This document shows, piece after piece, positions 1 through 64,000 of a stretch of 64,000 bases of DNA (position 1 is its first letter; every line of letters begins with the position of its first letter). The position numbers and the translations under genes are program-made. The notes under the pieces were generated by a model. That model ran no database searches. It had not been told where the DNA came from and worked only from the letters and a program-made list of their open reading frames with translations. The DNA comes from Flavobacterium pectinovorum (lineage in GTDB: Bacteria; Bacteroidota; Bacteroidia; Flavobacteriales; Flavobacteriaceae), in contig NZ_RCZH01000001.1 of assembly GCF_006438875.1 (NCBI RefSeq), positions 310,825 through 374,824 on the forward strand, written 5' to 3'.

Positions 1-1
1 A

Positions 2-268
2 TTATTACCTACAATAGAGCATCTTTTTTCGGAAACATCTAAAAATAATTTTCCTTCTTTTTTCGAAATCATAGAAACAAAAAAGAATCAGATTGCAGAA
101 AAGGCATCAGAAATTGAAGCTGTACTTCAAATTCCGCTTCATGATTTTTTGTCAAGTCATATTCACATGATGCTAAATCGACAATACACTTCCAAACAAA
201 GAATGTATGAATTTGTTATTTATGATCATTTATGTAGGTACTACAAAGCTCTAAATTATAAGAGGTAA
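2..268 (+). CDS. SpaB_C / thiopeptide-type bacteriocin biosynthesis protein, C-terminal end (partial)
   Basis: Only the last 88 codons are present, reading in frame from position 2 to the TAA at 266-268; the start lies outside the window. The tail contains HDFLSSHIHMMLNRQ followed by SKQRMYEFVIYDHLCRYYKA, the C-terminal signature of the SpaB_C domain (thiopeptide-type bacteriocin biosynthesis). That domain performs the glutamate-elimination step of class I lanthipeptide dehydration, as part of LanB or as a separate protein. This suggests a lanthipeptide cluster continues to the left. It is about 17 kb from the precursor/LanC pair at 17351-18943, so a functional link is inference. The family assignment is fairly secure; the full size and domain make-up cannot be seen. 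Confidence 0.7.
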   Translation, partial: LLPTIEHLFSETSKNNFPSFFEIIETKKNQIAEKASEIEAVLQIPLHDFLSSHIHMMLNRQYTSKQRMYEFVIYDHLCRYYKALNYKR

Positions 269-518
269 GACAATTCTATTACTCTTTATCCTAAAAATAT
301 ACTCCTGTAAATTTATAAGTATTATCGATTGATAACGCTTCTTTTTTGCTATAACTTGGTTTTAATAACCTTTATAATCTCCAATTTAGCCTTATCAAAT
401 TGGTAAATTTCTTACACTATAAAAAAATCTCCAAAATTATTAACTCTTTTGTTTTTAGTGATTTAAAACTTTACTAAAATTTTAATTAACATTTTTTTTG
501 CAAAAAAAACGATTAAAC

Positions 519-549
519 TTTTGATGTTAATATTTTTAATATACTTTTG
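519..549 (+). promoter_or_regulatory. Bacteroidota-type promoter for the susCD pair
   Basis: A -33 TTTTG element at 519-523 is separated by 18 nt from TACTTTTG at 542-549, which fits the Bacteroidota TAnnTTTG -7 consensus with the usual spacing. Transcription would begin near 556, giving a leader of about 375 nt before the susC start. Positions 269-518 upstream are AT-rich and show nothing recognisable. Confidence 0.6.
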
Positions 550-555
550 TTCTAT

Positions 556-932
556 CAAATTAGTAGAACTTAAAGCAATAACACAAAAAGATTAAAGATT
601 ATCCAAGACATTTCACTTTGAACAGGAACCATCAGGTCATTTAAACTGTATGAGTTGTCGCTCTCAAAAATTCTTCAATCTCAAATTCATATAAAATTTT
701 AATAGGAGGGAACCTTAGTTTCGGGGTTATAATCTTGTAAAAAAACCAAGTTAAATAATAGTAATCCAAAATAAAAAAAATGAAAAAACGAATGCATAGC
801 TGATAAAAAAAAACCATTTCCGTTGCAGCAGAAATGGTGAAGCTTAAAGAAATTGTACATCTCTGATAAGGAAAGCGATAGTGGAGTAAATCCGTTTTCG
901 GCTCACCTTATTTATTAAACTAAAACAAAGTA
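556..932 (+). promoter_or_regulatory. Long structured 5' leader of susC
   Basis: This stretch of about 375 nt between the predicted promoter and the susC start has no long reading frame. It holds a Shine-Dalgarno-like TAGGAGGG near 701-710, a tiny reading frame at 780-803 (MKKRMHS, stop), a perfect 8-bp hairpin (arms 813-820 and 831-838, 10-nt loop), and a looser pairing ATAAGG/CCTTAT close to the gene start. Read on the minus strand the first hairpin is followed by a T run and would look like a terminator. I do not recognise a known riboswitch. Attenuation or RNA-level control of susCD is inference. Confidence 0.35.
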
Positions 933-3900
933 ATGAAAAAAAAATTAAATAGATATGCATTGTTATGCATTTTGTTGATTTCCATAGGGATTAAGGCACA
1001 AGAAACCAAGCCGTTGATCCAATCCAGACTTGAAGGAACGGTTGTAGATGCTATTACAAAGGAGCCTGTTATTGGTGCTTCGATAAACATAAAAGGGACT
1101 ACTCACGGGGTTGTAACAGATTTAGATGGAAAGTTTTATTTCCAAACAGGACAAAAATTTCCTTATACATTAGTAATAAGTTATCTGGGATATAAAAAAG
1201 AAGAAACTGTAGTTACTCAAAATTCAGTTGTTATTGATCTTACGCAGGAACAAAATGCTTTGTCAGAAGTAGTCGTTACCGCACTGGGAATTTCAAAAGA
1301 AAAGAAATCCTTGGGATATACTACTCAGGCAGTAAAAGGCAAGACATTATCGGATACTAAAGAAACGAATTTTCTAAATAGTCTTACCGGTAAACTGGCA
1401 GGCGTACGTATCACTAATTCGCAAGGAGATATGGGATCTTCGCGTATTATTATTCGTGGAGAAACTTCTATCGCGGGAAATAATCAGCCCTTATTTGTGG
1501 TGGACGGAGTTCCGGTTGATAACTCTCAGTTGAGTACTGTTGGAGGAGCAGCTGCTTCCCGTGATTTCAAAAATGCGATTGCCGATTTAAATCCAAATGA
1601 CATTGAAACATTAACAGTATTAAAAGGTCCTAATGCTGCGGCCCTTTATGGATCTCGAGCTGCGCATGGTGTTGTTTTGATTACGACAAAATCAGGAAGA
1701 AATCAAAAAGGACTAGGTATTAGTGTTAGCTCTGGAATAACGATTTCTCAAGTGGCTACATTGCCAAGATTTCAAAATTCATTTGGACAAGGATCAAACG
1801 GAAAATTCAGTTATGTAGATGGTAAAGGTGGCGGAGTTAATGATGGAGTTGACGAAAGCTGGGGACCTAAAATGGATGGACGCCTTATTCCTCAATTTTA
1901 TTCAAATGGTGTAGCAGTGCCGTTTGTAGCTCATCCTGATAATGTGAAAGATTTCTTTAATACAGGTCTTACTTATGATAATAGTATTTCTGTGGCAAAA
2001 TCAGATGATAAATCAGATTTTCGTTTAGGAGTAAATAATCAAAAACAATTGGGAATTGTACCTAATAGTGAAATAAACAAAACAAATTTTACGATTAATA
2101 CCAATTATCAAATATCCAAAAATGTAAAAGTAGGGGTGAATGCAAACTATATCGTTACTGATGCTCCGGCTTTGCCAGGTGGTCCAACGGGTAACCGTGC
2201 TGCGGGTGTAATGCTTCAGTTTCTTTGGTTTGGACGTCAGGTAGACATCAATGAACTTCAAAATAATAGAAATGTCAACTGGAACAATAGTTATTACAGC
2301 AATCCATATTGGAATGCGTATTATAATACTACAAGCCAGCAACGTAACCGTTTAATTGGTGATATTCATTTGGATGCAAAACTTGCCGAAGGTCTTAATT
2401 TTAAATTCCGTACAGGAGTTGACTACTATAATGATCGTAGAAAATATGAAATTAGATATGGTACAAACGGAACTCCTTTTGGTTCCTACGCCGAAGATGC
2501 TTATACCGTAAACGAACAAAATACGGAAGGTATTTTTACGTATACCAAAAAACTAAATGACGATTTTACTGTGGATGCTCTCGCGGGATTCAATATTCGT
2601 AACCACAGCGATGCAAACAATTATCAAAAAGCACCACGTCTTGCTGTACCTGATTTATATACCTTAACGAATTCAAGAGATCCGTTGACATCATCAAATT
2701 CATTGGCAAGATTGAGAGTTTATAGTGCATATGCTTCGGCACAATTTGGGTATAAAAATTATGCTTTCTTAAACGTAACAGCCCGTAATGACTGGTCGTC
2801 TACATTGCCAAGCAATAACCGTTCTTATTTTTATCCTTCTTTTAATGGAAGTTTGGTATTATCTGATGCCTTGAATATTAAAAGTAATACACTTGATTTC
2901 TTAAAGTTACGTGGTGGCTGGTCTGAAGTTGGTAATGATGCAGATCCGTATCAATTGTCTACAGTTTATAATTTTCAAACTGCTTTTGATGGAAATCCAA
3001 TTCAAACTTCTTCACAAAAGAAACTGAATGCGAACCTGAAACCGGAAACAACTCGCTCTACGGAACTTGGTTTGGAATCTTCTTTCTGGAAAAACAGACT
3101 GCATTTTGATTTTGCGTATTACAACACCAATAGTTTTGATCAGATTCTGGAAATAAAAACAACTGCGGCAAGTGGTTATACTTCGCAATTAATCAATGCA
3201 GGAAAAATAAACAATCACGGTATCGAAATTCAATTGGATGGAAATCCTATTCAAACTCAGGATTTCAAATGGAATGTAGCTGTAAATTATTCAAAGAATA
3301 TCAGCAAAGTAGAAGTTCTTGACTATGATAAACAGATTCAAAATTACACAATTGGTTCATCGGGAGGTGTTGATGTATTGGCATCTGTAGGACAAGCTTA
3401 CGGAGCACTTTATGGAACTGCTTATCAACGCGATTCAAACGGAAATATAGTGGTTGGTGCAAATGGATTGCCAAAAGCTGATCCGCAAAAGAAAGTATTG
3501 GGACATTATACTCCGGATTATTTAGCGGGTGTTACAAACACATTGACGTATAAAAATCTTGAATTTTCATTTCTTGTTGACGCCAGTGTAGGAGGAGAGC
3601 TTTTCTCAGGAACTAACAGAACAGGTATTTATACAGGTGTATTAGATTCGACTCTTCCGGGACGTGATGCTGCAAATGGTGGATTAAATTATTATACAAC
3701 AGGTACAGGAAGTGTAAAAACTTTGCTTCCAACGGGTGCAACTGCTCCTGTTGGTTCAACAGCATATGATGATGGAATGATCTTTAAAGGTGTATATGCT
3801 GATGGAACTCCAAACACTTCAGTTCTTAGCGCTCAGGAATATTACAAAGCGTCATACAATATTAGTGAAGCTTATATTTATAGTTCAACTTTTGTAAAAC

Positions 3901-4127
3901 TAAGAGAAGTAAAACTAGCTTATAATTTCAATAAATCATTTGTTAGAAAGCTGGGATTAGATGGAGCAAGTATTACTGCCGTTGGTCGTAACCTTTTCTT
4001 TATCTATAAAGATGCCCCAAATATTGATCCTGAAACAGCTTTCAATACCGGAAATGCACAAGGGTTGGAAAGTTTATCCTTGCCAACTACGAGAAGTTTT
4101 AGCTTCAATGTTAATCTTAAATTTTAA
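933..4127 (+). CDS. SusC/RagA-family TonB-dependent outer-membrane transporter
   Basis: A protein of 1064 aa, typical for SusC-like receptors. An N-terminal signal peptide (residues 1-22, ending IGIKAQ) is followed by a carboxypeptidase-regulatory-like domain (EGTVVDAITKEPVIGASINIKG, about 35-110). Next comes the TonB-linked motif SEVVVTALGI, then a plug domain with LAGVRI...VDGVPVDN and VLKGPNAAALYGSRAAHGVV. The remainder is a 22-strand-type barrel that ends in a C-terminal aromatic strand (FSFNVNLKF). Members take up oligosaccharides, peptides or other ligands across the outer membrane with a SusD lipoprotein, which is the next gene 12 nt downstream. No glycoside hydrolase or sigma/anti-sigma gene adjoins it, so the substrate cannot be inferred. 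Confidence 0.93.
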   Translation: MKKKLNRYALLCILLISIGIKAQETKPLIQSRLEGTVVDAITKEPVIGASINIKGTTHGVVTDLDGKFYFQTGQKFPYTLVISYLGYKKEETVVTQNSVVIDLTQEQNALSEVVVTALGISKEKKSLGYTTQAVKGKTLSDTKETNFLNSLTGKLAGVRITNSQGDMGSSRIIIRGETSIAGNNQPLFVVDGVPVDNSQLSTVGGAAASRDFKNAIADLNPNDIETLTVLKGPNAAALYGSRAAHGVVLITTKSGRNQKGLGISVSSGITISQVATLPRFQNSFGQGSNGKFSYVDGKGGGVNDGVDESWGPKMDGRLIPQFYSNGVAVPFVAHPDNVKDFFNTGLTYDNSISVAKSDDKSDFRLGVNNQKQLGIVPNSEINKTNFTINTNYQISKNVKVGVNANYIVTDAPALPGGPTGNRAAGVMLQFLWFGRQVDINELQNNRNVNWNNSYYSNPYWNAYYNTTSQQRNRLIGDIHLDAKLAEGLNFKFRTGVDYYNDRRKYEIRYGTNGTPFGSYAEDAYTVNEQNTEGIFTYTKKLNDDFTVDALAGFNIRNHSDANNYQKAPRLAVPDLYTLTNSRDPLTSSNSLARLRVYSAYASAQFGYKNYAFLNVTARNDWSSTLPSNNRSYFYPSFNGSLVLSDALNIKSNTLDFLKLRGGWSEVGNDADPYQLSTVYNFQTAFDGNPIQTSSQKKLNANLKPETTRSTELGLESSFWKNRLHFDFAYYNTNSFDQILEIKTTAASGYTSQLINAGKINNHGIEIQLDGNPIQTQDFKWNVAVNYSKNISKVEVLDYDKQIQNYTIGSSGGVDVLASVGQAYGALYGTAYQRDSNGNIVVGANGLPKADPQKKVLGHYTPDYLAGVTNTLTYKNLEFSFLVDASVGGELFSGTNRTGIYTGVLDSTLPGRDAANGGLNYYTTGTGSVKTLLPTGATAPVGSTAYDDGMIFKGVYADGTPNTSVLSAQEYYKASYNISEAYIYSSTFVKLREVKLAYNFNKSFVRKLGLDGASITAVGRNLFFIYKDAPNIDPETAFNTGNAQGLESLSLPTTRSFSFNVNLKF

Positions 4128-4139
4128 AAACACGAAATC

Positions 4140-5564
4140 ATGCTAAAAAAACTATTATATACAACACTATTTGCATTGTCATTGATTTCTTGCAGTGATA
4201 CTTTGGATGATATTAACAAAAATCCAAATGCAACCGAAACTCCATTGGCACCTTATCTGTTGACAGGAACATTAAAGCAGGGAGCAGATTTATATTGGGG
4301 ATCAACAAATAATTTTGACTCGTCTTTGTTATTTGTACAGCATTGGGCAAAAATCCAATATACAGAACCGGACAGATATGATGTATCCAACACTTCTTTC
4401 ACAACTTTGTGGAACACGGGATATTCGACCTTGATTACGGATTTGAACACGATTCTGAATTTCTCGAATGAACAGGCAAATTCAAACTATAAAGGAATTG
4501 CACTGACGCTTCGTTCATGGACATTCTTGTTATTAACAGATGCTTACGGAAGCATTCCTTATAAAGATGCGGGTCAAAAAGTGACACCGACATACAATAC
4601 TCAAAAAGAAGTTTATACGGGATTACTCGAAGATTTGAAAAAAGCCCAATCTTTGTTAGCTACAGCAAACGGAGCTGTAACTGGAGATTTGGTTTATAAA
4701 GGTGATATTTTAAAATGGAAAAAACTGGTAAATTCCCTTCGTTTGCGTATCGCGTTGAGAATTTCAGACAAAGAACCAGCTTTAGCAAAACAAGCTGCGA
4801 TTGATGCAACCAGCGATGGAGCAGGAGTATTAAGCAGCAATGCCGATACTTTTCAGTTTATTTACACCAGTTCACCACAACAAAATCCAGCTTCGGCATG
4901 GTTTGAAACACGAGATGATTATCGTATTTCGAAAACATTGGTCGATAAATTATATGCATTATCAGATCCGCGTTTACCAGTTTATGCGCAGTTGCCATCA
5001 GATGCAAGCGTAGGTAAATATGTTGGAGGTGCTAACGGATTATCAAATAGTGATGCCAATAGTCAGGGTTTTGCCAAAACATCAAAACCAGGTAAATACT
5101 TTCTGACTTCAACATCGCCGGCTGTTATTGCTTCTTATTCAGAAACATTATTCAATCTTTCTGAAGCAGTAGCTCGTGGATATATTGCCGGAGATGCAGA
5201 GCAACTTTATAAAAGTGCCATTACGGCTTCATTAAATCAATTTGGCATTACTGATGCAACCACTATTTCTACTTATCTTAATCAGACAACGGTGAAATAT
5301 GATGCAACAAATTATGCCAAATCGATAGGGGAACAAAAATGGATTGCATTCTACGGACAAGGTCTTGATGCTTTTGTGGAGTGGAGAAGGCTTGATTATC
5401 CAGTATTGACAGCCGGTCCGGCTACGGTTTTGGACGGAAAGATTCCTTCTCGTTTCTTTTATCCGGGTACAGAACAGTCGTTGAACGGAAGTAGTTATCA
5501 GGCAGCAATAGCAGTTCAGGGAAAAGATTTACTTACTACAAAACTTTGGTTTGATGCCAAATAA
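4140..5564 (+). CDS. SusD/RagB-like surface lipoprotein (SusD-like_2 type)
   Basis: A protein of 474 aa with a lipoprotein signal peptide (lipobox LISC, Cys about residue 18) followed by the DDINKNPNATETP segment common in SusD-like_2 proteins. The helical TPR-like core includes LRSWTFLLLTDAYGSIPYKDA and WKKLVNSLRLRIALRI, and the C-terminal region has EQKWIAFYGQGLDAFVEWRRLDYP, all characteristic of this family. It is expected on the outside of the outer membrane as the substrate-binding lid of the SusC channel encoded just upstream. The two genes share one transcript, and a strong terminator follows at 5597. The bound ligand is unknown. Confidence 0.92.
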   Translation: MLKKLLYTTLFALSLISCSDTLDDINKNPNATETPLAPYLLTGTLKQGADLYWGSTNNFDSSLLFVQHWAKIQYTEPDRYDVSNTSFTTLWNTGYSTLITDLNTILNFSNEQANSNYKGIALTLRSWTFLLLTDAYGSIPYKDAGQKVTPTYNTQKEVYTGLLEDLKKAQSLLATANGAVTGDLVYKGDILKWKKLVNSLRLRIALRISDKEPALAKQAAIDATSDGAGVLSSNADTFQFIYTSSPQQNPASAWFETRDDYRISKTLVDKLYALSDPRLPVYAQLPSDASVGKYVGGANGLSNSDANSQGFAKTSKPGKYFLTSTSPAVIASYSETLFNLSEAVARGYIAGDAEQLYKSAITASLNQFGITDATTISTYLNQTTVKYDATNYAKSIGEQKWIAFYGQGLDAFVEWRRLDYPVLTAGPATVLDGKIPSRFFYPGTEQSLNGSSYQAAIAVQGKDLLTTKLWFDAK

Positions 5565-5596
5565 ACTGGATTTCGAAAGAAATATTTGATTATAAA

Positions 5597-5630
5597 AAAA
5601 AGCTAAATCGAAAGATTTAGCTTTTTTTTT
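5597..5630 (+). terminator. Rho-independent terminator of susCD
   Basis: A perfect 9-bp stem AGCTAAATC/GATTTAGCT (5601-5609 and 5614-5622) with a GAAA tetraloop is followed by a run of eight T. The A run on the left side would also let it work for minus-strand transcripts ending here. Confidence 0.9.
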
Positions 5631-5724
5631 ATTTCAGAATTTACTGTGTTTTTTAGGACAAATTGATAAAGGTTTACGACTCATACGGCTAAAAATGATT
5701 CTCTAATTAGCATTACAGTTTAAT

Positions 5725-6339
5725 TTATTTTTTTGCGTATTGCCAAAATCTCCCTTTTCCTTCTGCAATCCATTCCAGTGATTGATCGATTCGTTTTTGT
5801 CTTGTTGCATCTGTTTTAGCGTCGATTATCCAAACTAAATAGTCTTTACGATAGGAATCTGATTTTGATTCCCAAACTTCTTTTGCTTTTTTATTTACGT
5901 TAAGCGATTCCAGTAAATATTCAGGCGTTTCAATTACTTTTGGTTTATCCGAAACTTGTTTTTCTTTTTTAATTCCCTTCTCATTAATTGTCATTGCTTC
6001 CTTAAGAAGCGAAACCAAAACTTCCTTTGATGGCAATTCAGTAACAGATTTCAGTTTATCCATATAGCCAAATTTCTTTCCTGCTTTTACACTTTCTGCA
6101 ATTTCTTTGTCTTTTAGAAACTCTGCTTTGTACAGGCTAAACGAGCAATGATTTTTAAAACCTGCAATCATACACAAATGATCGTCTTTGTAGGAGTAAT
6201 GAGGTGTTCCCCATTTAATATCTTCTGCCGCATCTGGACAGGTCTCGTGAATAATTTGTCGTAAATATTCCAGAATTGGTTTTGCAAAGTCTTCTGATTT
6301 TGCAATATATTCATCTACTTTCGAGTTTAGTTGTGCCAT
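5725..6339 (-). CDS. DUF1801 / YdeI-OmdA-like protein
   Basis: A 204-aa cytosolic protein with two parts. The N-terminal part (about 1-115) is a DUF1801/YdhG-like domain: YLRQIIHETCPDAAEDIKWGTPHYSYKDDHLCMIAGFKNHCSFSLY is the typical core. The C-terminal part (about 135-204) matches the bacteriocin-protection OmdA/YdeI domain (AWEVWESKSDSYRKDYLVWI-like, then DAKTDATRQKRIDQSLEWIAEGKGRFW). This fusion is common in Bacteroidota and has no established biochemical role. It is a single-gene unit facing the susCD terminator. The family call is firm, the function unknown. Confidence 0.85.
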   Translation of the reverse strand: MAQLNSKVDEYIAKSEDFAKPILEYLRQIIHETCPDAAEDIKWGTPHYSYKDDHLCMIAGFKNHCSFSLYKAEFLKDKEIAESVKAGKKFGYMDKLKSVTELPSKEVLVSLLKEAMTINEKGIKKEKQVSDKPKVIETPEYLLESLNVNKKAKEVWESKSDSYRKDYLVWIIDAKTDATRQKRIDQSLEWIAEGKGRFWQYAKK

Positions 6340-6411
6340 TTTGGGTCTGTTTTAATAATGGATTTTTTTGGTTCTGTCGCATCTAAAGCTAATTCCCGTT
6401 CTAGAGTCTTT

Positions 6412-6438
6412 CAAAATTATTAAATTAATTAATGCAAA
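6412..6438 (-). promoter_or_regulatory. Possible promoter of the DUF1801/YdeI-like gene
   Basis: On the minus strand TAATTTTG (6419-6412) fits the TAnnTTTG box, and TTTTG lies 15 nt upstream (about 6438). The spacer is slightly shorter than usual, so this is a moderate call. It would give a leader of about 65 nt. Confidence 0.35.
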
Positions 6439-6524
6439 AGATCATTATTATTAAGACCGTTTATTTTGAATTTAGGTTTATTTTAAATTATTGGCAGACG
6501 TTGATAAATTTGATTTAAAAAAAA

Positions 6525-6971
6525 TCACTGTAAAATCCAGTCTACAGAAAAAGCAGTAATGATAAAAAGATTGTGCATAAAAACAAGCTGTAGATAATAT
6601 CCTTTAAAATTTACAGTATGAGCAGATGGTATAATTTCGATCAGAAAAGTCCAGCTTATAATGCGGATTAAGCCATTGATTAAACCTATAATAATACTCG
6701 TTGTCCAGGAAATTTCTCCGAATTCACAATAGAATAGAAGGTAATAAATGGTTGCAAAACAAAGTCCAAAGCTATGATGCAATATCTTTCCGGCTCTTAG
6801 TTTGGCTTTTAGAGGTAAATCTATATCAATAGCAAAAAGAAGACTTGTAAGCAGGGCAGGTTCCTGATAAAATTCGTTGTCTGGTGTTGATAAAGCTTTA
6901 TTAAATATTTTTAGAATACAACAGGTTAAGAGCCAGGAAATAAGAATTTGAAAAAGTAGGTGTAAAATCAT
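6525..6971 (-). CDS. Small multi-pass membrane protein, related to the one at 10454-10939
   Basis: A 148-aa hydrophobic protein with four likely membrane segments: about 4-22, 68-88, 92-115 and 125-146. The motif HTVNFKGYYLQLVFMHN near residues 117-133 has a close counterpart (QPQIDFKGYYLQLFFAHL) in the protein at 10454-10939. The two also share overall length and helix pattern, so they are paralogues. They bracket the Ku-LigD gene pair. No enzymatic motif is visible and I do not recognise a named family. A membrane location is confident, a role in repair is not shown. Confidence 0.7.
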   Translation of the reverse strand: MILHLLFQILISWLLTCCILKIFNKALSTPDNEFYQEPALLTSLLFAIDIDLPLKAKLRAGKILHHSFGLCFATIYYLLFYCEFGEISWTTSIIIGLINGLIRIISWTFLIEIIPSAHTVNFKGYYLQLVFMHNLFIITAFSVDWILQ

Positions 6972-7159
6972 AAAGGGCGTAAAATTTTTTTACACCGCCA
7001 AATATAATGCGGAAAGCGTTAAAAATAAAATTAAATTGGAAAAACAGTTCGATAGAAAAGGGAATCAAGTTCTAAATTTCGTAAAATATTTGAAAGATTA
7101 TGTAAGAACCCATTAACAGGGATGAATTAAATTTAGAGTAATTTTTAATTCAACTAATT

Positions 7160-7930
7160 ATGAGATCAATATGGACAGGGGCTATTAGTTTTGGTTTAAT
7201 TAATATTCCAATTAAATTATTTTCAGCAGTTCAGGAAAGCAATCTGGACATGGATATGCTCGATGAAAAAGATCATGCCAATATAAAATTCAAACGTGTA
7301 AATGAGAAAACAGGCAAAGAAGTCACTTTTGCAAATATTGTAAAAGGGTATAAAATCGATGATAAATATGTAATTCTTGAAGATTCAGATTTTGAAGCGG
7401 CAGATGCTGAAAAAACAAAAACGATAGACATTGAAAGTTTTGCTTTTGAAAAAGAAATTGAAAGTATTTATTACGAACAACCCTATTATCTGGAACCTGA
7501 CAAAGGCGCTATGAATGCTTATGCGTTGCTTCGTGATTCACTTGCAGCTTCTGGTAAGGTTGGTGTAACTCGTTTTGTTTTGCGTAATAAAGAAAGTCTT
7601 GCTATCTTAAAACCGTATAAAAATGCCATTGTTCTAAACAGAATCAGGTTCGAACAGGAAATTAGAAATACGACGGATTTAAAACTTCCTGCAGCCTCAA
7701 AAGTAAAAACAAAAGAACTGGATATGGCGAATAAATTAATTGAACAGCTCACGGAGAAATTCGATATCAGTACTTTTAAAGATGAATACACAGCGAAGCT
7801 TTTGGAAATAATTAAAAAGAAAGCCAAAGGAAAAGCTCCCAAACCAACTAAATTAAAAGTCGTTCACAAACAAAGTGACGATTTAATGAGTATGCTTAAA
7901 GCCAGTTTAGAAAGAAAAAAATCTTCTTAG
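7160..7930 (+). CDS. ku: Ku protein, bacterial non-homologous end joining
   Basis: A 256-aa protein that starts with [21 protein letters not shown], the hallmark N-terminus of bacterial Ku, and contains [25 protein letters not shown], also highly conserved. It forms a homodimeric ring that binds double-strand DNA ends and recruits LigD. The C-terminal tail is lysine-rich ([15 protein letters not shown]), as in other Ku proteins. The gene converges on ligD and their stop codons overlap by 4 nt (7927-7930). It is divergent from the membrane-protein gene at 6525-6971, and the promoter should lie in the 188-nt gap. The identification is secure. Confidence 0.96.
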
Positions 7931-10467
7931 CTATTTTGTCTTTCTTCCAATTTTTTAAGAATGTGTTTAATGTTGGTACCTTTTGACAGAATTGGCGCCC
8001 ACAAATCTCCTTTTTTCTCAAATCTGGACAATACATTATTAATGGTAAATTGCGACGGATGCAGTTTTTCATTCACCTCATTCCATTCTAAAGGTGTTGA
8101 AACAGTCGCACCCGGTTTTGGTCGGACAGAGTATGGAGCTGCCAAAGTTTGCCCTCTGCGGTTTTGCAGATAATCAATATAAATTTTGTGATCTCTCTTT
8201 TTAATGCTGCGTTCAAGTGATGTGGTTTCAGGTAAACGCACTTGGATTTCTTTTGCAAGTAGTTCAGCAAGGATTTTTATAGAATCATAATCGTATTGTG
8301 CTCCAAGCGGTATATAAACATGCAATCCTGAGGCACCCGAAGTTTTGCACAGGGACTCGGTTTCTAATTCATCCAACACTTCTTTTACTACCAATGCCGT
8401 TCTTACAACTTCCTTAAAATCGTCTTTATCAGGGTCAATATCAATCACCAGCCAATCCGGATTTTCAATGTGCTGAACAGTAGAATTCCAGGGATTAATT
8501 TCGATACAACCAAGATTTACCATGTACAATAAAGTCTCTTTGTCATTACAGATCAGATAGTTTACAGTTGCATCGTTCGATTCAGAAAATATTTTTTTAG
8601 TTTTCAGCCATGACGGTATTTTTTCAATATCAACATCTTTCTGATAAAAACTCGGAGCATCGATTCCGTTAGGAAACCGATTCATTGATTCCGGACGATT
8701 TTTAAGATAAGGCAATATCAGAGAAGCAACTTCATTATAATATTGCACAATATCACCTTTTGTAATTCCATCTTTTGGGAAATATATTTTGTTTTGATTG
8801 GTGAGATGAAGTACGGTTTTTCCAACTTTCAAATCATAATCATTTTCTGTTTTATTTACGGGTGATTTAGTTTTCATTTTTTCTTCTTTTAAAGGAGTAT
8901 TATTAACATCATATGTTACAAAAACTTCAGATGGTTTTTTATCAATTCTAAGACCGAGATAAACCGGATGTCTGAGGTTTTTATCCTGAGTCCATTCAGA
9001 AAATTTTATCTGACAAACCAGTTTGGGCTTCACCCATTGAATTTCATCTCTCAGATTAATTTTTTCGCTAAGCGGAGATTCAGTAATAAAAAGAGGTTCT
9101 AGTTTTGTGTAAAGTTCTTTCAGCGTTGATTCAGAAAAACCAGTTCCACACTTTCCAATATATTCCAGCCTTTTTCCATAATACTGGGCAAGCAGCAACG
9201 CACCAAAATAATTGCGTGAATTTTTAGGTTTGGTAATCCCAATGATGATAGCTTCTTCCTGATTAGAAGTTTTAATTTTTAGCCAGTCGCTGCTTCTTTT
9301 ATTGGGTAAATAAATACTGTTCGCTTTCTTGGCGATAATACCTTCTTCCTTATTTTTTTCGGCTAATTCAAATTGTTTTATTCCTTTTTCGAAAGTATGT
9401 TCTGAATAAAAGACATTCGTAAAATCATATTTATTAAAGAGTATTTTAAGTAATTCTTTTCTCTCGAGCAAAGACAATCCCGTGATCTGGTTTCCATCTA
9501 AATACAAAAGATCAAAAACGTAATAGTTTAATTTTCCCAAGCCTGTTTTAAGATAATTTTGAAGCAATTGAAAGTTTGCTTTTCCCTTTTCGTCTTCTAC
9601 TACAATTTCGCCATCTAAAACCGCAATATGATCGATTTTCTTCAACTCATCTGCAACAGGTTTAAAAGGAATATCAAATGAGATTTCATTCCGGCTATAT
9701 AATGCTACTGCATTTGGATTTATTACTGCAATGGCACGATAACCGTCATATTTTTTTTCAAAAACCCAATCTGAATCATCAAATGCCTCCGTTTTTGTAT
9801 TGGCTAACATTGGTTTTATAAAAGAAGCCTTTTCTAAGGAAAGTTTAGTCTTTTTTTTTAAAGGTGTTTTTGCTTTATCTTCCGAAATTAACTTTTCTGA
9901 TTTTTTTTCTAACTCCTCTAATGGTCTTCGTGATAGTACAGATTTATCTTTGGTCAGGATGTCAAGATGTGTTGCATACTCATCGTTTTTTTTAATTAAT
10001 AACCATGCATTTTCTTGTTTGCCCGGTAATTTTACCAACGAATATGCTCCTTTAAGTTTTTCTCCTTTCAGAATAAAACTCAAATGTCCTTTTTTAAGAT
10101 GAGCCATCAATGTTTTCTCAGGATTTTCAGATGATTCTTCCGGTTCATACGTTCCATTGTCCCATACAATTACATTTCCGGCACCATAATTTCCTTCCGG
10201 AATTGTACCTTCAAAATCTTTATAACTATACGGATGATCTTCGACCATTACGGCAAGACGTTTAACAACAGGATTCGTTGACGGACCTTTTGGGATTGCC
10301 CAACTTTTGAGTACGCCATCCATTTCAAGTCTAAAGTCATAATGCAAATGAGATGCGGCATGTTTTTGTACCACAAAAATCAGTTCACGTGCAGATTTTC
10401 CAATTTTGCCTTGTGGCTCTTGAGTTTTTTTAAAATCTCTTTTCTGATTGTATTTAGATAGTGACAT
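7927..10467 (-). CDS. ligD: ATP-dependent DNA ligase LigD (phosphoesterase-ligase-polymerase)
   Basis: The ATG at 10467 ([12 protein letters not shown]) is preferred over an in-frame TTG at 10479 and gives 846 aa. The domain order is an N-terminal 3'-phosphoesterase ([12 protein letters not shown], then [12 protein letters not shown]; about 15-150), an ATP-dependent ligase (EKKYDGYR with the adenylated Lys near residue 239; about 215-525) and a C-terminal primase-polymerase (about 545-840, with [11 protein letters not shown] as metal site and LEYAAPYSVR-like end [19 protein letters not shown]). It fills and seals ends held by Ku. The start overlaps the end of the upstream membrane-protein gene by 14 nt, suggesting co-transcription. 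The phosphoesterase-ligase-polymerase order is the one usual in Bacteroidota. Confidence 0.95.
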
Positions 10468-10939
10468 ATGTTTTTGCAAGTATTAAAAAGGTTAATGAAA
10501 GAGAGTAGAAAGCAGTCGCTGTAATACCAAAAATTAAGTGAGCAAAAAATAGCTGCAGATAATAGCCTTTGAAATCAATTTGAGGCTGATGATTACTTAT
10601 TTTAAAAATAAACATCCAGCTAATAATGCCAATTATTCCGCTTATAGCACCCAATAACAAGGCACTTAAAATTGAGATTGGCAAAATATCACGAACCCAA
10701 AGGACATGATAAACGAATACAAATAAAAAACCAATCAAAAAATGAAGCAGCCATCCCATCGTTTTTTCTGATTTGACAGAGGATTCCATTTTGAATTTTG
10801 AGAGCACAAACGAAAGTAAAACAGGCTCTTTGTAGAGTTCCTGAAATTGTTTTGACATAAAATAACTGAACCATGTCATTGCTGCCGTTGCGATAATGGA
10901 AACTGTTAGAAGCTGTAAAAAAGTGTAAAAGTCCATCAT
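10454..10939 (-). CDS. Small multi-pass membrane protein upstream of ligD
   Basis: A 161-aa protein with four predicted membrane helices (about 7-28, 63-82, 88-112, 130-155). The segment IDFKGYYLQLFFAHLIFGITA closely matches the protein at 6525-6971, so these are paralogues. Its 3' end overlaps the ligD start by 14 nt, implying one transcript with translational coupling. No catalytic motif is seen. The position next to NHEJ genes hints at a stress-related role, which is inference only. Confidence 0.7.
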   Translation of the reverse strand: MMDFYTFLQLLTVSIIATAAMTWFSYFMSKQFQELYKEPVLLSFVLSKFKMESSVKSEKTMGWLLHFLIGFLFVFVYHVLWVRDILPISILSALLLGAISGIIGIISWMFIFKISNHQPQIDFKGYYLQLFFAHLIFGITATAFYSLSLTFLILAKTYVTI

Positions 10940-11047
10940 TCAATATTTTATAGATTTGAAGTAATAAAATGAAAGAAGAATATACTTCCTATGCTTTTTT
11001 TAAGATTCAGAAAGTACATTAATCGTGTAATTATGAAAGTTCAATTA

Positions 11048-11178
11048 AACACATAGAAACATAGATTTTAAATGTAAAAAAGAACGCGAAAAGAAACACA
11101 TTTCTTTCATATAGCTATGTGTATTTTAAATAAGTGAAACGCCCTTTTTTAGGAAAGAAATCTATGTTTCTATGTGTT
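11048..11178. repeat. Intergenic inverted-repeat element, copy 1
   Basis: A perfect 21-bp inverted repeat (arms 11048-11068 and 11158-11178, core CATAGAAACATAG / CTATGTTTCTATG) flanks about 90 nt that include GTGAAACGCCCTTTTTT. It is followed by AATAATTACACCCAAAGAGTT. A second copy with the same arms, inner GTGAAACGCC motif and flank occurs at 19150-19354. No coding capacity. It occupies most of the gap 10940-11242. Confidence 0.75.
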
Positions 11179-11242
11179 AAAAATAATTACACCCAAAGAG
11201 TTAATCTTAATTATTTTTCTAGTTTGAATCTTTTCAAAATCA

Positions 11243-11500
11243 TCATTCTTGTGGTTCTTCTATTTTCGAATCAGACGAAGAATGAGATAGTTTTTTATAG
11301 CAGCCAACCGCTAAAAGAGGCAATGCCCATTTGGCGATCCAGGAACCTACAGAACGTTTTCCGGCAATCTTTAAAGTTGCGCCTAACAAAAAGGAACCAG
11401 CAGCACAATACAATATTTTATTAACGGATATTGGAGAAGTTTTTTTTTCTGAATAATAACCCGGATTTTCACGAGTTTGAGGATTTAAGATATTTTCCAT
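11243..11500 (-). CDS. Small membrane protein of unknown function
   Basis: The ATG at 11500 (MENILNPQTRENPGYYSEK) gives 85 aa. A longer frame reaching 11590 exists, but its first 30 residues look like leader sequence. Two hydrophobic segments (ILYCAAGSFLLGATLKIAG and WIAKWALPLLAVGCY) suggest a helical hairpin in the inner membrane, followed by an acidic soluble tail. Small proteins of this layout are frequent in Flavobacterium near general-stress genes. I do not recognise a family. The stop lies about 65 nt from the inverted-repeat element. Confidence 0.55.
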   Translation of the reverse strand: MENILNPQTRENPGYYSEKKTSPISVNKILYCAAGSFLLGATLKIAGKRSVGSWIAKWALPLLAVGCYKKLSHSSSDSKIEEPQE

Positions 11501-11700
11501 GATATTTAAATTTAAATTGAACAATTTCTTTTCAGTTTGTACTTTTAAATAATCAAATTTAGGAGCAATAATATGTTTTTTTTTATACAATTAAGGTTTG
11601 TAATTTCATAATTATCAGACTTCTAGTGGATTTTTTATGAAAGTAACTGTCATGCACCAAATACTGAAACGGACGAATGAAATTCGTAGGTAAATAAAAT

Positions 11701-11737
11701 AAAAAACCATTAGTAACGATTTACTAATGGTTTTTTT
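11701..11737 (-). terminator. Bidirectional rho-independent terminator
   Basis: A perfect stem CCATTAGTAA/TTACTAATGG (11707-11716 and 11721-11730) with a 4-nt loop has an A run on the left and a T run on the right, so it works in both directions. It lies 14 nt past the stop of the acidic-protein gene. Confidence 0.85.
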
Positions 11738-11751
11738 AGGAATGATAAAAA

Positions 11752-12228
11752 TTAAAATTTCCGCGGATTATTAACGGGATCCACTTCTTCAAGATCCTGA
11801 TCAATATCAAATTCCTGGTCATATTCATTTCTTTTCAGTTGATCTGTAGCAAAGCTGTCTATTTCGCGATCATTTTCGTCGTAATCTTCTTCAAGATCAT
11901 CGTCAATATCATCTGGGTTAATATCCTCCTCATCAATGTCATCGAGATCGTCTTCATCTTCATTCCAATCATCATCATCTCTTTCAAGAGAATTTGAGAA
12001 TTGTTCGTCCAGATTATCCTGATTATTTGTAATGTCACTGTCTTGATTTACAATTTGTTGTTCTTCCAGCTTTTCCCTTTGGTATTCGTCGACATAACTT
12101 TCGTTTTCTTCGGGATTGTAACTATCGGCAGTGTTATTATTTTTATCCGAATTGGATCTGATATCATCTTCAGGATGATAAAAATTACGGTCATCCCGAC
12201 CGTAATTTCGATTGTTTTCTGTTATCAT
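11752..12228 (-). CDS. Highly acidic, low-complexity protein
   Basis: A 158-aa protein dominated by Asp, Glu and Asn. Residues about 80-125 are almost purely acidic (for example DDDDWNEDEDDLDDIDEED), and there is no hydrophobic segment or signal peptide. It is probably cytosolic and disordered. The gene lies 18 nt downstream of a 43-aa, lysine/serine-rich basic protein (12247-12378), so an oppositely charged pair is made from one transcript. A terminator follows at once. The function is unknown; a stress or nucleic-acid/protein chaperone role is speculation. Confidence 0.7.
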   Translation of the reverse strand: MITENNRNYGRDDRNFYHPEDDIRSNSDKNNNTADSYNPEENESYVDEYQREKLEEQQIVNQDSDITNNQDNLDEQFSNSLERDDDDWNEDEDDLDDIDEEDINPDDIDDDLEEDYDENDREIDSFATDQLKRNEYDQEFDIDQDLEEVDPVNNPRKF

Positions 12229-12246
12229 ACTAATATGACTAACGGT

Positions 12247-12378
12247 TTATTTTTTAGTCATTGACTTGTGACTGTCATTAGACTTAGTGCTTTTTGAAGC
12301 AGTTCCTTTTGCATCAGATTTTTTAGCTGATGTTTTTGCACCTGTAGTGCCGCTGTTTTTTTGATTTGAAGTGTTCAT
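12247..12378 (-). CDS. 43-aa basic Lys/Ser/Thr-rich small protein
   Basis: ATG at 12378 to TAA at 12247-12249. The product starts MNTSNQKNSGTTGAKTSAKK and ends SNDSHKSMTKK, has about ten Lys and no acidic residue apart from two Asp, and resembles the low-complexity basic tails of histone-like proteins. Codons look like those of the neighbours, and the following gene starts 18 nt downstream, which supports it being real. It is too short for routine gene callers with a 60-aa cut-off. Function unknown. Confidence 0.65.
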   Translation of the reverse strand: MNTSNQKNSGTTGAKTSAKKSDAKGTASKSTKSNDSHKSMTKK

Positions 12379-12517
12379 AATAGTTAATTTTAATTAATAG
12401 TTAGAAAAAATTCCTTTCAATAAAATATTGAACCTGAAAGCTTTAATTCAAAATTAACTTTAAAATGAAAAACTTACTTATAAAATAAAAACTGAAAATT
12501 ATATAATTATAATTGGT

Positions 12518-12847
12518 TTAAGATAGATCTTCTACATCTGCAATTGGTGCTATTCTTTTTATTCTTTCAATAACCTGTTCTCTGGAAAAAGTACTTTGGT
12601 ATTTTGGGCTTATACCAATAGCCTGTCCGTTTTTAGATTTAAGATAAAAATAAAGTTCCCAGTCAACAGTTGTTTTTTTCTGGTATTTAGCTGCGTCCTG
12701 CGAATAGATTCTTAAAAGTTCAATGGCTTTTTTACAGCTAATTTTTGCTGCATACTCCGAGCTTAACAAAAGGATATTTCCAGCTTTAGATTTTAGCATA
12801 ACCTGATATTTCCCGCAAGGTTTCTTGGTAATTACAAATTTTCCCAT
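12518..12847 (-). CDS. YegP-like protein (DUF1508, two repeats)
   Basis: A 109-aa protein with two DUF1508 repeats. The first is KFVITKKPCGKYQVMLKSKAGNILLLSSEYAAK, followed by a helix that ends in an Ala/Cys-rich stretch. The second is WELYFYLKSKNGQAIGISPKYQSTFSREQVIERIKRIAP. The usual repeat consensus is FYL.S.NGQVI..SE.Y. It is a small cytosolic family of unknown function, monocistronic here. The family call is confident. Confidence 0.85.
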   Translation of the reverse strand: MGKFVITKKPCGKYQVMLKSKAGNILLLSSEYAAKISCKKAIELLRIYSQDAAKYQKKTTVDWELYFYLKSKNGQAIGISPKYQSTFSREQVIERIKRIAPIADVEDLS

Positions 12848-12985
12848 TTCGATTTGGATTTAAGGATTCTATTGTCAATTTGGGGAAGATAAATATACAA
12901 AAAAAAGTATTTATTTCAACTTGTAATAAATCATTATTGTTTTAATGAAAGAAGATAAGATCAAAGCTAAAACAGCAATTTATCA

Positions 12986-14995
12986 TTAAAATATCACTTC
13001 TATTGTAGTCCCTTTACCTTTTTCTGATGTTATTTTCATTTCTCCTTGCAGTGAATTGCTTCTTTCTTTAATATTTTTCAATCCCAGACCTTTTTTTGCT
13101 TTTTCAACATTGAATCCAACTCCGTTATCCCAAATGCGAATTGTTATTTTATCAGCAGTTTTCAATAACATTATATAACATCTGTCTGCTTTAGCGTATT
13201 TATTGATATTTTGCAGCGCTTCCTGAATGATACGATAGATATGGATTCTGTTAGTACTCGAAACGGTACACCAATCTATATATTTATCGACTGATACATC
13301 AAACTTTGTATTGTATTTATTTTGTTGTGATTCAACAAGATTTGTAATTATTTCAGGAAAACTTTTATCTTCAAAAAGTTGATTTTGTGTTAAATCATGT
13401 GAAACTCTTCGGATTTCGTTTTCTGTTTTTTCGAGTTCTTTTATCAGCTGATCTTTTTTCTCAATTTGGTTTGGATCCAATTGAATTAAATTAAAACGCG
13501 TGGTAAAAACACTATTTACAATACCGTCATGCAATTCCATTGCAATACGATTTCTTTCATCATTACGCGCTTGTTCTGTTTCCGATTGATGTTTTAGCAT
13601 CAATTGGTATATTTTTTCGTTGGCTTCTTGTTGTTCATGTATGAAAACCAGCTCTCTATTTTTGGATTTAAGACGGTACATGATAAAAAACACAAAGAAT
13701 AATAGTATTATAAGTGATGTTAAAGTAATAATGTATCCATCACGTTTTATCAACACACTATTTTTTTCTTCGACTAAATCAGTTTCATAAGCAATTCTTG
13801 CAAATTTATTTCTTGTTATTTGTTCAACTTCTTGTAAGCTGTCATTAATTTTAAAATATTCTTTGTTATAATAGTTTTTGTTTTTTGAATCATTCTCCAT
13901 TAAGAGTTTTAAAGATTCAATTGTAAAAGGACTACTTTTAATTTCTTGTGACAGCAAAAGTCCTTCTTTCAAATAAGCTAATGCTTGGGTTTTATCATTT
14001 TTATAGAGGTAATATTGACCTAAATTAATCTTGCTGGATACTATACCAACTGCAATATCAAGACTGTCTCTTATCTTTAAGGATTCAAAAAGTAACTTTT
14101 TAACTTCTTTAAAATCACCGGATTTCATTTTTGAATAAGCAAGATTATCCAATAACATCGCATACGATTTGGGATAATTGTTTTTTATATCTTTTGTTTT
14201 CAGACCTTTATTATACAAACGTATTGCTTCTTGATATTTTTTCTGTTTTTCATAAACCCTTCCAATATTATTAAAACAAGATATTCTGGATTTTTCAATT
14301 TTATCTTTGGGATAATTTTCTCTTTCCAGTTTTTCCAATTGATTTAGAGCTAAGTCAAAATATTTTAAAGATTCTGCAGCGTTATTTAGTTCTTTTAATG
14401 AAAGCGCGATTAAAATATAACATTCATAAACCAATCTTGTATTTTTGGTTTTTACAAGTAATCTCAAAGCGTCTACAGCTTGTATTTCACTTTCAGAAAA
14501 AATACCGGCATCATATAAAATACCTGCTTTGTATAATTTTGTTCTGCCAATGTTTAGCGTATCTTTTACCTGACTATATACTTTTTGTGACTGAGAATAG
14601 TAATTAAAAGCACTGTCTAATTGTGATTTTGCATCATAATAATCTCCAAAATAGTATAATGATTTTGCCACTTGGGCATCATCTTTATCTTTGACAGACA
14701 AATAATGGACTTTTTTTACTACAGTCAGAAATTTATCGTATTTATCGATACCGTAGTATTTACTGGCAATTTTAAAATATAAATTTCTATTGACAGAATC
14801 GTTTTTATGCTTCAATAAATGATTGTAGAGAGTATCTATTATCTTCTCTTTTTCGTCATTTTCAGCAGAGGAAGAATCAAGAGCTTTTAAAGCTTTTGTA
14901 ACATTTTGTTTAAATTCAGGTGTTTTACTTTTATTTTGACACGCTGTAATTTGCAAAAAAATAAGGAGTAATACTATTTTGAATTTTGCTTTCAA
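12986..14995 (-). CDS. TPR-containing sensor histidine kinase (HisKA_3 type)
   Basis: A 669-aa protein with a lipoprotein-like signal (ITAC, Cys 19), then TPR helices from about 60 to 390 (for example YQEAIRLYNKGLKTKDI), one membrane helix at about 421-441 and a short coiled coil. The HisKA_3 dimerisation domain has the phospho-acceptor His 489 in RIAMELHDG. The HATPase_c domain has an N-box near Asn 596 and DNGVGF at 623-628, then GLGLKNIKERS. It senses an unknown periplasmic signal and phosphorylates a NarL-type regulator. The nearest candidate partner is the response regulator at 16435-17091. A -7-like TATTTTTG box lies at 15030-15023, just upstream. Confidence 0.9.
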   Translation of the reverse strand: MKAKFKIVLLLIFLQITACQNKSKTPEFKQNVTKALKALDSSSAENDEKEKIIDTLYNHLLKHKNDSVNRNLYFKIASKYYGIDKYDKFLTVVKKVHYLSVKDKDDAQVAKSLYYFGDYYDAKSQLDSAFNYYSQSQKVYSQVKDTLNIGRTKLYKAGILYDAGIFSESEIQAVDALRLLVKTKNTRLVYECYILIALSLKELNNAAESLKYFDLALNQLEKLERENYPKDKIEKSRISCFNNIGRVYEKQKKYQEAIRLYNKGLKTKDIKNNYPKSYAMLLDNLAYSKMKSGDFKEVKKLLFESLKIRDSLDIAVGIVSSKINLGQYYLYKNDKTQALAYLKEGLLLSQEIKSSPFTIESLKLLMENDSKNKNYYNKEYFKINDSLQEVEQITRNKFARIAYETDLVEEKNSVLIKRDGYIITLTSLIILLFFVFFIMYRLKSKNRELVFIHEQQEANEKIYQLMLKHQSETEQARNDERNRIAMELHDGIVNSVFTTRFNLIQLDPNQIEKKDQLIKELEKTENEIRRVSHDLTQNQLFEDKSFPEIITNLVESQQNKYNTKFDVSVDKYIDWCTVSSTNRIHIYRIIQEALQNINKYAKADRCYIMLLKTADKITIRIWDNGVGFNVEKAKKGLGLKNIKERSNSLQGEMKITSEKGKGTTIEVIF

Positions 14996-15036
14996 TGGTT
15001 TTTGAAATGAGAATTATATTCCCAAAAATAATTATT

Positions 15037-15071
15037 AATAACCAGATAACATCTTTAATTATCTGGTTATT
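15037..15071 (-). terminator. Hairpin terminator after the small lipoprotein gene
   Basis: A perfect 13-bp inverted repeat (15037-15049 and 15059-15071, core AACCAGATAA/TTATCTGGTT) lies 12 nt past the stop of the gene at 15084-15287. The T-rich tail is weak, so termination is likely but not certain. It also overlaps the expected promoter zone of the histidine kinase gene. Confidence 0.5.
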
Positions 15072-15083
15072 AAATAAAAAAAA

Positions 15084-15287
15084 TTATCCCTGACTTTTAT
15101 CTTTATCGTCAACACCTGCCACATTTGTAGTCGTACTTCCTCCCGGATTACCAGTAGAAGCCGATGGAGAAATTTGATCTCTATTTTTTAAAGTTTCTGT
15201 TTTGGAATTCTCAACAGGATCTGCAGTACAAGATGACATTAAGATAACAGCCGTTATACAGCTAAATGCAATTATTAGGTTTTTCAT
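15084..15287 (-). CDS. Small lipoprotein, unknown function
   Basis: A 67-aa protein with a signal peptide and lipobox (MSSC, Cys about 20). A low-complexity tail rich in Ser, Thr, Gly and Asp follows (SASTGNPGGSTTTNVAGVDDKD). It is probably anchored to a cell-envelope membrane. It lies upstream of the histidine kinase gene on the same strand but is separated from it by a hairpin. No family recognised. Confidence 0.65.
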   Translation of the reverse strand: MKNLIIAFSCITAVILMSSCTADPVENSKTETLKNRDQISPSASTGNPGGSTTTNVAGVDDKDKSQG

Positions 15288-15624
15288 AAAAAATGTTTAA
15301 AAAATTAGAAATATTTTATCGTGGCATTATCCTGAATGGAATACCTTTTTTAGAAAAGTCGGGAATTGACAATTCAGAAATATTAAAAATGACACTGCAA
15401 AAAACAGCTGTTTCCCCATTTTTAATACTTATTTTAGAAGCTTCTGTGGTTTAAAACTGTTGCAAATTAAAAGGTTATAAAAGAGGAAATGTTGAATTTC
15501 AGACAGCTTATAGTAAGACCGGCTGATGTAAGAGGTTTAGGTAGAATCTAAGTGGTGAAACGGGAGTATTTGGAATAGCTGTTTTGTCGAATTATGCAAA
15601 AGAAAACATATTCTTAAATGAAAT
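15288..15624. other. Intergenic region, nothing recognised
   Basis: 337 nt between the lipoprotein gene and the LytTR regulator gene. It has no reading frame of useful length and no repeat from the families seen elsewhere in the window. It must hold the promoter of the lipoprotein gene, but I see no clear TAnnTTTG box. Confidence 0.5.
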
Positions 15625-16338
15625 CTAGATATTAATTTTTCTGATTATAGCATCAATATTGTCTTTATAAGTCAATGAAAATGGCAGTATTTCATTGTAA
15701 TTCAGGTAACATTTTGATTTACTTAAATGTATTCTGGATACATGATTGATGTTTACGATATAACTTTTATGAATCCTTAAAAAGTAGAAGGGTAGGGTGC
15801 TTTCAAAATGTTTCAATGTTTTAAAAGCGTTAACTGTTTTACCATTTTCCATCAGGATATCAGTTGTATTATTATCAGCTTTCAAATAGGCAATGTCTTG
15901 TAAAGCAACAAAATGATAATCACTGTAAGACTTGATACAAATAGATGTCGCGATATTTGGAGGATTTCTTTTTTCGAATTTAAAGAGCATTTTTCCTAAT
16001 TCATGCAAATGCAATGGTGAGATTATATAATCTGAAAATCCCGATTGTATAGCATCAAGCGCATAATCTGGTTTTGAAGCCAAGCCAATAAAGTAGGGAA
16101 TGCAGTCCAGATATTGAAAAGATTCTGCTATAGTTTTAAAAAGTTTAGCTGCATCATTAGATTTAGCAGGAATTCGAACAATTACCAATTGTGGTTTTAC
16201 TTTTATAATTTGGTTTATGGCCGATTGACTATCTTTGACATTTCCTACACAGAAATAATTAGGAAAATTGTCAAAGAGTTCCAATGTTTCCTTGACATTA
16301 GTGGCATCATCGTCGATAATAAGAAAGGAAAATCGCAT
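15625..16338 (-). CDS. LytTR-family response regulator with degenerate receiver
   Basis: The ATG at 16338 (MRFSFLIIDDD) fits the start of a receiver domain and gives 237 aa; an upstream in-frame ATG at 16374 adds 12 residues not typical of the fold. Residues 1-115 are receiver-like and keep the acidic pair (IIDDD). The position of the phospho-acceptor Asp is Arg 55 (LVIVRIPAK), and the conserved Lys is replaced by Ser 107 (YIISPL). Residues about 135-237 form a LytTR DNA-binding domain (YLKADNNTTDILMENGKTV, FLRIHKSYIVNINHVSRI). It is probably controlled by something other than phosphorylation. It is divergent from the response regulator at 16435. Confidence 0.82.
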   Translation of the reverse strand: MRFSFLIIDDDATNVKETLELFDNFPNYFCVGNVKDSQSAINQIIKVKPQLVIVRIPAKSNDAAKLFKTIAESFQYLDCIPYFIGLASKPDYALDAIQSGFSDYIISPLHLHELGKMLFKFEKRNPPNIATSICIKSYSDYHFVALQDIAYLKADNNTTDILMENGKTVNAFKTLKHFESTLPFYFLRIHKSYIVNINHVSRIHLSKSKCYLNYNEILPFSLTYKDNIDAIIRKINI

Positions 16339-16434
16339 TAAACTATAGTAAGAATAGGAACGCAAGCTAGCCAAATAAATATTTCTTTTGTTGCAGAAAA
16401 ACTGTCTGTTTTGTTAAAGTTAAAAACTGTTTGA

Positions 16435-17091
16435 ATGAATGTACTAATTGTAGATGATCATCCAATGACCGTAGAGGGCTATATAAGTGCGCTCTCGACG
16501 ACTCCTTTTGTATTAAATTCTCCTGTTTTTTCAAAAGCTTATAATTGTCAGGAAGCCTATTATGCGGTAATGAGAAGTTTAGCAGCCAAAGAAGCATTTG
16601 ACGTTGCTATAATTGATAAAGGTTTGCCGGGTTATGAAGAAAAATCTATTCTGTCCGGAAGTGATTTAGCAGCTTTTATTAAAGAGAAAATGCCAAATTG
16701 TAAAGTGATTATGATTACAGCACACACCGAAGTTCTTATTGTTTATGAACTCTACAAAAATGTGAGACTCGATGGACTTATCATAAAAAACGATATTACT
16801 CCGGATAAGTTACAGCAAGCTGTATTAGAGGTTCTTGATGGTAATACTTACAAAAGCATCACCGTAAAAAACTGTATCAATGAAATATGGAAAAAAGAGT
16901 TGATGGTTGAAGATTACAACCGTCAAATTCTGTTCTATTTATCCAAAGGGTTTAAAATAAAAGAGTTAGAAGGAGTTATCTTTTTAACCACAAGTGCCAT
17001 CCAAAAGCGCGTCATCCGAATGAAAAAAGTCTTTGACGTTACTGACGACTCCGGTTTAGTAAAAGAAGCTATCAAGCAAGGATTTATTTAA
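16435..17091 (+). CDS. NarL/LuxR-type response regulator
   Basis: A 218-aa protein. The receiver (1-125) keeps the acidic pair Asp 7/Asp 8, the phospho-acceptor Asp 61 (AIIDKGLPG), Thr in MITAH and Lys in LIIKND. A C-terminal helix-turn-helix region (about 155-205, ILFYLSKGFKIKELEGVIFLTTSAIQKRVIRMKKVF) has the LuxR/NarL spacing but a diverged sequence. It is likely the partner of a HisKA_3 kinase such as the one at 12986-14995. It is divergent from the LytTR gene with about 96 nt between starts, so the two may share a control region. It lies 260 nt upstream of the lanthipeptide-like precursor, and a role in its control is possible. Confidence 0.82.
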   Translation: MNVLIVDDHPMTVEGYISALSTTPFVLNSPVFSKAYNCQEAYYAVMRSLAAKEAFDVAIIDKGLPGYEEKSILSGSDLAAFIKEKMPNCKVIMITAHTEVLIVYELYKNVRLDGLIIKNDITPDKLQQAVLEVLDGNTYKSITVKNCINEIWKKELMVEDYNRQILFYLSKGFKIKELEGVIFLTTSAIQKRVIRMKKVFDVTDDSGLVKEAIKQGFI

Positions 17092-17123
17092 ACTCCAATT
17101 TAAATTTTAACAATATTGATCTT

Positions 17124-17155
17124 AAAACAACCTTCTTTGTTAAAGGTTGTTTTTG
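17124..17155 (+). terminator. Terminator of the response-regulator gene
   Basis: Stem AAAACAACCTT/AAGGTTGTTTT (17124-17134 and 17143-17153) with an 8-nt loop and a TTTTTG tail, 33 nt after the stop codon. It separates the regulator from the lanthipeptide-like genes. Confidence 0.8.
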
Positions 17156-17350
17156 CTATATAAACAATTCATCTCTTCTTTATATGTTTGATGAAGATTA
17201 TCAATTATGCTTCTTTTTAACGAAAATCAAGTGCACATGGGCATTTATTGAGACGAGCTAATTGAAAATTTTTATAATTGGTGTTATATAAAGGAGAAAA
17301 ATTTAAAATGGAACCACGTAAAGGTGCTACACAAACGACATAAAAATATC

Positions 17351-17521
17351 ATGAAAAAAGTAAAATTCGAAGGAAAATTAAACCTAAACAAAGTTATAGT
17401 TGAAAAATTGAATAATGACCAAATGAAAAATGTTGTTGGAGGAGGTAATCATTCTAAACAACCATCAACAACTAGATTTACTATTAATACTTACGGATTA
17501 TGGTGTACGTATTCAGGCTAG
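17351..17521 (+). CDS. GG-leader lanthipeptide-like precursor peptide
   Basis: The ATG at 17351 gives 56 aa; a farther upstream ATG (17324) adds nine basic residues not found in such leaders. The leader (1-31) has KLNLNKVIVEKLNNDQMKNVVGG, close to the Bacteroidota class I lanthipeptide/GG natural-product leader consensus (KLxLxKxTIxxLNxxQMxxVxGG). Cleavage after the double Gly leaves a core of about 25 residues with two Ser, five to six Thr and one Cys (GLWCTYSG). Only one thioether ring is therefore possible. The LanC-like gene follows 237 nt downstream. No LanB or peptidase/transporter gene is adjacent; the SpaB_C fragment at 2-268 is a distant candidate. Confidence 0.75.
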   Translation: MKKVKFEGKLNLNKVIVEKLNNDQMKNVVGGGNHSKQPSTTRFTINTYGLWCTYSG

Positions 17522-17758
17522 AATTTTATAATTTCTAATACTTTTTGCACCTTTTTGTTTTATCCTTATAAATGAGAATGAATTAAATTACAAGATCAGA
17601 TAAAAATGAAATTATAATAAGCACAATAAAGTGTTTTTATTAAACCAGTTATAAAAACAAAATAATAATTCTTTAGCAAACGGAGTATTCATATTAATTA
17701 ATTGTGATAGCGCTAATAAAATTGGTTGAAGAATTTAGTGATATTTAATTGAAAAATA

Positions 17759-18943
17759 ATGTGGAAAAAAATTATAAAAAACGAGACCTTAGTAATTAAA
17801 GCAGAGAGAAAGTTAAAGGAAATTTCACAATCCTTCAACAACTACAATGAAACAGATTGCTCTTTGTTTTTAGGACAAGCGGGATTTGTATTATTCAAAG
17901 CTTATTATTCAAAACATAATGAACACCCGAATAATAGTAAGGCTTATGTTCAGGAATTATTTGATTATTTTGAGAATCCGGATGATTTAAATTTCTCTTT
18001 TGGAATTGCCGGAATTTTACATGCTCTTCATCATTTGGAGAAAGAAGATTTTTTTGATTTTGATGACAATATTAGCGATTTTGATTACTCAATTTTTTAC
18101 GAATATATATCAAATGACAGATCTTTAGATTTTTTACATGGCAATACAGGAGTTGTATTTAGTCTTCTGGAACAAAAAATTGATTCCAAATACGATTATT
18201 TGTTTGATGCCTGGTTAGCCTCCATAGATAAAATACAAGAAAATGATCCTGATTTTTTAAAATGGAAAGTAGGCTTTACTTTATCAAAAGATGAAAAACC
18301 TATAGAGGGATATTCTTTTGGACTTGCTCATGGCGTTCCATCTATAATTATCATTTTATTAAAATTATTTGACAGAAAGAAAGAATTTAAATTGTTAAAA
18401 TACTTGAGAAAAAGTATTGATTTTTTACTAAGCGTTCAATATGAAAGTTCGTCGGATTTTTATTTCCCTACCCAAATGGTGAATGATGTCAAAACCGAGA
18501 GTAATTTGGCATGGTGTTATGGCGATTTAGGAGTCGCAATGTCAATCTATCTGTATGCTAAGTATTTTGACAAAAGAGAATTGGTAGATTTTGCATTAGA
18601 AATATTTACAAAACATTCATCAAAAAGAGATTTTCTTACTTATACCGTTGTCGATGCAAGCATTTGTCGCGGAAGTGTTGGAATTGCACATATCTATGCA
18701 AGAATGTACAACTATACTAACATTGAATTATACAGAGAAACGGCCGAATATTGGTACGGAATCACTTTAGAAAAAGCAGAATACCTTGATGGAATAGCAG
18801 GATATAAACAATTTCACGGTAAAGATGTTCCCTTAGTCAATGAATTTGGTTTGTTTGAAGGAGTTGCAGGCATTGGACTTTCCTTGATTAGTGCCATCAG
18901 TAATATTGAACCAAAATGGGATAATACCTTATTATTATCATAA
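17759..18943 (+). CDS. LanC-like lanthionine cyclase with altered zinc site
   Basis: A 394-aa protein of LanC size. It has the repeated G-x-x-G motifs of the alpha/alpha toroid (FGIAGILHALHH, DFLHGNTGVVF, GLAHGVPSIIIILLK, CYGDLGVAMSIY, GSVGIAHIYARMY, FEGVAGIGLSL). His 191 (GLAHG), Cys 253 and Tyr 254 (AWCYGDLG) and Cys 303 (SICRG) match the catalytic and zinc-binding residues known from NisC. The third zinc ligand, normally His in a CHG motif, is Arg 304 (codon CGC at 18668-18670). Members add Cys thiols to dehydroalanine/dehydrobutyrine in the precursor. Activity here is uncertain because of that change. The substrate is probably the peptide at 17351-17521. Confidence 0.85.
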   Translation: MWKKIIKNETLVIKAERKLKEISQSFNNYNETDCSLFLGQAGFVLFKAYYSKHNEHPNNSKAYVQELFDYFENPDDLNFSFGIAGILHALHHLEKEDFFDFDDNISDFDYSIFYEYISNDRSLDFLHGNTGVVFSLLEQKIDSKYDYLFDAWLASIDKIQENDPDFLKWKVGFTLSKDEKPIEGYSFGLAHGVPSIIIILLKLFDRKKEFKLLKYLRKSIDFLLSVQYESSSDFYFPTQMVNDVKTESNLAWCYGDLGVAMSIYLYAKYFDKRELVDFALEIFTKHSSKRDFLTYTVVDASICRGSVGIAHIYARMYNYTNIELYRETAEYWYGITLEKAEYLDGIAGYKQFHGKDVPLVNEFGLFEGVAGIGLSLISAISNIEPKWDNTLLLS

Positions 18944-19103
18944 AAACATGAAATTTCATCTCAAGAAATCTATTAGTCTTAAGTATTGATTTTTAGTATT
19001 TTATAAAATTCAGGATTATTATCAAGATAAGAAAATACCATTATTACTTGCGTTGGATATTACAGCAACAATTATCAAAAATAATTATCAGAAGCATAAT
19101 CTA

Positions 19104-19145
19104 AAATCAAAAAGTTTATGTCTTTCGGCATAAACTTTTTGATTT
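19104..19145 (+). terminator. Hairpin terminator after the LanC-like gene
   Basis: A perfect 17-bp stem (19104-19120 and 19129-19145) with loop TCTTTCGG; the right arm contains TTTTT. It lies 160 nt after the LanC stop and closes the locus. It may act in both directions. Confidence 0.7.
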
Positions 19146-19149
19146 ATAG

Positions 19150-19354
19150 AACCCGTTGGGTGTAATGCATAAAAAATTAATTGGCACCCATAGAAACATA
19201 GATTTTATGTGTTTGAAAAAAGTAAATCAAAAAGAAATTCGTTTCTCACACATAGTCCCGAAGCTTCGGGATGTGTTAATGCAAGTGAAACGCCTTTTTT
19301 GATTTCAATAATGCTATGTTTCTATGTGTTAAAAATAATTGCACCCAACGGGTT
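19150..19354. repeat. Intergenic inverted-repeat element, copy 2
   Basis: Outer arms AACCCGTTGGGTGTAAT (19150-19166) and ATTGCACCCAACGGGTT (19338-19354) pair with one mismatch. Inside are the CATAGAAACATAGATTTT / ATGTTTCTATGTG arms and the GTGAAACGCCTTTTTT segment shared with copy 1 at 11048-11178. This copy carries an extra small palindrome TCCCGAAGCTTCGGGA at about 19256-19271, a motif that also occurs in the repeats at 23298 and 23586. Non-coding and MITE/REP-like in layout. Confidence 0.75.
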
Positions 19355-19377
19355 ATATAGATTATAAAAGCAATTCC

Positions 19378-20094
19378 TTAATTTGTTCCGGCGGCGCTTT
19401 TATCTACAAGAAATAATAATTCTCCGGAAACGGGTTTAATCAATTGCATTGGATAAGTTACAGGATTATATTCTCCTGTGGTTACTTCTTTTAATGCAGG
19501 TGCTTTTTTCTCGCCAAAAGCCACTACGATAATCTTTTCGGCTTTGTTGATTAATGGCGCAGTAAGTGTAATACGGTGCATTTTTTGAGGTTCAAGATAG
19601 TAGGCAGAAACCCATTTGTTTTGTTCTTCAAGTACTGCCTGACCGGGAAAAAGTGAAGCGGTGTGTCCGTCATCTCCCATTCCTAATAAGATAAGGTCAA
19701 ATTTACCTTCATCTCCCAAGACATTTCTAATAGATTGTTCGTAGGTAACTGCATAATCTTCAGGTGTAACACCGTCTTTGTACATTTCAAATATATTGTT
19801 TTTCGGAATAGGGACGTGGCTCAACAATGTAGCGTAAGACATTTTTGCATTACTAAGATCATCGTCAAGAGATACCCAGCGTTCGTCACCCCAGAAAATA
19901 AAAACTTTACTCCAGTCAATTTTAGTTTTGTAATCGTCAGAAGCTAATAATTTGTAAATTCCTGCAGGAGAAGAACCTCCTGTAAGTACGGCTGTAAATT
20001 TGCCTTTTTCGGCAATTGCTTTTTGTGCAGCAGTTGTAAAAATATCTGCGGCTGCAGTATTAATTTCTGCAGTATTATTGTAAATCTGTATCAT
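19378..20094 (-). CDS. pgl: 6-phosphogluconolactonase
   Basis: A 238-aa protein that matches the bacterial Pgl/DevB family: VLTGGSSPAGIYKLLA, WSKVFIFWGDERWVSLDDDLSN and DLILLGMGDDGHTASLFPG are the characteristic motifs. It hydrolyses 6-phosphogluconolactone to 6-phosphogluconate in the cytosol, the second step of the oxidative pentose-phosphate pathway. It is the last gene of gnd-zwf-pgl. Its start overlaps the 3' end of zwf by 20 nt, so the shared bases encode both the zwf C-terminus and the first Pgl residues, implying translational coupling. Confidence 0.95.
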   Translation of the reverse strand: MIQIYNNTAEINTAAADIFTTAAQKAIAEKGKFTAVLTGGSSPAGIYKLLASDDYKTKIDWSKVFIFWGDERWVSLDDDLSNAKMSYATLLSHVPIPKNNIFEMYKDGVTPEDYAVTYEQSIRNVLGDEGKFDLILLGMGDDGHTASLFPGQAVLEEQNKWVSAYYLEPQKMHRITLTAPLINKAEKIIVVAFGEKKAPALKEVTTGEYNPVTYPMQLIKPVSGELLFLVDKSAAGTN

Positions 20095-21607
20095 CTAGAA
20101 CTTCTTCTTTTGTTTGTGTATTTGGAATCCATTTGTGTCCCTGACGCGCTAATAATTCGTCAGCTTCTTCAGGTCCCCAGCTTCCAGCTTTGTAATTTGG
20201 GAAATTAGTTGGTGCTGTAGTTTTCCATACCTGCTGGATCGTATCAATAGCATCCCAGGCTTGTTCTACCTGATCCCAACGCATAAATAGCGTAGGATCT
20301 CCCGCCAAAGCATCAGCGATTAACGTTTCATAAGCTTCCGGTGACATTGTAGAGCAGGAGAAATAATCAAATATCATTTCTGCCGGTCTCAACGAAAGTG
20401 AAAGTCCGGGTTTTTTGGTCATAAACTGAAGCTTAATATCCATCGCAGGCTGAATATTGATAATCAGTCGGTTTGGCGTCATGCCTTCTTTACCATAAGA
20501 AAAGGAGGAATGTGGCACAGGTTTAAACTGTATAATAATAGAAGATTGTTTTTCTTCCATTCTTTTTCCTGTACGCAGATAAAACGGAATTCCCTGCCAT
20601 CTCCAGTTGTCCAGATAAATTTTCATGGCAACATAAGTTTCGGTATTAGAATCCGGAGCAATTCCTTTATCCTGACGATAACCCGGAACCGGTTTCCCTT
20701 TTATTTCACCTGCATCATATTGTCCTCTCACAATGTAATGATCTACTTCATCGGGTTTAATGCGTCGAATAGATTTTAAAACATCTGCTTTACGGTTTCG
20801 GATATCATCTGCTTCTAACGATGCAGGAGCTTCCATAGCCGTCATACATAAAATTTGAAGTAAATGGTTCTGAATCATATCTTTCAAAGCACCAACGCCT
20901 TCATAAAAGCCGCCGCGTTCTTCTACGCCAACTTCTTCGGCTACGGTAATCTGAACAAAATCAATGAAATTACGGCTCCATAAAGGTTCAAACATTGAAT
21001 TTCCAAAACGGAAAGCAAGGATGTTCTGAACCGTTTCTTTACCTAAATAATGATCGATCCTGTAAATCTGTTCTTCTTTGAAAGTCTGCGAAAGCATTTC
21101 ATTAAGCGCAATTGCAGAAGTTTTATCGTAACCAAAAGGTTTTTCAATAATAATGCGATCCTGTTTTGGATTAGCAGCAAGGCCAATTTTCTTAATATTA
21201 CTCGAGATTGTAGTTATGAAAGAAGGAGTAATAGAAAGGTAAAAAAGACGATTGGCACGTTCTCCAAAAGCTTCATCAATACCATTTATCTTTTCATTTA
21301 ATCTTTGATAAGATTCTTCTTTGTCAATATCAAGACTTTGATAGGTTATGTGAGATAGAAATTTTTGAGTTTCCGGATCAGATACACCTTTTTTTCTTGA
21401 AAAATTTTCTAAATTTTCTAAGACATAGCTGCGGAATTCTTCATCGCTTTTTTCGGCTCTTCCTAAAGCGATAATCTGAAACTTATCAGACATACGTCCG
21501 TCAAGATACAGATTTTGAAATGCGGGAAAGAGTTTTCTCTTTGCTAAATCTCCGGTTCCTCCAAAAATAACAATGATTGTTGGATTTCTATTTTTGAACT
21601 TACTCAT
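20075..21607 (-). CDS. zwf: Glucose-6-phosphate 1-dehydrogenase
   Basis: A 510-aa protein of normal length. IVIFGGTGDLAKRKLFPA is the NADP-binding motif near the N-terminus and YRIDHYLGKETVQN holds the active-site His region. The C-terminal half carries the usual GKRM and PNFPNYKAGSWGP-like end. It oxidises glucose-6-phosphate to 6-phosphogluconolactone, yielding NADPH. It is the middle gene of the operon, 28 nt after gnd and overlapping pgl. Confidence 0.97.
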   Translation of the reverse strand: MSKFKNRNPTIIVIFGGTGDLAKRKLFPAFQNLYLDGRMSDKFQIIALGRAEKSDEEFRSYVLENLENFSRKKGVSDPETQKFLSHITYQSLDIDKEESYQRLNEKINGIDEAFGERANRLFYLSITPSFITTISSNIKKIGLAANPKQDRIIIEKPFGYDKTSAIALNEMLSQTFKEEQIYRIDHYLGKETVQNILAFRFGNSMFEPLWSRNFIDFVQITVAEEVGVEERGGFYEGVGALKDMIQNHLLQILCMTAMEAPASLEADDIRNRKADVLKSIRRIKPDEVDHYIVRGQYDAGEIKGKPVPGYRQDKGIAPDSNTETYVAMKIYLDNWRWQGIPFYLRTGKRMEEKQSSIIIQFKPVPHSSFSYGKEGMTPNRLIINIQPAMDIKLQFMTKKPGLSLSLRPAEMIFDYFSCSTMSPEAYETLIADALAGDPTLFMRWDQVEQAWDAIDTIQQVWKTTAPTNFPNYKAGSWGPEEADELLARQGHKWIPNTQTKEEVLDDTDLQ

Positions 21608-21635
21608 TTGTGTGTGTTGTGTTGCTTATAGTTCT

Positions 21636-23054
21636 TTATTCAGACCATTGTGTGTGGAAAACACCAGTCGTATCAATACGTTCGTAGGTATGTGCTCCAA
21701 AATAATCACGCTGTGCCTGAATTAAATTTGTTGGTAGATTCTCTGATCTGTAGGCATCAAAATAAGCCAGTGAATTCATAAGGCCCGCTACAGGTAATCC
21801 TTGCTGAACCGCAAATTGAATAACGGATCTTATTCCTGCTTGATTGTCTGTTAATTTTGAAGCGATTCCAGCATCTAAAAGTAAGTTTGGTAAATCATTT
21901 TTTGCTGCATATGCTTTTCTGAAATCTTCCAAAGCATTCGCACGAATAATACAACCACCACGCCATATTTTGGCAACAGTTTCCAGATTTAATCCGTAGT
22001 TATATTCTTTAGAAGCCGTATGAAGCTGCGCTAATCCTTGTGCATAAGTCACTACAATAGAAAAATACAAAGCTGATTTTAATGCCGCAATTGCTTCACT
22101 TGGATTTACATTCGTTTCGTTAGCGTTCCAAACCAGTTGTTTGGCTGCTTCAATTCTTTCCGGTTTCGTTTTAGACATATCGCGCATAAAAACTGCTGCA
22201 TCTATAGTAGGAATCGGCACTTGCAAATCCATTGCGTTTTGCGAAGTCCATTTTCCTGTTCCTTTAGATCTTGCCCAATCCGAAATTTTATTGATTAATC
22301 GGCTTCCGTCTTCGTCTTTTTGTTTCAGAATGTTTCCGGTAATTTCGATCAAATACGATTTAAGATCGTCCGTTTGGTTCCATTCTTCAAAAGTTTTCTG
22401 AATCGTGTCTTCGTCTAAATTATAACCTCTTTTCATCAGGTCATAAATCTCAGAAATCAACTGCATGATTCCGTATTCTATTCCGTTATGAACCATTTTT
22501 ACATAGTTTCCGGCAGATCCGTTTCCTAAATATTCAACGCAAGGTTCGCCATCTACTTTTGCTGCAATAGCCTCAAAAATTGGACGAAGTCTTTCATATG
22601 CTTTTTGATCACCGCCAGGCATCATTGCAGGACCAAATCTGGCGCCTTTTTCTCCACCTGAAATTCCCATTCCAAAGAAATGAATTCCCTTAGCAGATAA
22701 TTCCAAAAATCTTCTGTCAGTATCGGTAAAATAAGTATTACCGCCATCAATGATAATATCTCCTTGATCTAAATGCGGAAGTAAACTTGCTATTGCGCTG
22801 TCAACTGGTTTTCCCGCAGGAACCAGTAACATAATAGCCCTTGGTTTTTGTATCAGCTCAACAAAATGCTTCACATCCGTCGTCGCCTCAATTGTATGGT
22901 CAGCATCTGCTTCTTGCTGAAGAGAATTAACTTTTTCAGTATCTAAATCTAAACCTGCTGCTGCAAATTTATGGCTCGCAATATTCAAAAGTAAATTGCG
23001 GCCCATTACACCTAGTCCTACAATTCCAAAATCAAATTTGTTCATAGTTTTCAA
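21636..23054 (-). CDS. gnd: 6-phosphogluconate dehydrogenase, decarboxylating
   Basis: A 472-aa protein, the long NADP-dependent form. FGIVGLGVMGRNLLLNIA is the Rossmann motif, GMGISGGEKGARFGPAMMPGG the substrate site and KMVHNGIEYGIMQLI the catalytic Lys/His-containing helix. It converts 6-phosphogluconate to ribulose-5-phosphate with NADPH and CO2. The first gene of gnd-zwf-pgl, which covers the whole oxidative branch. An ATG three codons downstream (23045, MNKFDFGIVG) is an equally possible start. No clear promoter box is seen in the upstream gap. Confidence 0.97.
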   Translation of the reverse strand: MKTMNKFDFGIVGLGVMGRNLLLNIASHKFAAAGLDLDTEKVNSLQQEADADHTIEATTDVKHFVELIQKPRAIMLLVPAGKPVDSAIASLLPHLDQGDIIIDGGNTYFTDTDRRFLELSAKGIHFFGMGISGGEKGARFGPAMMPGGDQKAYERLRPIFEAIAAKVDGEPCVEYLGNGSAGNYVKMVHNGIEYGIMQLISEIYDLMKRGYNLDEDTIQKTFEEWNQTDDLKSYLIEITGNILKQKDEDGSRLINKISDWARSKGTGKWTSQNAMDLQVPIPTIDAAVFMRDMSKTKPERIEAAKQLVWNANETNVNPSEAIAALKSALYFSIVVTYAQGLAQLHTASKEYNYGLNLETVAKIWRGGCIIRANALEDFRKAYAAKNDLPNLLLDAGIASKLTDNQAGIRSVIQFAVQQGLPVAGLMNSLAYFDAYRSENLPTNLIQAQRDYFGAHTYERIDTTGVFHTQWSE

Positions 23055-23297
23055 TTAACTAAAATTATTATAAAATGCTTTTCCGAAAAAAGTAAGAGAA
23101 AAAACGGTAATGCTTTTTCATTCAGTTCTTTGCAGAAAAATAAAGTTTGTTTTAATCTTATATTTTAAGATTTACTGTGCTAAGTTAGAGAAAAATGATG
23201 AAACATTAAGGGATTAATAGTCCACTTTAAGGCTTTGTTATGAACTTTTTGTGTGGAAAAAATAAATTTAGAGATCTATATAAATGATGTATAATTA

Positions 23298-23436
23298 CAA
23301 GGGATTAAAATCCCTTGCTACAAAATAAATCATTTCTGCTGAATTTTATGTAGAGTTCCGGAGGAACAAATTATATTGTAGAGATGTCCCGAAGCTTCGG
23401 GATCAATCCATCATACGCAATCAAAATCCAACCTTG
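23298..23436. repeat. 139-nt intergenic repeat, copy 1
   Basis: This 139-nt unit recurs at 23586-23724 (288 nt away) with about a dozen substitutions. Each unit holds three small palindromes in the same order: AAGGGATTAAAATCCCTT, GTTCCGGAGGAAC and TCCCGAAGCTTCGGGA. It is non-coding. With copy 2 it fills the 711-nt gap between gnd and the ATPase gene; the rest of that gap is plain AT-rich sequence. Confidence 0.8.
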
Positions 23437-23585
23437 TGATCCTTCCTTGCGTCAGAATTGACAAAATAACGAGCTTTTAAAATTATTGCTCTAAATAATC
23501 AAAAACCATAGACTATTGTTTATATACTATTATCTATAATCTATAACAACAGCGACAAAGACAACATTGGGGTTACGTTACGTTT

Positions 23586-23724
23586 CAAGGGATTAAAATC
23601 CCTTGCTACAAAATAAATCATTCCTGCGGAATTTTATATAGAGTTCCGGAGGAACGGATTATATTGTAGAGATGTCCCGAAGCTTCGGGATCAATCCATC
23701 AGACGCAATCAAAACCCAACCTTG
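23586..23724. repeat. 139-nt intergenic repeat, copy 2
   Basis: Same length and order of three palindromes as the unit at 23298-23436, differing at scattered positions. It lies 41 nt past the stop codon of the eCIS ATPase gene and could act as its transcript end through the strong TCCCGAAGCTTCGGGA hairpin. Confidence 0.8.
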
Positions 23725-23765
23725 TCATCCTGACAGAGGAAAGATGACAAGATTGATGTTTTTTG

Positions 23766-25070
23766 TTACATCATTTTCCCTTCTTTCGCATATTCTTTTT
23801 TAATTCCCTGAAGTAAATGATTGAGATTGATATTTTCATTTTCGTCTTCCAAAGTTCTCAAACACGCATATTGAATAATGTTGACAATATTGGCGCCGGT
23901 AATATCGTATTTTTTCGAAAGTTCATTAAGATTTACATCTTCGGCAATTCTAATTCCTTTTGGCAGATTATTTTGCCAAAGCTGTAAACGTTCACCATGA
24001 GAAGGAACTTCAAACTCAATTATAGATTGAAATCTTCGGGTGAAAGCCGTATCAATATTCGTTTTGAAATTAGAAGCCAGAATAACCAATCCCGGATGAT
24101 TTTCGATACGCTGCAATAAATACGAAACTTCCTGATTGGCGTATTTATCATGTGCATCTCGTACATTGGTTCTTTTCCCGAAAACCGCATCGGCTTCATC
24201 AAAAAACAGAATCCATTCTTTATCCGCCGCTTTGTCAAAAAGAGAAGAAAGATTTTTTTCGGTTTCACCAATATATTTCGAAATCACCATAGACAAATCA
24301 ATTCGGTACACATCTCTTTTAGTGTATTTTCCCAAAAGAGAAGCCGTAAGCGTTTTTCCCGTTCCCGGAGCGCCATAAAACATGACTCTGAAACCGGGTT
24401 TTATTTTCGATTTCATATCCCATTCGTGAAGTAAAATCTCATTGAATTTAAGCCAGGTTTCTATTTCTTTAATTTGATTTAAAGTATTGGAATTTAGCAC
24501 CAAATCATCCCAATCTAATCCGGTTTCGATTAATTGTGCAGGGAAAATGCTGCTAAGCTGCGGTTTCAGAATTTTTCCGGTAATGAATTTTTCGATGTAT
24601 TCGTCTTCCAAAATCAATAAACCACTTAGTTTAGGTTCACCATTTGGAACAGATTCGATTTTGATAATTCCTTTCTGATACAAAAAAGAATAATTATGCA
24701 GGTAATTGTAGAACGAAATTCGGTTTTCGAGATCGTTTCCAGCAATTAAGAATTGTGCTGTTTCACCAGTTGGCAAAATTCCGCGATGGTTTTTTGTTTT
24801 TATTCCGCCAAACTCCGGTAATTCGCCGCCATTCGGCAAATATTCCGCAATAATCGAACTCAGAAAATCAGGCCTTACGTGCGGAACAAGAGCTAATCCT
24901 AATAAAAGTGTATCTATTTCCGTCAGCTTATTTTCGATAATGAATTCGTTTATAAATCCATCGGAATCCAGTTGATCTAAAACGGGTTTCTCGGTTGGAT
25001 TTTCGGCTTGAAAAAGAGAATCAAGCTGAAATACGAATTGGTCTTTTAGATAATTAAATACGTTTTTCAT
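23766..25070 (-). CDS. eCIS AAA+ ATPase (Afp15/Pvc15-like)
   Basis: A 434-aa protein. A helical N-terminal region of about 200 residues precedes a classical AAA+ core with Walker A GAPGTGKT (233-240), Walker B WILFFDEAD (286-294), sensor-1 Asn 334 (LASNFK) and two Arg after FT (345-346). In Afp/PVC-type injection systems an ATPase of this kind is encoded at the end of the cluster and is needed for particle assembly or cargo loading, probably in the cytosol. It is the last gene of the operon, 3 nt after the amidase gene. The family is clear; the detailed role is taken from relatives. Confidence 0.88.
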   Translation of the reverse strand: MKNVFNYLKDQFVFQLDSLFQAENPTEKPVLDQLDSDGFINEFIIENKLTEIDTLLLGLALVPHVRPDFLSSIIAEYLPNGGELPEFGGIKTKNHRGILPTGETAQFLIAGNDLENRISFYNYLHNYSFLYQKGIIKIESVPNGEPKLSGLLILEDEYIEKFITGKILKPQLSSIFPAQLIETGLDWDDLVLNSNTLNQIKEIETWLKFNEILLHEWDMKSKIKPGFRVMFYGAPGTGKTLTASLLGKYTKRDVYRIDLSMVISKYIGETEKNLSSLFDKAADKEWILFFDEADAVFGKRTNVRDAHDKYANQEVSYLLQRIENHPGLVILASNFKTNIDTAFTRRFQSIIEFEVPSHGERLQLWQNNLPKGIRIAEDVNLNELSKKYDITGANIVNIIQYACLRTLEDENENINLNHLLQGIKKEYAKEGKMM

Positions 25071-25073
25071 TTT

Positions 25074-25895
25074 TTATACGACTAATGATTCGATGGAGAA
25101 AAAGTCTATTTTTGATTGTTTAAAGTTTCTGATTCTGTTCATGACCGCGTTTCCGTTATGAGAACCATCAGAATTTGTGTTTCCTTCGATCGTTTCAATA
25201 ATATCACCATGAATCGCAGTTACAATTCCCGTATGAATCCAATCGTTTGGTGTTTTTTGAAGCAGAAATATATCTGCCGGTTTTATCAAAGCCGGATTCG
25301 TTCTTGCTGCCTGAAAACGGGTCAATATTTTTTTCTGAATTCCGGTCACACCAACAGTATCGCAACTGTAAGTTAACGGCATCAGGGTTTTGAAGTTTTT
25401 TCCCTGAATCGAAGCCGCCTGATCAATAATTGCCTCAACAAATCCCATGCACCAAAACCAGTCAGTTCCTTCATTTCCATCCATATAACTGCGAACCCAC
25501 GGACCTGTATTACTTTGATTGTGGATTACCAGTTCAAAAGGATGATTTTTAAGATGGTTTTTGGCTGTATTTAATATTAAATCTCTCAAATTTCCGCCAG
25601 ATACAGAATCTTCAAAAGCTTTTTTGAGAGGCGACGCGAGTATATCAAATACTTTTTGATCTACAGTTCCATTTTGTGGTAAATTGTTGAATTTTTGAAA
25701 ATTAAGAACTGCTTTTTCCGTTGCTGGTCCAAAATCGCCATCAATACCCGTTGCGGTTCCTGAGCTTGAATTTTGCATCGCAAATAAATTAAGCCACGAC
25801 TGAATTTTTTCAATGTCTTTCTTGTTATTATTTGCTCCATTTCTTTGTTGTGTTGCTTTGATAGCCAACTCTTTTTGGTAGAATGTTTTTTGCAT
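25074..25895 (-). CDS. Peptidoglycan-binding, CHAP/NlpC-like cysteine amidase
   Basis: A 273-aa protein. Residues about 25-90 form a PG_binding_1 domain (IQSWLNLFAMQ...GIDGDFGPATEKAVLNFQKFNNLPQNGTVD). Residues about 105-273 form a cysteine-hydrolase domain with Cys 149 (WFWCMGFVEAI), His 221 (WIHTGIVTAI) and an EGNTNSDG segment at 237-244, a CHAP/NlpC-like catalytic arrangement. No signal peptide is visible. It could cut peptidoglycan for particle release by lysis, or be a cargo enzyme. It sits between the large eCIS-core gene and the ATPase. Confidence 0.78.
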   Translation of the reverse strand: MQKTFYQKELAIKATQQRNGANNNKKDIEKIQSWLNLFAMQNSSSGTATGIDGDFGPATEKAVLNFQKFNNLPQNGTVDQKVFDILASPLKKAFEDSVSGGNLRDLILNTAKNHLKNHPFELVIHNQSNTGPWVRSYMDGNEGTDWFWCMGFVEAIIDQAASIQGKNFKTLMPLTYSCDTVGVTGIQKKILTRFQAARTNPALIKPADIFLLQKTPNDWIHTGIVTAIHGDIIETIEGNTNSDGSHNGNAVMNRIRNFKQSKIDFFSIESLVV

Positions 25896-25974
25896 GACTA
25901 AGATTTTAAGTTTATTAAAATTTCATTGTTTCTTGTTTTTTTACAATTTTTTAAGTCAAAGAGAATCTTCGTTA

Positions 25975-28900
25975 TTATCTTCTTCGTCCTCCTCGGCCAT
26001 TTCCATCATCGTCTTCGTCAGATCTTTCTCTTCGATTTCTTTTATCAGCGTCTATTGATCTGCTTTCTGCCCTTTGTGATTTTTCATTTTCTCCTCTTCT
26101 TGTATGAGTTTGAGCGTCAAGTACCGCAACTTCTCCCTTATATTCATAATGAAATTCGTGTCCGGCTACAGAACATGGAATTCTTACAATCCTTACTCTT
26201 GTAATTCTGTTTCCTCCAGCCATAACATTGTGGTATGAGGTAGACATTTCGTATTCCAGGTTCCAACCTCCCTCTTGTGTTACTCTGGTTGCACCTGGGT
26301 TGTCATTTTTTACACGTGTATATAAATCTTCCAAAGTGGTATATTGGTTAGGTTCTAATGTACACGCTTGGGCATCTGCTTTTAGTGGACCTCCCGGTTC
26401 TTCTGCTTTTTGAATAATATTATAATTCCATTTAGTTCCACCATCAACTACCTGAATTGAATTTACTGTTGTATTGTTTCGTGTAGCGACAGTTTGCGCG
26501 ACAGTTTGTGCGTCTTCTCTTTTAATGCCGCCATTTGTTAAATGAGTTTGTTCTTCCTGATGAATGTTTTGTCTCACAGCCGTCAGATTGTCTGCAGCGC
26601 CGTTGCCCATCAATCTGTCCAACATATCCATTCCAGTGTCTACCGCTTTATTTACCAGCCAAGTCAGTGCCTCATCAACCATAAGGCGGACAGAAACAAT
26701 CATTTCTCCAATTCGTGCGCCAATTCCGGAAAGACCAACCTGATTGGCAAGGAAACCAATTACAATTGGCATCGCTTGTCCCATTGTATTTTCGAGATAA
26801 TTGGCTGCTGTAGCTACATTTCCTTTTGCGATATCGGCAACACCGTTGACAAAGGAGTTGACTACTTCGAGCATTTCGCGTAAGTATTTTATAAAACTCT
26901 GAATAGCGCTGTACAAAGCAATTGCGCCATTGATTACCGCCATAATTCCCGTTGGGTCCAGCATACTTAAGAGTCTGGCGGTTATGCGGTTGACGATGCG
27001 CTCCATGATAAAGTTTTTCACCGCATCAAGAACCGTATTCCATAAATTACTGAGTTGTTCCTGAATTTTATCCCAAATAGCAGCCATTCCGCGTTCCTGA
27101 ACATCTTTTATGAATGTCCAAATACCTTCAAGCGTATTAATCATACTGCGTATTTTAGCGACTCTTGCCGGACCAATTCTAGGATGTGCCGCTAGTTTCT
27201 CCCAAATTTTTTCCATTGATATTCCAAGGACTTCAAGTACCCAGGCAATTACGCCTCGCAAAGAGAAATCAGTCAAAACAGGAATATTGGCGTCTTTCAA
27301 TTCGCTCATTAACCAGCCGGTAACGCCGTTGATTAAATGCGTAACAATATTGTCAAAGAATTGAACAAATCCTTGTTTAATGGCGCGTAATATATTTTTA
27401 AGGAAACCAATAGGATCTTTTTTAATGTCGTCAATTGCCTGCATCGCACGAGTTATGATGTTCCCGATCAAGTCGAATGGGAAATTCATAATCTCGAGAA
27501 TAGCTATAATAACAATCCTTACAATTTCTGCTACGAAAGCAATTAACCGTCCGATTGGTTCTCCAAATTTTTCGATAATTCGGATAAAAGCATCAAGAGG
27601 ATGAATTAGATCATCGATCGTAAACGAATCCCAGATATCAGTAAAGAGCTGAATAATAGCCGCCGGAGTCATATTTAAAGTTGCAACTGCAGCTTCAATT
27701 TCGCCAACGATTCGGGCAATTGCACCCGTTTCAACCATTTGAGCATATTGTTCTTCGCCGCCGTCCATCAGACTCATAAAACCTCTAATAAGATTTGGAA
27801 CAGATCTTGGAACATTTTCATTCGTAAAAGGATCGCGTCCTATAATTACTTTTATTAAGGAATAACCTCGAACTGTTGCGGCTTGCGAAGACAGATATCC
27901 TAATAAGGATTCTTTGACAAGTTCCAGAACTTTGAGTGCCACGCCTGAAGCAAAATCCCAAACGCGTTGCAGGAATCCGCCAGCCTGAGCAGCAAGTGCC
28001 GAAAGATTATCAGCAATATTCATTAAATTTGAAGGCTGAATTGCATCCCACGCCGAAGTAATAAGTCCTCGAAGTTCGCCTAATAACGAAGTAAAAGTTC
28101 CGACTTGCGTGTCAAGCCAATCGGCAGTTTTTTGCAGCGTGCCTTTTTCACGCATTTGCTCAAGCTCGGTTTCTTTTCCTATCAGAATAAGGAAATCTGC
28201 CAGTATTTCAACCGTCGTTGCGTTAACTGCTTCATCGCGTAACGGATCGTATTTGATTATTTTTTTGATTAACGCCCAAGCTTTATTTTCTGCCAATATT
28301 GGTTCGGCAACACCAATCAGTGCTTCTTTTATCCAGGTAATTACCTGATCTACAGTTGCAGTTACAAAAGAAGTTATTCTGTTAACTAATTCTTCAAATT
28401 TTTCAGTAACTAAATCAATGATGTCGGTGTAAGGAAAAGATACTTTGTCCCAAACGTCTTCCACCATATCCATAATACTATCGATCGTTAATCCCAGTTC
28501 TCCCAGTTTTCCTTCGACCCAATCAAAAACCTGTTGTAATATTCCGTATTCCTGAAGTTTATCGAATATGGCTGTACCAAAAGGAATCAATCCCATTAAT
28601 CCTTCTACAAGATTAATTGGAGTTCGTTCTACATCAACTTCACGCAATGGATCGTAACCAATAATAACGGTAAAAAGGGTATAACCCGGAATATGTCGTG
28701 CTTGATTAATAATCCAATCCGGAACTAAATCGAGAAATGAACCCTGAATCATCTCGGGAGCAGGGGATATGTTATTTTCAGGTTTTTTTCTAATGGATGC
28801 TCCCTGCTGAACCGTATGTGTTAATTCGTGGGCGAGTAAATGCTTGCCTGATTGTGAATTTGGATTGTATTTTCCTTCGTTAAAATAAATGTTATTTCCG

Positions 28901-29868
28901 GTTGCAAAAGCCTGCGCGCCCAATTGCTTGTTCATTTGAACAGCAGTTGAATTATTGTGAATGCGCACATTGCTGAAATCGGCTCCAAAACCAGATTCCA
29001 TTTCGGTTTTTACTTTTCCGGATAGGGGAGAACCGCCGCCTTTACTACTATTTAAATTGCTTTCAAGATTAGAAGTGTCAGACGGATTTGCATCTGCACT
29101 CGCGCTCATCTGAAGTTCGTTTTCGTCTTCTTTGGTCTGAATTTCCTCTTCTTCTTTGGCTTGAATTTCTTTTTCCGCTTTTGGCTGAATTACCGGTTTT
29201 ATAGTTGCAGTAATTTTATTGCTTTCCGATTTAGATTCTGCAACTATTGGAGTTATAGGCTCGACTACAGGTTTCTTTTGAACTTCAGTCTTTTTTTCGT
29301 CTTTGGGTTTTTCGTCTTTTTTCGGAAGCTCTTCTTCCGGTTTAGTTTGAAGTAGCGGTTTTTGTAAAACTGCTTTTGCAGCAGGAGTTTCTGCTTTTTT
29401 TATTTCTTTTTTAGGTGGAATCGGCGTTTCTTTTTTCTGAACTTTATCTTCAGTTTTATTCTGAATTACTGTTTTTGGTTTAGAAAAATCTTTGCTGATT
29501 TCGCGCTTTTCAGTTTTTTTGGAATCGAGTTTATTTTGGATTGAATCCTCTTTTAACTGCACAACCGGAGTGATGGTTTCGGCAACTGTTTTTTGCTGAA
29601 TTTCCTTGTTTTGCTCTTCTTGTTTTTGAACATCTTCTGCCAGTTTCTTTTGGACTACAGGCGAAGGCGAAAAGAACGGATCTGTGTTTGGATTTTGTTT
29701 TTTGGCAACAACCTGATCTGCTGATCTGTCGGCTTCAACTTCAAATTTATCGTTAGATTTTCCGATATTTAATTTTGCCTGAACGCCAAAAAAAGATTCC
29801 TGCCCCTTGTCCTGATGAGACGAGGAGTGCGAAGAACTTGCTTTTGTTTTTGGTGAAAAGGCTGGCAT
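25975..29868 (-). CDS. eCIS-core (DUF4157) protein, 1297 aa, with three internal repeats
   Basis: The N-terminus (FFGVQAKLNIGKSNDKFEVEADRSADQVV) and a Lys/Glu/Pro-rich linker (60-260, many QKK/IQ motifs) precede the DUF4157/eCIS-core domain (about 275-360). This domain has GGGSPLSGKVKTEMESGFGADFSNVRIH and a zinc-peptidase-like HELTH at 347-351. From about 395 come three repeats of about 136 residues, each opening with a GYxLIxVIIGxDP-like motif (395, 530, 668), then a long helical region. The C-terminus ends in a very basic tail (RNRRERSDEDDDGNGRGGRRR). DUF4157 proteins are typical cargo or cargo-linked proteins of eCIS particles. Role as an effector is inference; the C-terminal domain is not recognised. 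Confidence 0.8.
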   Translation of the reverse strand: MPAFSPKTKASSSHSSSHQDKGQESFFGVQAKLNIGKSNDKFEVEADRSADQVVAKKQNPNTDPFFSPSPVVQKKLAEDVQKQEEQNKEIQQKTVAETITPVVQLKEDSIQNKLDSKKTEKREISKDFSKPKTVIQNKTEDKVQKKETPIPPKKEIKKAETPAAKAVLQKPLLQTKPEEELPKKDEKPKDEKKTEVQKKPVVEPITPIVAESKSESNKITATIKPVIQPKAEKEIQAKEEEEIQTKEDENELQMSASADANPSDTSNLESNLNSSKGGGSPLSGKVKTEMESGFGADFSNVRIHNNSTAVQMNKQLGAQAFATGNNIYFNEGKYNPNSQSGKHLLAHELTHTVQQGASIRKKPENNISPAPEMIQGSFLDLVPDWIINQARHIPGYTLFTVIIGYDPLREVDVERTPINLVEGLMGLIPFGTAIFDKLQEYGILQQVFDWVEGKLGELGLTIDSIMDMVEDVWDKVSFPYTDIIDLVTEKFEELVNRITSFVTATVDQVITWIKEALIGVAEPILAENKAWALIKKIIKYDPLRDEAVNATTVEILADFLILIGKETELEQMREKGTLQKTADWLDTQVGTFTSLLGELRGLITSAWDAIQPSNLMNIADNLSALAAQAGGFLQRVWDFASGVALKVLELVKESLLGYLSSQAATVRGYSLIKVIIGRDPFTNENVPRSVPNLIRGFMSLMDGGEEQYAQMVETGAIARIVGEIEAAVATLNMTPAAIIQLFTDIWDSFTIDDLIHPLDAFIRIIEKFGEPIGRLIAFVAEIVRIVIIAILEIMNFPFDLIGNIITRAMQAIDDIKKDPIGFLKNILRAIKQGFVQFFDNIVTHLINGVTGWLMSELKDANIPVLTDFSLRGVIAWVLEVLGISMEKIWEKLAAHPRIGPARVAKIRSMINTLEGIWTFIKDVQERGMAAIWDKIQEQLSNLWNTVLDAVKNFIMERIVNRITARLLSMLDPTGIMAVINGAIALYSAIQSFIKYLREMLEVVNSFVNGVADIAKGNVATAANYLENTMGQAMPIVIGFLANQVGLSGIGARIGEMIVSVRLMVDEALTWLVNKAVDTGMDMLDRLMGNGAADNLTAVRQNIHQEEQTHLTNGGIKREDAQTVAQTVATRNNTTVNSIQVVDGGTKWNYNIIQKAEEPGGPLKADAQACTLEPNQYTTLEDLYTRVKNDNPGATRVTQEGGWNLEYEMSTSYHNVMAGGNRITRVRIVRIPCSVAGHEFHYEYKGEVAVLDAQTHTRRGENEKSQRAESRSIDADKRNRRERSDEDDDGNGRGGRRR

Positions 29869-29880
29869 TCTTTATCAATA

Positions 29881-30471
29881 TTAAATTGGAATTATATCTG
29901 TTTTTGGAATTTCATCAACTCCCATTCTTTTAAATTCTAAAAAAGTTTCTATGTCCTGATTGCTTTCAGAATAAAAAACGATCCACAATCCATCTTTAAA
30001 AACCGTCGTATTATTCAAAGACAATACATACGGAATCATACTATTTGTTTGAACTAAAACAGATTCTGTTTTTTTAGAATCAAGCTTTAGTTTTATGTTT
30101 GCAATCGATTTGTTACTTTCCTGGTGTATCTTATTTTTAAAGGCTACTAAATCTTCTTTATCATGAAAAACAAGTATCAGAATATCTTCTTTTAAAACAT
30201 TGTCATTCGTAGGATTGATGTATACTTTTTTTAAACTCGGAAAAACCGATAATACGCCATCCACTCTTAAACATTTTGATACAGATGAATCTGCTTTTAC
30301 AGACAAAATATTTGATGTGTTCTGATAAATTGTATCACATCCTGAAAAACAGCAACACGTGAAACAGAAAGCGGTTATGAATTCCAAAGTTTTAAATTTC
30401 AATTGATTGGCCCGTTTTAAAATTGGAATTTGGGATTTATTCTTATTGGGATTTAGAATTGATACTTTCAT
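29881..30471 (-). CDS. Putative lipoprotein between the two eCIS-core genes
   Basis: A 196-aa protein whose hydrophobic stretch ends in a lipobox-like FSGC near residue 45, preceded by a long basic segment. A downstream TTG start may be used instead. The remainder is a soluble beta/alpha region with no known motif. It lies 12 nt after the 762-aa gene and 12 nt before the 1297-aa gene, so it is co-transcribed with both. A lipoprotein in this position could be an immunity-like or anchoring partner, which is inference only. Confidence 0.6.
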   Translation of the reverse strand: MKVSILNPNKNKSQIPILKRANQLKFKTLEFITAFCFTCCCFSGCDTIYQNTSNILSVKADSSVSKCLRVDGVLSVFPSLKKVYINPTNDNVLKEDILILVFHDKEDLVAFKNKIHQESNKSIANIKLKLDSKKTESVLVQTNSMIPYVLSLNNTTVFKDGLWIVFYSESNQDIETFLEFKRMGVDEIPKTDIIPI

Positions 30472-30483
30472 CTTTTCTAATTT

Positions 30484-32772
30484 TTAAAATTTACCGGCTC
30501 TCATTTCATTTACAAAAGGCTGCAGAGCGCCTGCAGAAGCATGTCCGCCTCCGCCATTTAGAGCTCTGTAATAATCCTCGCATATTGAGGCTTGCTGTTC
30601 TCTGTTGAATTCATTAAAATGCTGATGTTTAAATGTTCCATCCGTATTGACATATCCATAACCTTCGCCAAAAGCTTGTGCATGAATTGCTTGCGCCATA
30701 TATACAGATCCTGCGTGCTCATATTGCGCTACATGCGATAATTCGTGAACCATTGTGGCGGTATCTTCTCCCGGTGCAGCATGAATTATATGTGCCGTTG
30801 TTACTGCTCTGTAACCTCCTCCGGAAAAATATCCTCCGATAAAAGCAACCAGAGATCCTTCGTCTACATATACCTGATCATACGGAATCATTCCCGCGGG
30901 ATGTACTTGTAGAGAGGCGCTTATTTCTACATCTGTTAATTTTCTCATTCTAAAAATCAGCCCCCATAAAAGTTGTAATATTTCGAAGATTCCAAGTAAA
31001 TCTATAATGTATAATAACATTTTTCCTGCCCAGGTAAGTCCGCCCAAAACACCATCCCAGATCCAGGAAGCAAAACCTTTAATTCCTTGCCAAGCCCAGA
31101 TTGCTGCACCCACGACACCATCCCATCCCCATTTTGCAAATCCGGAAATACCTTTCCAGACCCAACCCAAAGTTCCTGTTAAGGCATTCCAGAGTTTAGA
31201 CAAGCTTGGAGCATTGACAAAATCTACTGCCCAGTCATATCCGGCAACTACACCCTCTAATAACCAATTTGCTGCTCCTGTTATACCACTTCCTAACCAG
31301 CCAAAAACACCTTTGACGCCTTGCCATAAATGTCCCGCTGCGCCACTTAATCCGTCCCAAGCCCAGCCTAAGGCACCTACTATTCCGTCCCAACCATGAA
31401 CAATTATTCTCCATAATCTGGATGGAATATTAGAAATGAATGACCAGACATTGTTGCCTAATAAACATAGTTTGTCCCACAAATAAGTTCCTATAACTTT
31501 GATGATATCCCACGCTTTACTTCCAAACCATTTGATTCCGTCCCAAACATAAGATGCAGCACCGGACAACCAATCAAGCGCATCGCTGCCTAATGATTTC
31601 AGACCTTCCCATGCAGAAGAAGCGGCATCTCCAAGAAATGTAGTTGCAGTATCCCAAGCCGAACTTAAACCGCTTGCAACACTTGAGGCGGCGTCAGAAA
31701 CTGCTCCTGTCGCAGCATCCCAACCTTCGCTTACTGTATCTGCAACACTTGACGCCGCATCAGAAACTGCTCCCGTTGCAGCATCCCAGCCATCGCTTAC
31801 GGTATCTGTTGCGCTGTCCCAGGCATCGCCAAGCCAGCTTCGTTGTATTTGAGGCTGTTCTTTTTTTTGAATTGTAGAACTTTGTTGTACGGTATGCGTA
31901 AGTTCGTGTGCCAATAAATGCTTGCCTTGTTTGCTATTGGCATCATATTTTCCGGAATTAAAATAAATATCATTTCCGTTTGTAAAAGCCTGAGCACCTA
32001 AATCCTGACTCATTTGTGTGGCATTATTATCGGTATGGATGCGAACCTGACTGAAATCAGTTCCAAAACCAGATTCCATTTCGCTTTTTACCCCTTTTGA
32101 AAGTGGAGATCCACCGCCTTTACTGCTTTTTAAATTACTCTCTAATTTGTTGCTGCTGGTGGTAGATTCGCTATTATTTGATTTTTTCTGAACAGGTTTC
32201 TTTTTATCTTCTTCTTTATCTTTGCCTTTTTTTTGTATTTTCTTTTTGTCGTCTTCTTTTTCTTTACCCTTTTTTTGGACTTTTTTATCTTCGTCTTTAT
32301 CAGACTTTTTTTGTATTTTCTTTTTGTCGTCCTCTTTTTCTTTACCCTTTTTCTGGACTTTTTTATCGTCGTCTTTATCGGCCTTTTTTTGAATTTTCTT
32401 TTTATCGTCCTCTTTTTCTTTACCCTTTTTCTGAACTTTTTTGTCCTCTTCTTTATCGGCTTTTTTCTGTATTTTCTTTTTCTCTTCTTCCTTTTCTTTG
32501 CCTTTTTTCTGAACCGGTTTTTCTTGTTCCAAATCTTGCTTTTGAACTGTTGATATAGTTTCCGAAATTGGTTTTCTCTGCACTCCGTCTTCTGCTTTGG
32601 ATTGTAATAATCCACCACCTTTTTGTTTGTTTACGACTTTATCGGCAACATTATCTGCTTCAACTTCATATTTGTCTCCTACGGTACCGGTCGTTAGTTT
32701 CTTTTGGATTTTTGGTCCAAAAAAAGGAGAAGAGGAGTGATTGTCCGGCTTTTTGTTTTCTAAAGTTCTCAT
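30484..32772 (-). CDS. eCIS-core (DUF4157) protein, 762 aa, with a second HExxH domain
   Basis: The N-terminus has the family signature (FFGPKIQKKL...DKYEVEADNVADKVV). Residues 85-197 are lysine-rich with three tandem 26-residue repeats. The DUF4157 domain (about 215-300) carries HELTH at 289-293. Residues 313-600 are Trp/Ala/Gly-rich with repeated AxWDGxxG-type motifs, which may be amphipathic or membrane-active. The C-terminal 150 residues hold a second zinc site, MVHELSHVAQYE (HExxH at 676-680), followed by HAQAFGEGYGY. Such proteins are cargo or scaffold components of Afp-like systems. It begins a tight four- to five-gene block that ends with the ATPase. Confidence 0.82.
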   Translation of the reverse strand: MRTLENKKPDNHSSSPFFGPKIQKKLTTGTVGDKYEVEADNVADKVVNKQKGGGLLQSKAEDGVQRKPISETISTVQKQDLEQEKPVQKKGKEKEEEKKKIQKKADKEEDKKVQKKGKEKEDDKKKIQKKADKDDDKKVQKKGKEKEDDKKKIQKKSDKDEDKKVQKKGKEKEDDKKKIQKKGKDKEEDKKKPVQKKSNNSESTTSSNKLESNLKSSKGGGSPLSKGVKSEMESGFGTDFSQVRIHTDNNATQMSQDLGAQAFTNGNDIYFNSGKYDANSKQGKHLLAHELTHTVQQSSTIQKKEQPQIQRSWLGDAWDSATDTVSDGWDAATGAVSDAASSVADTVSEGWDAATGAVSDAASSVASGLSSAWDTATTFLGDAASSAWEGLKSLGSDALDWLSGAASYVWDGIKWFGSKAWDIIKVIGTYLWDKLCLLGNNVWSFISNIPSRLWRIIVHGWDGIVGALGWAWDGLSGAAGHLWQGVKGVFGWLGSGITGAANWLLEGVVAGYDWAVDFVNAPSLSKLWNALTGTLGWVWKGISGFAKWGWDGVVGAAIWAWQGIKGFASWIWDGVLGGLTWAGKMLLYIIDLLGIFEILQLLWGLIFRMRKLTDVEISASLQVHPAGMIPYDQVYVDEGSLVAFIGGYFSGGGYRAVTTAHIIHAAPGEDTATMVHELSHVAQYEHAGSVYMAQAIHAQAFGEGYGYVNTDGTFKHQHFNEFNREQQASICEDYYRALNGGGGHASAGALQPFVNEMRAGKF
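32233..32466 (-). repeat. Three tandem 78-nt repeats inside the 762-aa gene
   Basis: Three in-frame 78-nt units encode 26-residue repeats (residues 103-180) of the pattern KKxDKxxDKKVQKKGKEKED plus DKKKIQ, followed by a partial unit. The near-identical DNA could change copy number by slippage or recombination without breaking the frame. Confidence 0.85.
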
Positions 32773-32800
32773 AACTTGATTATGTTATAAAATTTATGTT

Positions 32801-32950
32801 TTTTCACGCAGATTTTAAAAAGATTTAAGCAGATGCACGCAGATGATTATTCAATCTTTGTCGAGCTTCTCGCGGAGATTTCTCGTTCCTCGAAATGACA
32901 AACAGCACGTTTTTTTAATCTGCTCAATCTGCATAATCTGCGAGAAATAA
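32801..32950. repeat. Intergenic repeat with CACGCAGATTTT end, copy 1
   Basis: A 150-nt unit starting TTTTCACGCAGATTTTAAAA and containing AATCTTTGTCGAGCTTCTCGCG and CGAAATGACAAACAGCACG; it recurs at 32999-33148. Near the end of the same gap (33154-33196) the start sequence appears inverted, so the whole gap 32773-33201 forms a large inverted repeat. Non-coding. Confidence 0.8.
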
Positions 32951-32998
32951 AAATCTTTTTAATCCATTAATCTGTGGCAAAAACTTATGCATTTCAAT

Positions 32999-33148
32999 TT
33001 TTCACGCAGATTTTAAAAAGATTTAAGCCGATGCACGCAGATGATTGTCTAATCTTTGTCGAGCTTCTCGCGGAGATTTCTCGTTCCTCGAAATGACAAA
33101 CAGCACGTTTTTTTAATCTGCTCAATCTGCATAATCTGCGAGAGATAA
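32999..33148. repeat. Intergenic repeat with CACGCAGATTTT end, copy 2
   Basis: Second copy of the unit at 32801-32950, offset 198 nt and nearly identical. It lies between the glycosyltransferase-like gene and the 762-aa eCIS-core gene. Its hairpins may end the upstream transcript. Confidence 0.8.
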
Positions 33149-33201
33149 AAAATCTTTTTTAATCTGCTTAAATCTTTTTTAAAATCTGCGTGAAACAAAT
33201 T

Positions 33202-34083
33202 TTATGCTACCATAATTCTGGGATGAACCTCATCTTTCTGAATTATTTGATGTTTTTCTAATTCAATTTTTATTTGAGCGTACCAATACGGAAATATTTT
33301 AAACAGTCGATATTCAATTTCTTCTGTAATGTCTTTTTTGTACTTTCTAGTACCAAAAAGATGGCTATAACCCATTTCATTGGCATAAATGCTTTGCTCA
33401 TTTATATTTCTTCCTTTAAGCAGTAAAGAAGGTTTAATGTTATTATAGTCTAATATCGAGGCGAGATTGTATTGTTCGATTACAATACAAGGCTCAAAAC
33501 CTTGCTGTTTTAACGGAGTATATTCTTCACGATGTGCTATAAATATGGCTTCCATATCATAATAAGCATTCACGAAATTATTGCGAAGCGTGAGATCATT
33601 AAAACCCAATATTCCGCAACTGTAAGAGTGTCCTAAATTGGAATGCCAGTAAGGTAAATGTTTGGTATATTGGTTAAAGAAATCAATTTGTTTCTTGTAA
33701 TGGATTTCATAGCCGCATTCTTTTCGTTCGAGAATAATGGTATCGAAATTAAAGTCGATTTTCCTTTTTATAAATACATCCGTATCGAGATGAACAAAGG
33801 GTTTGGTCTGTTTTTCGATCGCATGAATTTTAGATTTCATCCAGAGATCCTTATTTTTTTCATTACTCACTTTTGTAACTCGGCAAGGCAGCATATATAG
33901 AAATTTATATGCCGTTTCGTCTGCATAAAGCTCAATGTCTTTGTACCAAAGATGACTGTATAAAATGCTCAAAGCCGTCATATAGATGGTTTCTTTGAGT
34001 TTATTGCCCATTTGCCAACGGTTATTGATCAGCGGAAAAGCATCGAGACTGTATATAATTCTTGGTTCTTCTTTCATAATCAT
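33202..34083 (-). CDS. Glycosyltransferase-like protein inside the eCIS cluster
   Basis: The ATG at 34083 overlaps the TGA of the upstream gene (ATGA) and is preferred; 293 aa. A second ATG six nt later, and a longer frame to 34125, also exist. The central segment KPFVHLDTDVFI carries a DxD motif of nucleotide-sugar-dependent glycosyltransferases, preceded by an alpha/beta region (ETIYMTALSILYSHLWYKDIELYAD). Later CGILGFNDLTLRNNFVNAYYDM resembles the product-side region of such enzymes. I believe it belongs to the DUF6734-like group but cannot confirm. No signal peptide. It could modify a particle component or be a cargo toxin; both are inference. Confidence 0.6.
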   Translation of the reverse strand: MIMKEEPRIIYSLDAFPLINNRWQMGNKLKETIYMTALSILYSHLWYKDIELYADETAYKFLYMLPCRVTKVSNEKNKDLWMKSKIHAIEKQTKPFVHLDTDVFIKRKIDFNFDTIILERKECGYEIHYKKQIDFFNQYTKHLPYWHSNLGHSYSCGILGFNDLTLRNNFVNAYYDMEAIFIAHREEYTPLKQQGFEPCIVIEQYNLASILDYNNIKPSLLLKGRNINEQSIYANEMGYSHLFGTRKYKKDITEEIEYRLFKIFPYWYAQIKIELEKHQIIQKDEVHPRIMVA

Positions 34084-34646
34084 TTTTTTAGCGTTTGTAG
34101 CAGTTGTTTTTCCTGGAGATAGCAAACGTTGTTGTATAACGAAGCCTTTTTGCTGTGTTTATAAAGCCTTTTCCATTCGTATTTGTGACCCATTACCTGC
34201 GAGGTTACTTCGGGGATTTGCGTGTTATGAAATTCTTTCATTTCATTAAAAGTTGCGTGCCAAACCATTTGACCTAATAGGGGAGATTGGGTAAGTCTTA
34301 TTTCCGAGAAAACTCTTTTATAATAATCCGTGTGGACATTTCTATTGTTGACAAAATATTCTGAAACCAAAACTTCTTTGCCTTTGTTATAAAACCGGCT
34401 ATAAAATCGTGTAATCCCGTCTTCTTCCTGAATTGGTGATAAAACAGCCTCATCTTCATAAATAATATCCAGATCATTTACCGGCATATCATAATAATCA
34501 CGGAGATTTATATAATCAGCGATTCCGCCTACGAAGGCAACTTTCGACATATCGAGTTTTTCAAAAACATTTCTAAGTGCTTGTTGCTGCTCATAGAAAA
34601 TGTTTTTTTCATCTTCCTTTAGAATTTTTTCTTCTTCGGTTTCCAT
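34080..34646 (-). CDS. Nucleotidyltransferase-like protein inside the eCIS cluster
   Basis: The ATG at 34646 (METEEEKILKED) lies 11 nt past the stop of the tape-measure gene; an earlier ATG at 34691 overlaps that gene by 34 nt and is less likely. It gives 188 aa. The pattern VAFVGGIADYINLRDYYDMPVNDLDIIYED has GG followed by a D-x-D on a hydrophobic strand, as in minimal nucleotidyltransferase folds. The rest is alpha/beta without a clear signature. It is coupled to the glycosyltransferase-like gene through an ATGA overlap, so the two probably work together. The fold call is tentative. Confidence 0.5.
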   Translation of the reverse strand: METEEEKILKEDEKNIFYEQQQALRNVFEKLDMSKVAFVGGIADYINLRDYYDMPVNDLDIIYEDEAVLSPIQEEDGITRFYSRFYNKGKEVLVSEYFVNNRNVHTDYYKRVFSEIRLTQSPLLGQMVWHATFNEMKEFHNTQIPEVTSQVMGHKYEWKRLYKHSKKASLYNNVCYLQEKQLLQTLKK

Positions 34647-34657
34647 ATCTTTTAAAA

Positions 34658-36247
34658 TTACCAGTCCACAAAAATTACTTTGTTTTTCCATGCCAGTTTT
34701 ACAATTCCGATATTCCAGCTGATTTTATCCAGCAAGATGTCTTGTGTTTTTCTTTCTACAATGACTTTAGGATTATCGCCCGTAAGAATTATTTTTCCGG
34801 GTCTTTGCAAATATTCATTTTGTAATAAAGCCACCGAAGATTTCTTCATGACTTCCCAATGGTCTAGAACCGCCCGAAGCATTTCATTAGCATGACTTTT
34901 TACCTCATCAGACAGTGTAATATTTCTATTGATGGTTTGATCTATTGGAATGTTGCACAACAATTTTTCGAACACCATTTCATGTTCATAATCCTGTTCT
35001 TTGGCTGTAGCGAGATAATGTAAAAGATGTGCCGCAACCTCGGTATTATTTATAGAATTGTCCTTATTTAGTAATTTGCAATTTGTAAAAAGCTGTTTCA
35101 AAAAGGGATGAATCAGTATTAATCCCGCATTGTTTACATAATGATTTGCCGGAATTTCAGCAGTTATTTCGTCAATTAAAAACAAAGAAGGTTTGAGAAT
35201 TTCTTCTTCTTCGGTTTCTTCTTCAGTTTTGAAAACAGCGTTTATTTCAGCCTCTTTTTTCGGGCTTAAAGCCAAAGATTTATCGGTTTTTGAAATATCT
35301 GATTCTGATGATTTATTCTGATGATTATTATTGTTCTGAATTATTTCCGAAGCTTTTTGTTCGAGAATAGTGTGTATAATCAAAACTTCATTTGCAAGAT
35401 TACTTAGAATATCTAAAGCCGATTTATTTGTTATCTGAATATTGATGTATTCTAAAGCAAACGTTGGATTGTATTTTCTAATAATGTCAAAAGAAGCAAT
35501 CAGATACGATAATTTATCTTTTATAATGCTGTCGTTGTGTTTTAATAATTGCGAAAGGATTATATCCCAAACTAAATTTCTTTGATGTAATTCTTGTCTA
35601 GATTCCGAAAGAAGAGCTTTTAAAGTGTCTTTAATTAAAGTAATACTTTTTAAAGTAGTTTCTTCAGAAGGGAGTTCTAAAAGAAATGTATTTTTCAGAA
35701 TAAAATAAATCTGATCGTCTGATAATTGTTTTATAAATCGGGTTCTGGTTTGGCGATTTTCTAAGGTGTGAATTAGTTTTAAACCAAAAGCTTTGTCGCT
35801 AATCATTTTCTCAAATGGATTATCAGTATTGTTATCCAAGACATCTTTTGAAATTGCCCACCAGGGATTTGTTCCCGTTTCTAAAAAGCTGAAGAACTCA
35901 TTCAGGCTTTTTTCTCTGTTATTAACGAAAGTGTATTGTTTTGTATCGGTAAAACCACTTTCGATTTGTTTCTCGATTTGGTTTTGAAATTGGTTCATGA
36001 TTTCCAATTTCAGATTACTAAAATCAATATCATCCGATACAGAAAGATCCATGTTTAGTTTTTCGATCTGAATACTGTGCGATGGCATTTTTTTATCAAG
36101 CGTATCAAAATACGTTTCTAAAAGCGGAAATAATTCCACTTTTAGAAACGTGTCCAGATTATCTTTTAAGTCGTACGCGTTTTTTTTAGAAGCCGTATTA
36201 ACCTCAAAGAATAATTTATTGATAATATGTCTGTTTGCAGTCTGCAT
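34658..36247 (-). CDS. Contractile injection system tape-measure-type protein
   Basis: A 529-aa protein. The N-terminus (HIINKLFFEVNTASKKNAYDLKDNLDTFLKVELFPLLETYFD, then HSIQIEKLNMDLSVSD) and the C-terminus (LQRPGKIILTGDNPKVIVERKTQDILLDKISWNIGIVKLAWKNKVIFVDW) match proteins annotated as CIS tape-measure proteins in Bacteroidota eCIS clusters. The middle contains NAGLILIHPFLKQLFTNCKLL, another family hallmark. It would set tube length or contribute to the baseplate hub. The start codon directly abuts the stop of the PKD-protein gene. Confidence 0.8.
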   Translation of the reverse strand: MQTANRHIINKLFFEVNTASKKNAYDLKDNLDTFLKVELFPLLETYFDTLDKKMPSHSIQIEKLNMDLSVSDDIDFSNLKLEIMNQFQNQIEKQIESGFTDTKQYTFVNNREKSLNEFFSFLETGTNPWWAISKDVLDNNTDNPFEKMISDKAFGLKLIHTLENRQTRTRFIKQLSDDQIYFILKNTFLLELPSEETTLKSITLIKDTLKALLSESRQELHQRNLVWDIILSQLLKHNDSIIKDKLSYLIASFDIIRKYNPTFALEYINIQITNKSALDILSNLANEVLIIHTILEQKASEIIQNNNNHQNKSSESDISKTDKSLALSPKKEAEINAVFKTEEETEEEEILKPSLFLIDEITAEIPANHYVNNAGLILIHPFLKQLFTNCKLLNKDNSINNTEVAAHLLHYLATAKEQDYEHEMVFEKLLCNIPIDQTINRNITLSDEVKSHANEMLRAVLDHWEVMKKSSVALLQNEYLQRPGKIILTGDNPKVIVERKTQDILLDKISWNIGIVKLAWKNKVIFVDW

Positions 36248-39200
36248 TTATCCTAAATTGTTTAAATGTGATTGAATTGCATCCAGAATAAATTGAAGAT
36301 CTTTAAACGAAGCTGTCACACCTGACAAGAATTTTTTGAATGTTCCGTTAGGATCGGTGTTGTATTTGATTTTTATAAAACCTTGAAACAAGTTGTCAAA
36401 ACGAGTTGTAATGGTTACAATTTGTTTTTCGAATTCTTTAAGACGTTCCGGTTTTTGACATTTTAGGATCGTGTAAAATAATGAGATGTGACTTTCGATA
36501 AGGAAACTCAATACTGTTCTCTCTTCATCGAGTTTCGTATTTCTTACCGCCGATAGGAATGAATCGTAAATGCTGTCTCGATACATTTCGCCCAATTGAT
36601 CATTAGAATCACCATTTATAAAGGTGTCAGTTTTCTCATCGACGGTATTAAATTGTCTTTCAATTTCGTCGATTAGAGAGATCGTTTCTTTACTGTATCT
36701 TTCTATTCCGGGTTGTTGTTTTATATCTTCAAAAGCCGGAATTGTTTTTTTGATAAATGCAGTAGCAGTTTTCAAACACGTATTTACAGGAATTCTTTCT
36801 CTAAGAATTACATCTTTTGGACCGTCTATAGTTTCACCGCATCTTTTGTTCATTGCAGAAAGCGAGATTACAATTGATGAAGTATTATACAGAGAAAGCG
36901 GACGTTTGATAGGATCTTTAGATTCGGTTTCTACTTTTTCATCGGCTATTTTCCAGGTATAAAATTCTGCGTTTGTAGAATTGTTGGTCAATACAAGTTC
37001 ACTGTTTTCTATCGAATAATTAAAGCGGGCAAATGGCGCATTTTGCATGGTAATTTCAAGATCCGAAGGTTTGCCATTTACTAGAATAACAACTTTGTCT
37101 ATCTCTTTTGGAACATTGCTGCCAATGAAAACGTATTGTCCGGCATCATTTTGAGAAACCCCATCACCGGAAAGGATTATTTTTCTGGTTTTAGATTCGG
37201 TAGTTAAAAGATGAGGATCTACATCATTTCTACAGATTAATCTGTTGTCGATGCTCACTTTTATACCTGTAATTTCAAAAATTACGGAATGTTTTACGGT
37301 AAAATTGCAGTTTCCATTATCTCCAACAACGGTTACAGGAAAAGAGAAAGCGTCTTTAACAGGCAATTCATATTTATAAATACGCTGCATTTTGGTTTCG
37401 GTCGTACTAACTCTTTCGCTTCCGTCTCCAAAATCCCAAACGTATTTCATTCCTTCCTGATTTTCGCTTGTAATTTCAAAATCAGCCGTGACTTCATTGC
37501 TTGTATCTGATTTGGTAATGACTATCGTAAAATCAAATTTGGGTTTTTTGAAAATGGTTATTTCACATTTGGTTTCAAAATTATTGACCGTAAAAGTGAT
37601 TGGTTTGCCTATTAATTCTTCGCTGACCAATTTTGGATCAAAAACAAATTCGCCAAATTGGTTTGTGGTCACTCCGCCATTTAAATCTTCGTCAAGATCA
37701 GCTTTTACAAAACCTCCCGTTGGCGTTACATGAAATGGATAATAAGAAGTTGTGTCATCAAAACAAAGTTTATTTACAGGTAAAGACAACGATATTACAT
37801 TATCATCACAACATAAATAAGGCAAAGTAAAGTCGGCTATAATAGGGTTTAACACAACAGATTCTCCATTATCGCCTTCTTTTTCAAAATCACCTGCAAG
37901 AGAATTTCCGCGTGGAAATTCATACGGATAACCATAGCCATAATAATACGGATATTGGCTGTATTCGCCTTCGATATAAATCATAACAAAGGTTCCGCCC
38001 GGAGCTACACCGGCTTTATGTTCGTAGCCATGATTTTTGTTCAAATAGTAAGACGTGAAATTCTCGATCACTTCCTGCGCTTCAAAAGCATTTATACCAA
38101 GAACAACGACATTAAATCCTAAACCATTCTGACGTCTTATTTCCTGAATTGTTTTTAGTGCTTCTTTGTAATTCTTGCCGTGATGCCCTTCAATTCTGTA
38201 AAAATCAGAATCTGCAATAAATTCCAGCGGACGTTTTGTATTTAGAAAATTGTCGTGATAACTTCTGTTGCTGCGTTGTTTTCCGATGTTGGTTTTTTCG
38301 TAATCCCAAAGTTCAATCAGATGATTTCCAACATTATTATAAAACGGAATTGCTTTTTTGGCTAAAGAACCCAATTCAAAACTTGGCGTAATTTTTATAA
38401 CATTATAATTTACGTTGTAGTTTGCCAATAGTTGCACACAGCGTTTTATAAGGCTGTACAATTTCTGTAAATCTGTATTTTTTCCGTAGCAAATTTTAAC
38501 TTCTTTGCCTTCCAGATCGATAACAAATTCCGTAACCATTTCTTCTTTGCCAAGTTCAATAAGCGGATCAAACGGCAGACAATCGTTGCAAGTGCTCAGA
38601 TTTTGTCCTGTAAGCAAAGGCGATTTGTAAAAACTGTGTCGGTATTCGTAACAAGGACCTGTTTTTAATACTTCTCCCAACATTAAATGTTTCGGAAATG
38701 ATTTGATATCCGGACAACAAAATTCGCCGTCCATATTAGATAATAAGAGTTTTATCTCGTTATAAGTATCAATTAAATCGTTGAGAAGATCATATCTGTA
38801 TTGAAAATCGGGAGGAATATTATTCTTGTCAAAATTGTATAATTCTGCGAGATTCTTTTTGATGGAAGCCAGCATAAGCGGCATTTGCAAACCGTTTAAA
38901 AGTAGATCGAAACCATCACGAAGTTTATTAACGACATTGTTTTTGAAGATTCCGTAGGCGAAATTCTTTTTAACTTCATCATAATTAACGAAGTTTTCCG
39001 GCTGTAATACAATGCGGTTCGAAATTACGGTTGGCAATTTATAATACAGATTAGAAAAATTGACTGAGGTAATAAATTTATCGTGACTGTTGATTTGAGT
39101 CGCAACAGGTTTACTAACCAATAATGCTTTGTGATTGCCTATAATTTCCAATCCCTGATTGTCGCAGGAAAGACTCACACAGAGATCTGAATCTTTTTCA

Positions 39201-39700
39201 TACGATTCGATATACAATAATATTACGGCATCATTTACGTCAAGTCCGGTATTGTCTTTAAGATATTGTATCGGGAAAGTATTGGCATTATCAAGCGCTT
39301 GCTGTTCGTATGTTAAGAGTTCGAAAATTTCAAGCTGATCGCTGCCATTGTAGAAATAAGGTTTGTAGGCTGCTTTTTTATTGTCATATACTTTATAATG
39401 CGTGTATTGCTTGCTTTCAAGCTCAATTATTTTGTCACCATTAGGCAAACTATTGTACAAGTGTATAAGATCGCCATCAGTCGTGATTCCGCTGCCTTGC
39501 GTTATCGAGATGTTTTTTGCAGATTCGCTATAAGAGACCTGAAAACCACAAATGATGCCCACGCCACTAAGACCAATTCTGGAAATACGGTCCTGATCAT
39601 CAAAATAATCTACAATCTCGTTGAGATGTCCCTCTGTAAGTACCTGATTTTTTGTAAATTTTCGGTACAAAGTTGTTATGGTTGAAAGTTTTGCTAACAT
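36248..39700 (-). CDS. Large eCIS-associated protein with PKD-like domain
   Basis: An 1150-aa protein. The N-terminus (VLTEGHLNEIVDYFDDQDRISRIGLSGVGIICGFQVSYS) is a motif seen in big eCIS proteins of Bacteroidota. A PKD-like domain occurs past the middle (MKYVWDFGDGSERVSTTETKM), and other beta-rich stretches around it look Ig-like. The last 150 residues are helical. No signal peptide. In Afp-like systems this slot holds baseplate/fibre proteins, so it could be a host-contacting or structural part. No obvious phage-type tail fibre is encoded elsewhere in the cluster, which makes it the best candidate, by inference. Confidence 0.6.
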   Translation of the reverse strand: MLAKLSTITTLYRKFTKNQVLTEGHLNEIVDYFDDQDRISRIGLSGVGIICGFQVSYSESAKNISITQGSGITTDGDLIHLYNSLPNGDKIIELESKQYTHYKVYDNKKAAYKPYFYNGSDQLEIFELLTYEQQALDNANTFPIQYLKDNTGLDVNDAVILLYIESYEKDSDLCVSLSCDNQGLEIIGNHKALLVSKPVATQINSHDKFITSVNFSNLYYKLPTVISNRIVLQPENFVNYDEVKKNFAYGIFKNNVVNKLRDGFDLLLNGLQMPLMLASIKKNLAELYNFDKNNIPPDFQYRYDLLNDLIDTYNEIKLLLSNMDGEFCCPDIKSFPKHLMLGEVLKTGPCYEYRHSFYKSPLLTGQNLSTCNDCLPFDPLIELGKEEMVTEFVIDLEGKEVKICYGKNTDLQKLYSLIKRCVQLLANYNVNYNVIKITPSFELGSLAKKAIPFYNNVGNHLIELWDYEKTNIGKQRSNRSYHDNFLNTKRPLEFIADSDFYRIEGHHGKNYKEALKTIQEIRRQNGLGFNVVVLGINAFEAQEVIENFTSYYLNKNHGYEHKAGVAPGGTFVMIYIEGEYSQYPYYYGYGYPYEFPRGNSLAGDFEKEGDNGESVVLNPIIADFTLPYLCCDDNVISLSLPVNKLCFDDTTSYYPFHVTPTGGFVKADLDEDLNGGVTTNQFGEFVFDPKLVSEELIGKPITFTVNNFETKCEITIFKKPKFDFTIVITKSDTSNEVTADFEITSENQEGMKYVWDFGDGSERVSTTETKMQRIYKYELPVKDAFSFPVTVVGDNGNCNFTVKHSVIFEITGIKVSIDNRLICRNDVDPHLLTTESKTRKIILSGDGVSQNDAGQYVFIGSNVPKEIDKVVILVNGKPSDLEITMQNAPFARFNYSIENSELVLTNNSTNAEFYTWKIADEKVETESKDPIKRPLSLYNTSSIVISLSAMNKRCGETIDGPKDVILRERIPVNTCLKTATAFIKKTIPAFEDIKQQPGIERYSKETISLIDEIERQFNTVDEKTDTFINGDSNDQLGEMYRDSIYDSFLSAVRNTKLDEERTVLSFLIESHISLFYTILKCQKPERLKEFEKQIVTITTRFDNLFQGFIKIKYNTDPNGTFKKFLSGVTASFKDLQFILDAIQSHLNNLG

Positions 39701-39712
39701 TTTGAATGGTTT

Positions 39713-42415
39713 TTATAGTGAGCCTAAATTCGTTTTTCCTAATATTATTTTTTCGTATTGATTTTCATTTTCGTCGCTGCAATCAAACAATCTTCCCGTA
39801 GGATATAAATTGCTAAGATTAGAAAGCGCGCTAATAAATTCTATAAGTTGAGGTTCCGGCTGTTCCTGATTTAAGACCGTTTTGGCAAACAAATAGGCTT
39901 TATAGGAGTTTTCAAACCGCAAAAGTTCGTTTTCTGCCGGATTATCAATTTCATTTTTCCGATGTCCAATCCAGCAAATTTTTGCCAATACATGCGATGG
40001 TAATTCTTCCTTGATTACCTTTTCCATATAGTTTCTAAAATCGGTATTGGCGAAACGTAACGTATATCCCGGCAATACAATGCTCACGCGATAGGAGTAA
40101 GGGTCTAAAGGTTCGCAGGTTTTGCATTCATCGGTACAAATTGGTAAAAAGGTTTCCGGATTTACCGTAATGAGATTTACATCGGGACGAAGCATCATGT
40201 GTTCGACAATAAACATTCCTTCCTCCGTAAAAACTTCTTTCATGAAATAGATCAAATCCAGAATCGATTTTTTTACTTCTGCCAATGTTTCATAGTATGT
40301 ATATCGTTTTGCAATAATTCGGTCCCGATTGTCTTCGTCTGTGATTAACGGATTTATGATATCATAAGAATACTTGCCGGAATCTGCCTGATGAATCTGA
40401 ATATTATCGATAACTTCAGGATCAGAAATTCCGTTTTTGAAAGCTTCTTCGACTTTATATTCTCTGGTTTGGATGATTTGCAAAACCGCAAAATATAATT
40501 CTCTGTTGGCTCTCGATGTATCATAATATTCCGTGGTTGCAGAAAGTACAATATTATCTTCCGTATCTCTAATTCTCCATCGATACACTAGCTGATTGTC
40601 TGAATCTATAAAATGGTACAAATCAACAAACGAATCCGAAAGGTGTCTGCGATTGTAATCTTTGATTCCCAAAAGTCTGGAAATTCTCTTTTTTACGCCC
40701 GAAACATTATCGGTATCCCATAAATTGCTGTGCGGCTGTTTGTAATAGTTAAAAGAATTGCCTCGGTTTTTGCTTACGATTTTATAATCTTTCAGAAAGT
40801 CTTCTTTCGTTTTAAGAACCACTTCGTCTGTAGCCGTTCCATATATACTTTTGTTGATGAAAACATATTCAGAAAAACGTTCTGCAAAACGCCCTAAAAG
40901 ATGGTCCAGAATATCGTTTCTTCTTTCGATATTATTGTCCAGTTGTTCAAAGAGAATTTCTGTTAGATATTCATCATTGTTTTCAGGATAATTGGTTACC
41001 AAATCACTAAGTCCGTCGATGTCTTTTATGGCTTGGGTAAAAAATGTTTTGGTTAAATTTCCACTTACCGAAAGCATTTCGTTTACCTGACCTAAATGTT
41101 TGAAATAACTGCCCAAAATCTGATCAAAAAATAAAAGATAACCTTTAAGCTGTTTTGCCTGAGATTTTCGTTCTGTTGTTGCTCTTGTTGGCAAACCAAC
41201 TTCGCCAATACCGTACGTATCCGGAAAATCGTTTTGCATCGTGGTGTAACTTTCTATATCGAGATAACTTCCATTTGGTATTTTGAGTTCTTTATTGTGG
41301 CTCGAAAAATCCGTAGCAGCATCTTTTACAGCTTCAATTTCTTCCAAATAAAGAGCAACTTGCGTCTTGTTTATATTTAGCGGAAGCAAACCTTTATTGT
41401 AATTGAAAACACTTTTAGAGCAAATAATCGGTTTTTGATATTGTTCCAGACAAATTAGCCATTGGTTTAGATCAATATCACCGTCTCCGCAATTTCCCAT
41501 CGAGATATCTTTGATCGTGATAACTCCTGGAATATTCATGATTAATTTTATAATATCAGATAATCGTACTTCGCTGGTTAGTTCGGCTTCAATTAGTTCT
41601 TTGGTGTCTATAAAACCATGTTCCAGAATTGGTCCGTCAAAAATTTCTAAGGAAGTATATCCTTTTTCCATCATTTGCTGAATGGAATAAAAATTGACAG
41701 TTGTCGACAAATAACCATCAAGTGCGTGCAATACAAGCGCGTGAACCATTTCTTCATCTGCCTGAGTATCTACCTCAATGCTCGCACAAATTTTTATCGG
41801 AAATTCGGCTACTTTTATAATATTGATCAGATCTTCGCAAAGGTTTCTGTTCGCATGATATTTTTCTCTGATTTTGTTTTTGACTTTGTTGATTTCCAAA
41901 GGATTTGTACTTTCAAAATCTACATAAAGATCATATAATCCTTTAAGTCCAAATTGCTTTTTGAAACCTCTTGGAACTTCACTAAAATCTTTAGGATTAT
42001 AGGATAATTTATCTTCTTTACAATTTACATAAACTGTTTTTTGGTGTTTTGCAGGCCAGCAATTTTTAACGCCTTCGATATCGATAAACAGTTTTCTGTA
42101 ATCAATCGCCGTTACGGGACTTGTAGGCAATACTTCTGAAGCTTTAAAAAACTGAGAAGCAATTCCTTTGCTCTTTTCATTAGAAGCCAGAATGTTTTCG
42201 ATAGGCAGATTCATTCGCATTCCAAGATCAGTTATGGCGTAACAAAGCATTTCCAGCATTGTGATTCCAGGATCGTGAGAGTTAAAATCAGTCCATAATT
42301 TGCCGCCAAGCTGTTCGATATACTGAATGCCTTTTTTTCTTAGAAAATAGAAATCCAAGTCGTCTTCTGTGGCAACTTTTTTAGGAATGGTGCTATGTGG
42401 ATTTAGTATTGACAT
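39713..42415 (-). CDS. Baseplate protein, Afp12/gpJ-like
   Basis: A 900-aa protein. The N-terminal block LRKKGIQYIEQLGGKLWTDFNSHDPGITMLEMLCYAITDLGMRM is the characteristic start of Afp12/baseplate-J-like proteins of eCIS and related phage tails (WTDxNxHDPGITxLE). It forms part of the baseplate wedge with the protein encoded upstream. The start overlaps the end of that gene by 13 nt. The long interior is not resolved into further domains by eye. Confidence 0.82.
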   Translation of the reverse strand: MSILNPHSTIPKKVATEDDLDFYFLRKKGIQYIEQLGGKLWTDFNSHDPGITMLEMLCYAITDLGMRMNLPIENILASNEKSKGIASQFFKASEVLPTSPVTAIDYRKLFIDIEGVKNCWPAKHQKTVYVNCKEDKLSYNPKDFSEVPRGFKKQFGLKGLYDLYVDFESTNPLEINKVKNKIREKYHANRNLCEDLINIIKVAEFPIKICASIEVDTQADEEMVHALVLHALDGYLSTTVNFYSIQQMMEKGYTSLEIFDGPILEHGFIDTKELIEAELTSEVRLSDIIKLIMNIPGVITIKDISMGNCGDGDIDLNQWLICLEQYQKPIICSKSVFNYNKGLLPLNINKTQVALYLEEIEAVKDAATDFSSHNKELKIPNGSYLDIESYTTMQNDFPDTYGIGEVGLPTRATTERKSQAKQLKGYLLFFDQILGSYFKHLGQVNEMLSVSGNLTKTFFTQAIKDIDGLSDLVTNYPENNDEYLTEILFEQLDNNIERRNDILDHLLGRFAERFSEYVFINKSIYGTATDEVVLKTKEDFLKDYKIVSKNRGNSFNYYKQPHSNLWDTDNVSGVKKRISRLLGIKDYNRRHLSDSFVDLYHFIDSDNQLVYRWRIRDTEDNIVLSATTEYYDTSRANRELYFAVLQIIQTREYKVEEAFKNGISDPEVIDNIQIHQADSGKYSYDIINPLITDEDNRDRIIAKRYTYYETLAEVKKSILDLIYFMKEVFTEEGMFIVEHMMLRPDVNLITVNPETFLPICTDECKTCEPLDPYSYRVSIVLPGYTLRFANTDFRNYMEKVIKEELPSHVLAKICWIGHRKNEIDNPAENELLRFENSYKAYLFAKTVLNQEQPEPQLIEFISALSNLSNLYPTGRLFDCSDENENQYEKIILGKTNLGSL

Positions 42416-45400
42416 TTTTCTGGTGCTTGAATGATTGGTTCTTTACAAGTTTTTATATCTGTAGAAATAATGTGATTTTTTACTGATACGAGAATGCGTT
42501 TTGGGTTTGATGGCGATACGATTGGCAGAAATTTCAGCGCAGCATACACAGCATCATTTGGATTTTCAGGTTCTGTAATGTCATCGAGTTTTGCCATTTC
42601 CAATTCGGCTAAATAGTCTACGTAATATAATTTTTCGATGTAATCAATGACAGTGCTTCGGTGTAATTCAATTCCAAAAAGAATATCCTGAGAAGTATCA
42701 AATGCCCACGGAGATAAGAATTTTGAAATGTCTTCGTTAAGCTGTTTTTTATAGAAATTCTCATCATATTCCGGATAGAATTTTACGCTTGATTTGACAA
42801 TCACTTTTTCGTATTCCGGATTGATAACCACAGCATCGACGTGCATGCTATTTAAGTTATTGATATAAATCTGAATCTTATTCAGCGTTGCCGTACTAAC
42901 TCTTGGCTCATAAATATCAAAGACATTTTTGTTGATAATATCAGGAACAACAATAAGAGTCACATCGCCGGGCGAAAGAAACGAATTGGTTTCATTATTC
43001 GTATGGTTCAGACATTTTACTCTGAATACTTCCGTAAATTCCTGAAGGATAAGATGCTCATAATCCCAAAGTGTTATCGCTCTGTTTTTATGACGAAGAC
43101 GCTCGCTTACGCGTTTGTAATACGTATCATCAGATTCCTGAGGTTTTCCGTTAAAGGAATTAAAAGGCTGAGAAACACTTTTAACTTGTGTGATTCTATT
43201 GATTAATTTAGAAATTGTTTTAGCTGGCAATCCTTTTTCTAAATGCGATAATTCATTTTCATCGTTATAGAATTCCGCAGCAACGACTTGTGTTTTTATA
43301 TCGATAACTTTACAAACGGCATCATACGCTTTATGCATTTTGGCTTTGATCCAGATGAGGTTATCGGGAAATAACGTGTTTGTTTTTGTGGCTTGTTTCG
43401 GAATCGTAAATTTCAGAATTCCCGATTTTAGAAAATTATCGATGGAATTTGCCAAAAGGTCATTTTCAATATTTTTCCACTGATTATCGCAAAGCACAGA
43501 CCATTGTACTTTTTGTTTTCCTGTAAAGGAATCCACCAGAGGATTTTCACTTCCTTCTAATATCTGAAACAATAAGGCAACTTGTTGAGCAGTTTCGGCT
43601 TCGTCCAGTCCGATATAAAATTCTCCTCCGTTGCAATAATCAGGAAGCAAACGGCTTGTAATTGCAATGTTTGCGTCAAGAATAGCTTTTTGTTGGGCGA
43701 GTTTTTTTAGATAAGAATGTTCTTCACTTTGTCCAAAAGGCGCTTCATGAAATAATTTTATACGTTCGGTTTCGTATTCTGCTTCTGTTTGATGCGTAAA
43801 ATTGGTGGTTTCTTCTGCTGTATAATTTAAACTGATTGCTTCTGCAAATGGTGTATAAGCTTCGTTTGGAATTAATGTTTCGGCCACTTTACTCATTATA
43901 GCCAGCGTATAAATTTTTGGATATAAAGAGTGCAAAAAGGATTGATTTAACGTCAACCGAATCGGACCGCTTTTGTCAATATCATACGTACTTCCCGCTA
44001 CAGAGAATTTTGTTTCATATGCCGTATCATTCTTTTTAAATAATATGGTGCTTGTGTCTTTGTTTTCCCAGTTTTCTTTATTCAATACAGAAACTGTAGC
44101 CTTAAAATAATCATCTGAATCTACAATCAGATCTGATACATTATCGTTTAGTTTTAGTATCGTTTTATTCTCCGGAATATTTATAGCAATAGCCTCTTTT
44201 AGCTCTTTTGGCTGGGGATCTTCGGGTTGGTTTGCCACTAATACTTTAGCTATTTCTTCGATAAACATTCCCTGATAGAAAATGTTTTTGCTCATTGTAT
44301 TCAGATACTTGCTTTTGTAAGCATCATAATGAGTTTTGAAAGAGGATGGTGTATTTTTCCAATTGATACTAACGTCAACAGTTTTCCATTTTTTCGAAAA
44401 TATCTCCGGATAATTGATCAGAAACGAAGAACCTTTTGTAGGTTGTGTCGTAAAAGGGTAGAAGGGTTTGGTTGCATTCAGCAAACCTGTATCGCTTTCT
44501 AATAATAGTGATTTAACGTCTTTTACATCAACTTTTACATTAATATCACTGATGGTTTGGGTAACTAAATTTCTAAATAAAGTATGCCCTTTTTTATTTT
44601 CGGTATGAATTAAAAATCGAATAATAGGTAAGTCGCTTGAAAAAGCTTCGCCTAATACTTTCTGATTATAATTGACAATTGCCGGCGTATCTTTTGGAAT
44701 CTGAAAAACAAGTCTTAATTCTTTTCCCGAAATATTGGATTGGGAAGCTGTACCAATCAACTTAAAATCGCCAAGCCATTCTTTTTCGCCGCTGCAAAAA
44801 ATACTGATGTTATCTGTAAGATCTGTTACCGAAATTGGTCCGGCTTCAAAAGTAAACGGTTCACTAAAAGTGATTGTAATATCAATATTTCGTTCTCCTT
44901 CTTGTAACGCCAATAACGGAGAAGCGATTGCAAAGCCAAGTTTAGCCGCTGGAAGTTCTGTATATTTTTCTTCTACAGAAGTATAGCCAAATGGAAACCA
45001 GTATTTTGTTTCTTCTTTAAGGCTTTCTCCTTTTCCATCTTGAGAATTCGCTACTTCGCTTGCTTTTATTTGACCTAATTTAATGTCGTTATAGACACTT
45101 TTAAGCTGTGTAATCTGGGCTTTATTCGCAATTAATTCTTCGGTGGTTTTATAGATAAGTTTGTTTCCTTCAGCATCTTTTCCGGCATCTAATTCCGTTT
45201 GTGGAGCAATTCGTTCTTCGATACTTTTTTTAGCCAATTCAAAAATAATATGAACTTTATCAGCTTTTGCAGGAAGTTTTTCGATTTGCAAAATATCTTT
45301 ATAAAAGAAATCGAGATGTTTTTTTGTAATTAAATTAAAGCGTGTTTTAGATAATTCCAAGAGTTTTAAGAAACACACAAAAAGCGTCATATGTGGTGTA

Positions 45401-45732
45401 AGCGTGCCTTCGAACTCAACACCGTCAAGTATTTTTGAAATATCTTGTTTTAAAATAGCATAAGGATTGTCTTTTCTATTTGGAATATCTTTTGGTAAAA
45501 GACCAAAATGATCAAAAATCTCCTGCCAGTCACCAGACGGATTTTCACTGTCGTTTGTTTCAAAAAAATTAACTTGTTTAGCGAAGTTATAGGTAAAAAG
45601 GAACCAATCTTCGATATCAAAGTCATGTAGCTTCAAATTGTCGGGATCGAGAATAGTATTCAGGCGATCGCCCTGATCGGTGCCATTTCGTTTGAATAAT
45701 ATATCGTTTGTATGGTCGCTGTTGTTACACAT
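42403..45732 (-). CDS. Baseplate protein, Afp11/gpJ-like
   Basis: An 1109-aa protein. The C-terminal third has a baseplate-J type region: SQPFNSFNGKPQESDDTYYKRVSERLRHKNRAITLWDYEHLILQEFTEVFRVKCLNH, and then INNLNSMHVDAVVINPEYEKVIVKSSVKFYP. This matches Afp11/Pvc11 baseplate wedge proteins. It lies directly before the Afp12-like gene with overlap and after the 458-nt repeat-filled gap downstream of gp25, so it probably starts a new transcription block. Confidence 0.82.
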   Translation of the reverse strand: MCNNSDHTNDILFKRNGTDQGDRLNTILDPDNLKLHDFDIEDWFLFTYNFAKQVNFFETNDSENPSGDWQEIFDHFGLLPKDIPNRKDNPYAILKQDISKILDGVEFEGTLTPHMTLFVCFLKLLELSKTRFNLITKKHLDFFYKDILQIEKLPAKADKVHIIFELAKKSIEERIAPQTELDAGKDAEGNKLIYKTTEELIANKAQITQLKSVYNDIKLGQIKASEVANSQDGKGESLKEETKYWFPFGYTSVEEKYTELPAAKLGFAIASPLLALQEGERNIDITITFSEPFTFEAGPISVTDLTDNISIFCSGEKEWLGDFKLIGTASQSNISGKELRLVFQIPKDTPAIVNYNQKVLGEAFSSDLPIIRFLIHTENKKGHTLFRNLVTQTISDINVKVDVKDVKSLLLESDTGLLNATKPFYPFTTQPTKGSSFLINYPEIFSKKWKTVDVSINWKNTPSSFKTHYDAYKSKYLNTMSKNIFYQGMFIEEIAKVLVANQPEDPQPKELKEAIAINIPENKTILKLNDNVSDLIVDSDDYFKATVSVLNKENWENKDTSTILFKKNDTAYETKFSVAGSTYDIDKSGPIRLTLNQSFLHSLYPKIYTLAIMSKVAETLIPNEAYTPFAEAISLNYTAEETTNFTHQTEAEYETERIKLFHEAPFGQSEEHSYLKKLAQQKAILDANIAITSRLLPDYCNGGEFYIGLDEAETAQQVALLFQILEGSENPLVDSFTGKQKVQWSVLCDNQWKNIENDLLANSIDNFLKSGILKFTIPKQATKTNTLFPDNLIWIKAKMHKAYDAVCKVIDIKTQVVAAEFYNDENELSHLEKGLPAKTISKLINRITQVKSVSQPFNSFNGKPQESDDTYYKRVSERLRHKNRAITLWDYEHLILQEFTEVFRVKCLNHTNNETNSFLSPGDVTLIVVPDIINKNVFDIYEPRVSTATLNKIQIYINNLNSMHVDAVVINPEYEKVIVKSSVKFYPEYDENFYKKQLNEDISKFLSPWAFDTSQDILFGIELHRSTVIDYIEKLYYVDYLAELEMAKLDDITEPENPNDAVYAALKFLPIVSPSNPKRILVSVKNHIISTDIKTCKEPIIQAPEKCQY

Positions 45733-45799
45733 AATACTATTAAATATTAACCCCGCCGGGTATAATTATTAGGTTTGTTTGCTTCACTCGGGTCATTAA

Positions 45800-46135
45800 T
45801 TATTTTTTCACGCAGATCTAAAAAGATTTAAGCAGATTTTTTTTAATCGTTTTAATTCTTTAATTTGTGTCTAATTTTTCTCTCGCAGATTTTGCAGATC
45901 GAGCAGATTTTTTTTTAATCATTTTAATCCTTTAATCTGTGGCTATATATTTTTCACGCAGATTTTGCAGATTTCTTTTTTTTGCCACTCCTGATAGCTA
46001 TCGGGATAAAAAGATTCACGCAGATTTTTTTAATCCTTTAATCTGTGGCTAATTTTTTCTCTCGCAGATTTTGCAGATCGAGCAGATTTTTCTTTAATCG
46101 TTTTAATTCTTTAATCTGTTGCTAATTTTTTCAAC
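45800..46135. repeat. Cluster of CACGCAGATTTTGCAGA-type degenerate repeats
   Basis: Four or more degenerate units of roughly 80-100 nt, built from CACGCAGAT or CTCGCAGATTTTGCAGATCG, AGCAGATTTTTTTTAATC and TTTAATCTGTGGCTAATTTTT, fill most of the gap 45733-46190 between gp25 and the Afp11-like gene. They are related in their ends to the repeats at 32801 and 32999. No reading frame of note. Confidence 0.7.
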
Positions 46136-46190
46136 ACATTAAAAGCCAACTTCGAATTGAATTTTTAATTTTTAATTCCCAATTTTTAAT

Positions 46191-46601
46191 TTAAAGATTA
46201 GTTCCTTCTTCTTTATAGAAAGGATAAACCATATTGGTTCTTGAGTTGGTTGCTCTTATTTTATAATCCAGAAATACCAGTACTTCACCATTTAAATCAT
46301 CTCCCTGGGTGATGTCGATTTTCTCTACGTCAATTCGGGGTTCGTGGTATAGAATGGCAGTTCTTACTAATTCAGATACAAAGGTTTTGAGTGTTCTGTT
46401 GAGCGGATTAAAAATAAGTTCGTCCATATTGCAGCCGTATTTTGGCAGCATAATGCGTTCTCCTATTTTGGTCGACAATAGAATTTCAAGACTGCTTTTA
46501 ATATCTTCTTCATCAGAAATCATTATAACAGATTTTGTTATTCTCTTAAATTCTGGTGGAAAACTCCATCCGGTTCCTAAAAAAGCTTGTTCATTTTCCA
46601 T
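46191..46601 (-). CDS. Baseplate wedge protein gp25/Afp9-like (GPW/gp25)
   Basis: A 136-aa protein typical of the GPW/gp25 family. FLGTGWSFPPEF at the N-terminus, DIKSSLEILLSTKIGERIMLPKYGCNMDELIF and LNRTLKTFVSELVRTAILYHEPRIDVEKI are the conserved parts. gp25 links the inner baseplate to the sheath start and carries the EPR motif (HEPRIDVE). It stands alone between two repeat-filled gaps, not directly next to other baseplate genes as in classical Afp order. Confidence 0.9.
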   Translation of the reverse strand: MENEQAFLGTGWSFPPEFKRITKSVIMISDEEDIKSSLEILLSTKIGERIMLPKYGCNMDELIFNPLNRTLKTFVSELVRTAILYHEPRIDVEKIDITQGDDLNGEVLVFLDYKIRATNSRTNMVYPFYKEEGTNL

Positions 46602-46630
46602 AATTAATTCAAGTTTCTGGTCAATTATCG

Positions 46631-46768
46631 TCTAGTTTGTCATTTCGAGGGACGAGAAATCACATAAAATGAAGACATATAGTACGTCGCTCTCTGGATG
46701 TGATTTCTCCTTCGTCGAAATGACAAACAGTGCGTTTAATTATTGCTTAAAGCCTCGCAAAGTTTTTT
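46631..46768. repeat. TTTGTCATTTCGA inverted-repeat element, copy 1
   Basis: A 138-nt element opening TCTAGTTTGTCATTTCGAGG with an inverted counterpart TCGTCGAAATGACAAACAG near its middle. It recurs almost unchanged at 46916-47053 and in shorter form at 47063-47189. Non-coding; it may form a long hairpin. Confidence 0.8.
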
Positions 46769-46915
46769 TCGTTTTTGTGTCACTTCGATTTCTAGAACAT
46801 TTTTTTTCAGGAGCTAATCCCGCTATCCGTTTCAATCTTTTGTGGCGAACCCCGCCACAAAAGGATTTCCACTTCTATCGGGGCTAGGGGAATCATTTTC
46901 ATAACAACAGTTTCA

Positions 46916-47053
46916 TCTAGTTTGTCATTTCGAGGGACGAGAAATCACATAAAGTGAAGACATACAGTACGTCGCTCTCTGGATGTGATTTCTCCTTCGT
47001 CGAAATGACAAACAGTGCGTTTAATTATTGCTTAAAGTCTCACAAAGTTTTTT
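46916..47053. repeat. TTTGTCATTTCGA inverted-repeat element, copy 2
   Basis: Second, near-identical copy, offset 285 nt from copy 1. Both lie inside the 589-nt gap between the PAAR gene and the gp25 gene. Confidence 0.8.
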
Positions 47054-47062
47054 CTCATTTTA

Positions 47063-47189
47063 TGTCATTTCGACGAAGGAGAAATCCTCGTGAGTAACTC
47101 CGTTTCTAAAATTGCCAATCTTTGTCGAGCTTCTTGCGAGGATTTCGATCCCGAAGCCTCGGGATCGAAATGACAAACAGTGCGTTTAA
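47063..47189. repeat. TTTGTCATTTCGA inverted-repeat element, diverged copy 3
   Basis: Arms TGTCATTTCGA (47063-47073) and TCGAAATGACA (47165-47175) enclose AATCTTTGTCGAGCTTCTTGCGAGG, also seen in the repeats at 32801 and 32999, and a palindrome GATCCCGAAGCCTCGGGATC. The PAAR stop codon follows at 47191, so the hairpin probably terminates that transcript. Confidence 0.7.
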
Positions 47190-47190
47190 A

Positions 47191-47481
47191 CTATCCAATT
47201 AAAACAGTTGCTAATCCGGCGACTATTGTTCCGCCATGAGCTGTTGAATCTCCCATTCTGGCGGCGGGTTTCCCGCCAATCAAAACCGTCGATGAACCCA
47301 TTACGATGCTGTCTGGCGGACCAGTACAGGTTGCCATATCGCCAACACATGCTGCAGGAACTCCGCCAATTAAAACCGTTGGAACTCCGGCTGGTAAAAT
47401 TGGACCGCCCACATGTGGAACGGTTGCTGTTACCATTGGGCAAACATGCATATCTGAAACTCTTGCGGCTGGTGCTCCCAT
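47191..47481 (-). CDS. PAAR-domain spike-tip protein (Afp10-like)
   Basis: A 96-aa protein composed of the PAAR repeat: MGAPAARVSDMHVCPM, then VPTVLIGGVPAACVGDMATCTGPPDSIVMGSSTVLIGGKPAARMGDSTAHGGTIVAG. His and Cys residues (His 12, Cys 14, Cys 52, His near 80) are placed for the metal site of PAAR tips. It caps the VgrG-like spike encoded 4 nt upstream. It is short, with no effector extension. Confidence 0.93.
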   Translation of the reverse strand: MGAPAARVSDMHVCPMVTATVPHVGGPILPAGVPTVLIGGVPAACVGDMATCTGPPDSIVMGSSTVLIGGKPAARMGDSTAHGGTIVAGLATVLIG

Positions 47482-47485
47482 GATT

Positions 47486-49231
47486 TTAATTTATTTGAAC
47501 AATACTTCCTTTTAAGACTGCGGCGGCACCAGACGATAATTCTGCGCCAGCGCTGCCTTCGGCTTTGAATTGTGCTGAGGCTTTTATCGAAACATTGGTT
47601 CCTTCGATTTTTATATCTCCGGTGGCTTTAAATTCGATGTTTCCGGCACTTTCCAGTTTTATGCCTTTGCTGTCTATGGTGATTACATTCGAATTTTCGT
47701 CTTCGATAACAATAACACCTTTATCTTCGTCGAGCGTGATTTTTTTCCCTGCCGGAGTTTCAATTCCGATTGACTTTTTTTCATCGTCAAACAAAACCTT
47801 CATCTCGCTTCGGGTTACAATTCCTTTTTGATGATTATCGTCAGAAGCAGTTATTGGAGCAGGTTTTCCGCTGCTGTGAAGCATTCCTAAAACGATCGCA
47901 TTATTGGGATCTTCATTTATAAATCCGATAATGACTTCATCTTCGATTTCAGGTCTGAAAAAAATACCTCTGTTTTCTCCCGCATCCGGCGTAGCCACAC
48001 GACACCAAATTCCCTGTTCTTCATTGTTGATGATTGGAATCTTGACTAAAATCCGATCTTCGCCATTTGGATCACTTTCGAGTTGTGTTACAATTCCGGT
48101 GTGAAGCCCTTTTATAGCGGCGATAATTCCCGAACCTGTTGGCGTATGAATGTCGTAGGTTTCAGAAAACCATTCGGGATTCAACCCAAATTGTGCGTCG
48201 ATTGTCCAGTTTCCTTCTGATATTTCATGAAAAACGCCTGTTATATAGGCTTTTCCGTTGAATCGGTCACCAACGCCTTCGAGTGTAATAATAGTGTTCG
48301 GTTTTACTGCGGGAATTCCCTGAAATTTGACTCTTCCGCGAATTTTTGATAATTGCTGAAAAAGTAATTTAGCATCTGCCCAATCCTGAAGTTCTACATC
48401 AGATATGTTTCCGCCATGACGTAATTCCAGATTTTCTAATTCGATCGTTTCCGCTAAATCTGATGCCGTTAAATTTCCATTTAAAGAAATACTTGGGTCT
48501 TTTGCTTCAATTTCGACCAATTCCTGATTGCTGTAATCCCAACTGTACGAAGACACTTTTGCAAATTGATTTCTCGCATCTATTTCAGCATCAAAGTCTA
48601 ATAAGCTTGAACCAAAAGTTACAGTTTCAACAGATTCTGCCGTTACATTTGGTTTACTGATGGTGATTTTACCATTTTCGACGAAACAAAGTTTACCGCT
48701 TGCCTGTGCTCTTGAAACTATAAAATCCCAATCTGAGGTATTGTACTGAACGAGTTCTTTGTGACTGAAATTAGTGGCTTCAACATCTTTTTCTAATCCG
48801 TAAGCATCGATAATTTCCTCAAAGGCTTCGCTGTCTTTTACATCATAGAAATATTTGCTTTTTCTGCCAATTGTCAGTTTTACAGCTTCGTCTTTGCATT
48901 CGATAATTAATAATGAGGCACCGCTTTTTATTTTGATCGAATGTTTGATGACAATTCCTTTGTAAATCGTTTCTTCGTCGTTGTGATAACCGGCTGTGAT
49001 TTCAATTTTTTTCCCCGGAATCAGCAAATCTTCATTGCTTAATTTAAAATCTCTTTCAGAAGCTTCTCCGTCTGTCAGAACAATTTGAGCCATAGGAATC
49101 CTGTTGACCTCATTTTGTACCACAATACTTTTTACCTGATAGGTTTTAGATAATTCTTCTCCTTCAATTAAAATTTTATGCGTTACTAAATCGGCACTTT
49201 GACTGGTTTGTATGACTCCGCTATTGTTCAT
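47486..49231 (-). CDS. VgrG-like spike protein (Afp8-like)
   Basis: A 581-aa protein with a gp27-like N-terminal half (about 15-360; HKILIEGEELSKTYQVKSIVVQNEVNRIPMAQIVLTDGEA) and a gp5-like OB segment (about 385-470, GIVTQLESDPNGEDRILVKIPIINNEEQGIWCRVATPDAGENRG). The C-terminal beta-helix spike is made of repeats (KKITLDEDKGVIVIEDENSNVITIDSKGIKLESAGNIEFKATGDIKIEG). Forms the trimeric spike under the tube. Its ATG shares one base with the TGA of the upstream gene (TGATG), coupling translation. Confidence 0.92.
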   Translation of the reverse strand: MNNSGVIQTSQSADLVTHKILIEGEELSKTYQVKSIVVQNEVNRIPMAQIVLTDGEASERDFKLSNEDLLIPGKKIEITAGYHNDEETIYKGIVIKHSIKIKSGASLLIIECKDEAVKLTIGRKSKYFYDVKDSEAFEEIIDAYGLEKDVEATNFSHKELVQYNTSDWDFIVSRAQASGKLCFVENGKITISKPNVTAESVETVTFGSSLLDFDAEIDARNQFAKVSSYSWDYSNQELVEIEAKDPSISLNGNLTASDLAETIELENLELRHGGNISDVELQDWADAKLLFQQLSKIRGRVKFQGIPAVKPNTIITLEGVGDRFNGKAYITGVFHEISEGNWTIDAQFGLNPEWFSETYDIHTPTGSGIIAAIKGLHTGIVTQLESDPNGEDRILVKIPIINNEEQGIWCRVATPDAGENRGIFFRPEIEDEVIIGFINEDPNNAIVLGMLHSSGKPAPITASDDNHQKGIVTRSEMKVLFDDEKKSIGIETPAGKKITLDEDKGVIVIEDENSNVITIDSKGIKLESAGNIEFKATGDIKIEGTNVSIKASAQFKAEGSAGAELSSGAAAVLKGSIVQIN

Positions 49232-49914
49232 CAGGATTGTTTTTGTAAGGGTGGAAAAAATAGTTTTTGCCCTGTTTTTAGTTTTCTGAAATTGACAATG
49301 TTATTCACTTTTGCAACTTCCAGATAATACTTAGAATCTCCATAGATATTAAAAGACATCAGAGGCAATGTATCGCCATCTGTTACGGTTCTGTAATGCG
49401 TTAAATCAGGTGATTTATTGTTTTCCTTTGCCGCTCTTAAATTATCTTCAACAAAACCCTGAAATTTGGCTTTTGCAATGGCTCTTATTGGCGTTCCGTC
49501 TGGTTTGAAGAGTTTGAATTCTACCGTCATTTCGGTCATGGCGCCTTTAAAGAGCAATGTTCCCCAGGAAATAATCAGATAATTAGGCTTGTGTTCGTCG
49601 CCGTTATAATCCAGAATTACTTTCTTGAATTTCTCGATATCGTCAATAATTCCATCGTCAGAACTTGCGTAGCCGTTAATTACTCCAGATCTGTCAAAGA
49701 CAAAATCGAGTTCGAGATTTTCAGGTAGTTTTTTATTGAACTTCGGCGAAACCGTACTCGTGCCGGAAGCCTGAGTTTCATCGGTTTCGATTTTATAGTG
49801 ATACGTGTACTTTTCCGGATTCATTAAAGTAGAAAATTCACCGTCGGCAATTTTGGTATTAAATTCCGGGTCACTATAAGCAACAACTTTTAGTTTTTCT
49901 AATTCTCCAGCCAT
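49231..49914 (-). CDS. Tube-baseplate adaptor with LysM domain (Afp7-like)
   Basis: A 227-aa protein. The N-terminal part (KLKVVAYSDPEFNTKIADGEFSTLMNPEKYTYHYKIE) matches the CIS tube/adaptor family. The C-terminal part (HYRTVTDGDTLPLMSFNIYGDSKYYLEVAKVNNIVNFRKLKTGQKLFFPP) is a LysM motif. In Afp-like particles this protein joins the tube to the VgrG spike. It is translationally coupled to the spike gene by a one-base overlap and follows the DUF5908 gene by 2 nt. Confidence 0.88.
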   Translation of the reverse strand: MAGELEKLKVVAYSDPEFNTKIADGEFSTLMNPEKYTYHYKIETDETQASGTSTVSPKFNKKLPENLELDFVFDRSGVINGYASSDDGIIDDIEKFKKVILDYNGDEHKPNYLIISWGTLLFKGAMTEMTVEFKLFKPDGTPIRAIAKAKFQGFVEDNLRAAKENNKSPDLTHYRTVTDGDTLPLMSFNIYGDSKYYLEVAKVNNIVNFRKLKTGQKLFFPPLQKQS

Positions 49915-49916
49915 GA

Positions 49917-50075
49917 TTACCGCTCTTTTTTACGTTCAATTACTTTCAATACCTGTTCTACACATTCGGCTACCGGATCTTCCCCTTTGCTTTTTGGAGC
50001 TTTGGGATCAGAATTTGGTTTAGAACCTTCATTCACGTTTATCTTGATGTGAAGCTCTTTTATTTCTATCGGCAT
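49917..50075 (-). CDS. DUF5908 small eCIS protein
   Basis: ATG at 50075 to TAA at 49917-49919, 52 aa, starting MPIEIKELHIKINV and ending VEQVLKVIERKKER. The MPIEIxEL start, short charged middle and C-terminal helix fit the DUF5908 family, found between tube and LysM genes in Bacteroidota eCIS clusters. It lies 2 nt from both neighbours, so it is clearly part of the operon. Function unknown; perhaps a chaperone or small baseplate part. Confidence 0.75.
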   Translation of the reverse strand: MPIEIKELHIKINVNEGSKPNSDPKAPKSKGEDPVAECVEQVLKVIERKKER

Positions 50076-50077
50076 GA

Positions 50078-50524
50078 CTAGCTTTTAATTAAAGTGAAAT
50101 AATTGTAAGTAAGTTCAAAGTTTTCGACAACGAGCTTACTTTCTTCAGCATTAAAATCCTCAACTGCCCATTTTACAGGGTAGGCGTGAACGACATTCCA
50201 GGAAATCAAGGGCTGATGTTCTTCGTCGAGCAATTTGATTGTCAGGTTGACGGGCTTAAATGCAAAGTTTTCGATCGCATCGCGGCACCAGTCTATAACT
50301 GCAGAATCAATCAGCATTCCCCTTTTTAAAGTCAGGTTTGGATATTTTGTCTTTACCGGAAGTTTGTGCTTGAATCTGTTTTCACCACCTTCGGCTATCT
50401 CTTCAGTTTCAATATCGACAGATAAACCGGAAACCGATTGAAACTGATGGTCTTTTGCCTGTGAGCCAAGACCTTCAAATTCAACTAAAAAGTGAAAACC
50501 GACAGGTGGATAATAGTTAGCCAT
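50078..50524 (-). CDS. Tube protein, gp19-like (second tube)
   Basis: A 148-aa protein of the T4-gp19-like tube family: YPPVGFHFLVEFEGLGSQAKDHQFQSVSGLSVDIETEEIAEGGENRFKHKLP is typical, and KYPNLTLKRGMLIDSAVIDWC and EESKLVVENFELTYNYF complete the fold. The usual eCIS arrangement has a major tube protein and a tube-initiator (Afp5-like); this one, lying after the major tube gene, is the likely initiator. It is 2 nt before the DUF5908 gene. Confidence 0.88.
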   Translation of the reverse strand: MANYYPPVGFHFLVEFEGLGSQAKDHQFQSVSGLSVDIETEEIAEGGENRFKHKLPVKTKYPNLTLKRGMLIDSAVIDWCRDAIENFAFKPVNLTIKLLDEEHQPLISWNVVHAYPVKWAVEDFNAEESKLVVENFELTYNYFTLIKS

Positions 50525-50526
50525 GA

Positions 50527-50955
50527 TTAATCATTTTGAATCGATAAACCTTCATGAACTAACTCCACTGATTCGATTGCTACTTCGTTTCCGTCGGCTT
50601 TTAAATCAGTCGACTGAACTTTGGTTGGCCATGCATTTTTTACTTTCCAGGTAATCACGGGTTCGTGTTCCTCGTTTAGTAATTTGATGGTAATGTCTCT
50701 TCTTTCGATAGTATTTAGTTTTACCGAATTCCACCAGGCATAATATTCATTATCGCTTTTAAAAGTGCCTCTTTTCATTGTAATGTTAGAGAACTTCTGC
50801 ATGCCGGGCATCTTGATCTTGCTGTACTCCGGACTTGCACCCTGACGGTACTCGATAACTTCGGTTTCTACATCTAATCCGGAGACTTCCGTAAAACCTA
50901 TTTTTGTTCCGCCCCAGTCAACTGAGAAATGAAACTTTGATAATGGATAACTCAT
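50527..50955 (-). CDS. Tube protein, gp19-like (major tube)
   Basis: A 142-aa protein, paralogous to the protein at 50078-50524. YPLSKFHFSVDWGGTKIGFTEVSGLDVETEVIEYRQGASPEYSKIKMPGMQKFSNITMKRGTF is the signature of the inner tube protein that stacks as hexamers inside the sheath. It follows the sheath gene by 29 nt, the normal gene order in Afp/PVC clusters. Called the major tube by position and length; not provable by eye. Confidence 0.9.
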   Translation of the reverse strand: MSYPLSKFHFSVDWGGTKIGFTEVSGLDVETEVIEYRQGASPEYSKIKMPGMQKFSNITMKRGTFKSDNEYYAWWNSVKLNTIERRDITIKLLNEEHEPVITWKVKNAWPTKVQSTDLKADGNEVAIESVELVHEGLSIQND

Positions 50956-50984
50956 GATCTATATTTTTTTAATGTTGATATTAA

Positions 50985-53090
50985 TTAAGATTCCTGCATT
51001 TTGTGAGAGAAACGTAGGATGATAAACTCGGCCGGACGAACTACTGCCATTCCGATTTCAATTATCATTCGACCTTCCAGAATATCCAATGCCGACATGG
51101 TTTGTCCCAGTCCAATTCTAACATAAAAAGCCTGTTCCGGTTTTGCTCCCGCCAAAGCTCCGTTTCTCCATTGCAGAATTAAGAAATTCTCAATCATCGC
51201 TCTTACTCTTATCCAGGTATTGGCATCGTTAGGCTCAAATACAAATTGGTCAGTTGCTTTTTTGATGGATTCTTCTGCCATGTTAAAGAAGCGTCGAACG
51301 GGAACATAACGCCATTCGTTGTCATTACCCGCAAGGGTTCTTGATCCCCAAACCAAGGTTCCTTTTCCTGTAAAGCTTCTGATGGCGTTGATGGATTTAC
51401 CTGCAACAGTATCAACATTTAGATTATCCTGATCGCCATTTGTAATTTTCAGCGATGGTCTTACTACATAATTTATACCCACATTTGCCGGAGCTTTCCA
51501 AACACCTCTGTTAGAATCTACACGAGCATAAATTCCGGCTACGGCACTGCTTGGAGGCAATGTAAGAGGTAAGTTTGCAATTTCGATTTTAATGGCATTG
51601 TACGATTTGTTGTCCAAACCTTCAATATCACCAAGATAGCGTCCGTTCATTGCACCATTATTAACATCGGTAGTCGTAACATTGTTGATTTCGGTTTTTA
51701 TTGCGTCAACCAGCGTTACCATACTATCTGTTCCGCTTGAAAGATTGAATACATCAACCGTAATAGCCAAAGTATTGTCCGGCAAATTGATAATTGAATC
51801 CGGCGCGCTAAACGTAAGCAGCTTAGCAATCTCCGCAATTACGTTTGTAGTATTGGTTTTTACATTTTGCGCTATTTTCAGGTTGGTGTTGGAAGCTTTT
51901 AATTTGGCAGTCAAATCTTCAAGATTATCTCTGACTTTTTCGATTTTGTTATTTCCTTCAAATAAACCAACAAAAACATCTAATGCGGACTGAAGTGCGT
52001 CTCCTGCATTGGCAACTTCTTCTACAGAAGCTATCGCAGATTCTGCTGCATTTTGGATTTTATCTTTATCCGAAATCAAACTGTTCAGATCAGCCGTTAA
52101 TGTTTCCAAAATCGGAATAAAAGCAGTTGTTTTTGCTACAGTAAATGTTTCTGATCCTGGAACTGCATTGTTATATCCTGTTGCGCTGTCAATATATGTA
52201 AGCACATCGGCAACACTTCCTGAGATTAAATCGTCTACAGTATCTGCATCATCATCTGTTACTACAACAAGGTTTCCTACCGTTAGCGTTACGGTTGCCA
52301 AAGCATCTTCGACTTCGCCAAAAGCAGTTGATATTGCATCAGGAACGTTGGTTACGTGGTTGATCAAAATATCATCTTCGTTGTATCTGTAATCCAGAAT
52401 TGTATCCAGATAGGGATAATAAGCGGCACCGTATTTCAGGTAATCTTTCTCTAAGGAAATCTTATCTCTTAAGGCTTGCGAATCAACTCCAATATCTGTA
52501 GAAGTATAAGTGTCAAGAATCGTAAATCGATCTTGTAAATCGTGACATTGGATTAAAGCATTGGAATATAAAGCATAAAACTCATCTACACTTAGTGCTT
52601 TTGCATCCGGAAATAATAATAATGTTGGTTCGTCTTCTGCTTTCAACAAGTTCAATCCGGCATTTAAATCATTAAAAAGAACAGGATTTTCATTGCTGTT
52701 TACATCTTCATAATTTTTTACCGAAACGATATAACAAGGTCCGCCGCCATTTGCAAAATAAATTTGAAGTGCATAATACATTAAAAATGGTTTTGGAGTA
52801 GCTGGCTGATTCACCACAATGTTTCTTTCGGTTACTACATTATCCGTTACCACATCTGTCACATCTACCGAAATAGTGTCTTCAGGATATGCAAATCCAA
52901 AATACGTTTCATAATCCAGTAAAGAAGTAATTCGGGTAGGAACCCTGTCTAAATCGTTCTCGATTTTTTTAACAGCTTTTTCTGTATAGCCAATAAAAGC
53001 GGGAATCGCTGTCTCTACCTCGGCAATAGAAGGAGGGAACTTTACGATCTCCTCAATATACACACCGGGTGTTTTGTAAGTTGTTGCCAT
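50985..53090 (-). CDS. Contractile sheath protein with a large internal insertion
   Basis: A 701-aa protein. The N-terminus MATTYKTPGVYIEEIVKFPPSIAEVETAIPAFIGYTE and the C-terminus (WRYVPVRRFFNMAEESIKKATDQFVFEPND, then ALAGAKPEQAFYVRIGLGQTMSALDILEGRMIIEIGMAVVRPAEFIILRFSHK) are those of eCIS/T6SS-type sheath proteins. Between KYGAAYYPYLDT (about 230) and NLPLTLPPSSAVAGIYARVDSNRGVW (about 507) lie about 270 residues, rich in Ala, Thr, Asp and coiled-coil-like, longer than usual. A single sheath gene is present, unlike the three of Afp. Contraction of the sheath drives the tube. Confidence 0.94.
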   Translation of the reverse strand: MATTYKTPGVYIEEIVKFPPSIAEVETAIPAFIGYTEKAVKKIENDLDRVPTRITSLLDYETYFGFAYPEDTISVDVTDVVTDNVVTERNIVVNQPATPKPFLMYYALQIYFANGGGPCYIVSVKNYEDVNSNENPVLFNDLNAGLNLLKAEDEPTLLLFPDAKALSVDEFYALYSNALIQCHDLQDRFTILDTYTSTDIGVDSQALRDKISLEKDYLKYGAAYYPYLDTILDYRYNEDDILINHVTNVPDAISTAFGEVEDALATVTLTVGNLVVVTDDDADTVDDLISGSVADVLTYIDSATGYNNAVPGSETFTVAKTTAFIPILETLTADLNSLISDKDKIQNAAESAIASVEEVANAGDALQSALDVFVGLFEGNNKIEKVRDNLEDLTAKLKASNTNLKIAQNVKTNTTNVIAEIAKLLTFSAPDSIINLPDNTLAITVDVFNLSSGTDSMVTLVDAIKTEINNVTTTDVNNGAMNGRYLGDIEGLDNKSYNAIKIEIANLPLTLPPSSAVAGIYARVDSNRGVWKAPANVGINYVVRPSLKITNGDQDNLNVDTVAGKSINAIRSFTGKGTLVWGSRTLAGNDNEWRYVPVRRFFNMAEESIKKATDQFVFEPNDANTWIRVRAMIENFLILQWRNGALAGAKPEQAFYVRIGLGQTMSALDILEGRMIIEIGMAVVRPAEFIILRFSHKMQES

Positions 53091-53108
53091 AATTGATTGT
53101 TTTAATTA

Positions 53109-53951
53109 TTAAATAAATATTTCCGAATAATAATCACCATTATTTTTTGTTATTGATTTTACAGATGGATTAGGATATTGACTGTTCGCCGGTTCTGATG
53201 GGGAAAAGTCATTAACAGGATCAATTTCTACAAAACCCGAGTAGGTTAGGGGTTTTACTTTATTGGTTTCTATTGTGGTTTCTTCTTTTCTGTTGATGTA
53301 TTTCCAAAGCGTTTTTCGATTATCAAAGTGAATCTTGAAATTTGGACTTACTATTTTACCCATAGCATCCACAATATTTTTAGGATTGTTATCGCCTTTC
53401 ATCGTCAGGGATATAATCCCAAAAACGTCTTGTTTTTCTTGTGTATGAAGTTCCGATAAGAAATTGTTTGTTGTTGTTTCTGATATTAAATAATCATCGG
53501 AAATCAACAGATTATCATTGATTTTTGGAATGTATTTGAACGTTACAGGTTCTGTTGAAGGTTTTACATTGCTGAATAAAAACATTTGTTTCAGAACAAA
53601 ATCCAAATTGGTGTAATTCTCAAACTGATAATCGATTATGGAGACAATAAAATCCAGTTTCAAATCAGGCGGAACACTTATATATGGATCGGTTTCATCA
53701 TTTTCTTTTACTTTTATATATACTCGAAATCCTGTTTTGGTTGGTTTAAACGCCATTTTGTAGTTCTTTAACCGAATGTTGGTTTCTACAGTAGGCGTTA
53801 TGGTTGAAAAGGAATCGTCGTCGAAGTTTTGCAGCATTTTTTTCTTATCTGCTCCAGACATACCTGCATATGTATCTTCGCCGCTGTTCAGGAAATAATT
53901 GTGCAAAAATGTTACTTCAAATAACAATGTATATGTAATATTAAAACTCAT
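53109..53951 (-). CDS. Unknown eCIS cluster protein
   Basis: A 280-aa protein starting MSFNITYTLLFEVTFLHNYF. The sequence is mixed alpha/beta, without a signal peptide or a motif I recognise. It is coupled to the upstream Pvc16-like gene (ATGA overlap, 53948-53951) and ends 18 nt before the sheath gene, so it belongs to the first transcription block. Proteins of this position and size recur in Bacteroidota clusters. A role in sheath assembly or particle end capping is a guess. Confidence 0.6.
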   Translation of the reverse strand: MSFNITYTLLFEVTFLHNYFLNSGEDTYAGMSGADKKKMLQNFDDDSFSTITPTVETNIRLKNYKMAFKPTKTGFRVYIKVKENDETDPYISVPPDLKLDFIVSIIDYQFENYTNLDFVLKQMFLFSNVKPSTEPVTFKYIPKINDNLLISDDYLISETTTNNFLSELHTQEKQDVFGIISLTMKGDNNPKNIVDAMGKIVSPNFKIHFDNRKTLWKYINRKEETTIETNKVKPLTYSGFVEIDPVNDFSPSEPANSQYPNPSVKSITKNNGDYYSEIFI

Positions 53952-54550
53952 GATTGCTCTTTTGTTTTGGTTGTACCTCTGACTTTGCTGATTAGTTGTC
54001 CTTCGCCCTGAGCGATATTGCGCTCAATTTGTATCATGCTTACTTTGTATAATGCCGATGGAAATTGTTTGCCGCCCAATGTTCCCCAGATATAGTTTAA
54101 CTCTTCAAATGTGGGCGTATAAAGCTCAACCGAGAATCTGAAGTTGTCTACATTTTCCATTGCAACATTATTTCGGTTATAAATTGTGTTGGCTTGTGTG
54201 AAAAGCTTTTTACCCTGAAAAAACGCGATGATTTTTGAAATATCATTAAGCGAATTGATGTACTTATTTCTATTGGCGCTAAAAAGTAAATAGAGATTTA
54301 AATTGATGATGCTGTTTTTATAAATTGTTTTGGTGTTTTCGATAGTATGATTAGGAAAGTTTTTTAAAGTAGCTTCTTCGTCGAGATTGATTAAGGTAAG
54401 CGCAACTTTATCTTCTAAATTTCCCGATACGATTTCATTTTGTGATTCCAGTAAAGCAATATTTTCGGCCACAACCGTTTTATCTAAGCCGATTTCGTCG
54501 AGATAGTTGTTTACTTGTTCTGTAATTATTTGAATAATTTCAAAAATCAT
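53948..54550 (-). CDS. DUF4255 / Pvc16-like protein (tube-sheath terminator)
   Basis: A 200-aa protein. The pattern MIFEIIQIITEQVNNYLDEIG, the strand VALTLINLDEEATLKN and the segment IINLNLYLLFSANRNKYINSLNDISKIIAFFQGKKLFT are typical of DUF4255/Pvc16_N proteins. GGKQFPSALYKVSMIQIERN is the end of the fold. In Afp (Afp16) this protein caps the tube and sheath and fixes particle length. First gene of the eCIS cluster; its promoter must lie in the AT-rich region 54551-54713, but no clean TAnnTTTG box was found. Confidence 0.85.
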   Translation of the reverse strand: MIFEIIQIITEQVNNYLDEIGLDKTVVAENIALLESQNEIVSGNLEDKVALTLINLDEEATLKNFPNHTIENTKTIYKNSIINLNLYLLFSANRNKYINSLNDISKIIAFFQGKKLFTQANTIYNRNNVAMENVDNFRFSVELYTPTFEELNYIWGTLGGKQFPSALYKVSMIQIERNIAQGEGQLISKVRGTTKTKEQS

Positions 54551-54713
54551 CTTTTGATAAGTTTAAATCGTTATGATATTATTGTATGAAATTTGCTTTG
54601 GGGCGCAGATTGAAAAATAGAAGAATAATCCTCAGGTTTCATTTTAAGCTTGTAACAGAAAAAAGAGAGCTTGTAGATTTTTGACCAAATTAGAAAAACA
54701 AGAAGGTATTATG

Positions 54714-54738
54714 AAAGGGGAAAAAACCCCTTTTTTTT
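54714..54738 (+). terminator. Terminator-like hairpin upstream of the eCIS cluster
   Basis: Stem AAAGGGG/CCCCTTT (54714-54720 and 54727-54733) with a 6-nt A loop and eight T after the C run. On the plus strand it is a proper terminator, but no plus-strand gene lies upstream, so it may serve antisense transcripts from the eCIS side. Most of the gap 54551-55179 shows nothing else. Confidence 0.5.
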
Positions 54739-55149
54739 ACTTTTATTTAAGTTTTAAATATTTGATTATCAGTGTTTTATATTTAAAAAATAAGTTTTAT
54801 TTTATTTTTTTTGAAAAATTGAGCGTCAGAAATTATAAAACCCAGATAATTTTAATGAATAAAAAATTGTAAATCGTTCAATTTTAGGTTTTTATGAGAA
54901 TTTAAATTGTAGATTTTACATTTATACATTTAAGATTGCATTCTGTTAAATAAACAGAACCAAACGAATATAGTTTCTCTTTGATTTGTTGTTTTTTTGA
55001 TGATAACAGTCTGTAAAAGAGAAATATATTAAAGAAAAAAGAGGTGATAAAAGCTGATATTTCCAGTGTTTCAGCGGATATAATATTAAGTTTAGGTGAA
55101 ATATTTAAATATAAGTCATTCTTTTTCAGTTCAGTAATGTTAAATATCT

Positions 55150-55157
55150 TACATTTG
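55150..55157 (+). promoter_or_regulatory. Probable -7 box of the cspA-like gene
   Basis: TACATTTG at 55150-55157 fits TAnnTTTG exactly and lies 22 nt before the ATG. The -33 element is weak (TTTTTC at about 55122-55127). A short leader of about 15 nt is implied. Confidence 0.5.
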
Positions 55158-55179
55158 TCTCCAATAAATAATTATTAAG

Positions 55180-55371
55180 ATGCAAGAAGGTACAGTAAAA
55201 TTCTTCAATGAAGAAAAAGGTTTTGGTTTTATTACACCAAAAAACGGTGGAAGTGAAATTTTTGTTCACGTTTCAGGTCTAACAGAAAACATTCGTGAAA
55301 ACGACGAAGTACGTTATGACGTAGCAGAAGGAAAAAAAGGTCCTAACGCAGTAAACGTTGTTGTGGCTTAA
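55180..55371 (+). CDS. Cold-shock protein, CspA family
   Basis: A 63-aa protein with the cold-shock domain: GTVKFFNEEKGFGFITP holds RNP1 (KGFGFI), SEIFVHVSGL holds RNP2 (IFVHVS), and the end is GPNAVNVVVA. It is an RNA chaperone that binds single-stranded nucleic acid in the cytosol. Monocistronic, with a -7 box directly upstream and a perfect terminator downstream. Confidence 0.97.
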   Translation: MQEGTVKFFNEEKGFGFITPKNGGSEIFVHVSGLTENIRENDEVRYDVAEGKKGPNAVNVVVA

Positions 55372-55390
55372 AACATAAGTGGCACACAAA

Positions 55391-55424
55391 AAAAGCCCAT
55401 TTCGTAAGAAATGGGCTTTTTTTT
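55391..55424 (+). terminator. Terminator of the cspA-like gene
   Basis: A perfect stem AAAAGCCCATTTC/GAAATGGGCTTTT (55391-55403 and 55408-55420) with loop GTAA and a T run; it also works as a bidirectional terminator. Confidence 0.92.
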
Positions 55425-55569
55425 ATAGAATTAATTTGTACTATGTTTTATAAATATAGTTTTCTTCTTTATAAAAATAATTTTCTTGTTGTGCAATCAA
55501 ATTCATGCTTGACAGAATTCCTATAATAAACTACGAATGTTGATTTTAGTTTCATTTTATACAGTAAAG

Positions 55570-56130
55570 TCATTTTTTCTTTTGTGGCGTTAAAGCTAAC
55601 TTTATTAATTCATCAAATTGGATTTTATTTTTAATATCATAATCCTCCTGATTGCCATTAATTATGATCACATCAAACTTTTTCCAATTCTTAATATAAA
55701 TTTTAATGTTTTTTGAGATTTCTCTCTTGAATTTGAAGTCTGAATATTGATTCGTTTTTCTATTAATTCCCTCCATGTCGTATTTATATTTTCCGTTACT
55801 ATTTTCTGTGATAAATATCGGAACGTCATTGTCAAAATATATTTGGCATTTTCTACTATATTCTACGAAGTCTGGTTTTTTATCCGTTTCGAAATTTACT
55901 TTTTTAATTCCGTGTTTATCTTTTGTTATATAAATTAGAGTATCTATCATGGTAAAATTCCAATTAGGGACTTGTTCTAATGATTTTTCCTGGATACCTT
56001 TTTCAATTTTTAAAACTTTTGAATCAATGGATTTTTTCTTTTTTTCACTTAAATCATTTTTATTAGTGCCCTGAGAATAATTATTTATACAAAAGCAGCA
56101 AATAAAAATTATGGAGAAGATTTTGTTCAT
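55570..56130 (-). CDS. Secreted protein of unknown function
   Basis: A 186-aa protein with a signal peptide (residues about 1-20, IFSIIFICCFCINNYSQG). The rest is Lys-rich and beta/alpha (FDVIIINGNQEDYD near the end), and ends in KKK. It is probably periplasmic or extracellular. I recognise no family or catalytic residues. It faces the cspA-like terminator. Confidence 0.6.
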   Translation of the reverse strand: MNKIFSIIFICCFCINNYSQGTNKNDLSEKKKKSIDSKVLKIEKGIQEKSLEQVPNWNFTMIDTLIYITKDKHGIKKVNFETDKKPDFVEYSRKCQIYFDNDVPIFITENSNGKYKYDMEGINRKTNQYSDFKFKREISKNIKIYIKNWKKFDVIIINGNQEDYDIKNKIQFDELIKLALTPQKKK

Positions 56131-56313
56131 ATTTAAAGTTTAATAAATAGAGAGCAATTTATAGAAAAAGGTTGGGAAAAAAGTTTGAATATTCTCGATT
56201 AAATTTCATTATATCTATTTTCTTTAAATAAAAATCTCTTTGATAGTTTACTAGAATTCTTTCTATATTAGCACAAATAATGTCTTACCTACAAGCGTAA
56301 AGCAACCCAATAA

Positions 56314-56894
56314 TTGAAAGCAATACAAAATTATAATACCATGACATACCAAGATTTCCTAACAAATTGTTTTGAAGAATTAGAAAAATTGCAAGATAAC
56401 TTAAATAAGGCTTATGATATTAATTCTTATACAAGTTGGGAGTATGATCAACCAAGTGGTATTATAACACTTTCGAAATCTGATTATCAGCTATTTGCTG
56501 TAATTTAATTGGTGGTATTGGAGTTTACAGACCTTTTTTTGATCATTTAAAAATTCATCTTGTACTAACCGAATTGATTGATAACGATTTAGCCGAGAGA
56601 GAAAGAACTAAATATGTTGATTGCGAAAACCATGACAGGAGAAGAAGAGCGTTTATCTGCCAACATTTAAAAGAAGGAAGCAAAAATGGATTTGAAGAAT
56701 CTTTTGAAACATTTGAAGACATGGAATTTGAGTACGAAGATGATGATTTTGTAGCTTGGTGTAACGAATGTGAAAAAGTGAGAGTTGAAGAAGGTAGTTT
56801 AGATGGAAAATGTTGGGAACAAGGCGAATTTAAAATCGTTTGTGAAAAATGTTACTTCAAAATTAAAGAAAGTAACATCGAAAATTTAATATGA
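56314..56894 (+). pseudogene. Broken gene: two reading frames of different family remnants
   Basis: 56314-56508 encodes a 64-aa frame (core MTYQDFLTNCFEELEKLQ, WEYDQPSGIITLSKSDYQL) resembling the N-terminus of longer DUF6882-like proteins, but it stops after about 50 family residues. A second frame, open from 56484 and read from a TTG at 56574, encodes HDRRRRAFICQHLKEGSK...WCNECEKV...VCEKCYF, a Cys-rich zinc-ribbon-like C-terminus, with no ATG near its start. The two overlap in different frames. This looks like a deletion that joined two genes. The second part may still be translated, because its stop overlaps the next gene by ATGA. Confidence 0.5.
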
Positions 56895-57811
56895 AAAATT
56901 ACATTCTGATTTTATTAATATTATTTATAACCGTGACGGCTGACGGGCAAAAGAAAATGGAAAATAAATTTATTACTTGGAAGAACTTTGTTGATGGATT
57001 TGGTAAGGAAATGGTTTCTGCTGAAGATGTTTTTAAAAATATGGTTAAAAGTGGAGTGAAAGATCATTGCTTAACCAAAATGGATTTCACTTTTATTTCA
57101 GATAGTAAAGAAAATCTAATTCGATTAAGTGAGTTCTTAAAATCCCATTATCCATATACGTTGAGAGAAGTAAAAAAATATGGAACTCTTTGGGAAATAA
57201 ACGGAGAAACAAATGAGATTCCAATAACAAAAGACAATTTGTTGTATTGGAGTTTGGATATGTATAAAAGGGGATATGAATTTGATTCAACTCTAGACGC
57301 TTATGGAGGATTTTTTGACCCAAAAGAACCCAAATTTCCAGATCTGGACGCTTCAAAAGCAGAATATTATTTTGACAAAGGACTGGAATGTTATAATAAT
57401 GCAGATTTAAGCGGATCCATATTTAATTGGTCGTTAACTATTGCTGTTGATGCCAAAGACCCAAATGCATATTATTCCAGAGCAATAGTAAAAAATGAAT
57501 TGCATACTTGGAAATCTGCTCTTGAAGATTATGATAAAGCTTTAGAAATTGCGCCAAAATTTGCAAGTGCCTTAATAAACAGAGGAGGACTTAAAGATGA
57601 AAATGGAGATTATCAAGGTGCAATTCTTGATTATCAAAAAGTATTGCAACTCGACGATTCAGATATTGAAGATAAACAACAAGCATATTTTAATCTTGGT
57701 AATACAAAACTTAATCTGAAAGACAAGAATGCAGCTTGTGAAAACTGGAAGAAAGCATTGGAACTTGGAGCAAAATACGCGAAGGATAAAATTGATGAAC
57801 ATTGTAAATAA
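56891..57811 (+). CDS. Secreted protein with RraB-like domain and TPR repeats
   Basis: A 306-aa protein with a signal peptide (ILILLILFITVTADGQ). Residues about 50-135 (DHCLTKMDFTFISDSKENLIRLSEFLKSHYPYTLREVKKYGTLWEI and LYWSLDMYKRGYEFDSTLDAYG) resemble the RraB/regulator-of-ribonuclease fold. Residues about 150-306 are TPR repeats (AYYSRAIVKNELHTWKSALEDYDKALEIAPKFASALINRGGLKDENGDYQGAILDY). With a signal peptide it cannot act on cytosolic RNase E; it more likely mediates protein contacts outside the cytosol. It overlaps the upstream remnant by ATGA. Confidence 0.7.
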   Translation: MKNYILILLILFITVTADGQKKMENKFITWKNFVDGFGKEMVSAEDVFKNMVKSGVKDHCLTKMDFTFISDSKENLIRLSEFLKSHYPYTLREVKKYGTLWEINGETNEIPITKDNLLYWSLDMYKRGYEFDSTLDAYGGFFDPKEPKFPDLDASKAEYYFDKGLECYNNADLSGSIFNWSLTIAVDAKDPNAYYSRAIVKNELHTWKSALEDYDKALEIAPKFASALINRGGLKDENGDYQGAILDYQKVLQLDDSDIEDKQQAYFNLGNTKLNLKDKNAACENWKKALELGAKYAKDKIDEHCK

Positions 57812-57885
57812 ATTATAAACTTTTAGGGAATTATAACCCGTACGATTTCCTATTATTAATAAAAATGATTCTCAAAAAAGCATCT

Positions 57886-58347
57886 ATGAATTCAAAGATT
57901 ATAGTATTATTACTTTTTCCCGTAATGAGCTGTTTTGCACAAGACCTAAATATTCGTTATAGTGATACGTTGTCGATGTTTGAAAAAGAGCTGGCACAAT
58001 GTATAAAAGACCATAATGATCATGAACTCGATTGTAGAAAGGAATATTACCATGTTTTGCAGGATTATGAATCGGATGTATATTTTGCAGTAATTAAAGT
58101 CAAAGAAAAAACAAAAACTGCTGCCGAAATAGATGTAATGCAACGTGCAGAAGGCGAATGGAAAAGAGCATCGTACTGGTATATCGCTAAATTAATGGCA
58201 GAGTTTAAACAAAAACATCCAGGCAAATTTGTATGGGATACTGATGCCAATTTAAAAGATGACACAAGAATCTTCTATATAAAAACCGCTCAGTATTTTA
58301 CAGATCGAATGAACTATTTGCTAAGTTTGGTAAAAAACGATAAATAA
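57886..58347 (+). CDS. Small secreted protein of unknown function
   Basis: The ATG at 57886 (MNSKIIVLLLFPVMSCFAQDL) gives a standard signal peptide cut near AQ and 153 aa; an earlier ATG at 57865 adds seven residues and is less likely. The mature part is helical, with paired Cys (AQCIKDHNDHELDCRKEYYHVL) that might form a disulfide. It is loosely similar in size and Cys placement to lysozyme-inhibitor-like DUF1311 proteins, but I cannot assign it. Same strand as the TPR protein, 74 nt downstream. Confidence 0.55.
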   Translation: MNSKIIVLLLFPVMSCFAQDLNIRYSDTLSMFEKELAQCIKDHNDHELDCRKEYYHVLQDYESDVYFAVIKVKEKTKTAAEIDVMQRAEGEWKRASYWYIAKLMAEFKQKHPGKFVWDTDANLKDDTRIFYIKTAQYFTDRMNYLLSLVKNDK

Positions 58348-58448
58348 TTCTTTTGAGATTGATTTGGAACTACATTTGAAACAGTACTAAGATTCTTAAA
58401 AATGAAATAAAAAGCAGGCAGTTTTAAATTAAGTATGGATTGATTTCT

Positions 58449-58456
58449 TAGCTTTG
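58449..58456 (+). promoter_or_regulatory. Possible -7 box of the hydrolase gene
   Basis: TAGCTTTG at 58449-58456 matches TAnnTTTG, 28 nt upstream of the ATG. The -33 region has only GTTTT at 58421-58425, so the promoter is plausible but incomplete. Confidence 0.4.
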
Positions 58457-58484
58457 TAGAACAAAAACAAATACTTTTCCTGTC

Positions 58485-59444
58485 ATGCCAGTAATTGAAG
58501 AATCAGAATATAATTTTCCTCCGATTATTCATCGTAACCGGCACGTGTCTACTATTTACGCTGCTTTGTTCAAAAGGTTTGAAGTTCCGGAATATACAAG
58601 GGAAAAACAGGAATTAAGTGACGGAGATTTTATCAATATAGATTTTATCATAAAAGATCCAAAAAAAGCAGTGATTTTGTGTCATGGCTTAGAAGGAGAT
58701 TCCCGCAGAACTTATAATAATAGCTGTGCGGCGTATTTTCAGCAGAAAGATTTTTCGGTTTTTGCATGGAATAATAGAACTTGCGGAGGAGAAATGAATC
58801 GGTTGCCACGACTTTATCATCATGGCGCAGTTGATGATCTGGATGAAGTGGTTCAGTTTGTTTTGAATAAAGGATTCGAAGAGGTTTATTTGATTGGATA
58901 TTCGATGGGAGGCGTTCAGCTTCTGAATTATTTAGGCTGGACAAAAATTGATAAGCGCATCAAAGCAGCGGTTACGATTTCAGTGCCAACTCATATTGCG
59001 ACAAGCGCAGAAGTACTCAAACAGGGCTTTAACAGAGTTTATTTAAAGAATTTTACCATTGATATCAAAAGAAAACTAAAGTACAAAGCAGCACAGTTTC
59101 CTGATTTTATAAACCGTGATCAAATTGATGGCATTACTTCTTTTGATGAGGTTGATCATTATTTTACAGCGCCGCTGCATGGCTTTGCAAGCAAAGACGA
59201 CTATTATGAGCGCGTTTCTCCAGAATTTTCACTTAAAGATATTACGACTCCGGTTTTAATTATTAATTCGCTTGATGATCCTTTTTTAAGCGAAAGATGT
59301 TACCCAAGATCTATAGCTCGAGACAGTGCATTTGTTTATCTTGAAACCCCAAAGTATGGAGGTCATTGTGCTTTTCCGCTGCGTAATTCGACGTATTCAT
59401 ACGCAGAGACAAGAGCCTATGAGTTTTTTCAATCCGGTAAATAA
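58485..59444 (+). CDS. YheT-family alpha/beta hydrolase
   Basis: A 319-aa protein. FPPIIHRNRHVSTIYAALFKR at the start and AVILCHGLEGDSRRTYNNSCAAYF are typical of the YheT/ABHD1 group. The nucleophile is Ser in GYSMGGVQLLNYLG (about residue 146), the acid is probably Asp in INSLDDPFLS, and the base is His in YGGHCAFP. Cytosolic esterase-like enzyme with unknown natural substrate. Monocistronic. Family call firm. Confidence 0.9.
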   Translation: MPVIEESEYNFPPIIHRNRHVSTIYAALFKRFEVPEYTREKQELSDGDFINIDFIIKDPKKAVILCHGLEGDSRRTYNNSCAAYFQQKDFSVFAWNNRTCGGEMNRLPRLYHHGAVDDLDEVVQFVLNKGFEEVYLIGYSMGGVQLLNYLGWTKIDKRIKAAVTISVPTHIATSAEVLKQGFNRVYLKNFTIDIKRKLKYKAAQFPDFINRDQIDGITSFDEVDHYFTAPLHGFASKDDYYERVSPEFSLKDITTPVLIINSLDDPFLSERCYPRSIARDSAFVYLETPKYGGHCAFPLRNSTYSYAETRAYEFFQSGK

Positions 59445-59513
59445 TCTATTGAATTACACCCAATGTACAATGTCATTAAGTTAAGCTTTCAGAAAATAAA
59501 ATTATGGCAAATC

Positions 59514-59625
59514 AAATCCGTTTTTATCCGCGTTTTCGCTTTAGCGAATCAGTAAAATCAGCGTCTAATTTTGACACGGATAAAACAGATTTACTTCGTA
59601 AAAACGCTGATAAAAACGGATTTTT
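59514..59625. repeat. Intergenic inverted repeat (AAATCCGTTTTTATC)
   Basis: Arms AAATCCGTTTTTATCCGCGTTTT (start 59514) and its near complement AAAACGCTGATAAAAACGGATTT (ending about 59622) flank an AT-rich centre holding TTCGCTTTAGCGAA. It sits between convergent genes (hydrolase and lipoprotein) and can form a long hairpin that terminates both. Confidence 0.7.
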
Positions 59626-59645
59626 ATAATTACTTTGTTATTGAA

Positions 59646-60158
59646 TTACTTTTTTTTATTCTCAAGCTTAACTTGGAATTTACCAAAATACGGATTGTCT
59701 GCCATTAGCGAATGTCCGATTACTAAAATATGATTTCCTTTTTGTTGGAGTGGAATTTTCAAATCCATTCCAAAAGGTCCGTCTGAAGATTTATCGGGAA
59801 AAATAATTTGGTTAAAACGAATGTTTCCTTTTCCTGTTGCCGGAATAATCGTTGCGTTCAATTCGCCTGAATCTTCATTTTTAAATTTGATATATATTCT
59901 CGAATGAATAGAATCCAGAGAACCTTCGGCAGTAAACAAACCTTTTTCATCACTAAAATTCATAGCTATAGTGTCGCCAATTTGTTTATTCTCTTCTTTT
60001 TTGTCTTCTTCTTTTTTGTCTTCTTCCTTTTTGTTTTCGACTTTATTTTTAGTTGCGGAAATAGTGTCTGACACGACGTCGACAGAAGTTTTCGTATTCT
60101 CTTTTTGTTGACATGAAAAAAAGAAAATTGATAGGAGAAGGATGGTATAATTTTTCAT
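59646..60158 (-). CDS. Lipoprotein with Lys/Glu-rich linker, unknown function
   Basis: A 170-aa protein with signal peptide and lipobox (FFSC, Cys about 16). Residues about 42-58 are a repeated KKEEDKKEEDKKEENK linker, and the C-terminal 100 residues form a beta-rich domain (GSLDSIHSRIYIKFKNEDSGELNATIIP, NHILVIGHSLMADNPYFGKFQVKLE). It is probably attached to the outer or inner membrane. No family recognised. Separated by 93 nt from the protease gene on the same strand. Confidence 0.65.
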   Translation of the reverse strand: MKNYTILLLSIFFFSCQQKENTKTSVDVVSDTISATKNKVENKKEEDKKEEDKKEENKQIGDTIAMNFSDEKGLFTAEGSLDSIHSRIYIKFKNEDSGELNATIIPATGKGNIRFNQIIFPDKSSDGPFGMDLKIPLQQKGNHILVIGHSLMADNPYFGKFQVKLENKKK

Positions 60159-60251
60159 AAAAAGTATTTTTAGTAAAACATCTCAAATTTAGTTCCTTTT
60201 TTGAGCGCATTTGTTATATAATAGCATTTGGAATTTGCAGGATCTGTATGT

Positions 60252-62966
60252 TTAAAAAACGGCAATTTTACCTGTTTGCATTTCGCCTGAGCTTGTAATT
60301 ATTTTATAAAGATAAATTCCTGATGCAGTATTTTTTATATTGATGGTATTGGTTTTAGAAAGTAAGGGAGAAGTAATGGTATTTTGTCCGCTAATATCAT
60401 ACAAGTAGAAAGTGGCGTTTCCTTCTTTTTTGGCTTCAATGCTTAATTCTTCGTTTTTGCTTAATAATGTAGGGTGGACAAAAAACAAATCATTGCCTAA
60501 ATAATTCGCATCAAGAATTGAAGAACTTATTACAGTATTGCTTTCTAAGATTAGATTGATTTTATATTTATTAGTGCCCTTTGCAGGGGAAGTATCCAAA
60601 AAAGAGAATGTCTTTGAATTGATATCACTCATGGTACTAATAACACTTTCGGCATTATTACTTATTTTTACTAACTCAATTCTGTTGATATTGTACAGGC
60701 TGAAAAGACTGGCATCAATTTTTACTTTGTTCTCTTCAAAAACTTCGGCGAAAGCCAACTCGAAATAACAATTTGAGTTTTGGATATATTGTAATGTTGA
60801 CTCACTTTTTATTCCCTCGATATTGTCAAATACAGGAATAATGGTGTAGATATTTCCATCGGTATAGGCAAAAGTAGTATTTGTGATTTGTTCTTTAAAT
60901 TCTAAATGATCTCCAGTTAGTTGATAAATATTGAATAAAGCAACATCGGCAGGTTTATCCCAATTAATTTCTGTTGTGCCATCGCAAACTAGGCTCGTAC
61001 TGATATTTAGATCATAAGAAATAGTGAAACTATCAGAGATATAATCGGTATTATCGATTGTCATTTTTAATTTTGCTTTCGAAAATTTTTGTTGGGAAGG
61101 GATATAAGTAAACTGTTCATTATCCAGATTTATCTCATTTGCTATAATTTCCCAGGTTTGCCCATCATTGTAACTTATAGACAATTGTCCGGAGCTATTA
61201 GAAAAGGAAGAATTCCATTTGAAAGGAGAAATTGTCTTGCCATCAAAGGGAAAATTATCATTATTAACGGGATAATTCCATTCAAATTGATTTTCTAATT
61301 CATATTCGTAAGCAATGCTGTATTCCTGAGAGGTATTCGAAACGTATGAACCAATAACATTAATTGTATAAGATTCTGATACAGGAGTTTCAATCGTGAC
61401 TTGCTCTATCGTATTAATTTTATCTTTTCCTCTTACGGCTTGTTTCTCAGGAGTATCAGGATTAAGAATCCACGGCAAAAAAGTGATATTATCGGCGGAA
61501 ACAACTTCTAAATCTAAATCATTTACCAAACTTATATTACTGTTGACTGCGGCGGGCAAATCGTTCCAGACTAAGGTGATTTTTAAGTTTTTTGCATTTA
61601 GCGGAAGCGTAATAGTATGCGAGTTTGTCTGACCAGATATGAGATTTCCGGATAGAATTCTATTTTCGCTGATGGTTTTTAGACTTTTATCGGCATTGAT
61701 ATTGCCATAACCATAAGTGAAATCCGGACCTGCGTTGCCTAAATCTTTTGCACTATTAATTAAAATTGCTTTTGTAAGGGCATTAGTCAAAGAACTATTG
61801 TTTATGGTTTTATAATGTTGTTTCATAAGCGTAATAATTCCTGTAGCCAATGCTGTAGAATTTGAGGTTCCTTGTGTGCTAAAGGCTACTAATTCCGGTT
61901 TTATTCGGCCGTCATATGCCGGACCTTTTGAAGAAAACGGCATAATTACTTCGTTTTGGTCAATACAGCCCAATACGATGCTATTTTTGGATTGCTTGAA
62001 ATTACCCGTAATAGATTTATAGCCTTCAAGTCCCGTATTGCCGGAAGAAAAACAATGAGTCAAATCAGGATTTAAGAATAATTGAGCATCATAAGCATTC
62101 GCGAGCGAACCATAAAAATTCTCAATCTCTGTACCGTAAGAGTGATTTTGCGTCGTGGCACCTTGTAAAGTTTCGACTTCATCAGGATAAATATTCGAAA
62201 AGTCTGAAGATTGAATCTTAGCTTTTTGAGCAACTCCTTTTCCTAATACGGAACTATTTCCTAATCCGGAAACTATAGTTGCCATTGCCGTTGCGTGGCT
62301 CGATACAATAGTTGATTGTGTTGTGGAAGGAATTTGCTTGTTTAACAAATCAATGTCATTTACATCAAAAAAATCATCTTTGATCGCTACAATTTGATTT
62401 TCGCCTGTTGTAAGGGGAAAATTAATATTGGCTTTATTTATATCATTAATGCTGAAATTTTGATCTGCGATTTTAGATTCAGCTTTTGGCTGCAGCGATT
62501 CTTGCGAAACAGAAGATACACTGCTCAAAGCTATAATCTCGTCAATGATTTTTTTGGAATTGCTTTTTATAATTACGAGATGGTTGTCCAGTATTTTAAT
62601 ATCAGAAATGTTCTTTGCTCTCAAATCAGGAATTAATGCTTTGATATTGTCAGTTGCTATTATGTAGGGTTTGTTTTCGGTAGTATTTGAAAAATTTGAA
62701 GGTAATTTCCATAAATCATTAACGGCGTTATTCGCTTTTGAAGACTTATTAGATCTTGAATTTTCATTTTCAACAATACAAAAAGTATTATCCAGTTTTT
62801 TTACAACCTTGTATTTGTTGTGATGTGCATTTTCTAAAGAGGTAAGATAGTATTTCTCAAATTTTCCCGGGTTTTCTTTTTTTAGGTATTGTTTCCATTT
62901 TTCAGAATTCTGCGAGAAACTGATTGTGGTTATCATAACAAAGAGAAAAGTAATTTGTTTCTTCAT
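60252..62966 (-). CDS. Secreted S8 subtilisin-like protease with T9SS-type tail
   Basis: A 904-aa protein with a signal peptide (1-18, ISFSQ). A long propeptide runs to about 185. The S8 catalytic domain has Asp 197 or 198 (IVAIKDDFF), His 224 (VSSHATAMATIVSGLG), oxyanion Asn 310 (SSGNTG) and Ser 368 (QGTSNSTALATGIITL). Beta-sandwich modules and a C-terminal T9SS sorting-like end (NTASGIYLYKIITSSGEMQTGKIAVF) follow. It is therefore expected outside the cell via type IX secretion. It stands alone, with no pairing to the eCIS. Confidence 0.88.
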   Translation of the reverse strand: MKKQITFLFVMITTISFSQNSEKWKQYLKKENPGKFEKYYLTSLENAHHNKYKVVKKLDNTFCIVENENSRSNKSSKANNAVNDLWKLPSNFSNTTENKPYIIATDNIKALIPDLRAKNISDIKILDNHLVIIKSNSKKIIDEIIALSSVSSVSQESLQPKAESKIADQNFSINDINKANINFPLTTGENQIVAIKDDFFDVNDIDLLNKQIPSTTQSTIVSSHATAMATIVSGLGNSSVLGKGVAQKAKIQSSDFSNIYPDEVETLQGATTQNHSYGTEIENFYGSLANAYDAQLFLNPDLTHCFSSGNTGLEGYKSITGNFKQSKNSIVLGCIDQNEVIMPFSSKGPAYDGRIKPELVAFSTQGTSNSTALATGIITLMKQHYKTINNSSLTNALTKAILINSAKDLGNAGPDFTYGYGNINADKSLKTISENRILSGNLISGQTNSHTITLPLNAKNLKITLVWNDLPAAVNSNISLVNDLDLEVVSADNITFLPWILNPDTPEKQAVRGKDKINTIEQVTIETPVSESYTINVIGSYVSNTSQEYSIAYEYELENQFEWNYPVNNDNFPFDGKTISPFKWNSSFSNSSGQLSISYNDGQTWEIIANEINLDNEQFTYIPSQQKFSKAKLKMTIDNTDYISDSFTISYDLNISTSLVCDGTTEINWDKPADVALFNIYQLTGDHLEFKEQITNTTFAYTDGNIYTIIPVFDNIEGIKSESTLQYIQNSNCYFELAFAEVFEENKVKIDASLFSLYNINRIELVKISNNAESVISTMSDINSKTFSFLDTSPAKGTNKYKINLILESNTVISSSILDANYLGNDLFFVHPTLLSKNEELSIEAKKEGNATFYLYDISGQNTITSPLLSKTNTINIKNTASGIYLYKIITSSGEMQTGKIAVF

Positions 62967-63411
62967 TTACTATTAGATGTTAGGGCAATTATAAATAGTA
63001 TCAATCGAGATAAAGCAAAGATTAAATCAGTACTTAATAATTTCTATTTAAATATTTATAGGTTGTAGGTAAATCAAAGTTATTAAATTATTTGTAAAAA
63101 AAATATTAGTTTTTATTTCCTGCACAATCTTCAAATCTGTAGGATTGAAATTCTCTTTTTATGACTTTTTTCTGTTTTAAATTGCCTGAAAAATTGTAAA
63201 AATCATTTTTTAAAACTTATCGCATAAAAAAAAATGAAATAGTAAATATTATGCTTAACAAGTTGATTTGTATTGAGTTATTGATTTTACTGGGGCTGCG
63301 GTAAAAATCAGATAATTATTATTAAAAATTAACATAAAAAAATATAACAAAAAATGTTAAAATTGTTAAATAGTTATTTTATAAGTATTTTAAGATTAAA
63401 AATTATATAAA

Positions 63412-63438
63412 TTTGATAACAAATATTACAATATTTTG
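63412..63438 (+). promoter_or_regulatory. Possible promoter of the M57-like lipoprotein gene
   Basis: TTTG at 63412-63415 and TATTTTG at 63432-63438, 16 nt apart, resemble a -33/-7 pair with one T missing from the -7 box. The gap 62967-63494 is otherwise AT-rich, with no other feature seen. Confidence 0.35.
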
Positions 63439-63494
63439 TAAAGACCCCTATTTACCAAATTATTTTAAAAACCCAAATAACCTATTTATTATTT

Positions 63495-64000
63495 ATGAAA
63501 AAATTTAAATCAATTTTAGCCCTGTCTTTTATAGCGCTAACGATTTTGTCCTGTAACAAAGAAGATCAGGCAGATCAATCGACTCAAGCATCTCTTAAAG
63601 TAACACCGGAAGTGTTGAATAAACTTAGAGCATTATCACTAAATTCGACAGATGTTCAAGTGATTAAAAACACGAAGCTAGATGGCACTAGTGAGGATGC
63701 ATTCCTGGTAGAAGGAGATATTATCATTACTCAGGATCAATTAAGCAAAATGGATCTTCATGGAGGTATTACCACAGAGCAATACCGTACTACAAATTTA
63801 GTATCTGCTCCAAGAACGATTAAAGTTGTTGGATTATCAGGAACTGGTACTACAGCTTTGAGTACAAACATGCGTGCCGGATTGCAAGCGGCAATTAATA
63901 GATATAACAATATGGGATTGTCTATTAATTTTACGCTAACTTTTAGTTCAAGTACTTCAGGTGCAAACATTGTTGTCCGGAGACAAACCGGATCTGCGGG
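63495..64000 (+). CDS. M57-like (HEIGH) metallopeptidase lipoprotein, 5' part only
   Basis: ATG at 63495; the window ends after about 168 codons, before any catalytic motif. A lipoprotein signal (ALTILSC, Cys about 19) is followed by a short linker, then ITQDQLSKMDLHGGITTEQYRTTNLVSAPRTIKVVGLSG and NMRAGLQAAINRYNNMGLSINFTLTFSS. The AINRYNN...LSINF segment is the region just ahead of the HEIGH zinc motif in M57-family dual-action peptidases of Bacteroidota. The zinc site itself lies outside, so this is a family-level call. Confidence 0.65.
   Translation, partial: MKKFKSILALSFIALTILSCNKEDQADQSTQASLKVTPEVLNKLRALSLNSTDVQVIKNTKLDGTSEDAFLVEGDIIITQDQLSKMDLHGGITTEQYRTTNLVSAPRTIKVVGLSGTGTTALSTNMRAGLQAAINRYNNMGLSINFTLTFSSSTSGANIVVRRQTGSA

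What the first reader, a model, noticed from the sequence alone, without database searches (positions are those of the whole stretch)
23766..54550. Complete minus-strand extracellular contractile injection system of about 31 kb
Sequence motifs show a DUF4255 cap, sheath, two tubes, DUF5908, LysM adaptor, VgrG, PAAR, gp25, two gpJ-like proteins, a tape-measure-type protein, two eCIS-core (DUF4157) proteins and an AAA+ ATPase in Afp/PVC-like order. There are no TssJ/L/M genes. Established knowledge: such loci make phage-tail-like particles that deliver cargo. The organism's target and cargo are unknown, and the accessory genes differ from the classic Afp/PVC set.
Basis: partly seen in the sequence, partly recalled or inferred. 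Interest (0 to 1): 0.75.

Follow-up and report, generated by a model that had tools for sequence, protein, structure and literature searches.

The report
Antibacterial injection particle with modifying enzymes
A bacterium, likely a Flavobacterium, carries a complete gene set for a phage-tail-like injection particle of the AlgoCIS kind, with two cargo genes likely aimed at other bacteria and an extra pair of genes, predicted to encode a nucleotide-transferring and a sugar-transferring enzyme, that would likely modify the particle and that sat together beside such particle genes at all 38 other places where the first of the pair was found.

The parts
53948..54550 (-). cap protein (Alg16-type, Pvc16_N/DUF4255)
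   Evidence: Pfam 1.4e-34; PDB 7adz cap protein 1.3e-60
53109..53951 (-). cap adaptor
   Evidence: PDB 7adz cap adaptor 7.4e-43, only match
50985..53090 (-). sheath, single gene
   Evidence: PDB 7adz sheath 2.1e-226
50527..50955 (-). inner tube protein
   Evidence: Pfam Phage_T4_gp19 7.8e-51
50078..50524 (-). second tube protein, likely tube initiator
   Evidence: Pfam Phage_T4_gp19 1.5e-44
49917..50075 (-). 52-aa plug (Alg6-type)
   Evidence: PDB 7aef inner protein 3e-9 over all 52 residues
49231..49914 (-). Alg7-type LysM tube protein
   Evidence: Pfam CIS_tube 1.4e-52; PDB 7aeb 1.2e-100
47486..49231 (-). VgrG-like spike (Alg8-type)
   Evidence: PDB 7aef 3.4e-249
47191..47481 (-). PAAR tip
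   Evidence: Pfam 1.8e-27
46191..46601 (-). gp25 baseplate (Alg9-type)
   Evidence: PDB 7aeb 2.2e-59
42403..45732 (-). Alg11-type baseplate protein
   Evidence: Pfam Baseplate_J 3.7e-8; PDB 7aeb 6.3e-245
39713..42415 (-). Alg12-type baseplate protein
   Evidence: PDB 7aeb Algo12 1.1e-284
36248..39700 (-). Alg19-type tail fibre, 1150 aa
   Evidence: PDB 9wt0 1.3e-97
34658..36247 (-). tape measure protein
   Evidence: Pfam CIS_TMP 1.9e-99
34080..34691 (-). predicted nucleotidyltransferase, eCIS-linked family; the more likely start is 34646 (188 aa), 11 nt after the tape-measure stop
33202..34125 (-). DUF6734, predicted GT-A glycosyltransferase; the more likely start is 34077 (291 aa), 2 nt after the preceding stop
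30484..32772 (-). cargo 1 (Cgo1-type), eCIS_core domain plus second HExxH in a C-terminal domain
   Evidence: Pfam eCIS_core 7.6e-33; HExxH at residues 289 and 676
29881..30471 (-). lipoprotein-like protein, candidate immunity partner of cargo 1
   Evidence: found in the same 3 of 298 genomes as the cargo-1 tail, adjacent each time; lipobox-like CFSGC by eye
25975..29868 (-). cargo 2 (Cgo2-type), conserved trunk to about residue 1050-1100 plus an exchangeable tail of an unclassified type
   Evidence: Pfam eCIS_core 7.5e-30; conservation profile; tail found in 4 other DUF4157 proteins at 61-65% over 90-95%
25074..25895 (-). peptidoglycan-binding / CHAP protein, likely a wall hydrolase
   Evidence: Pfam PG_binding_1 3e-12, CHAP 4e-4 below the cut-off
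23766..25070 (-). AAA+ ATPase (Afp15/Pvc15-type by position; that assignment is recalled)
   Evidence: Pfam AAA 8.4e-26

Best explanation
The block encodes a complete AlgoCIS-type contractile injection gene set whose particle is likely released and used to inject two DUF4157 cargo proteins into competing bacteria, and it includes a gene pair with predicted nucleotidyltransferase and glycosyltransferase folds that would likely place a sugar-based modification on a particle protein before release. Shown by sequence: the intact gene set; its match with AlgoCIS part by part; the fixed slot of the pair in relatives; the trunk-plus-exchangeable-tail build of cargo 2; co-variation of tail and downstream gene. 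Inferred: release, firing and bacterial target (by analogy with AlgoCIS, where Cgo1/Cgo2 fill the tube lumen and Alg19 fibres bind bacteria: PMC8894135, PMC13314943); cargo 1 acting in the target periplasm with the lipoprotein-like neighbour protecting the producer; the CHAP protein helping release or wall passage. For the pair: DUF6734 is predicted to glycosylate an acceptor, and the nucleotidyltransferase to add a nucleotide or phospho-group to that sugar or to the same acceptor. The most likely acceptor is a surface-exposed particle part such as the Alg19 fibre; this is untested.
For: Particle. Pair: 38 of 38 relatives found in about 85,000 genomes lie directly between tape measure and DUF6734; in 298 same-genus genomes all 19 carriers have it on the same contig within 9 kb of an Alg12 of 71% identity or more, and none of the 11 genomes whose best Alg12 is 49-52% has it; catalytic residues are invariant; folds; pairwise identity tracks Alg12 with r 0.88 and 0.95, against 0.79 and 0.59 for cargo 1 and 2; no cargo-type leader at either N-terminus (by eye). 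Of ten DUF6734 loci outside eCIS, five lie beside C39/VKOR-type and one beside LanC-like maturation genes, and one beside a phage-tail fibre gene, which suggests protein or peptide acceptors. Bacterial target: tail and downstream gene co-vary (41 shared pairs against a permutation mean of 3.6 and maximum of 17); toxin and immunity families among 42 tails and 36 ORFs (examples).
Against: No acceptor is known. The pair is dispensable: in G418 both genes are gone (a 48-aa DUF6734 remnant is left) and in G485 the nucleotidyltransferase is gone, while the other genes in the stretch read look intact; the fibre is not visibly different in either. AlgoCIS works without the pair, as far as locus-tag numbering tells (one tag between Cgo1 and alg19, PMC8894135; the tag itself is not discussed there). 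Foldseek alone gives the nucleotidyltransferase no match below E 1e-3. In one search every component, cargo included, exceeds all 500 permutations, and the nucleotidyltransferase (0.88) stands only a little above cargo 1 (0.79). Only 4 of 36 downstream ORFs appear to belong to a known immunity family (3 SMI1, 1 PoNi). The window's own cargo 2 tail has no Pfam match and no immunity gene behind it. The permutation test does not remove relatedness of the loci.
Confidence: 0.55

Rival explanations
1. The nucleotidyltransferase and DUF6734 are themselves injected effectors, placed in the cargo region between tape measure and DUF4157 genes.
Against: Both genes descend with the backbone (r 0.88 and 0.95 with Alg12) and show no tail swapping; no adjacent immunity gene; no DUF4157-type leader; tight coupling to the tape measure, with the repeat-filled gap lying on the cargo side in the window.
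Confidence: 0.2
2. The pair modifies the producer's own surface glycans so that sister particles cannot bind, like phage seroconversion glycosyltransferases.
Against: Six of the ten non-eCIS DUF6734 loci in the family sample lie beside C39/VKOR-type or LanC-like genes; cargo immunity genes would already offer self-protection; nothing at the eCIS loci links the pair to envelope genes.
Confidence: 0.2
3. The particle targets eukaryotes, as Afp and PVC do.
For: Four early-studied eCISs act between bacteria and invertebrate hosts (PMC8213781, abstract in a listing and passages).
Against: Immunity families downstream of toxin tails in some relatives; AlgoCIS fibres bind bacteria (PMC13314943, section 8).
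Confidence: 0.15

Closest known systems
AlgoCIS of Algoriphagus machipongonensis (PMC8894135, PMC13314943)
   Same: Cap, cap adaptor, sheath, plug, Alg7, spike, gp25, Alg11, Alg12 and Alg19-type fibre have AlgoCIS as best match; two DUF4157 cargo proteins, one with a second HExxH.
   Different: Extra nucleotidyltransferase-DUF6734 pair between tape measure and cargo; a lipoprotein-like gene between the cargo genes, where the AlgoCIS locus tags are consecutive; fibre of 1150 against 1443 residues.
Anabaena CIS (7b5h, 7b5i)
   Same: Best matches after the AlgoCIS entries in nine of ten searches; no match for the cap adaptor.
   Different: Lower score for each component; described as thylakoid-anchored (title of PMC8894136 in a listing).
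Afp / PVC
   Same: General eCIS plan.
   Different: Several sheath paralogues there (Afp2-4, Pvc2-4), one here; no Alg19 homologue there according to PMC8894135.
Polymorphic toxins (TANFOR/BaCT, PMC7073777; eCIS toxin-immunity pairs, PMC8213781)
   Same: Conserved trunk, exchangeable toxin tail, downstream gene; PMC7073777 reports DUF4157-BaCT fusions.
   Different: Here tied to one eCIS backbone and its position, with cassettes shared between two AlgoCIS clades.
Flavobacterium CIS noted in PMC12210884 (passage read)
   Same: A Flavobacterium CIS from fish-skin mucus with fibres resembling Alg19.
   Different: Also resembles Pvc13 there; the passages read name no enzyme pair.

Membership tests
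AlgoCIS-type eCIS (clade Ib) | cap adaptor and plug proteins | tested here: met
   7adz 7.4e-43; 7aef 3e-9
AlgoCIS-type eCIS (clade Ib) | large Alg11 baseplate protein and Alg12 | tested here: met
   6.3e-245 and 1.1e-284
AlgoCIS-type eCIS (clade Ib) | Alg19-type fibre | tested here: met
   9wt0 1.3e-97 in four stretches, the best over residues 2-366
AlgoCIS-type eCIS (clade Ib) | two DUF4157 proteins as tube-lumen cargo | tested here: inconclusive
   genes and domains present; loading in the tube needs particles
AlgoCIS-type eCIS (clade Ib) | release as free extracellular particles | not testable with these tools
   needs electron microscopy and fractionation
Type VI secretion system with IcmF/DotU membrane complex | TssM and TssL | tested here: not met
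   0 matches in the own genome, E. coli control positive
Afp/PVC subtype | several sheath paralogues | tested here: not met
   one sheath match among the 20 locus proteins scanned
GT-A glycosyltransferase (DUF6734) | GT-A fold with DxD | tested here: met
GT-A glycosyltransferase (DUF6734) | sugar transfer activity | not testable with these tools
   no enzyme assay
Nucleotidyltransferase superfamily | fold with GG and three carboxylates | tested here: met
Polymorphic toxin (cargo 2) | conserved trunk and exchangeable C-terminal toxin | tested here: met
   identity to the window 0.53-0.83 per 50 residues from 251 to 1050, 0.08-0.11 past 1150; toxin families in relatives; the window's own tail unclassified
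Polymorphic toxin (cargo 2) | adjacent immunity gene | tested here: not met
   in the window only 79 nt separate cargo 2 from the CHAP gene; in the set as a whole 36 of 41 cargo-2 genes with visible downstream DNA have a downstream ORF

The most novel reading that the evidence does not exclude
A sub-lineage of AlgoCIS particles carries its own maturation enzymes, a nucleotidyltransferase plus a GT8-like glycosyltransferase, that decorate the particle (probably the fibre tip) with a nucleotide- or phospho-modified sugar, making these the first contractile injection particles whose binding is set by a dedicated post-translational glycan.
Probability: 0.35. Interest if true: 0.78.

Novelty: new variant of a known kind. 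Interest (0 to 1): 0.5.

Why it matters
It ties an unnamed nucleotidyltransferase family and a domain of unknown function (DUF6734) to one class of injection particle, gives both a testable enzymatic role, and suggests that such particles can be chemically matured. It also bears on a stated puzzle, that antibacterial eCIS toxins mostly seem to lack immunity genes (PMC8213781): in this lineage 36 of 41 cargo-2 genes with visible downstream DNA are followed by a small gene whose type co-varies with the cargo tail, although only about 4 of the 36 belong to a named immunity family.

Tried and rejected
Phage tail or prophage: rejected; best matches are AlgoCIS, not phage, and the 10 flanking ORFs scanned, of the 22 of 110 aa or more listed, show no phage family at E 1e-4. 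Promoter search upstream of 54550 with a recalled Bacteroidota-type pattern printed no site. PHROGs and PADLOC gave nothing for the pair; two DUF6734 proteins (the window's and L110's) have no relative in 50,697 phage records. The AAA protein's IetA match in PADLOC is read as a shared AAA domain. A link of the pair to fibre length was considered (about 1150 aa in most pair-carrying loci, 1333-1336 in two Tenacibaculum loci, 900-940 aa in the five of eleven 49-52% loci that I fetched), but G418 has a 1156-aa fibre and no pair, so length alone does not explain it. A fibre segment specific to pair-carrying loci was sought by eye in 50-residue blocks and not found (one locus each for the two exceptions). 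Intergenic repeats in the locus are copies of a genome-wide repeat (103 matches, many partial) and were set aside. The window's cargo-2 tail was searched in 5.8 billion proteins: 13 hits, itself included, of which four others cover 90-95%; no function follows. Limits of counts: the scan finds only relatives that hold one of two conserved peptide motifs; it may leave out the window's own genome. The co-variation test used 45 cargo-2 proteins of 1000 aa or more, of which 36 have a downstream ORF, four are cut off by the end of the fetched DNA (L012, L013, L038, second copy of L096) and five (window, L020, L025, L033, L035) have none; one search dropped the three tails that run off the DNA (L012, L013, L038; one search failed on L012), so one search scanned 42 tails. 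Absence from print: (openly licensed PMC papers only); 36, 37 and 82 returned no paper, and of the four listed two (PMC10598620, PMC9203015) were not opened and two were read in passages only.
Full report
What is there. The block 23766-54550 holds 21 minus-strand genes with intact frames. Pfam and structure searches give the parts of an eCIS. For all ten proteins that I compared with solved structures the top match is an AlgoCIS chain: cap adaptor 7.4e-43, Alg11 6.3e-245, Alg12 1.1e-284, Alg19 fibre 1.3e-97, sheath 2.1e-226, spike 3.4e-249, plug 3e-9, Alg7 1.2e-100, gp25 2.2e-59, cap 1.3e-60. Tubes, PAAR, tape measure, ATPase and the remaining genes were not compared. The genome has no IcmF or DotU match. 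So the locus belongs to the AlgoCIS type, classed Ib with MACs and T6SSiv in PMC8894135 (section 6 read, other passages by search).

Distribution. A scan of genome contigs with the nucleotidyltransferase alignment gave 38 distinct loci by record title: 28 Flavobacterium, 4 Aquimarina, 2 Tenacibaculum, 3 Flavobacteriaceae without a genus name and 1 Echinicola. In 38 of 38 it lies after the tape measure and before DUF6734, with Alg12 and Alg19 upstream, and in 21 of 38 a second DUF6734 copy follows. One locus (L037) ends before the cargo. In 249 Flavobacteriaceae genomes the tape-measure query matched 38, the nucleotidyltransferase 2 (both beside tape measure and DUF6734), and DUF6734 11. In 298 same-genus genomes 19 have the nucleotidyltransferase, 21 have an Alg12 of at least 71% identity (all 19 are among them, on the same contig within 9 kb) and 11 have a best Alg12 of 49-52%, none with the nucleotidyltransferase. 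The two exceptions look like secondary losses: G418 keeps a 48-residue DUF6734 remnant (E 1.7e-12), and G485 keeps DUF6734 and, weakly (E 1.6), a match to the first 14 residues of the lost protein. Pairwise identities of the two proteins follow those of Alg12 (r 0.88 and 0.95), below Alg19 and the tape measure (both 0.98) and above cargo 1 (0.79) and cargo 2 (0.59); all of them exceed 500 of 500 permutations, so this is a matter of degree. The pair behaves more like part of the machine than like swappable cargo.

What DUF6734 does elsewhere. I fetched all ten non-eCIS DUF6734 loci of the 249-genome sample. Five lie beside a protein with VKOR and C39 matches (L109, L112-L115; the C39 match is below the cut-off in L114 and L115), one beside a LanC-like gene (L108), one inside a phage-tail cluster next to a collar/Gp10-type fibre gene (L110), one, broken, near UDP-galactopyranose mutase and another glycosyltransferase (L117), and two in unclear settings (L111; L116 near a DUF6625 gene). 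This leans towards protein or peptide acceptors; it is not proof.

Cargo. Identity of cargo 2 to the window's copy, in blocks of 50 residues over 44 others, is 0.2-0.65 in the first 250 residues, 0.53-0.83 from 251 to 1050, 0.51 and 0.22 in the next two blocks and 0.08-0.11 after residue 1150. Of ten tails scanned, four are over the Pfam cut-off (Endonuclea_NS_2 in L096, L022, L042; Tox-REase-7 in L011), four have weaker toxin-type matches (L008, L010, L032, L025) and two have none of the kind (L007, L023); three more (window, L020, L033) gave nothing of use; L098 gave Ntox1 2.1e-6. Of 17 downstream ORFs scanned one by one, two are over the cut-off: SUKH_6 in L096 (6.6e-9) and PoNi in L098 (1.9e-27); SMI1 in L043 and L008 is below it. 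Scanning 42 complete tails and 36 downstream ORFs at E 1e-3 gave Endonuclea_NS_2 in 18 of 78, Tox-REase-7 in 3, Ntox1 in 1, a deaminase-type NAD1 in 1, SMI1_KNR4 in 3, SUKH_6 in 2 and PoNi in 1 (the tally does not name members, and one member may match several SUKH models). Comparing the last 150 residues with the downstream ORF over 36 loci, 41 locus pairs share both, 3 share only the tail, 10 only the ORF (all below 28.5% identity) and 576 neither; permutations gave a mean of 3.6 and a maximum of 17. Closely similar tail-ORF cassettes occur on different backbones: L042 and L095 (ORF 91%, tail 82%), L036 and L094 (80%, 91%). In the window the tail belongs to a small type seen in four other DUF4157 proteins, ends in an Arg/Gly-rich stretch and is followed after 79 nt by the CHAP gene, so no immunity gene is evident there.

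Cargo 1 has DUF4157 and a second HExxH, as reported for AlgoCIS Cgo1, whose expression inhibited E. coli independently of the HExxH motifs (PMC8894135, passages). The lipoprotein-like gene behind it and the cargo-1 tail each occur in 3 of 298 genomes, the same three and adjacent, on both Alg12 clades, and among the 38 named loci in L007-L010 only. The partner is less conserved (58%) than the tail (90%) between G000 and G126, which is unusual for a tight toxin-immunity fit and leaves a chaperone role open.

Mechanism. Committed reading: particles assemble in the cytoplasm, the AAA+ protein helps loading, the pair modifies an exposed particle part, the CHAP enzyme helps exit or wall passage, fibres bind a bacterial surface, and contraction drives the cargo in. 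Gene content, slot, folds (as models) and co-variation are shown here; every step of action is inferred, from AlgoCIS papers (PMC8894135; PMC13314943 section 8) or from fold.

Literature. Read in sections or passages: PMC8894135 (section 6 whole), PMC13314943 (outline, section 8), PMC8213781, PMC11297309, PMC12923769, PMC7073777 (outline and passages), PMC12210884. PMC8213781 notes that most antibacterial eCIS toxins lack evident immunity genes, reports some toxin-immunity pairs, and lists Flavobacterium among genera with more than one eCIS; PMC7073777 reports DUF4157-BaCT fusions; PMC12210884 mentions a Flavobacterium CIS with Alg19-like fibres. The general principle of polymorphic eCIS cargo is therefore not new. 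No paper found or 105 is known to me to describe the enzyme pair, with the limits told under Tried and rejected.

Searches were added: they turned by-eye statements on DUF6734 neighbours into Pfam results and gave whole-set counts of toxin and immunity families.

Noticed in passing
own genome G000:C49:175000-214000 (L099, L100): A second eCIS of another clade (Alg12-like 30% identity, 1231-aa tape measure) followed by several DUF4157 proteins in tandem, four over the family cut-off.
   Followed up: partly
window 32800-33158 and 46628-47073: Two pairs of 161-nt direct repeats (95% and 93%) with inverted-repeat arms around GTCATTTCGA; the second has 103 full or partial matches in the genome, so a REP-like dispersed repeat has settled inside the eCIS operon.
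   Followed up: partly
L110 (G229:C10:34000-43500): A DUF6734 gene inside a phage-tail-like cluster, next to a collar/Gp10-type fibre gene.
   Followed up: partly
L109, L113, L114, L115 (and L112 in part): Recurring trio of a VKOR/C39-type protein, DUF6734 and a 207-208 aa protein, which looks like an undescribed peptide-glycosylation cluster in Flavobacteriaceae.
   Followed up: partly
window 17759-18943: A LanC-like protein (3.4e-43) some 5 kb beyond the locus; its neighbours were not examined for a peptide.
   Followed up: no
window 45733-46190: A further set of A/T-rich direct repeats (78 and 51 nt, three copies each) between the gp25 and Alg11 genes.
   Followed up: no
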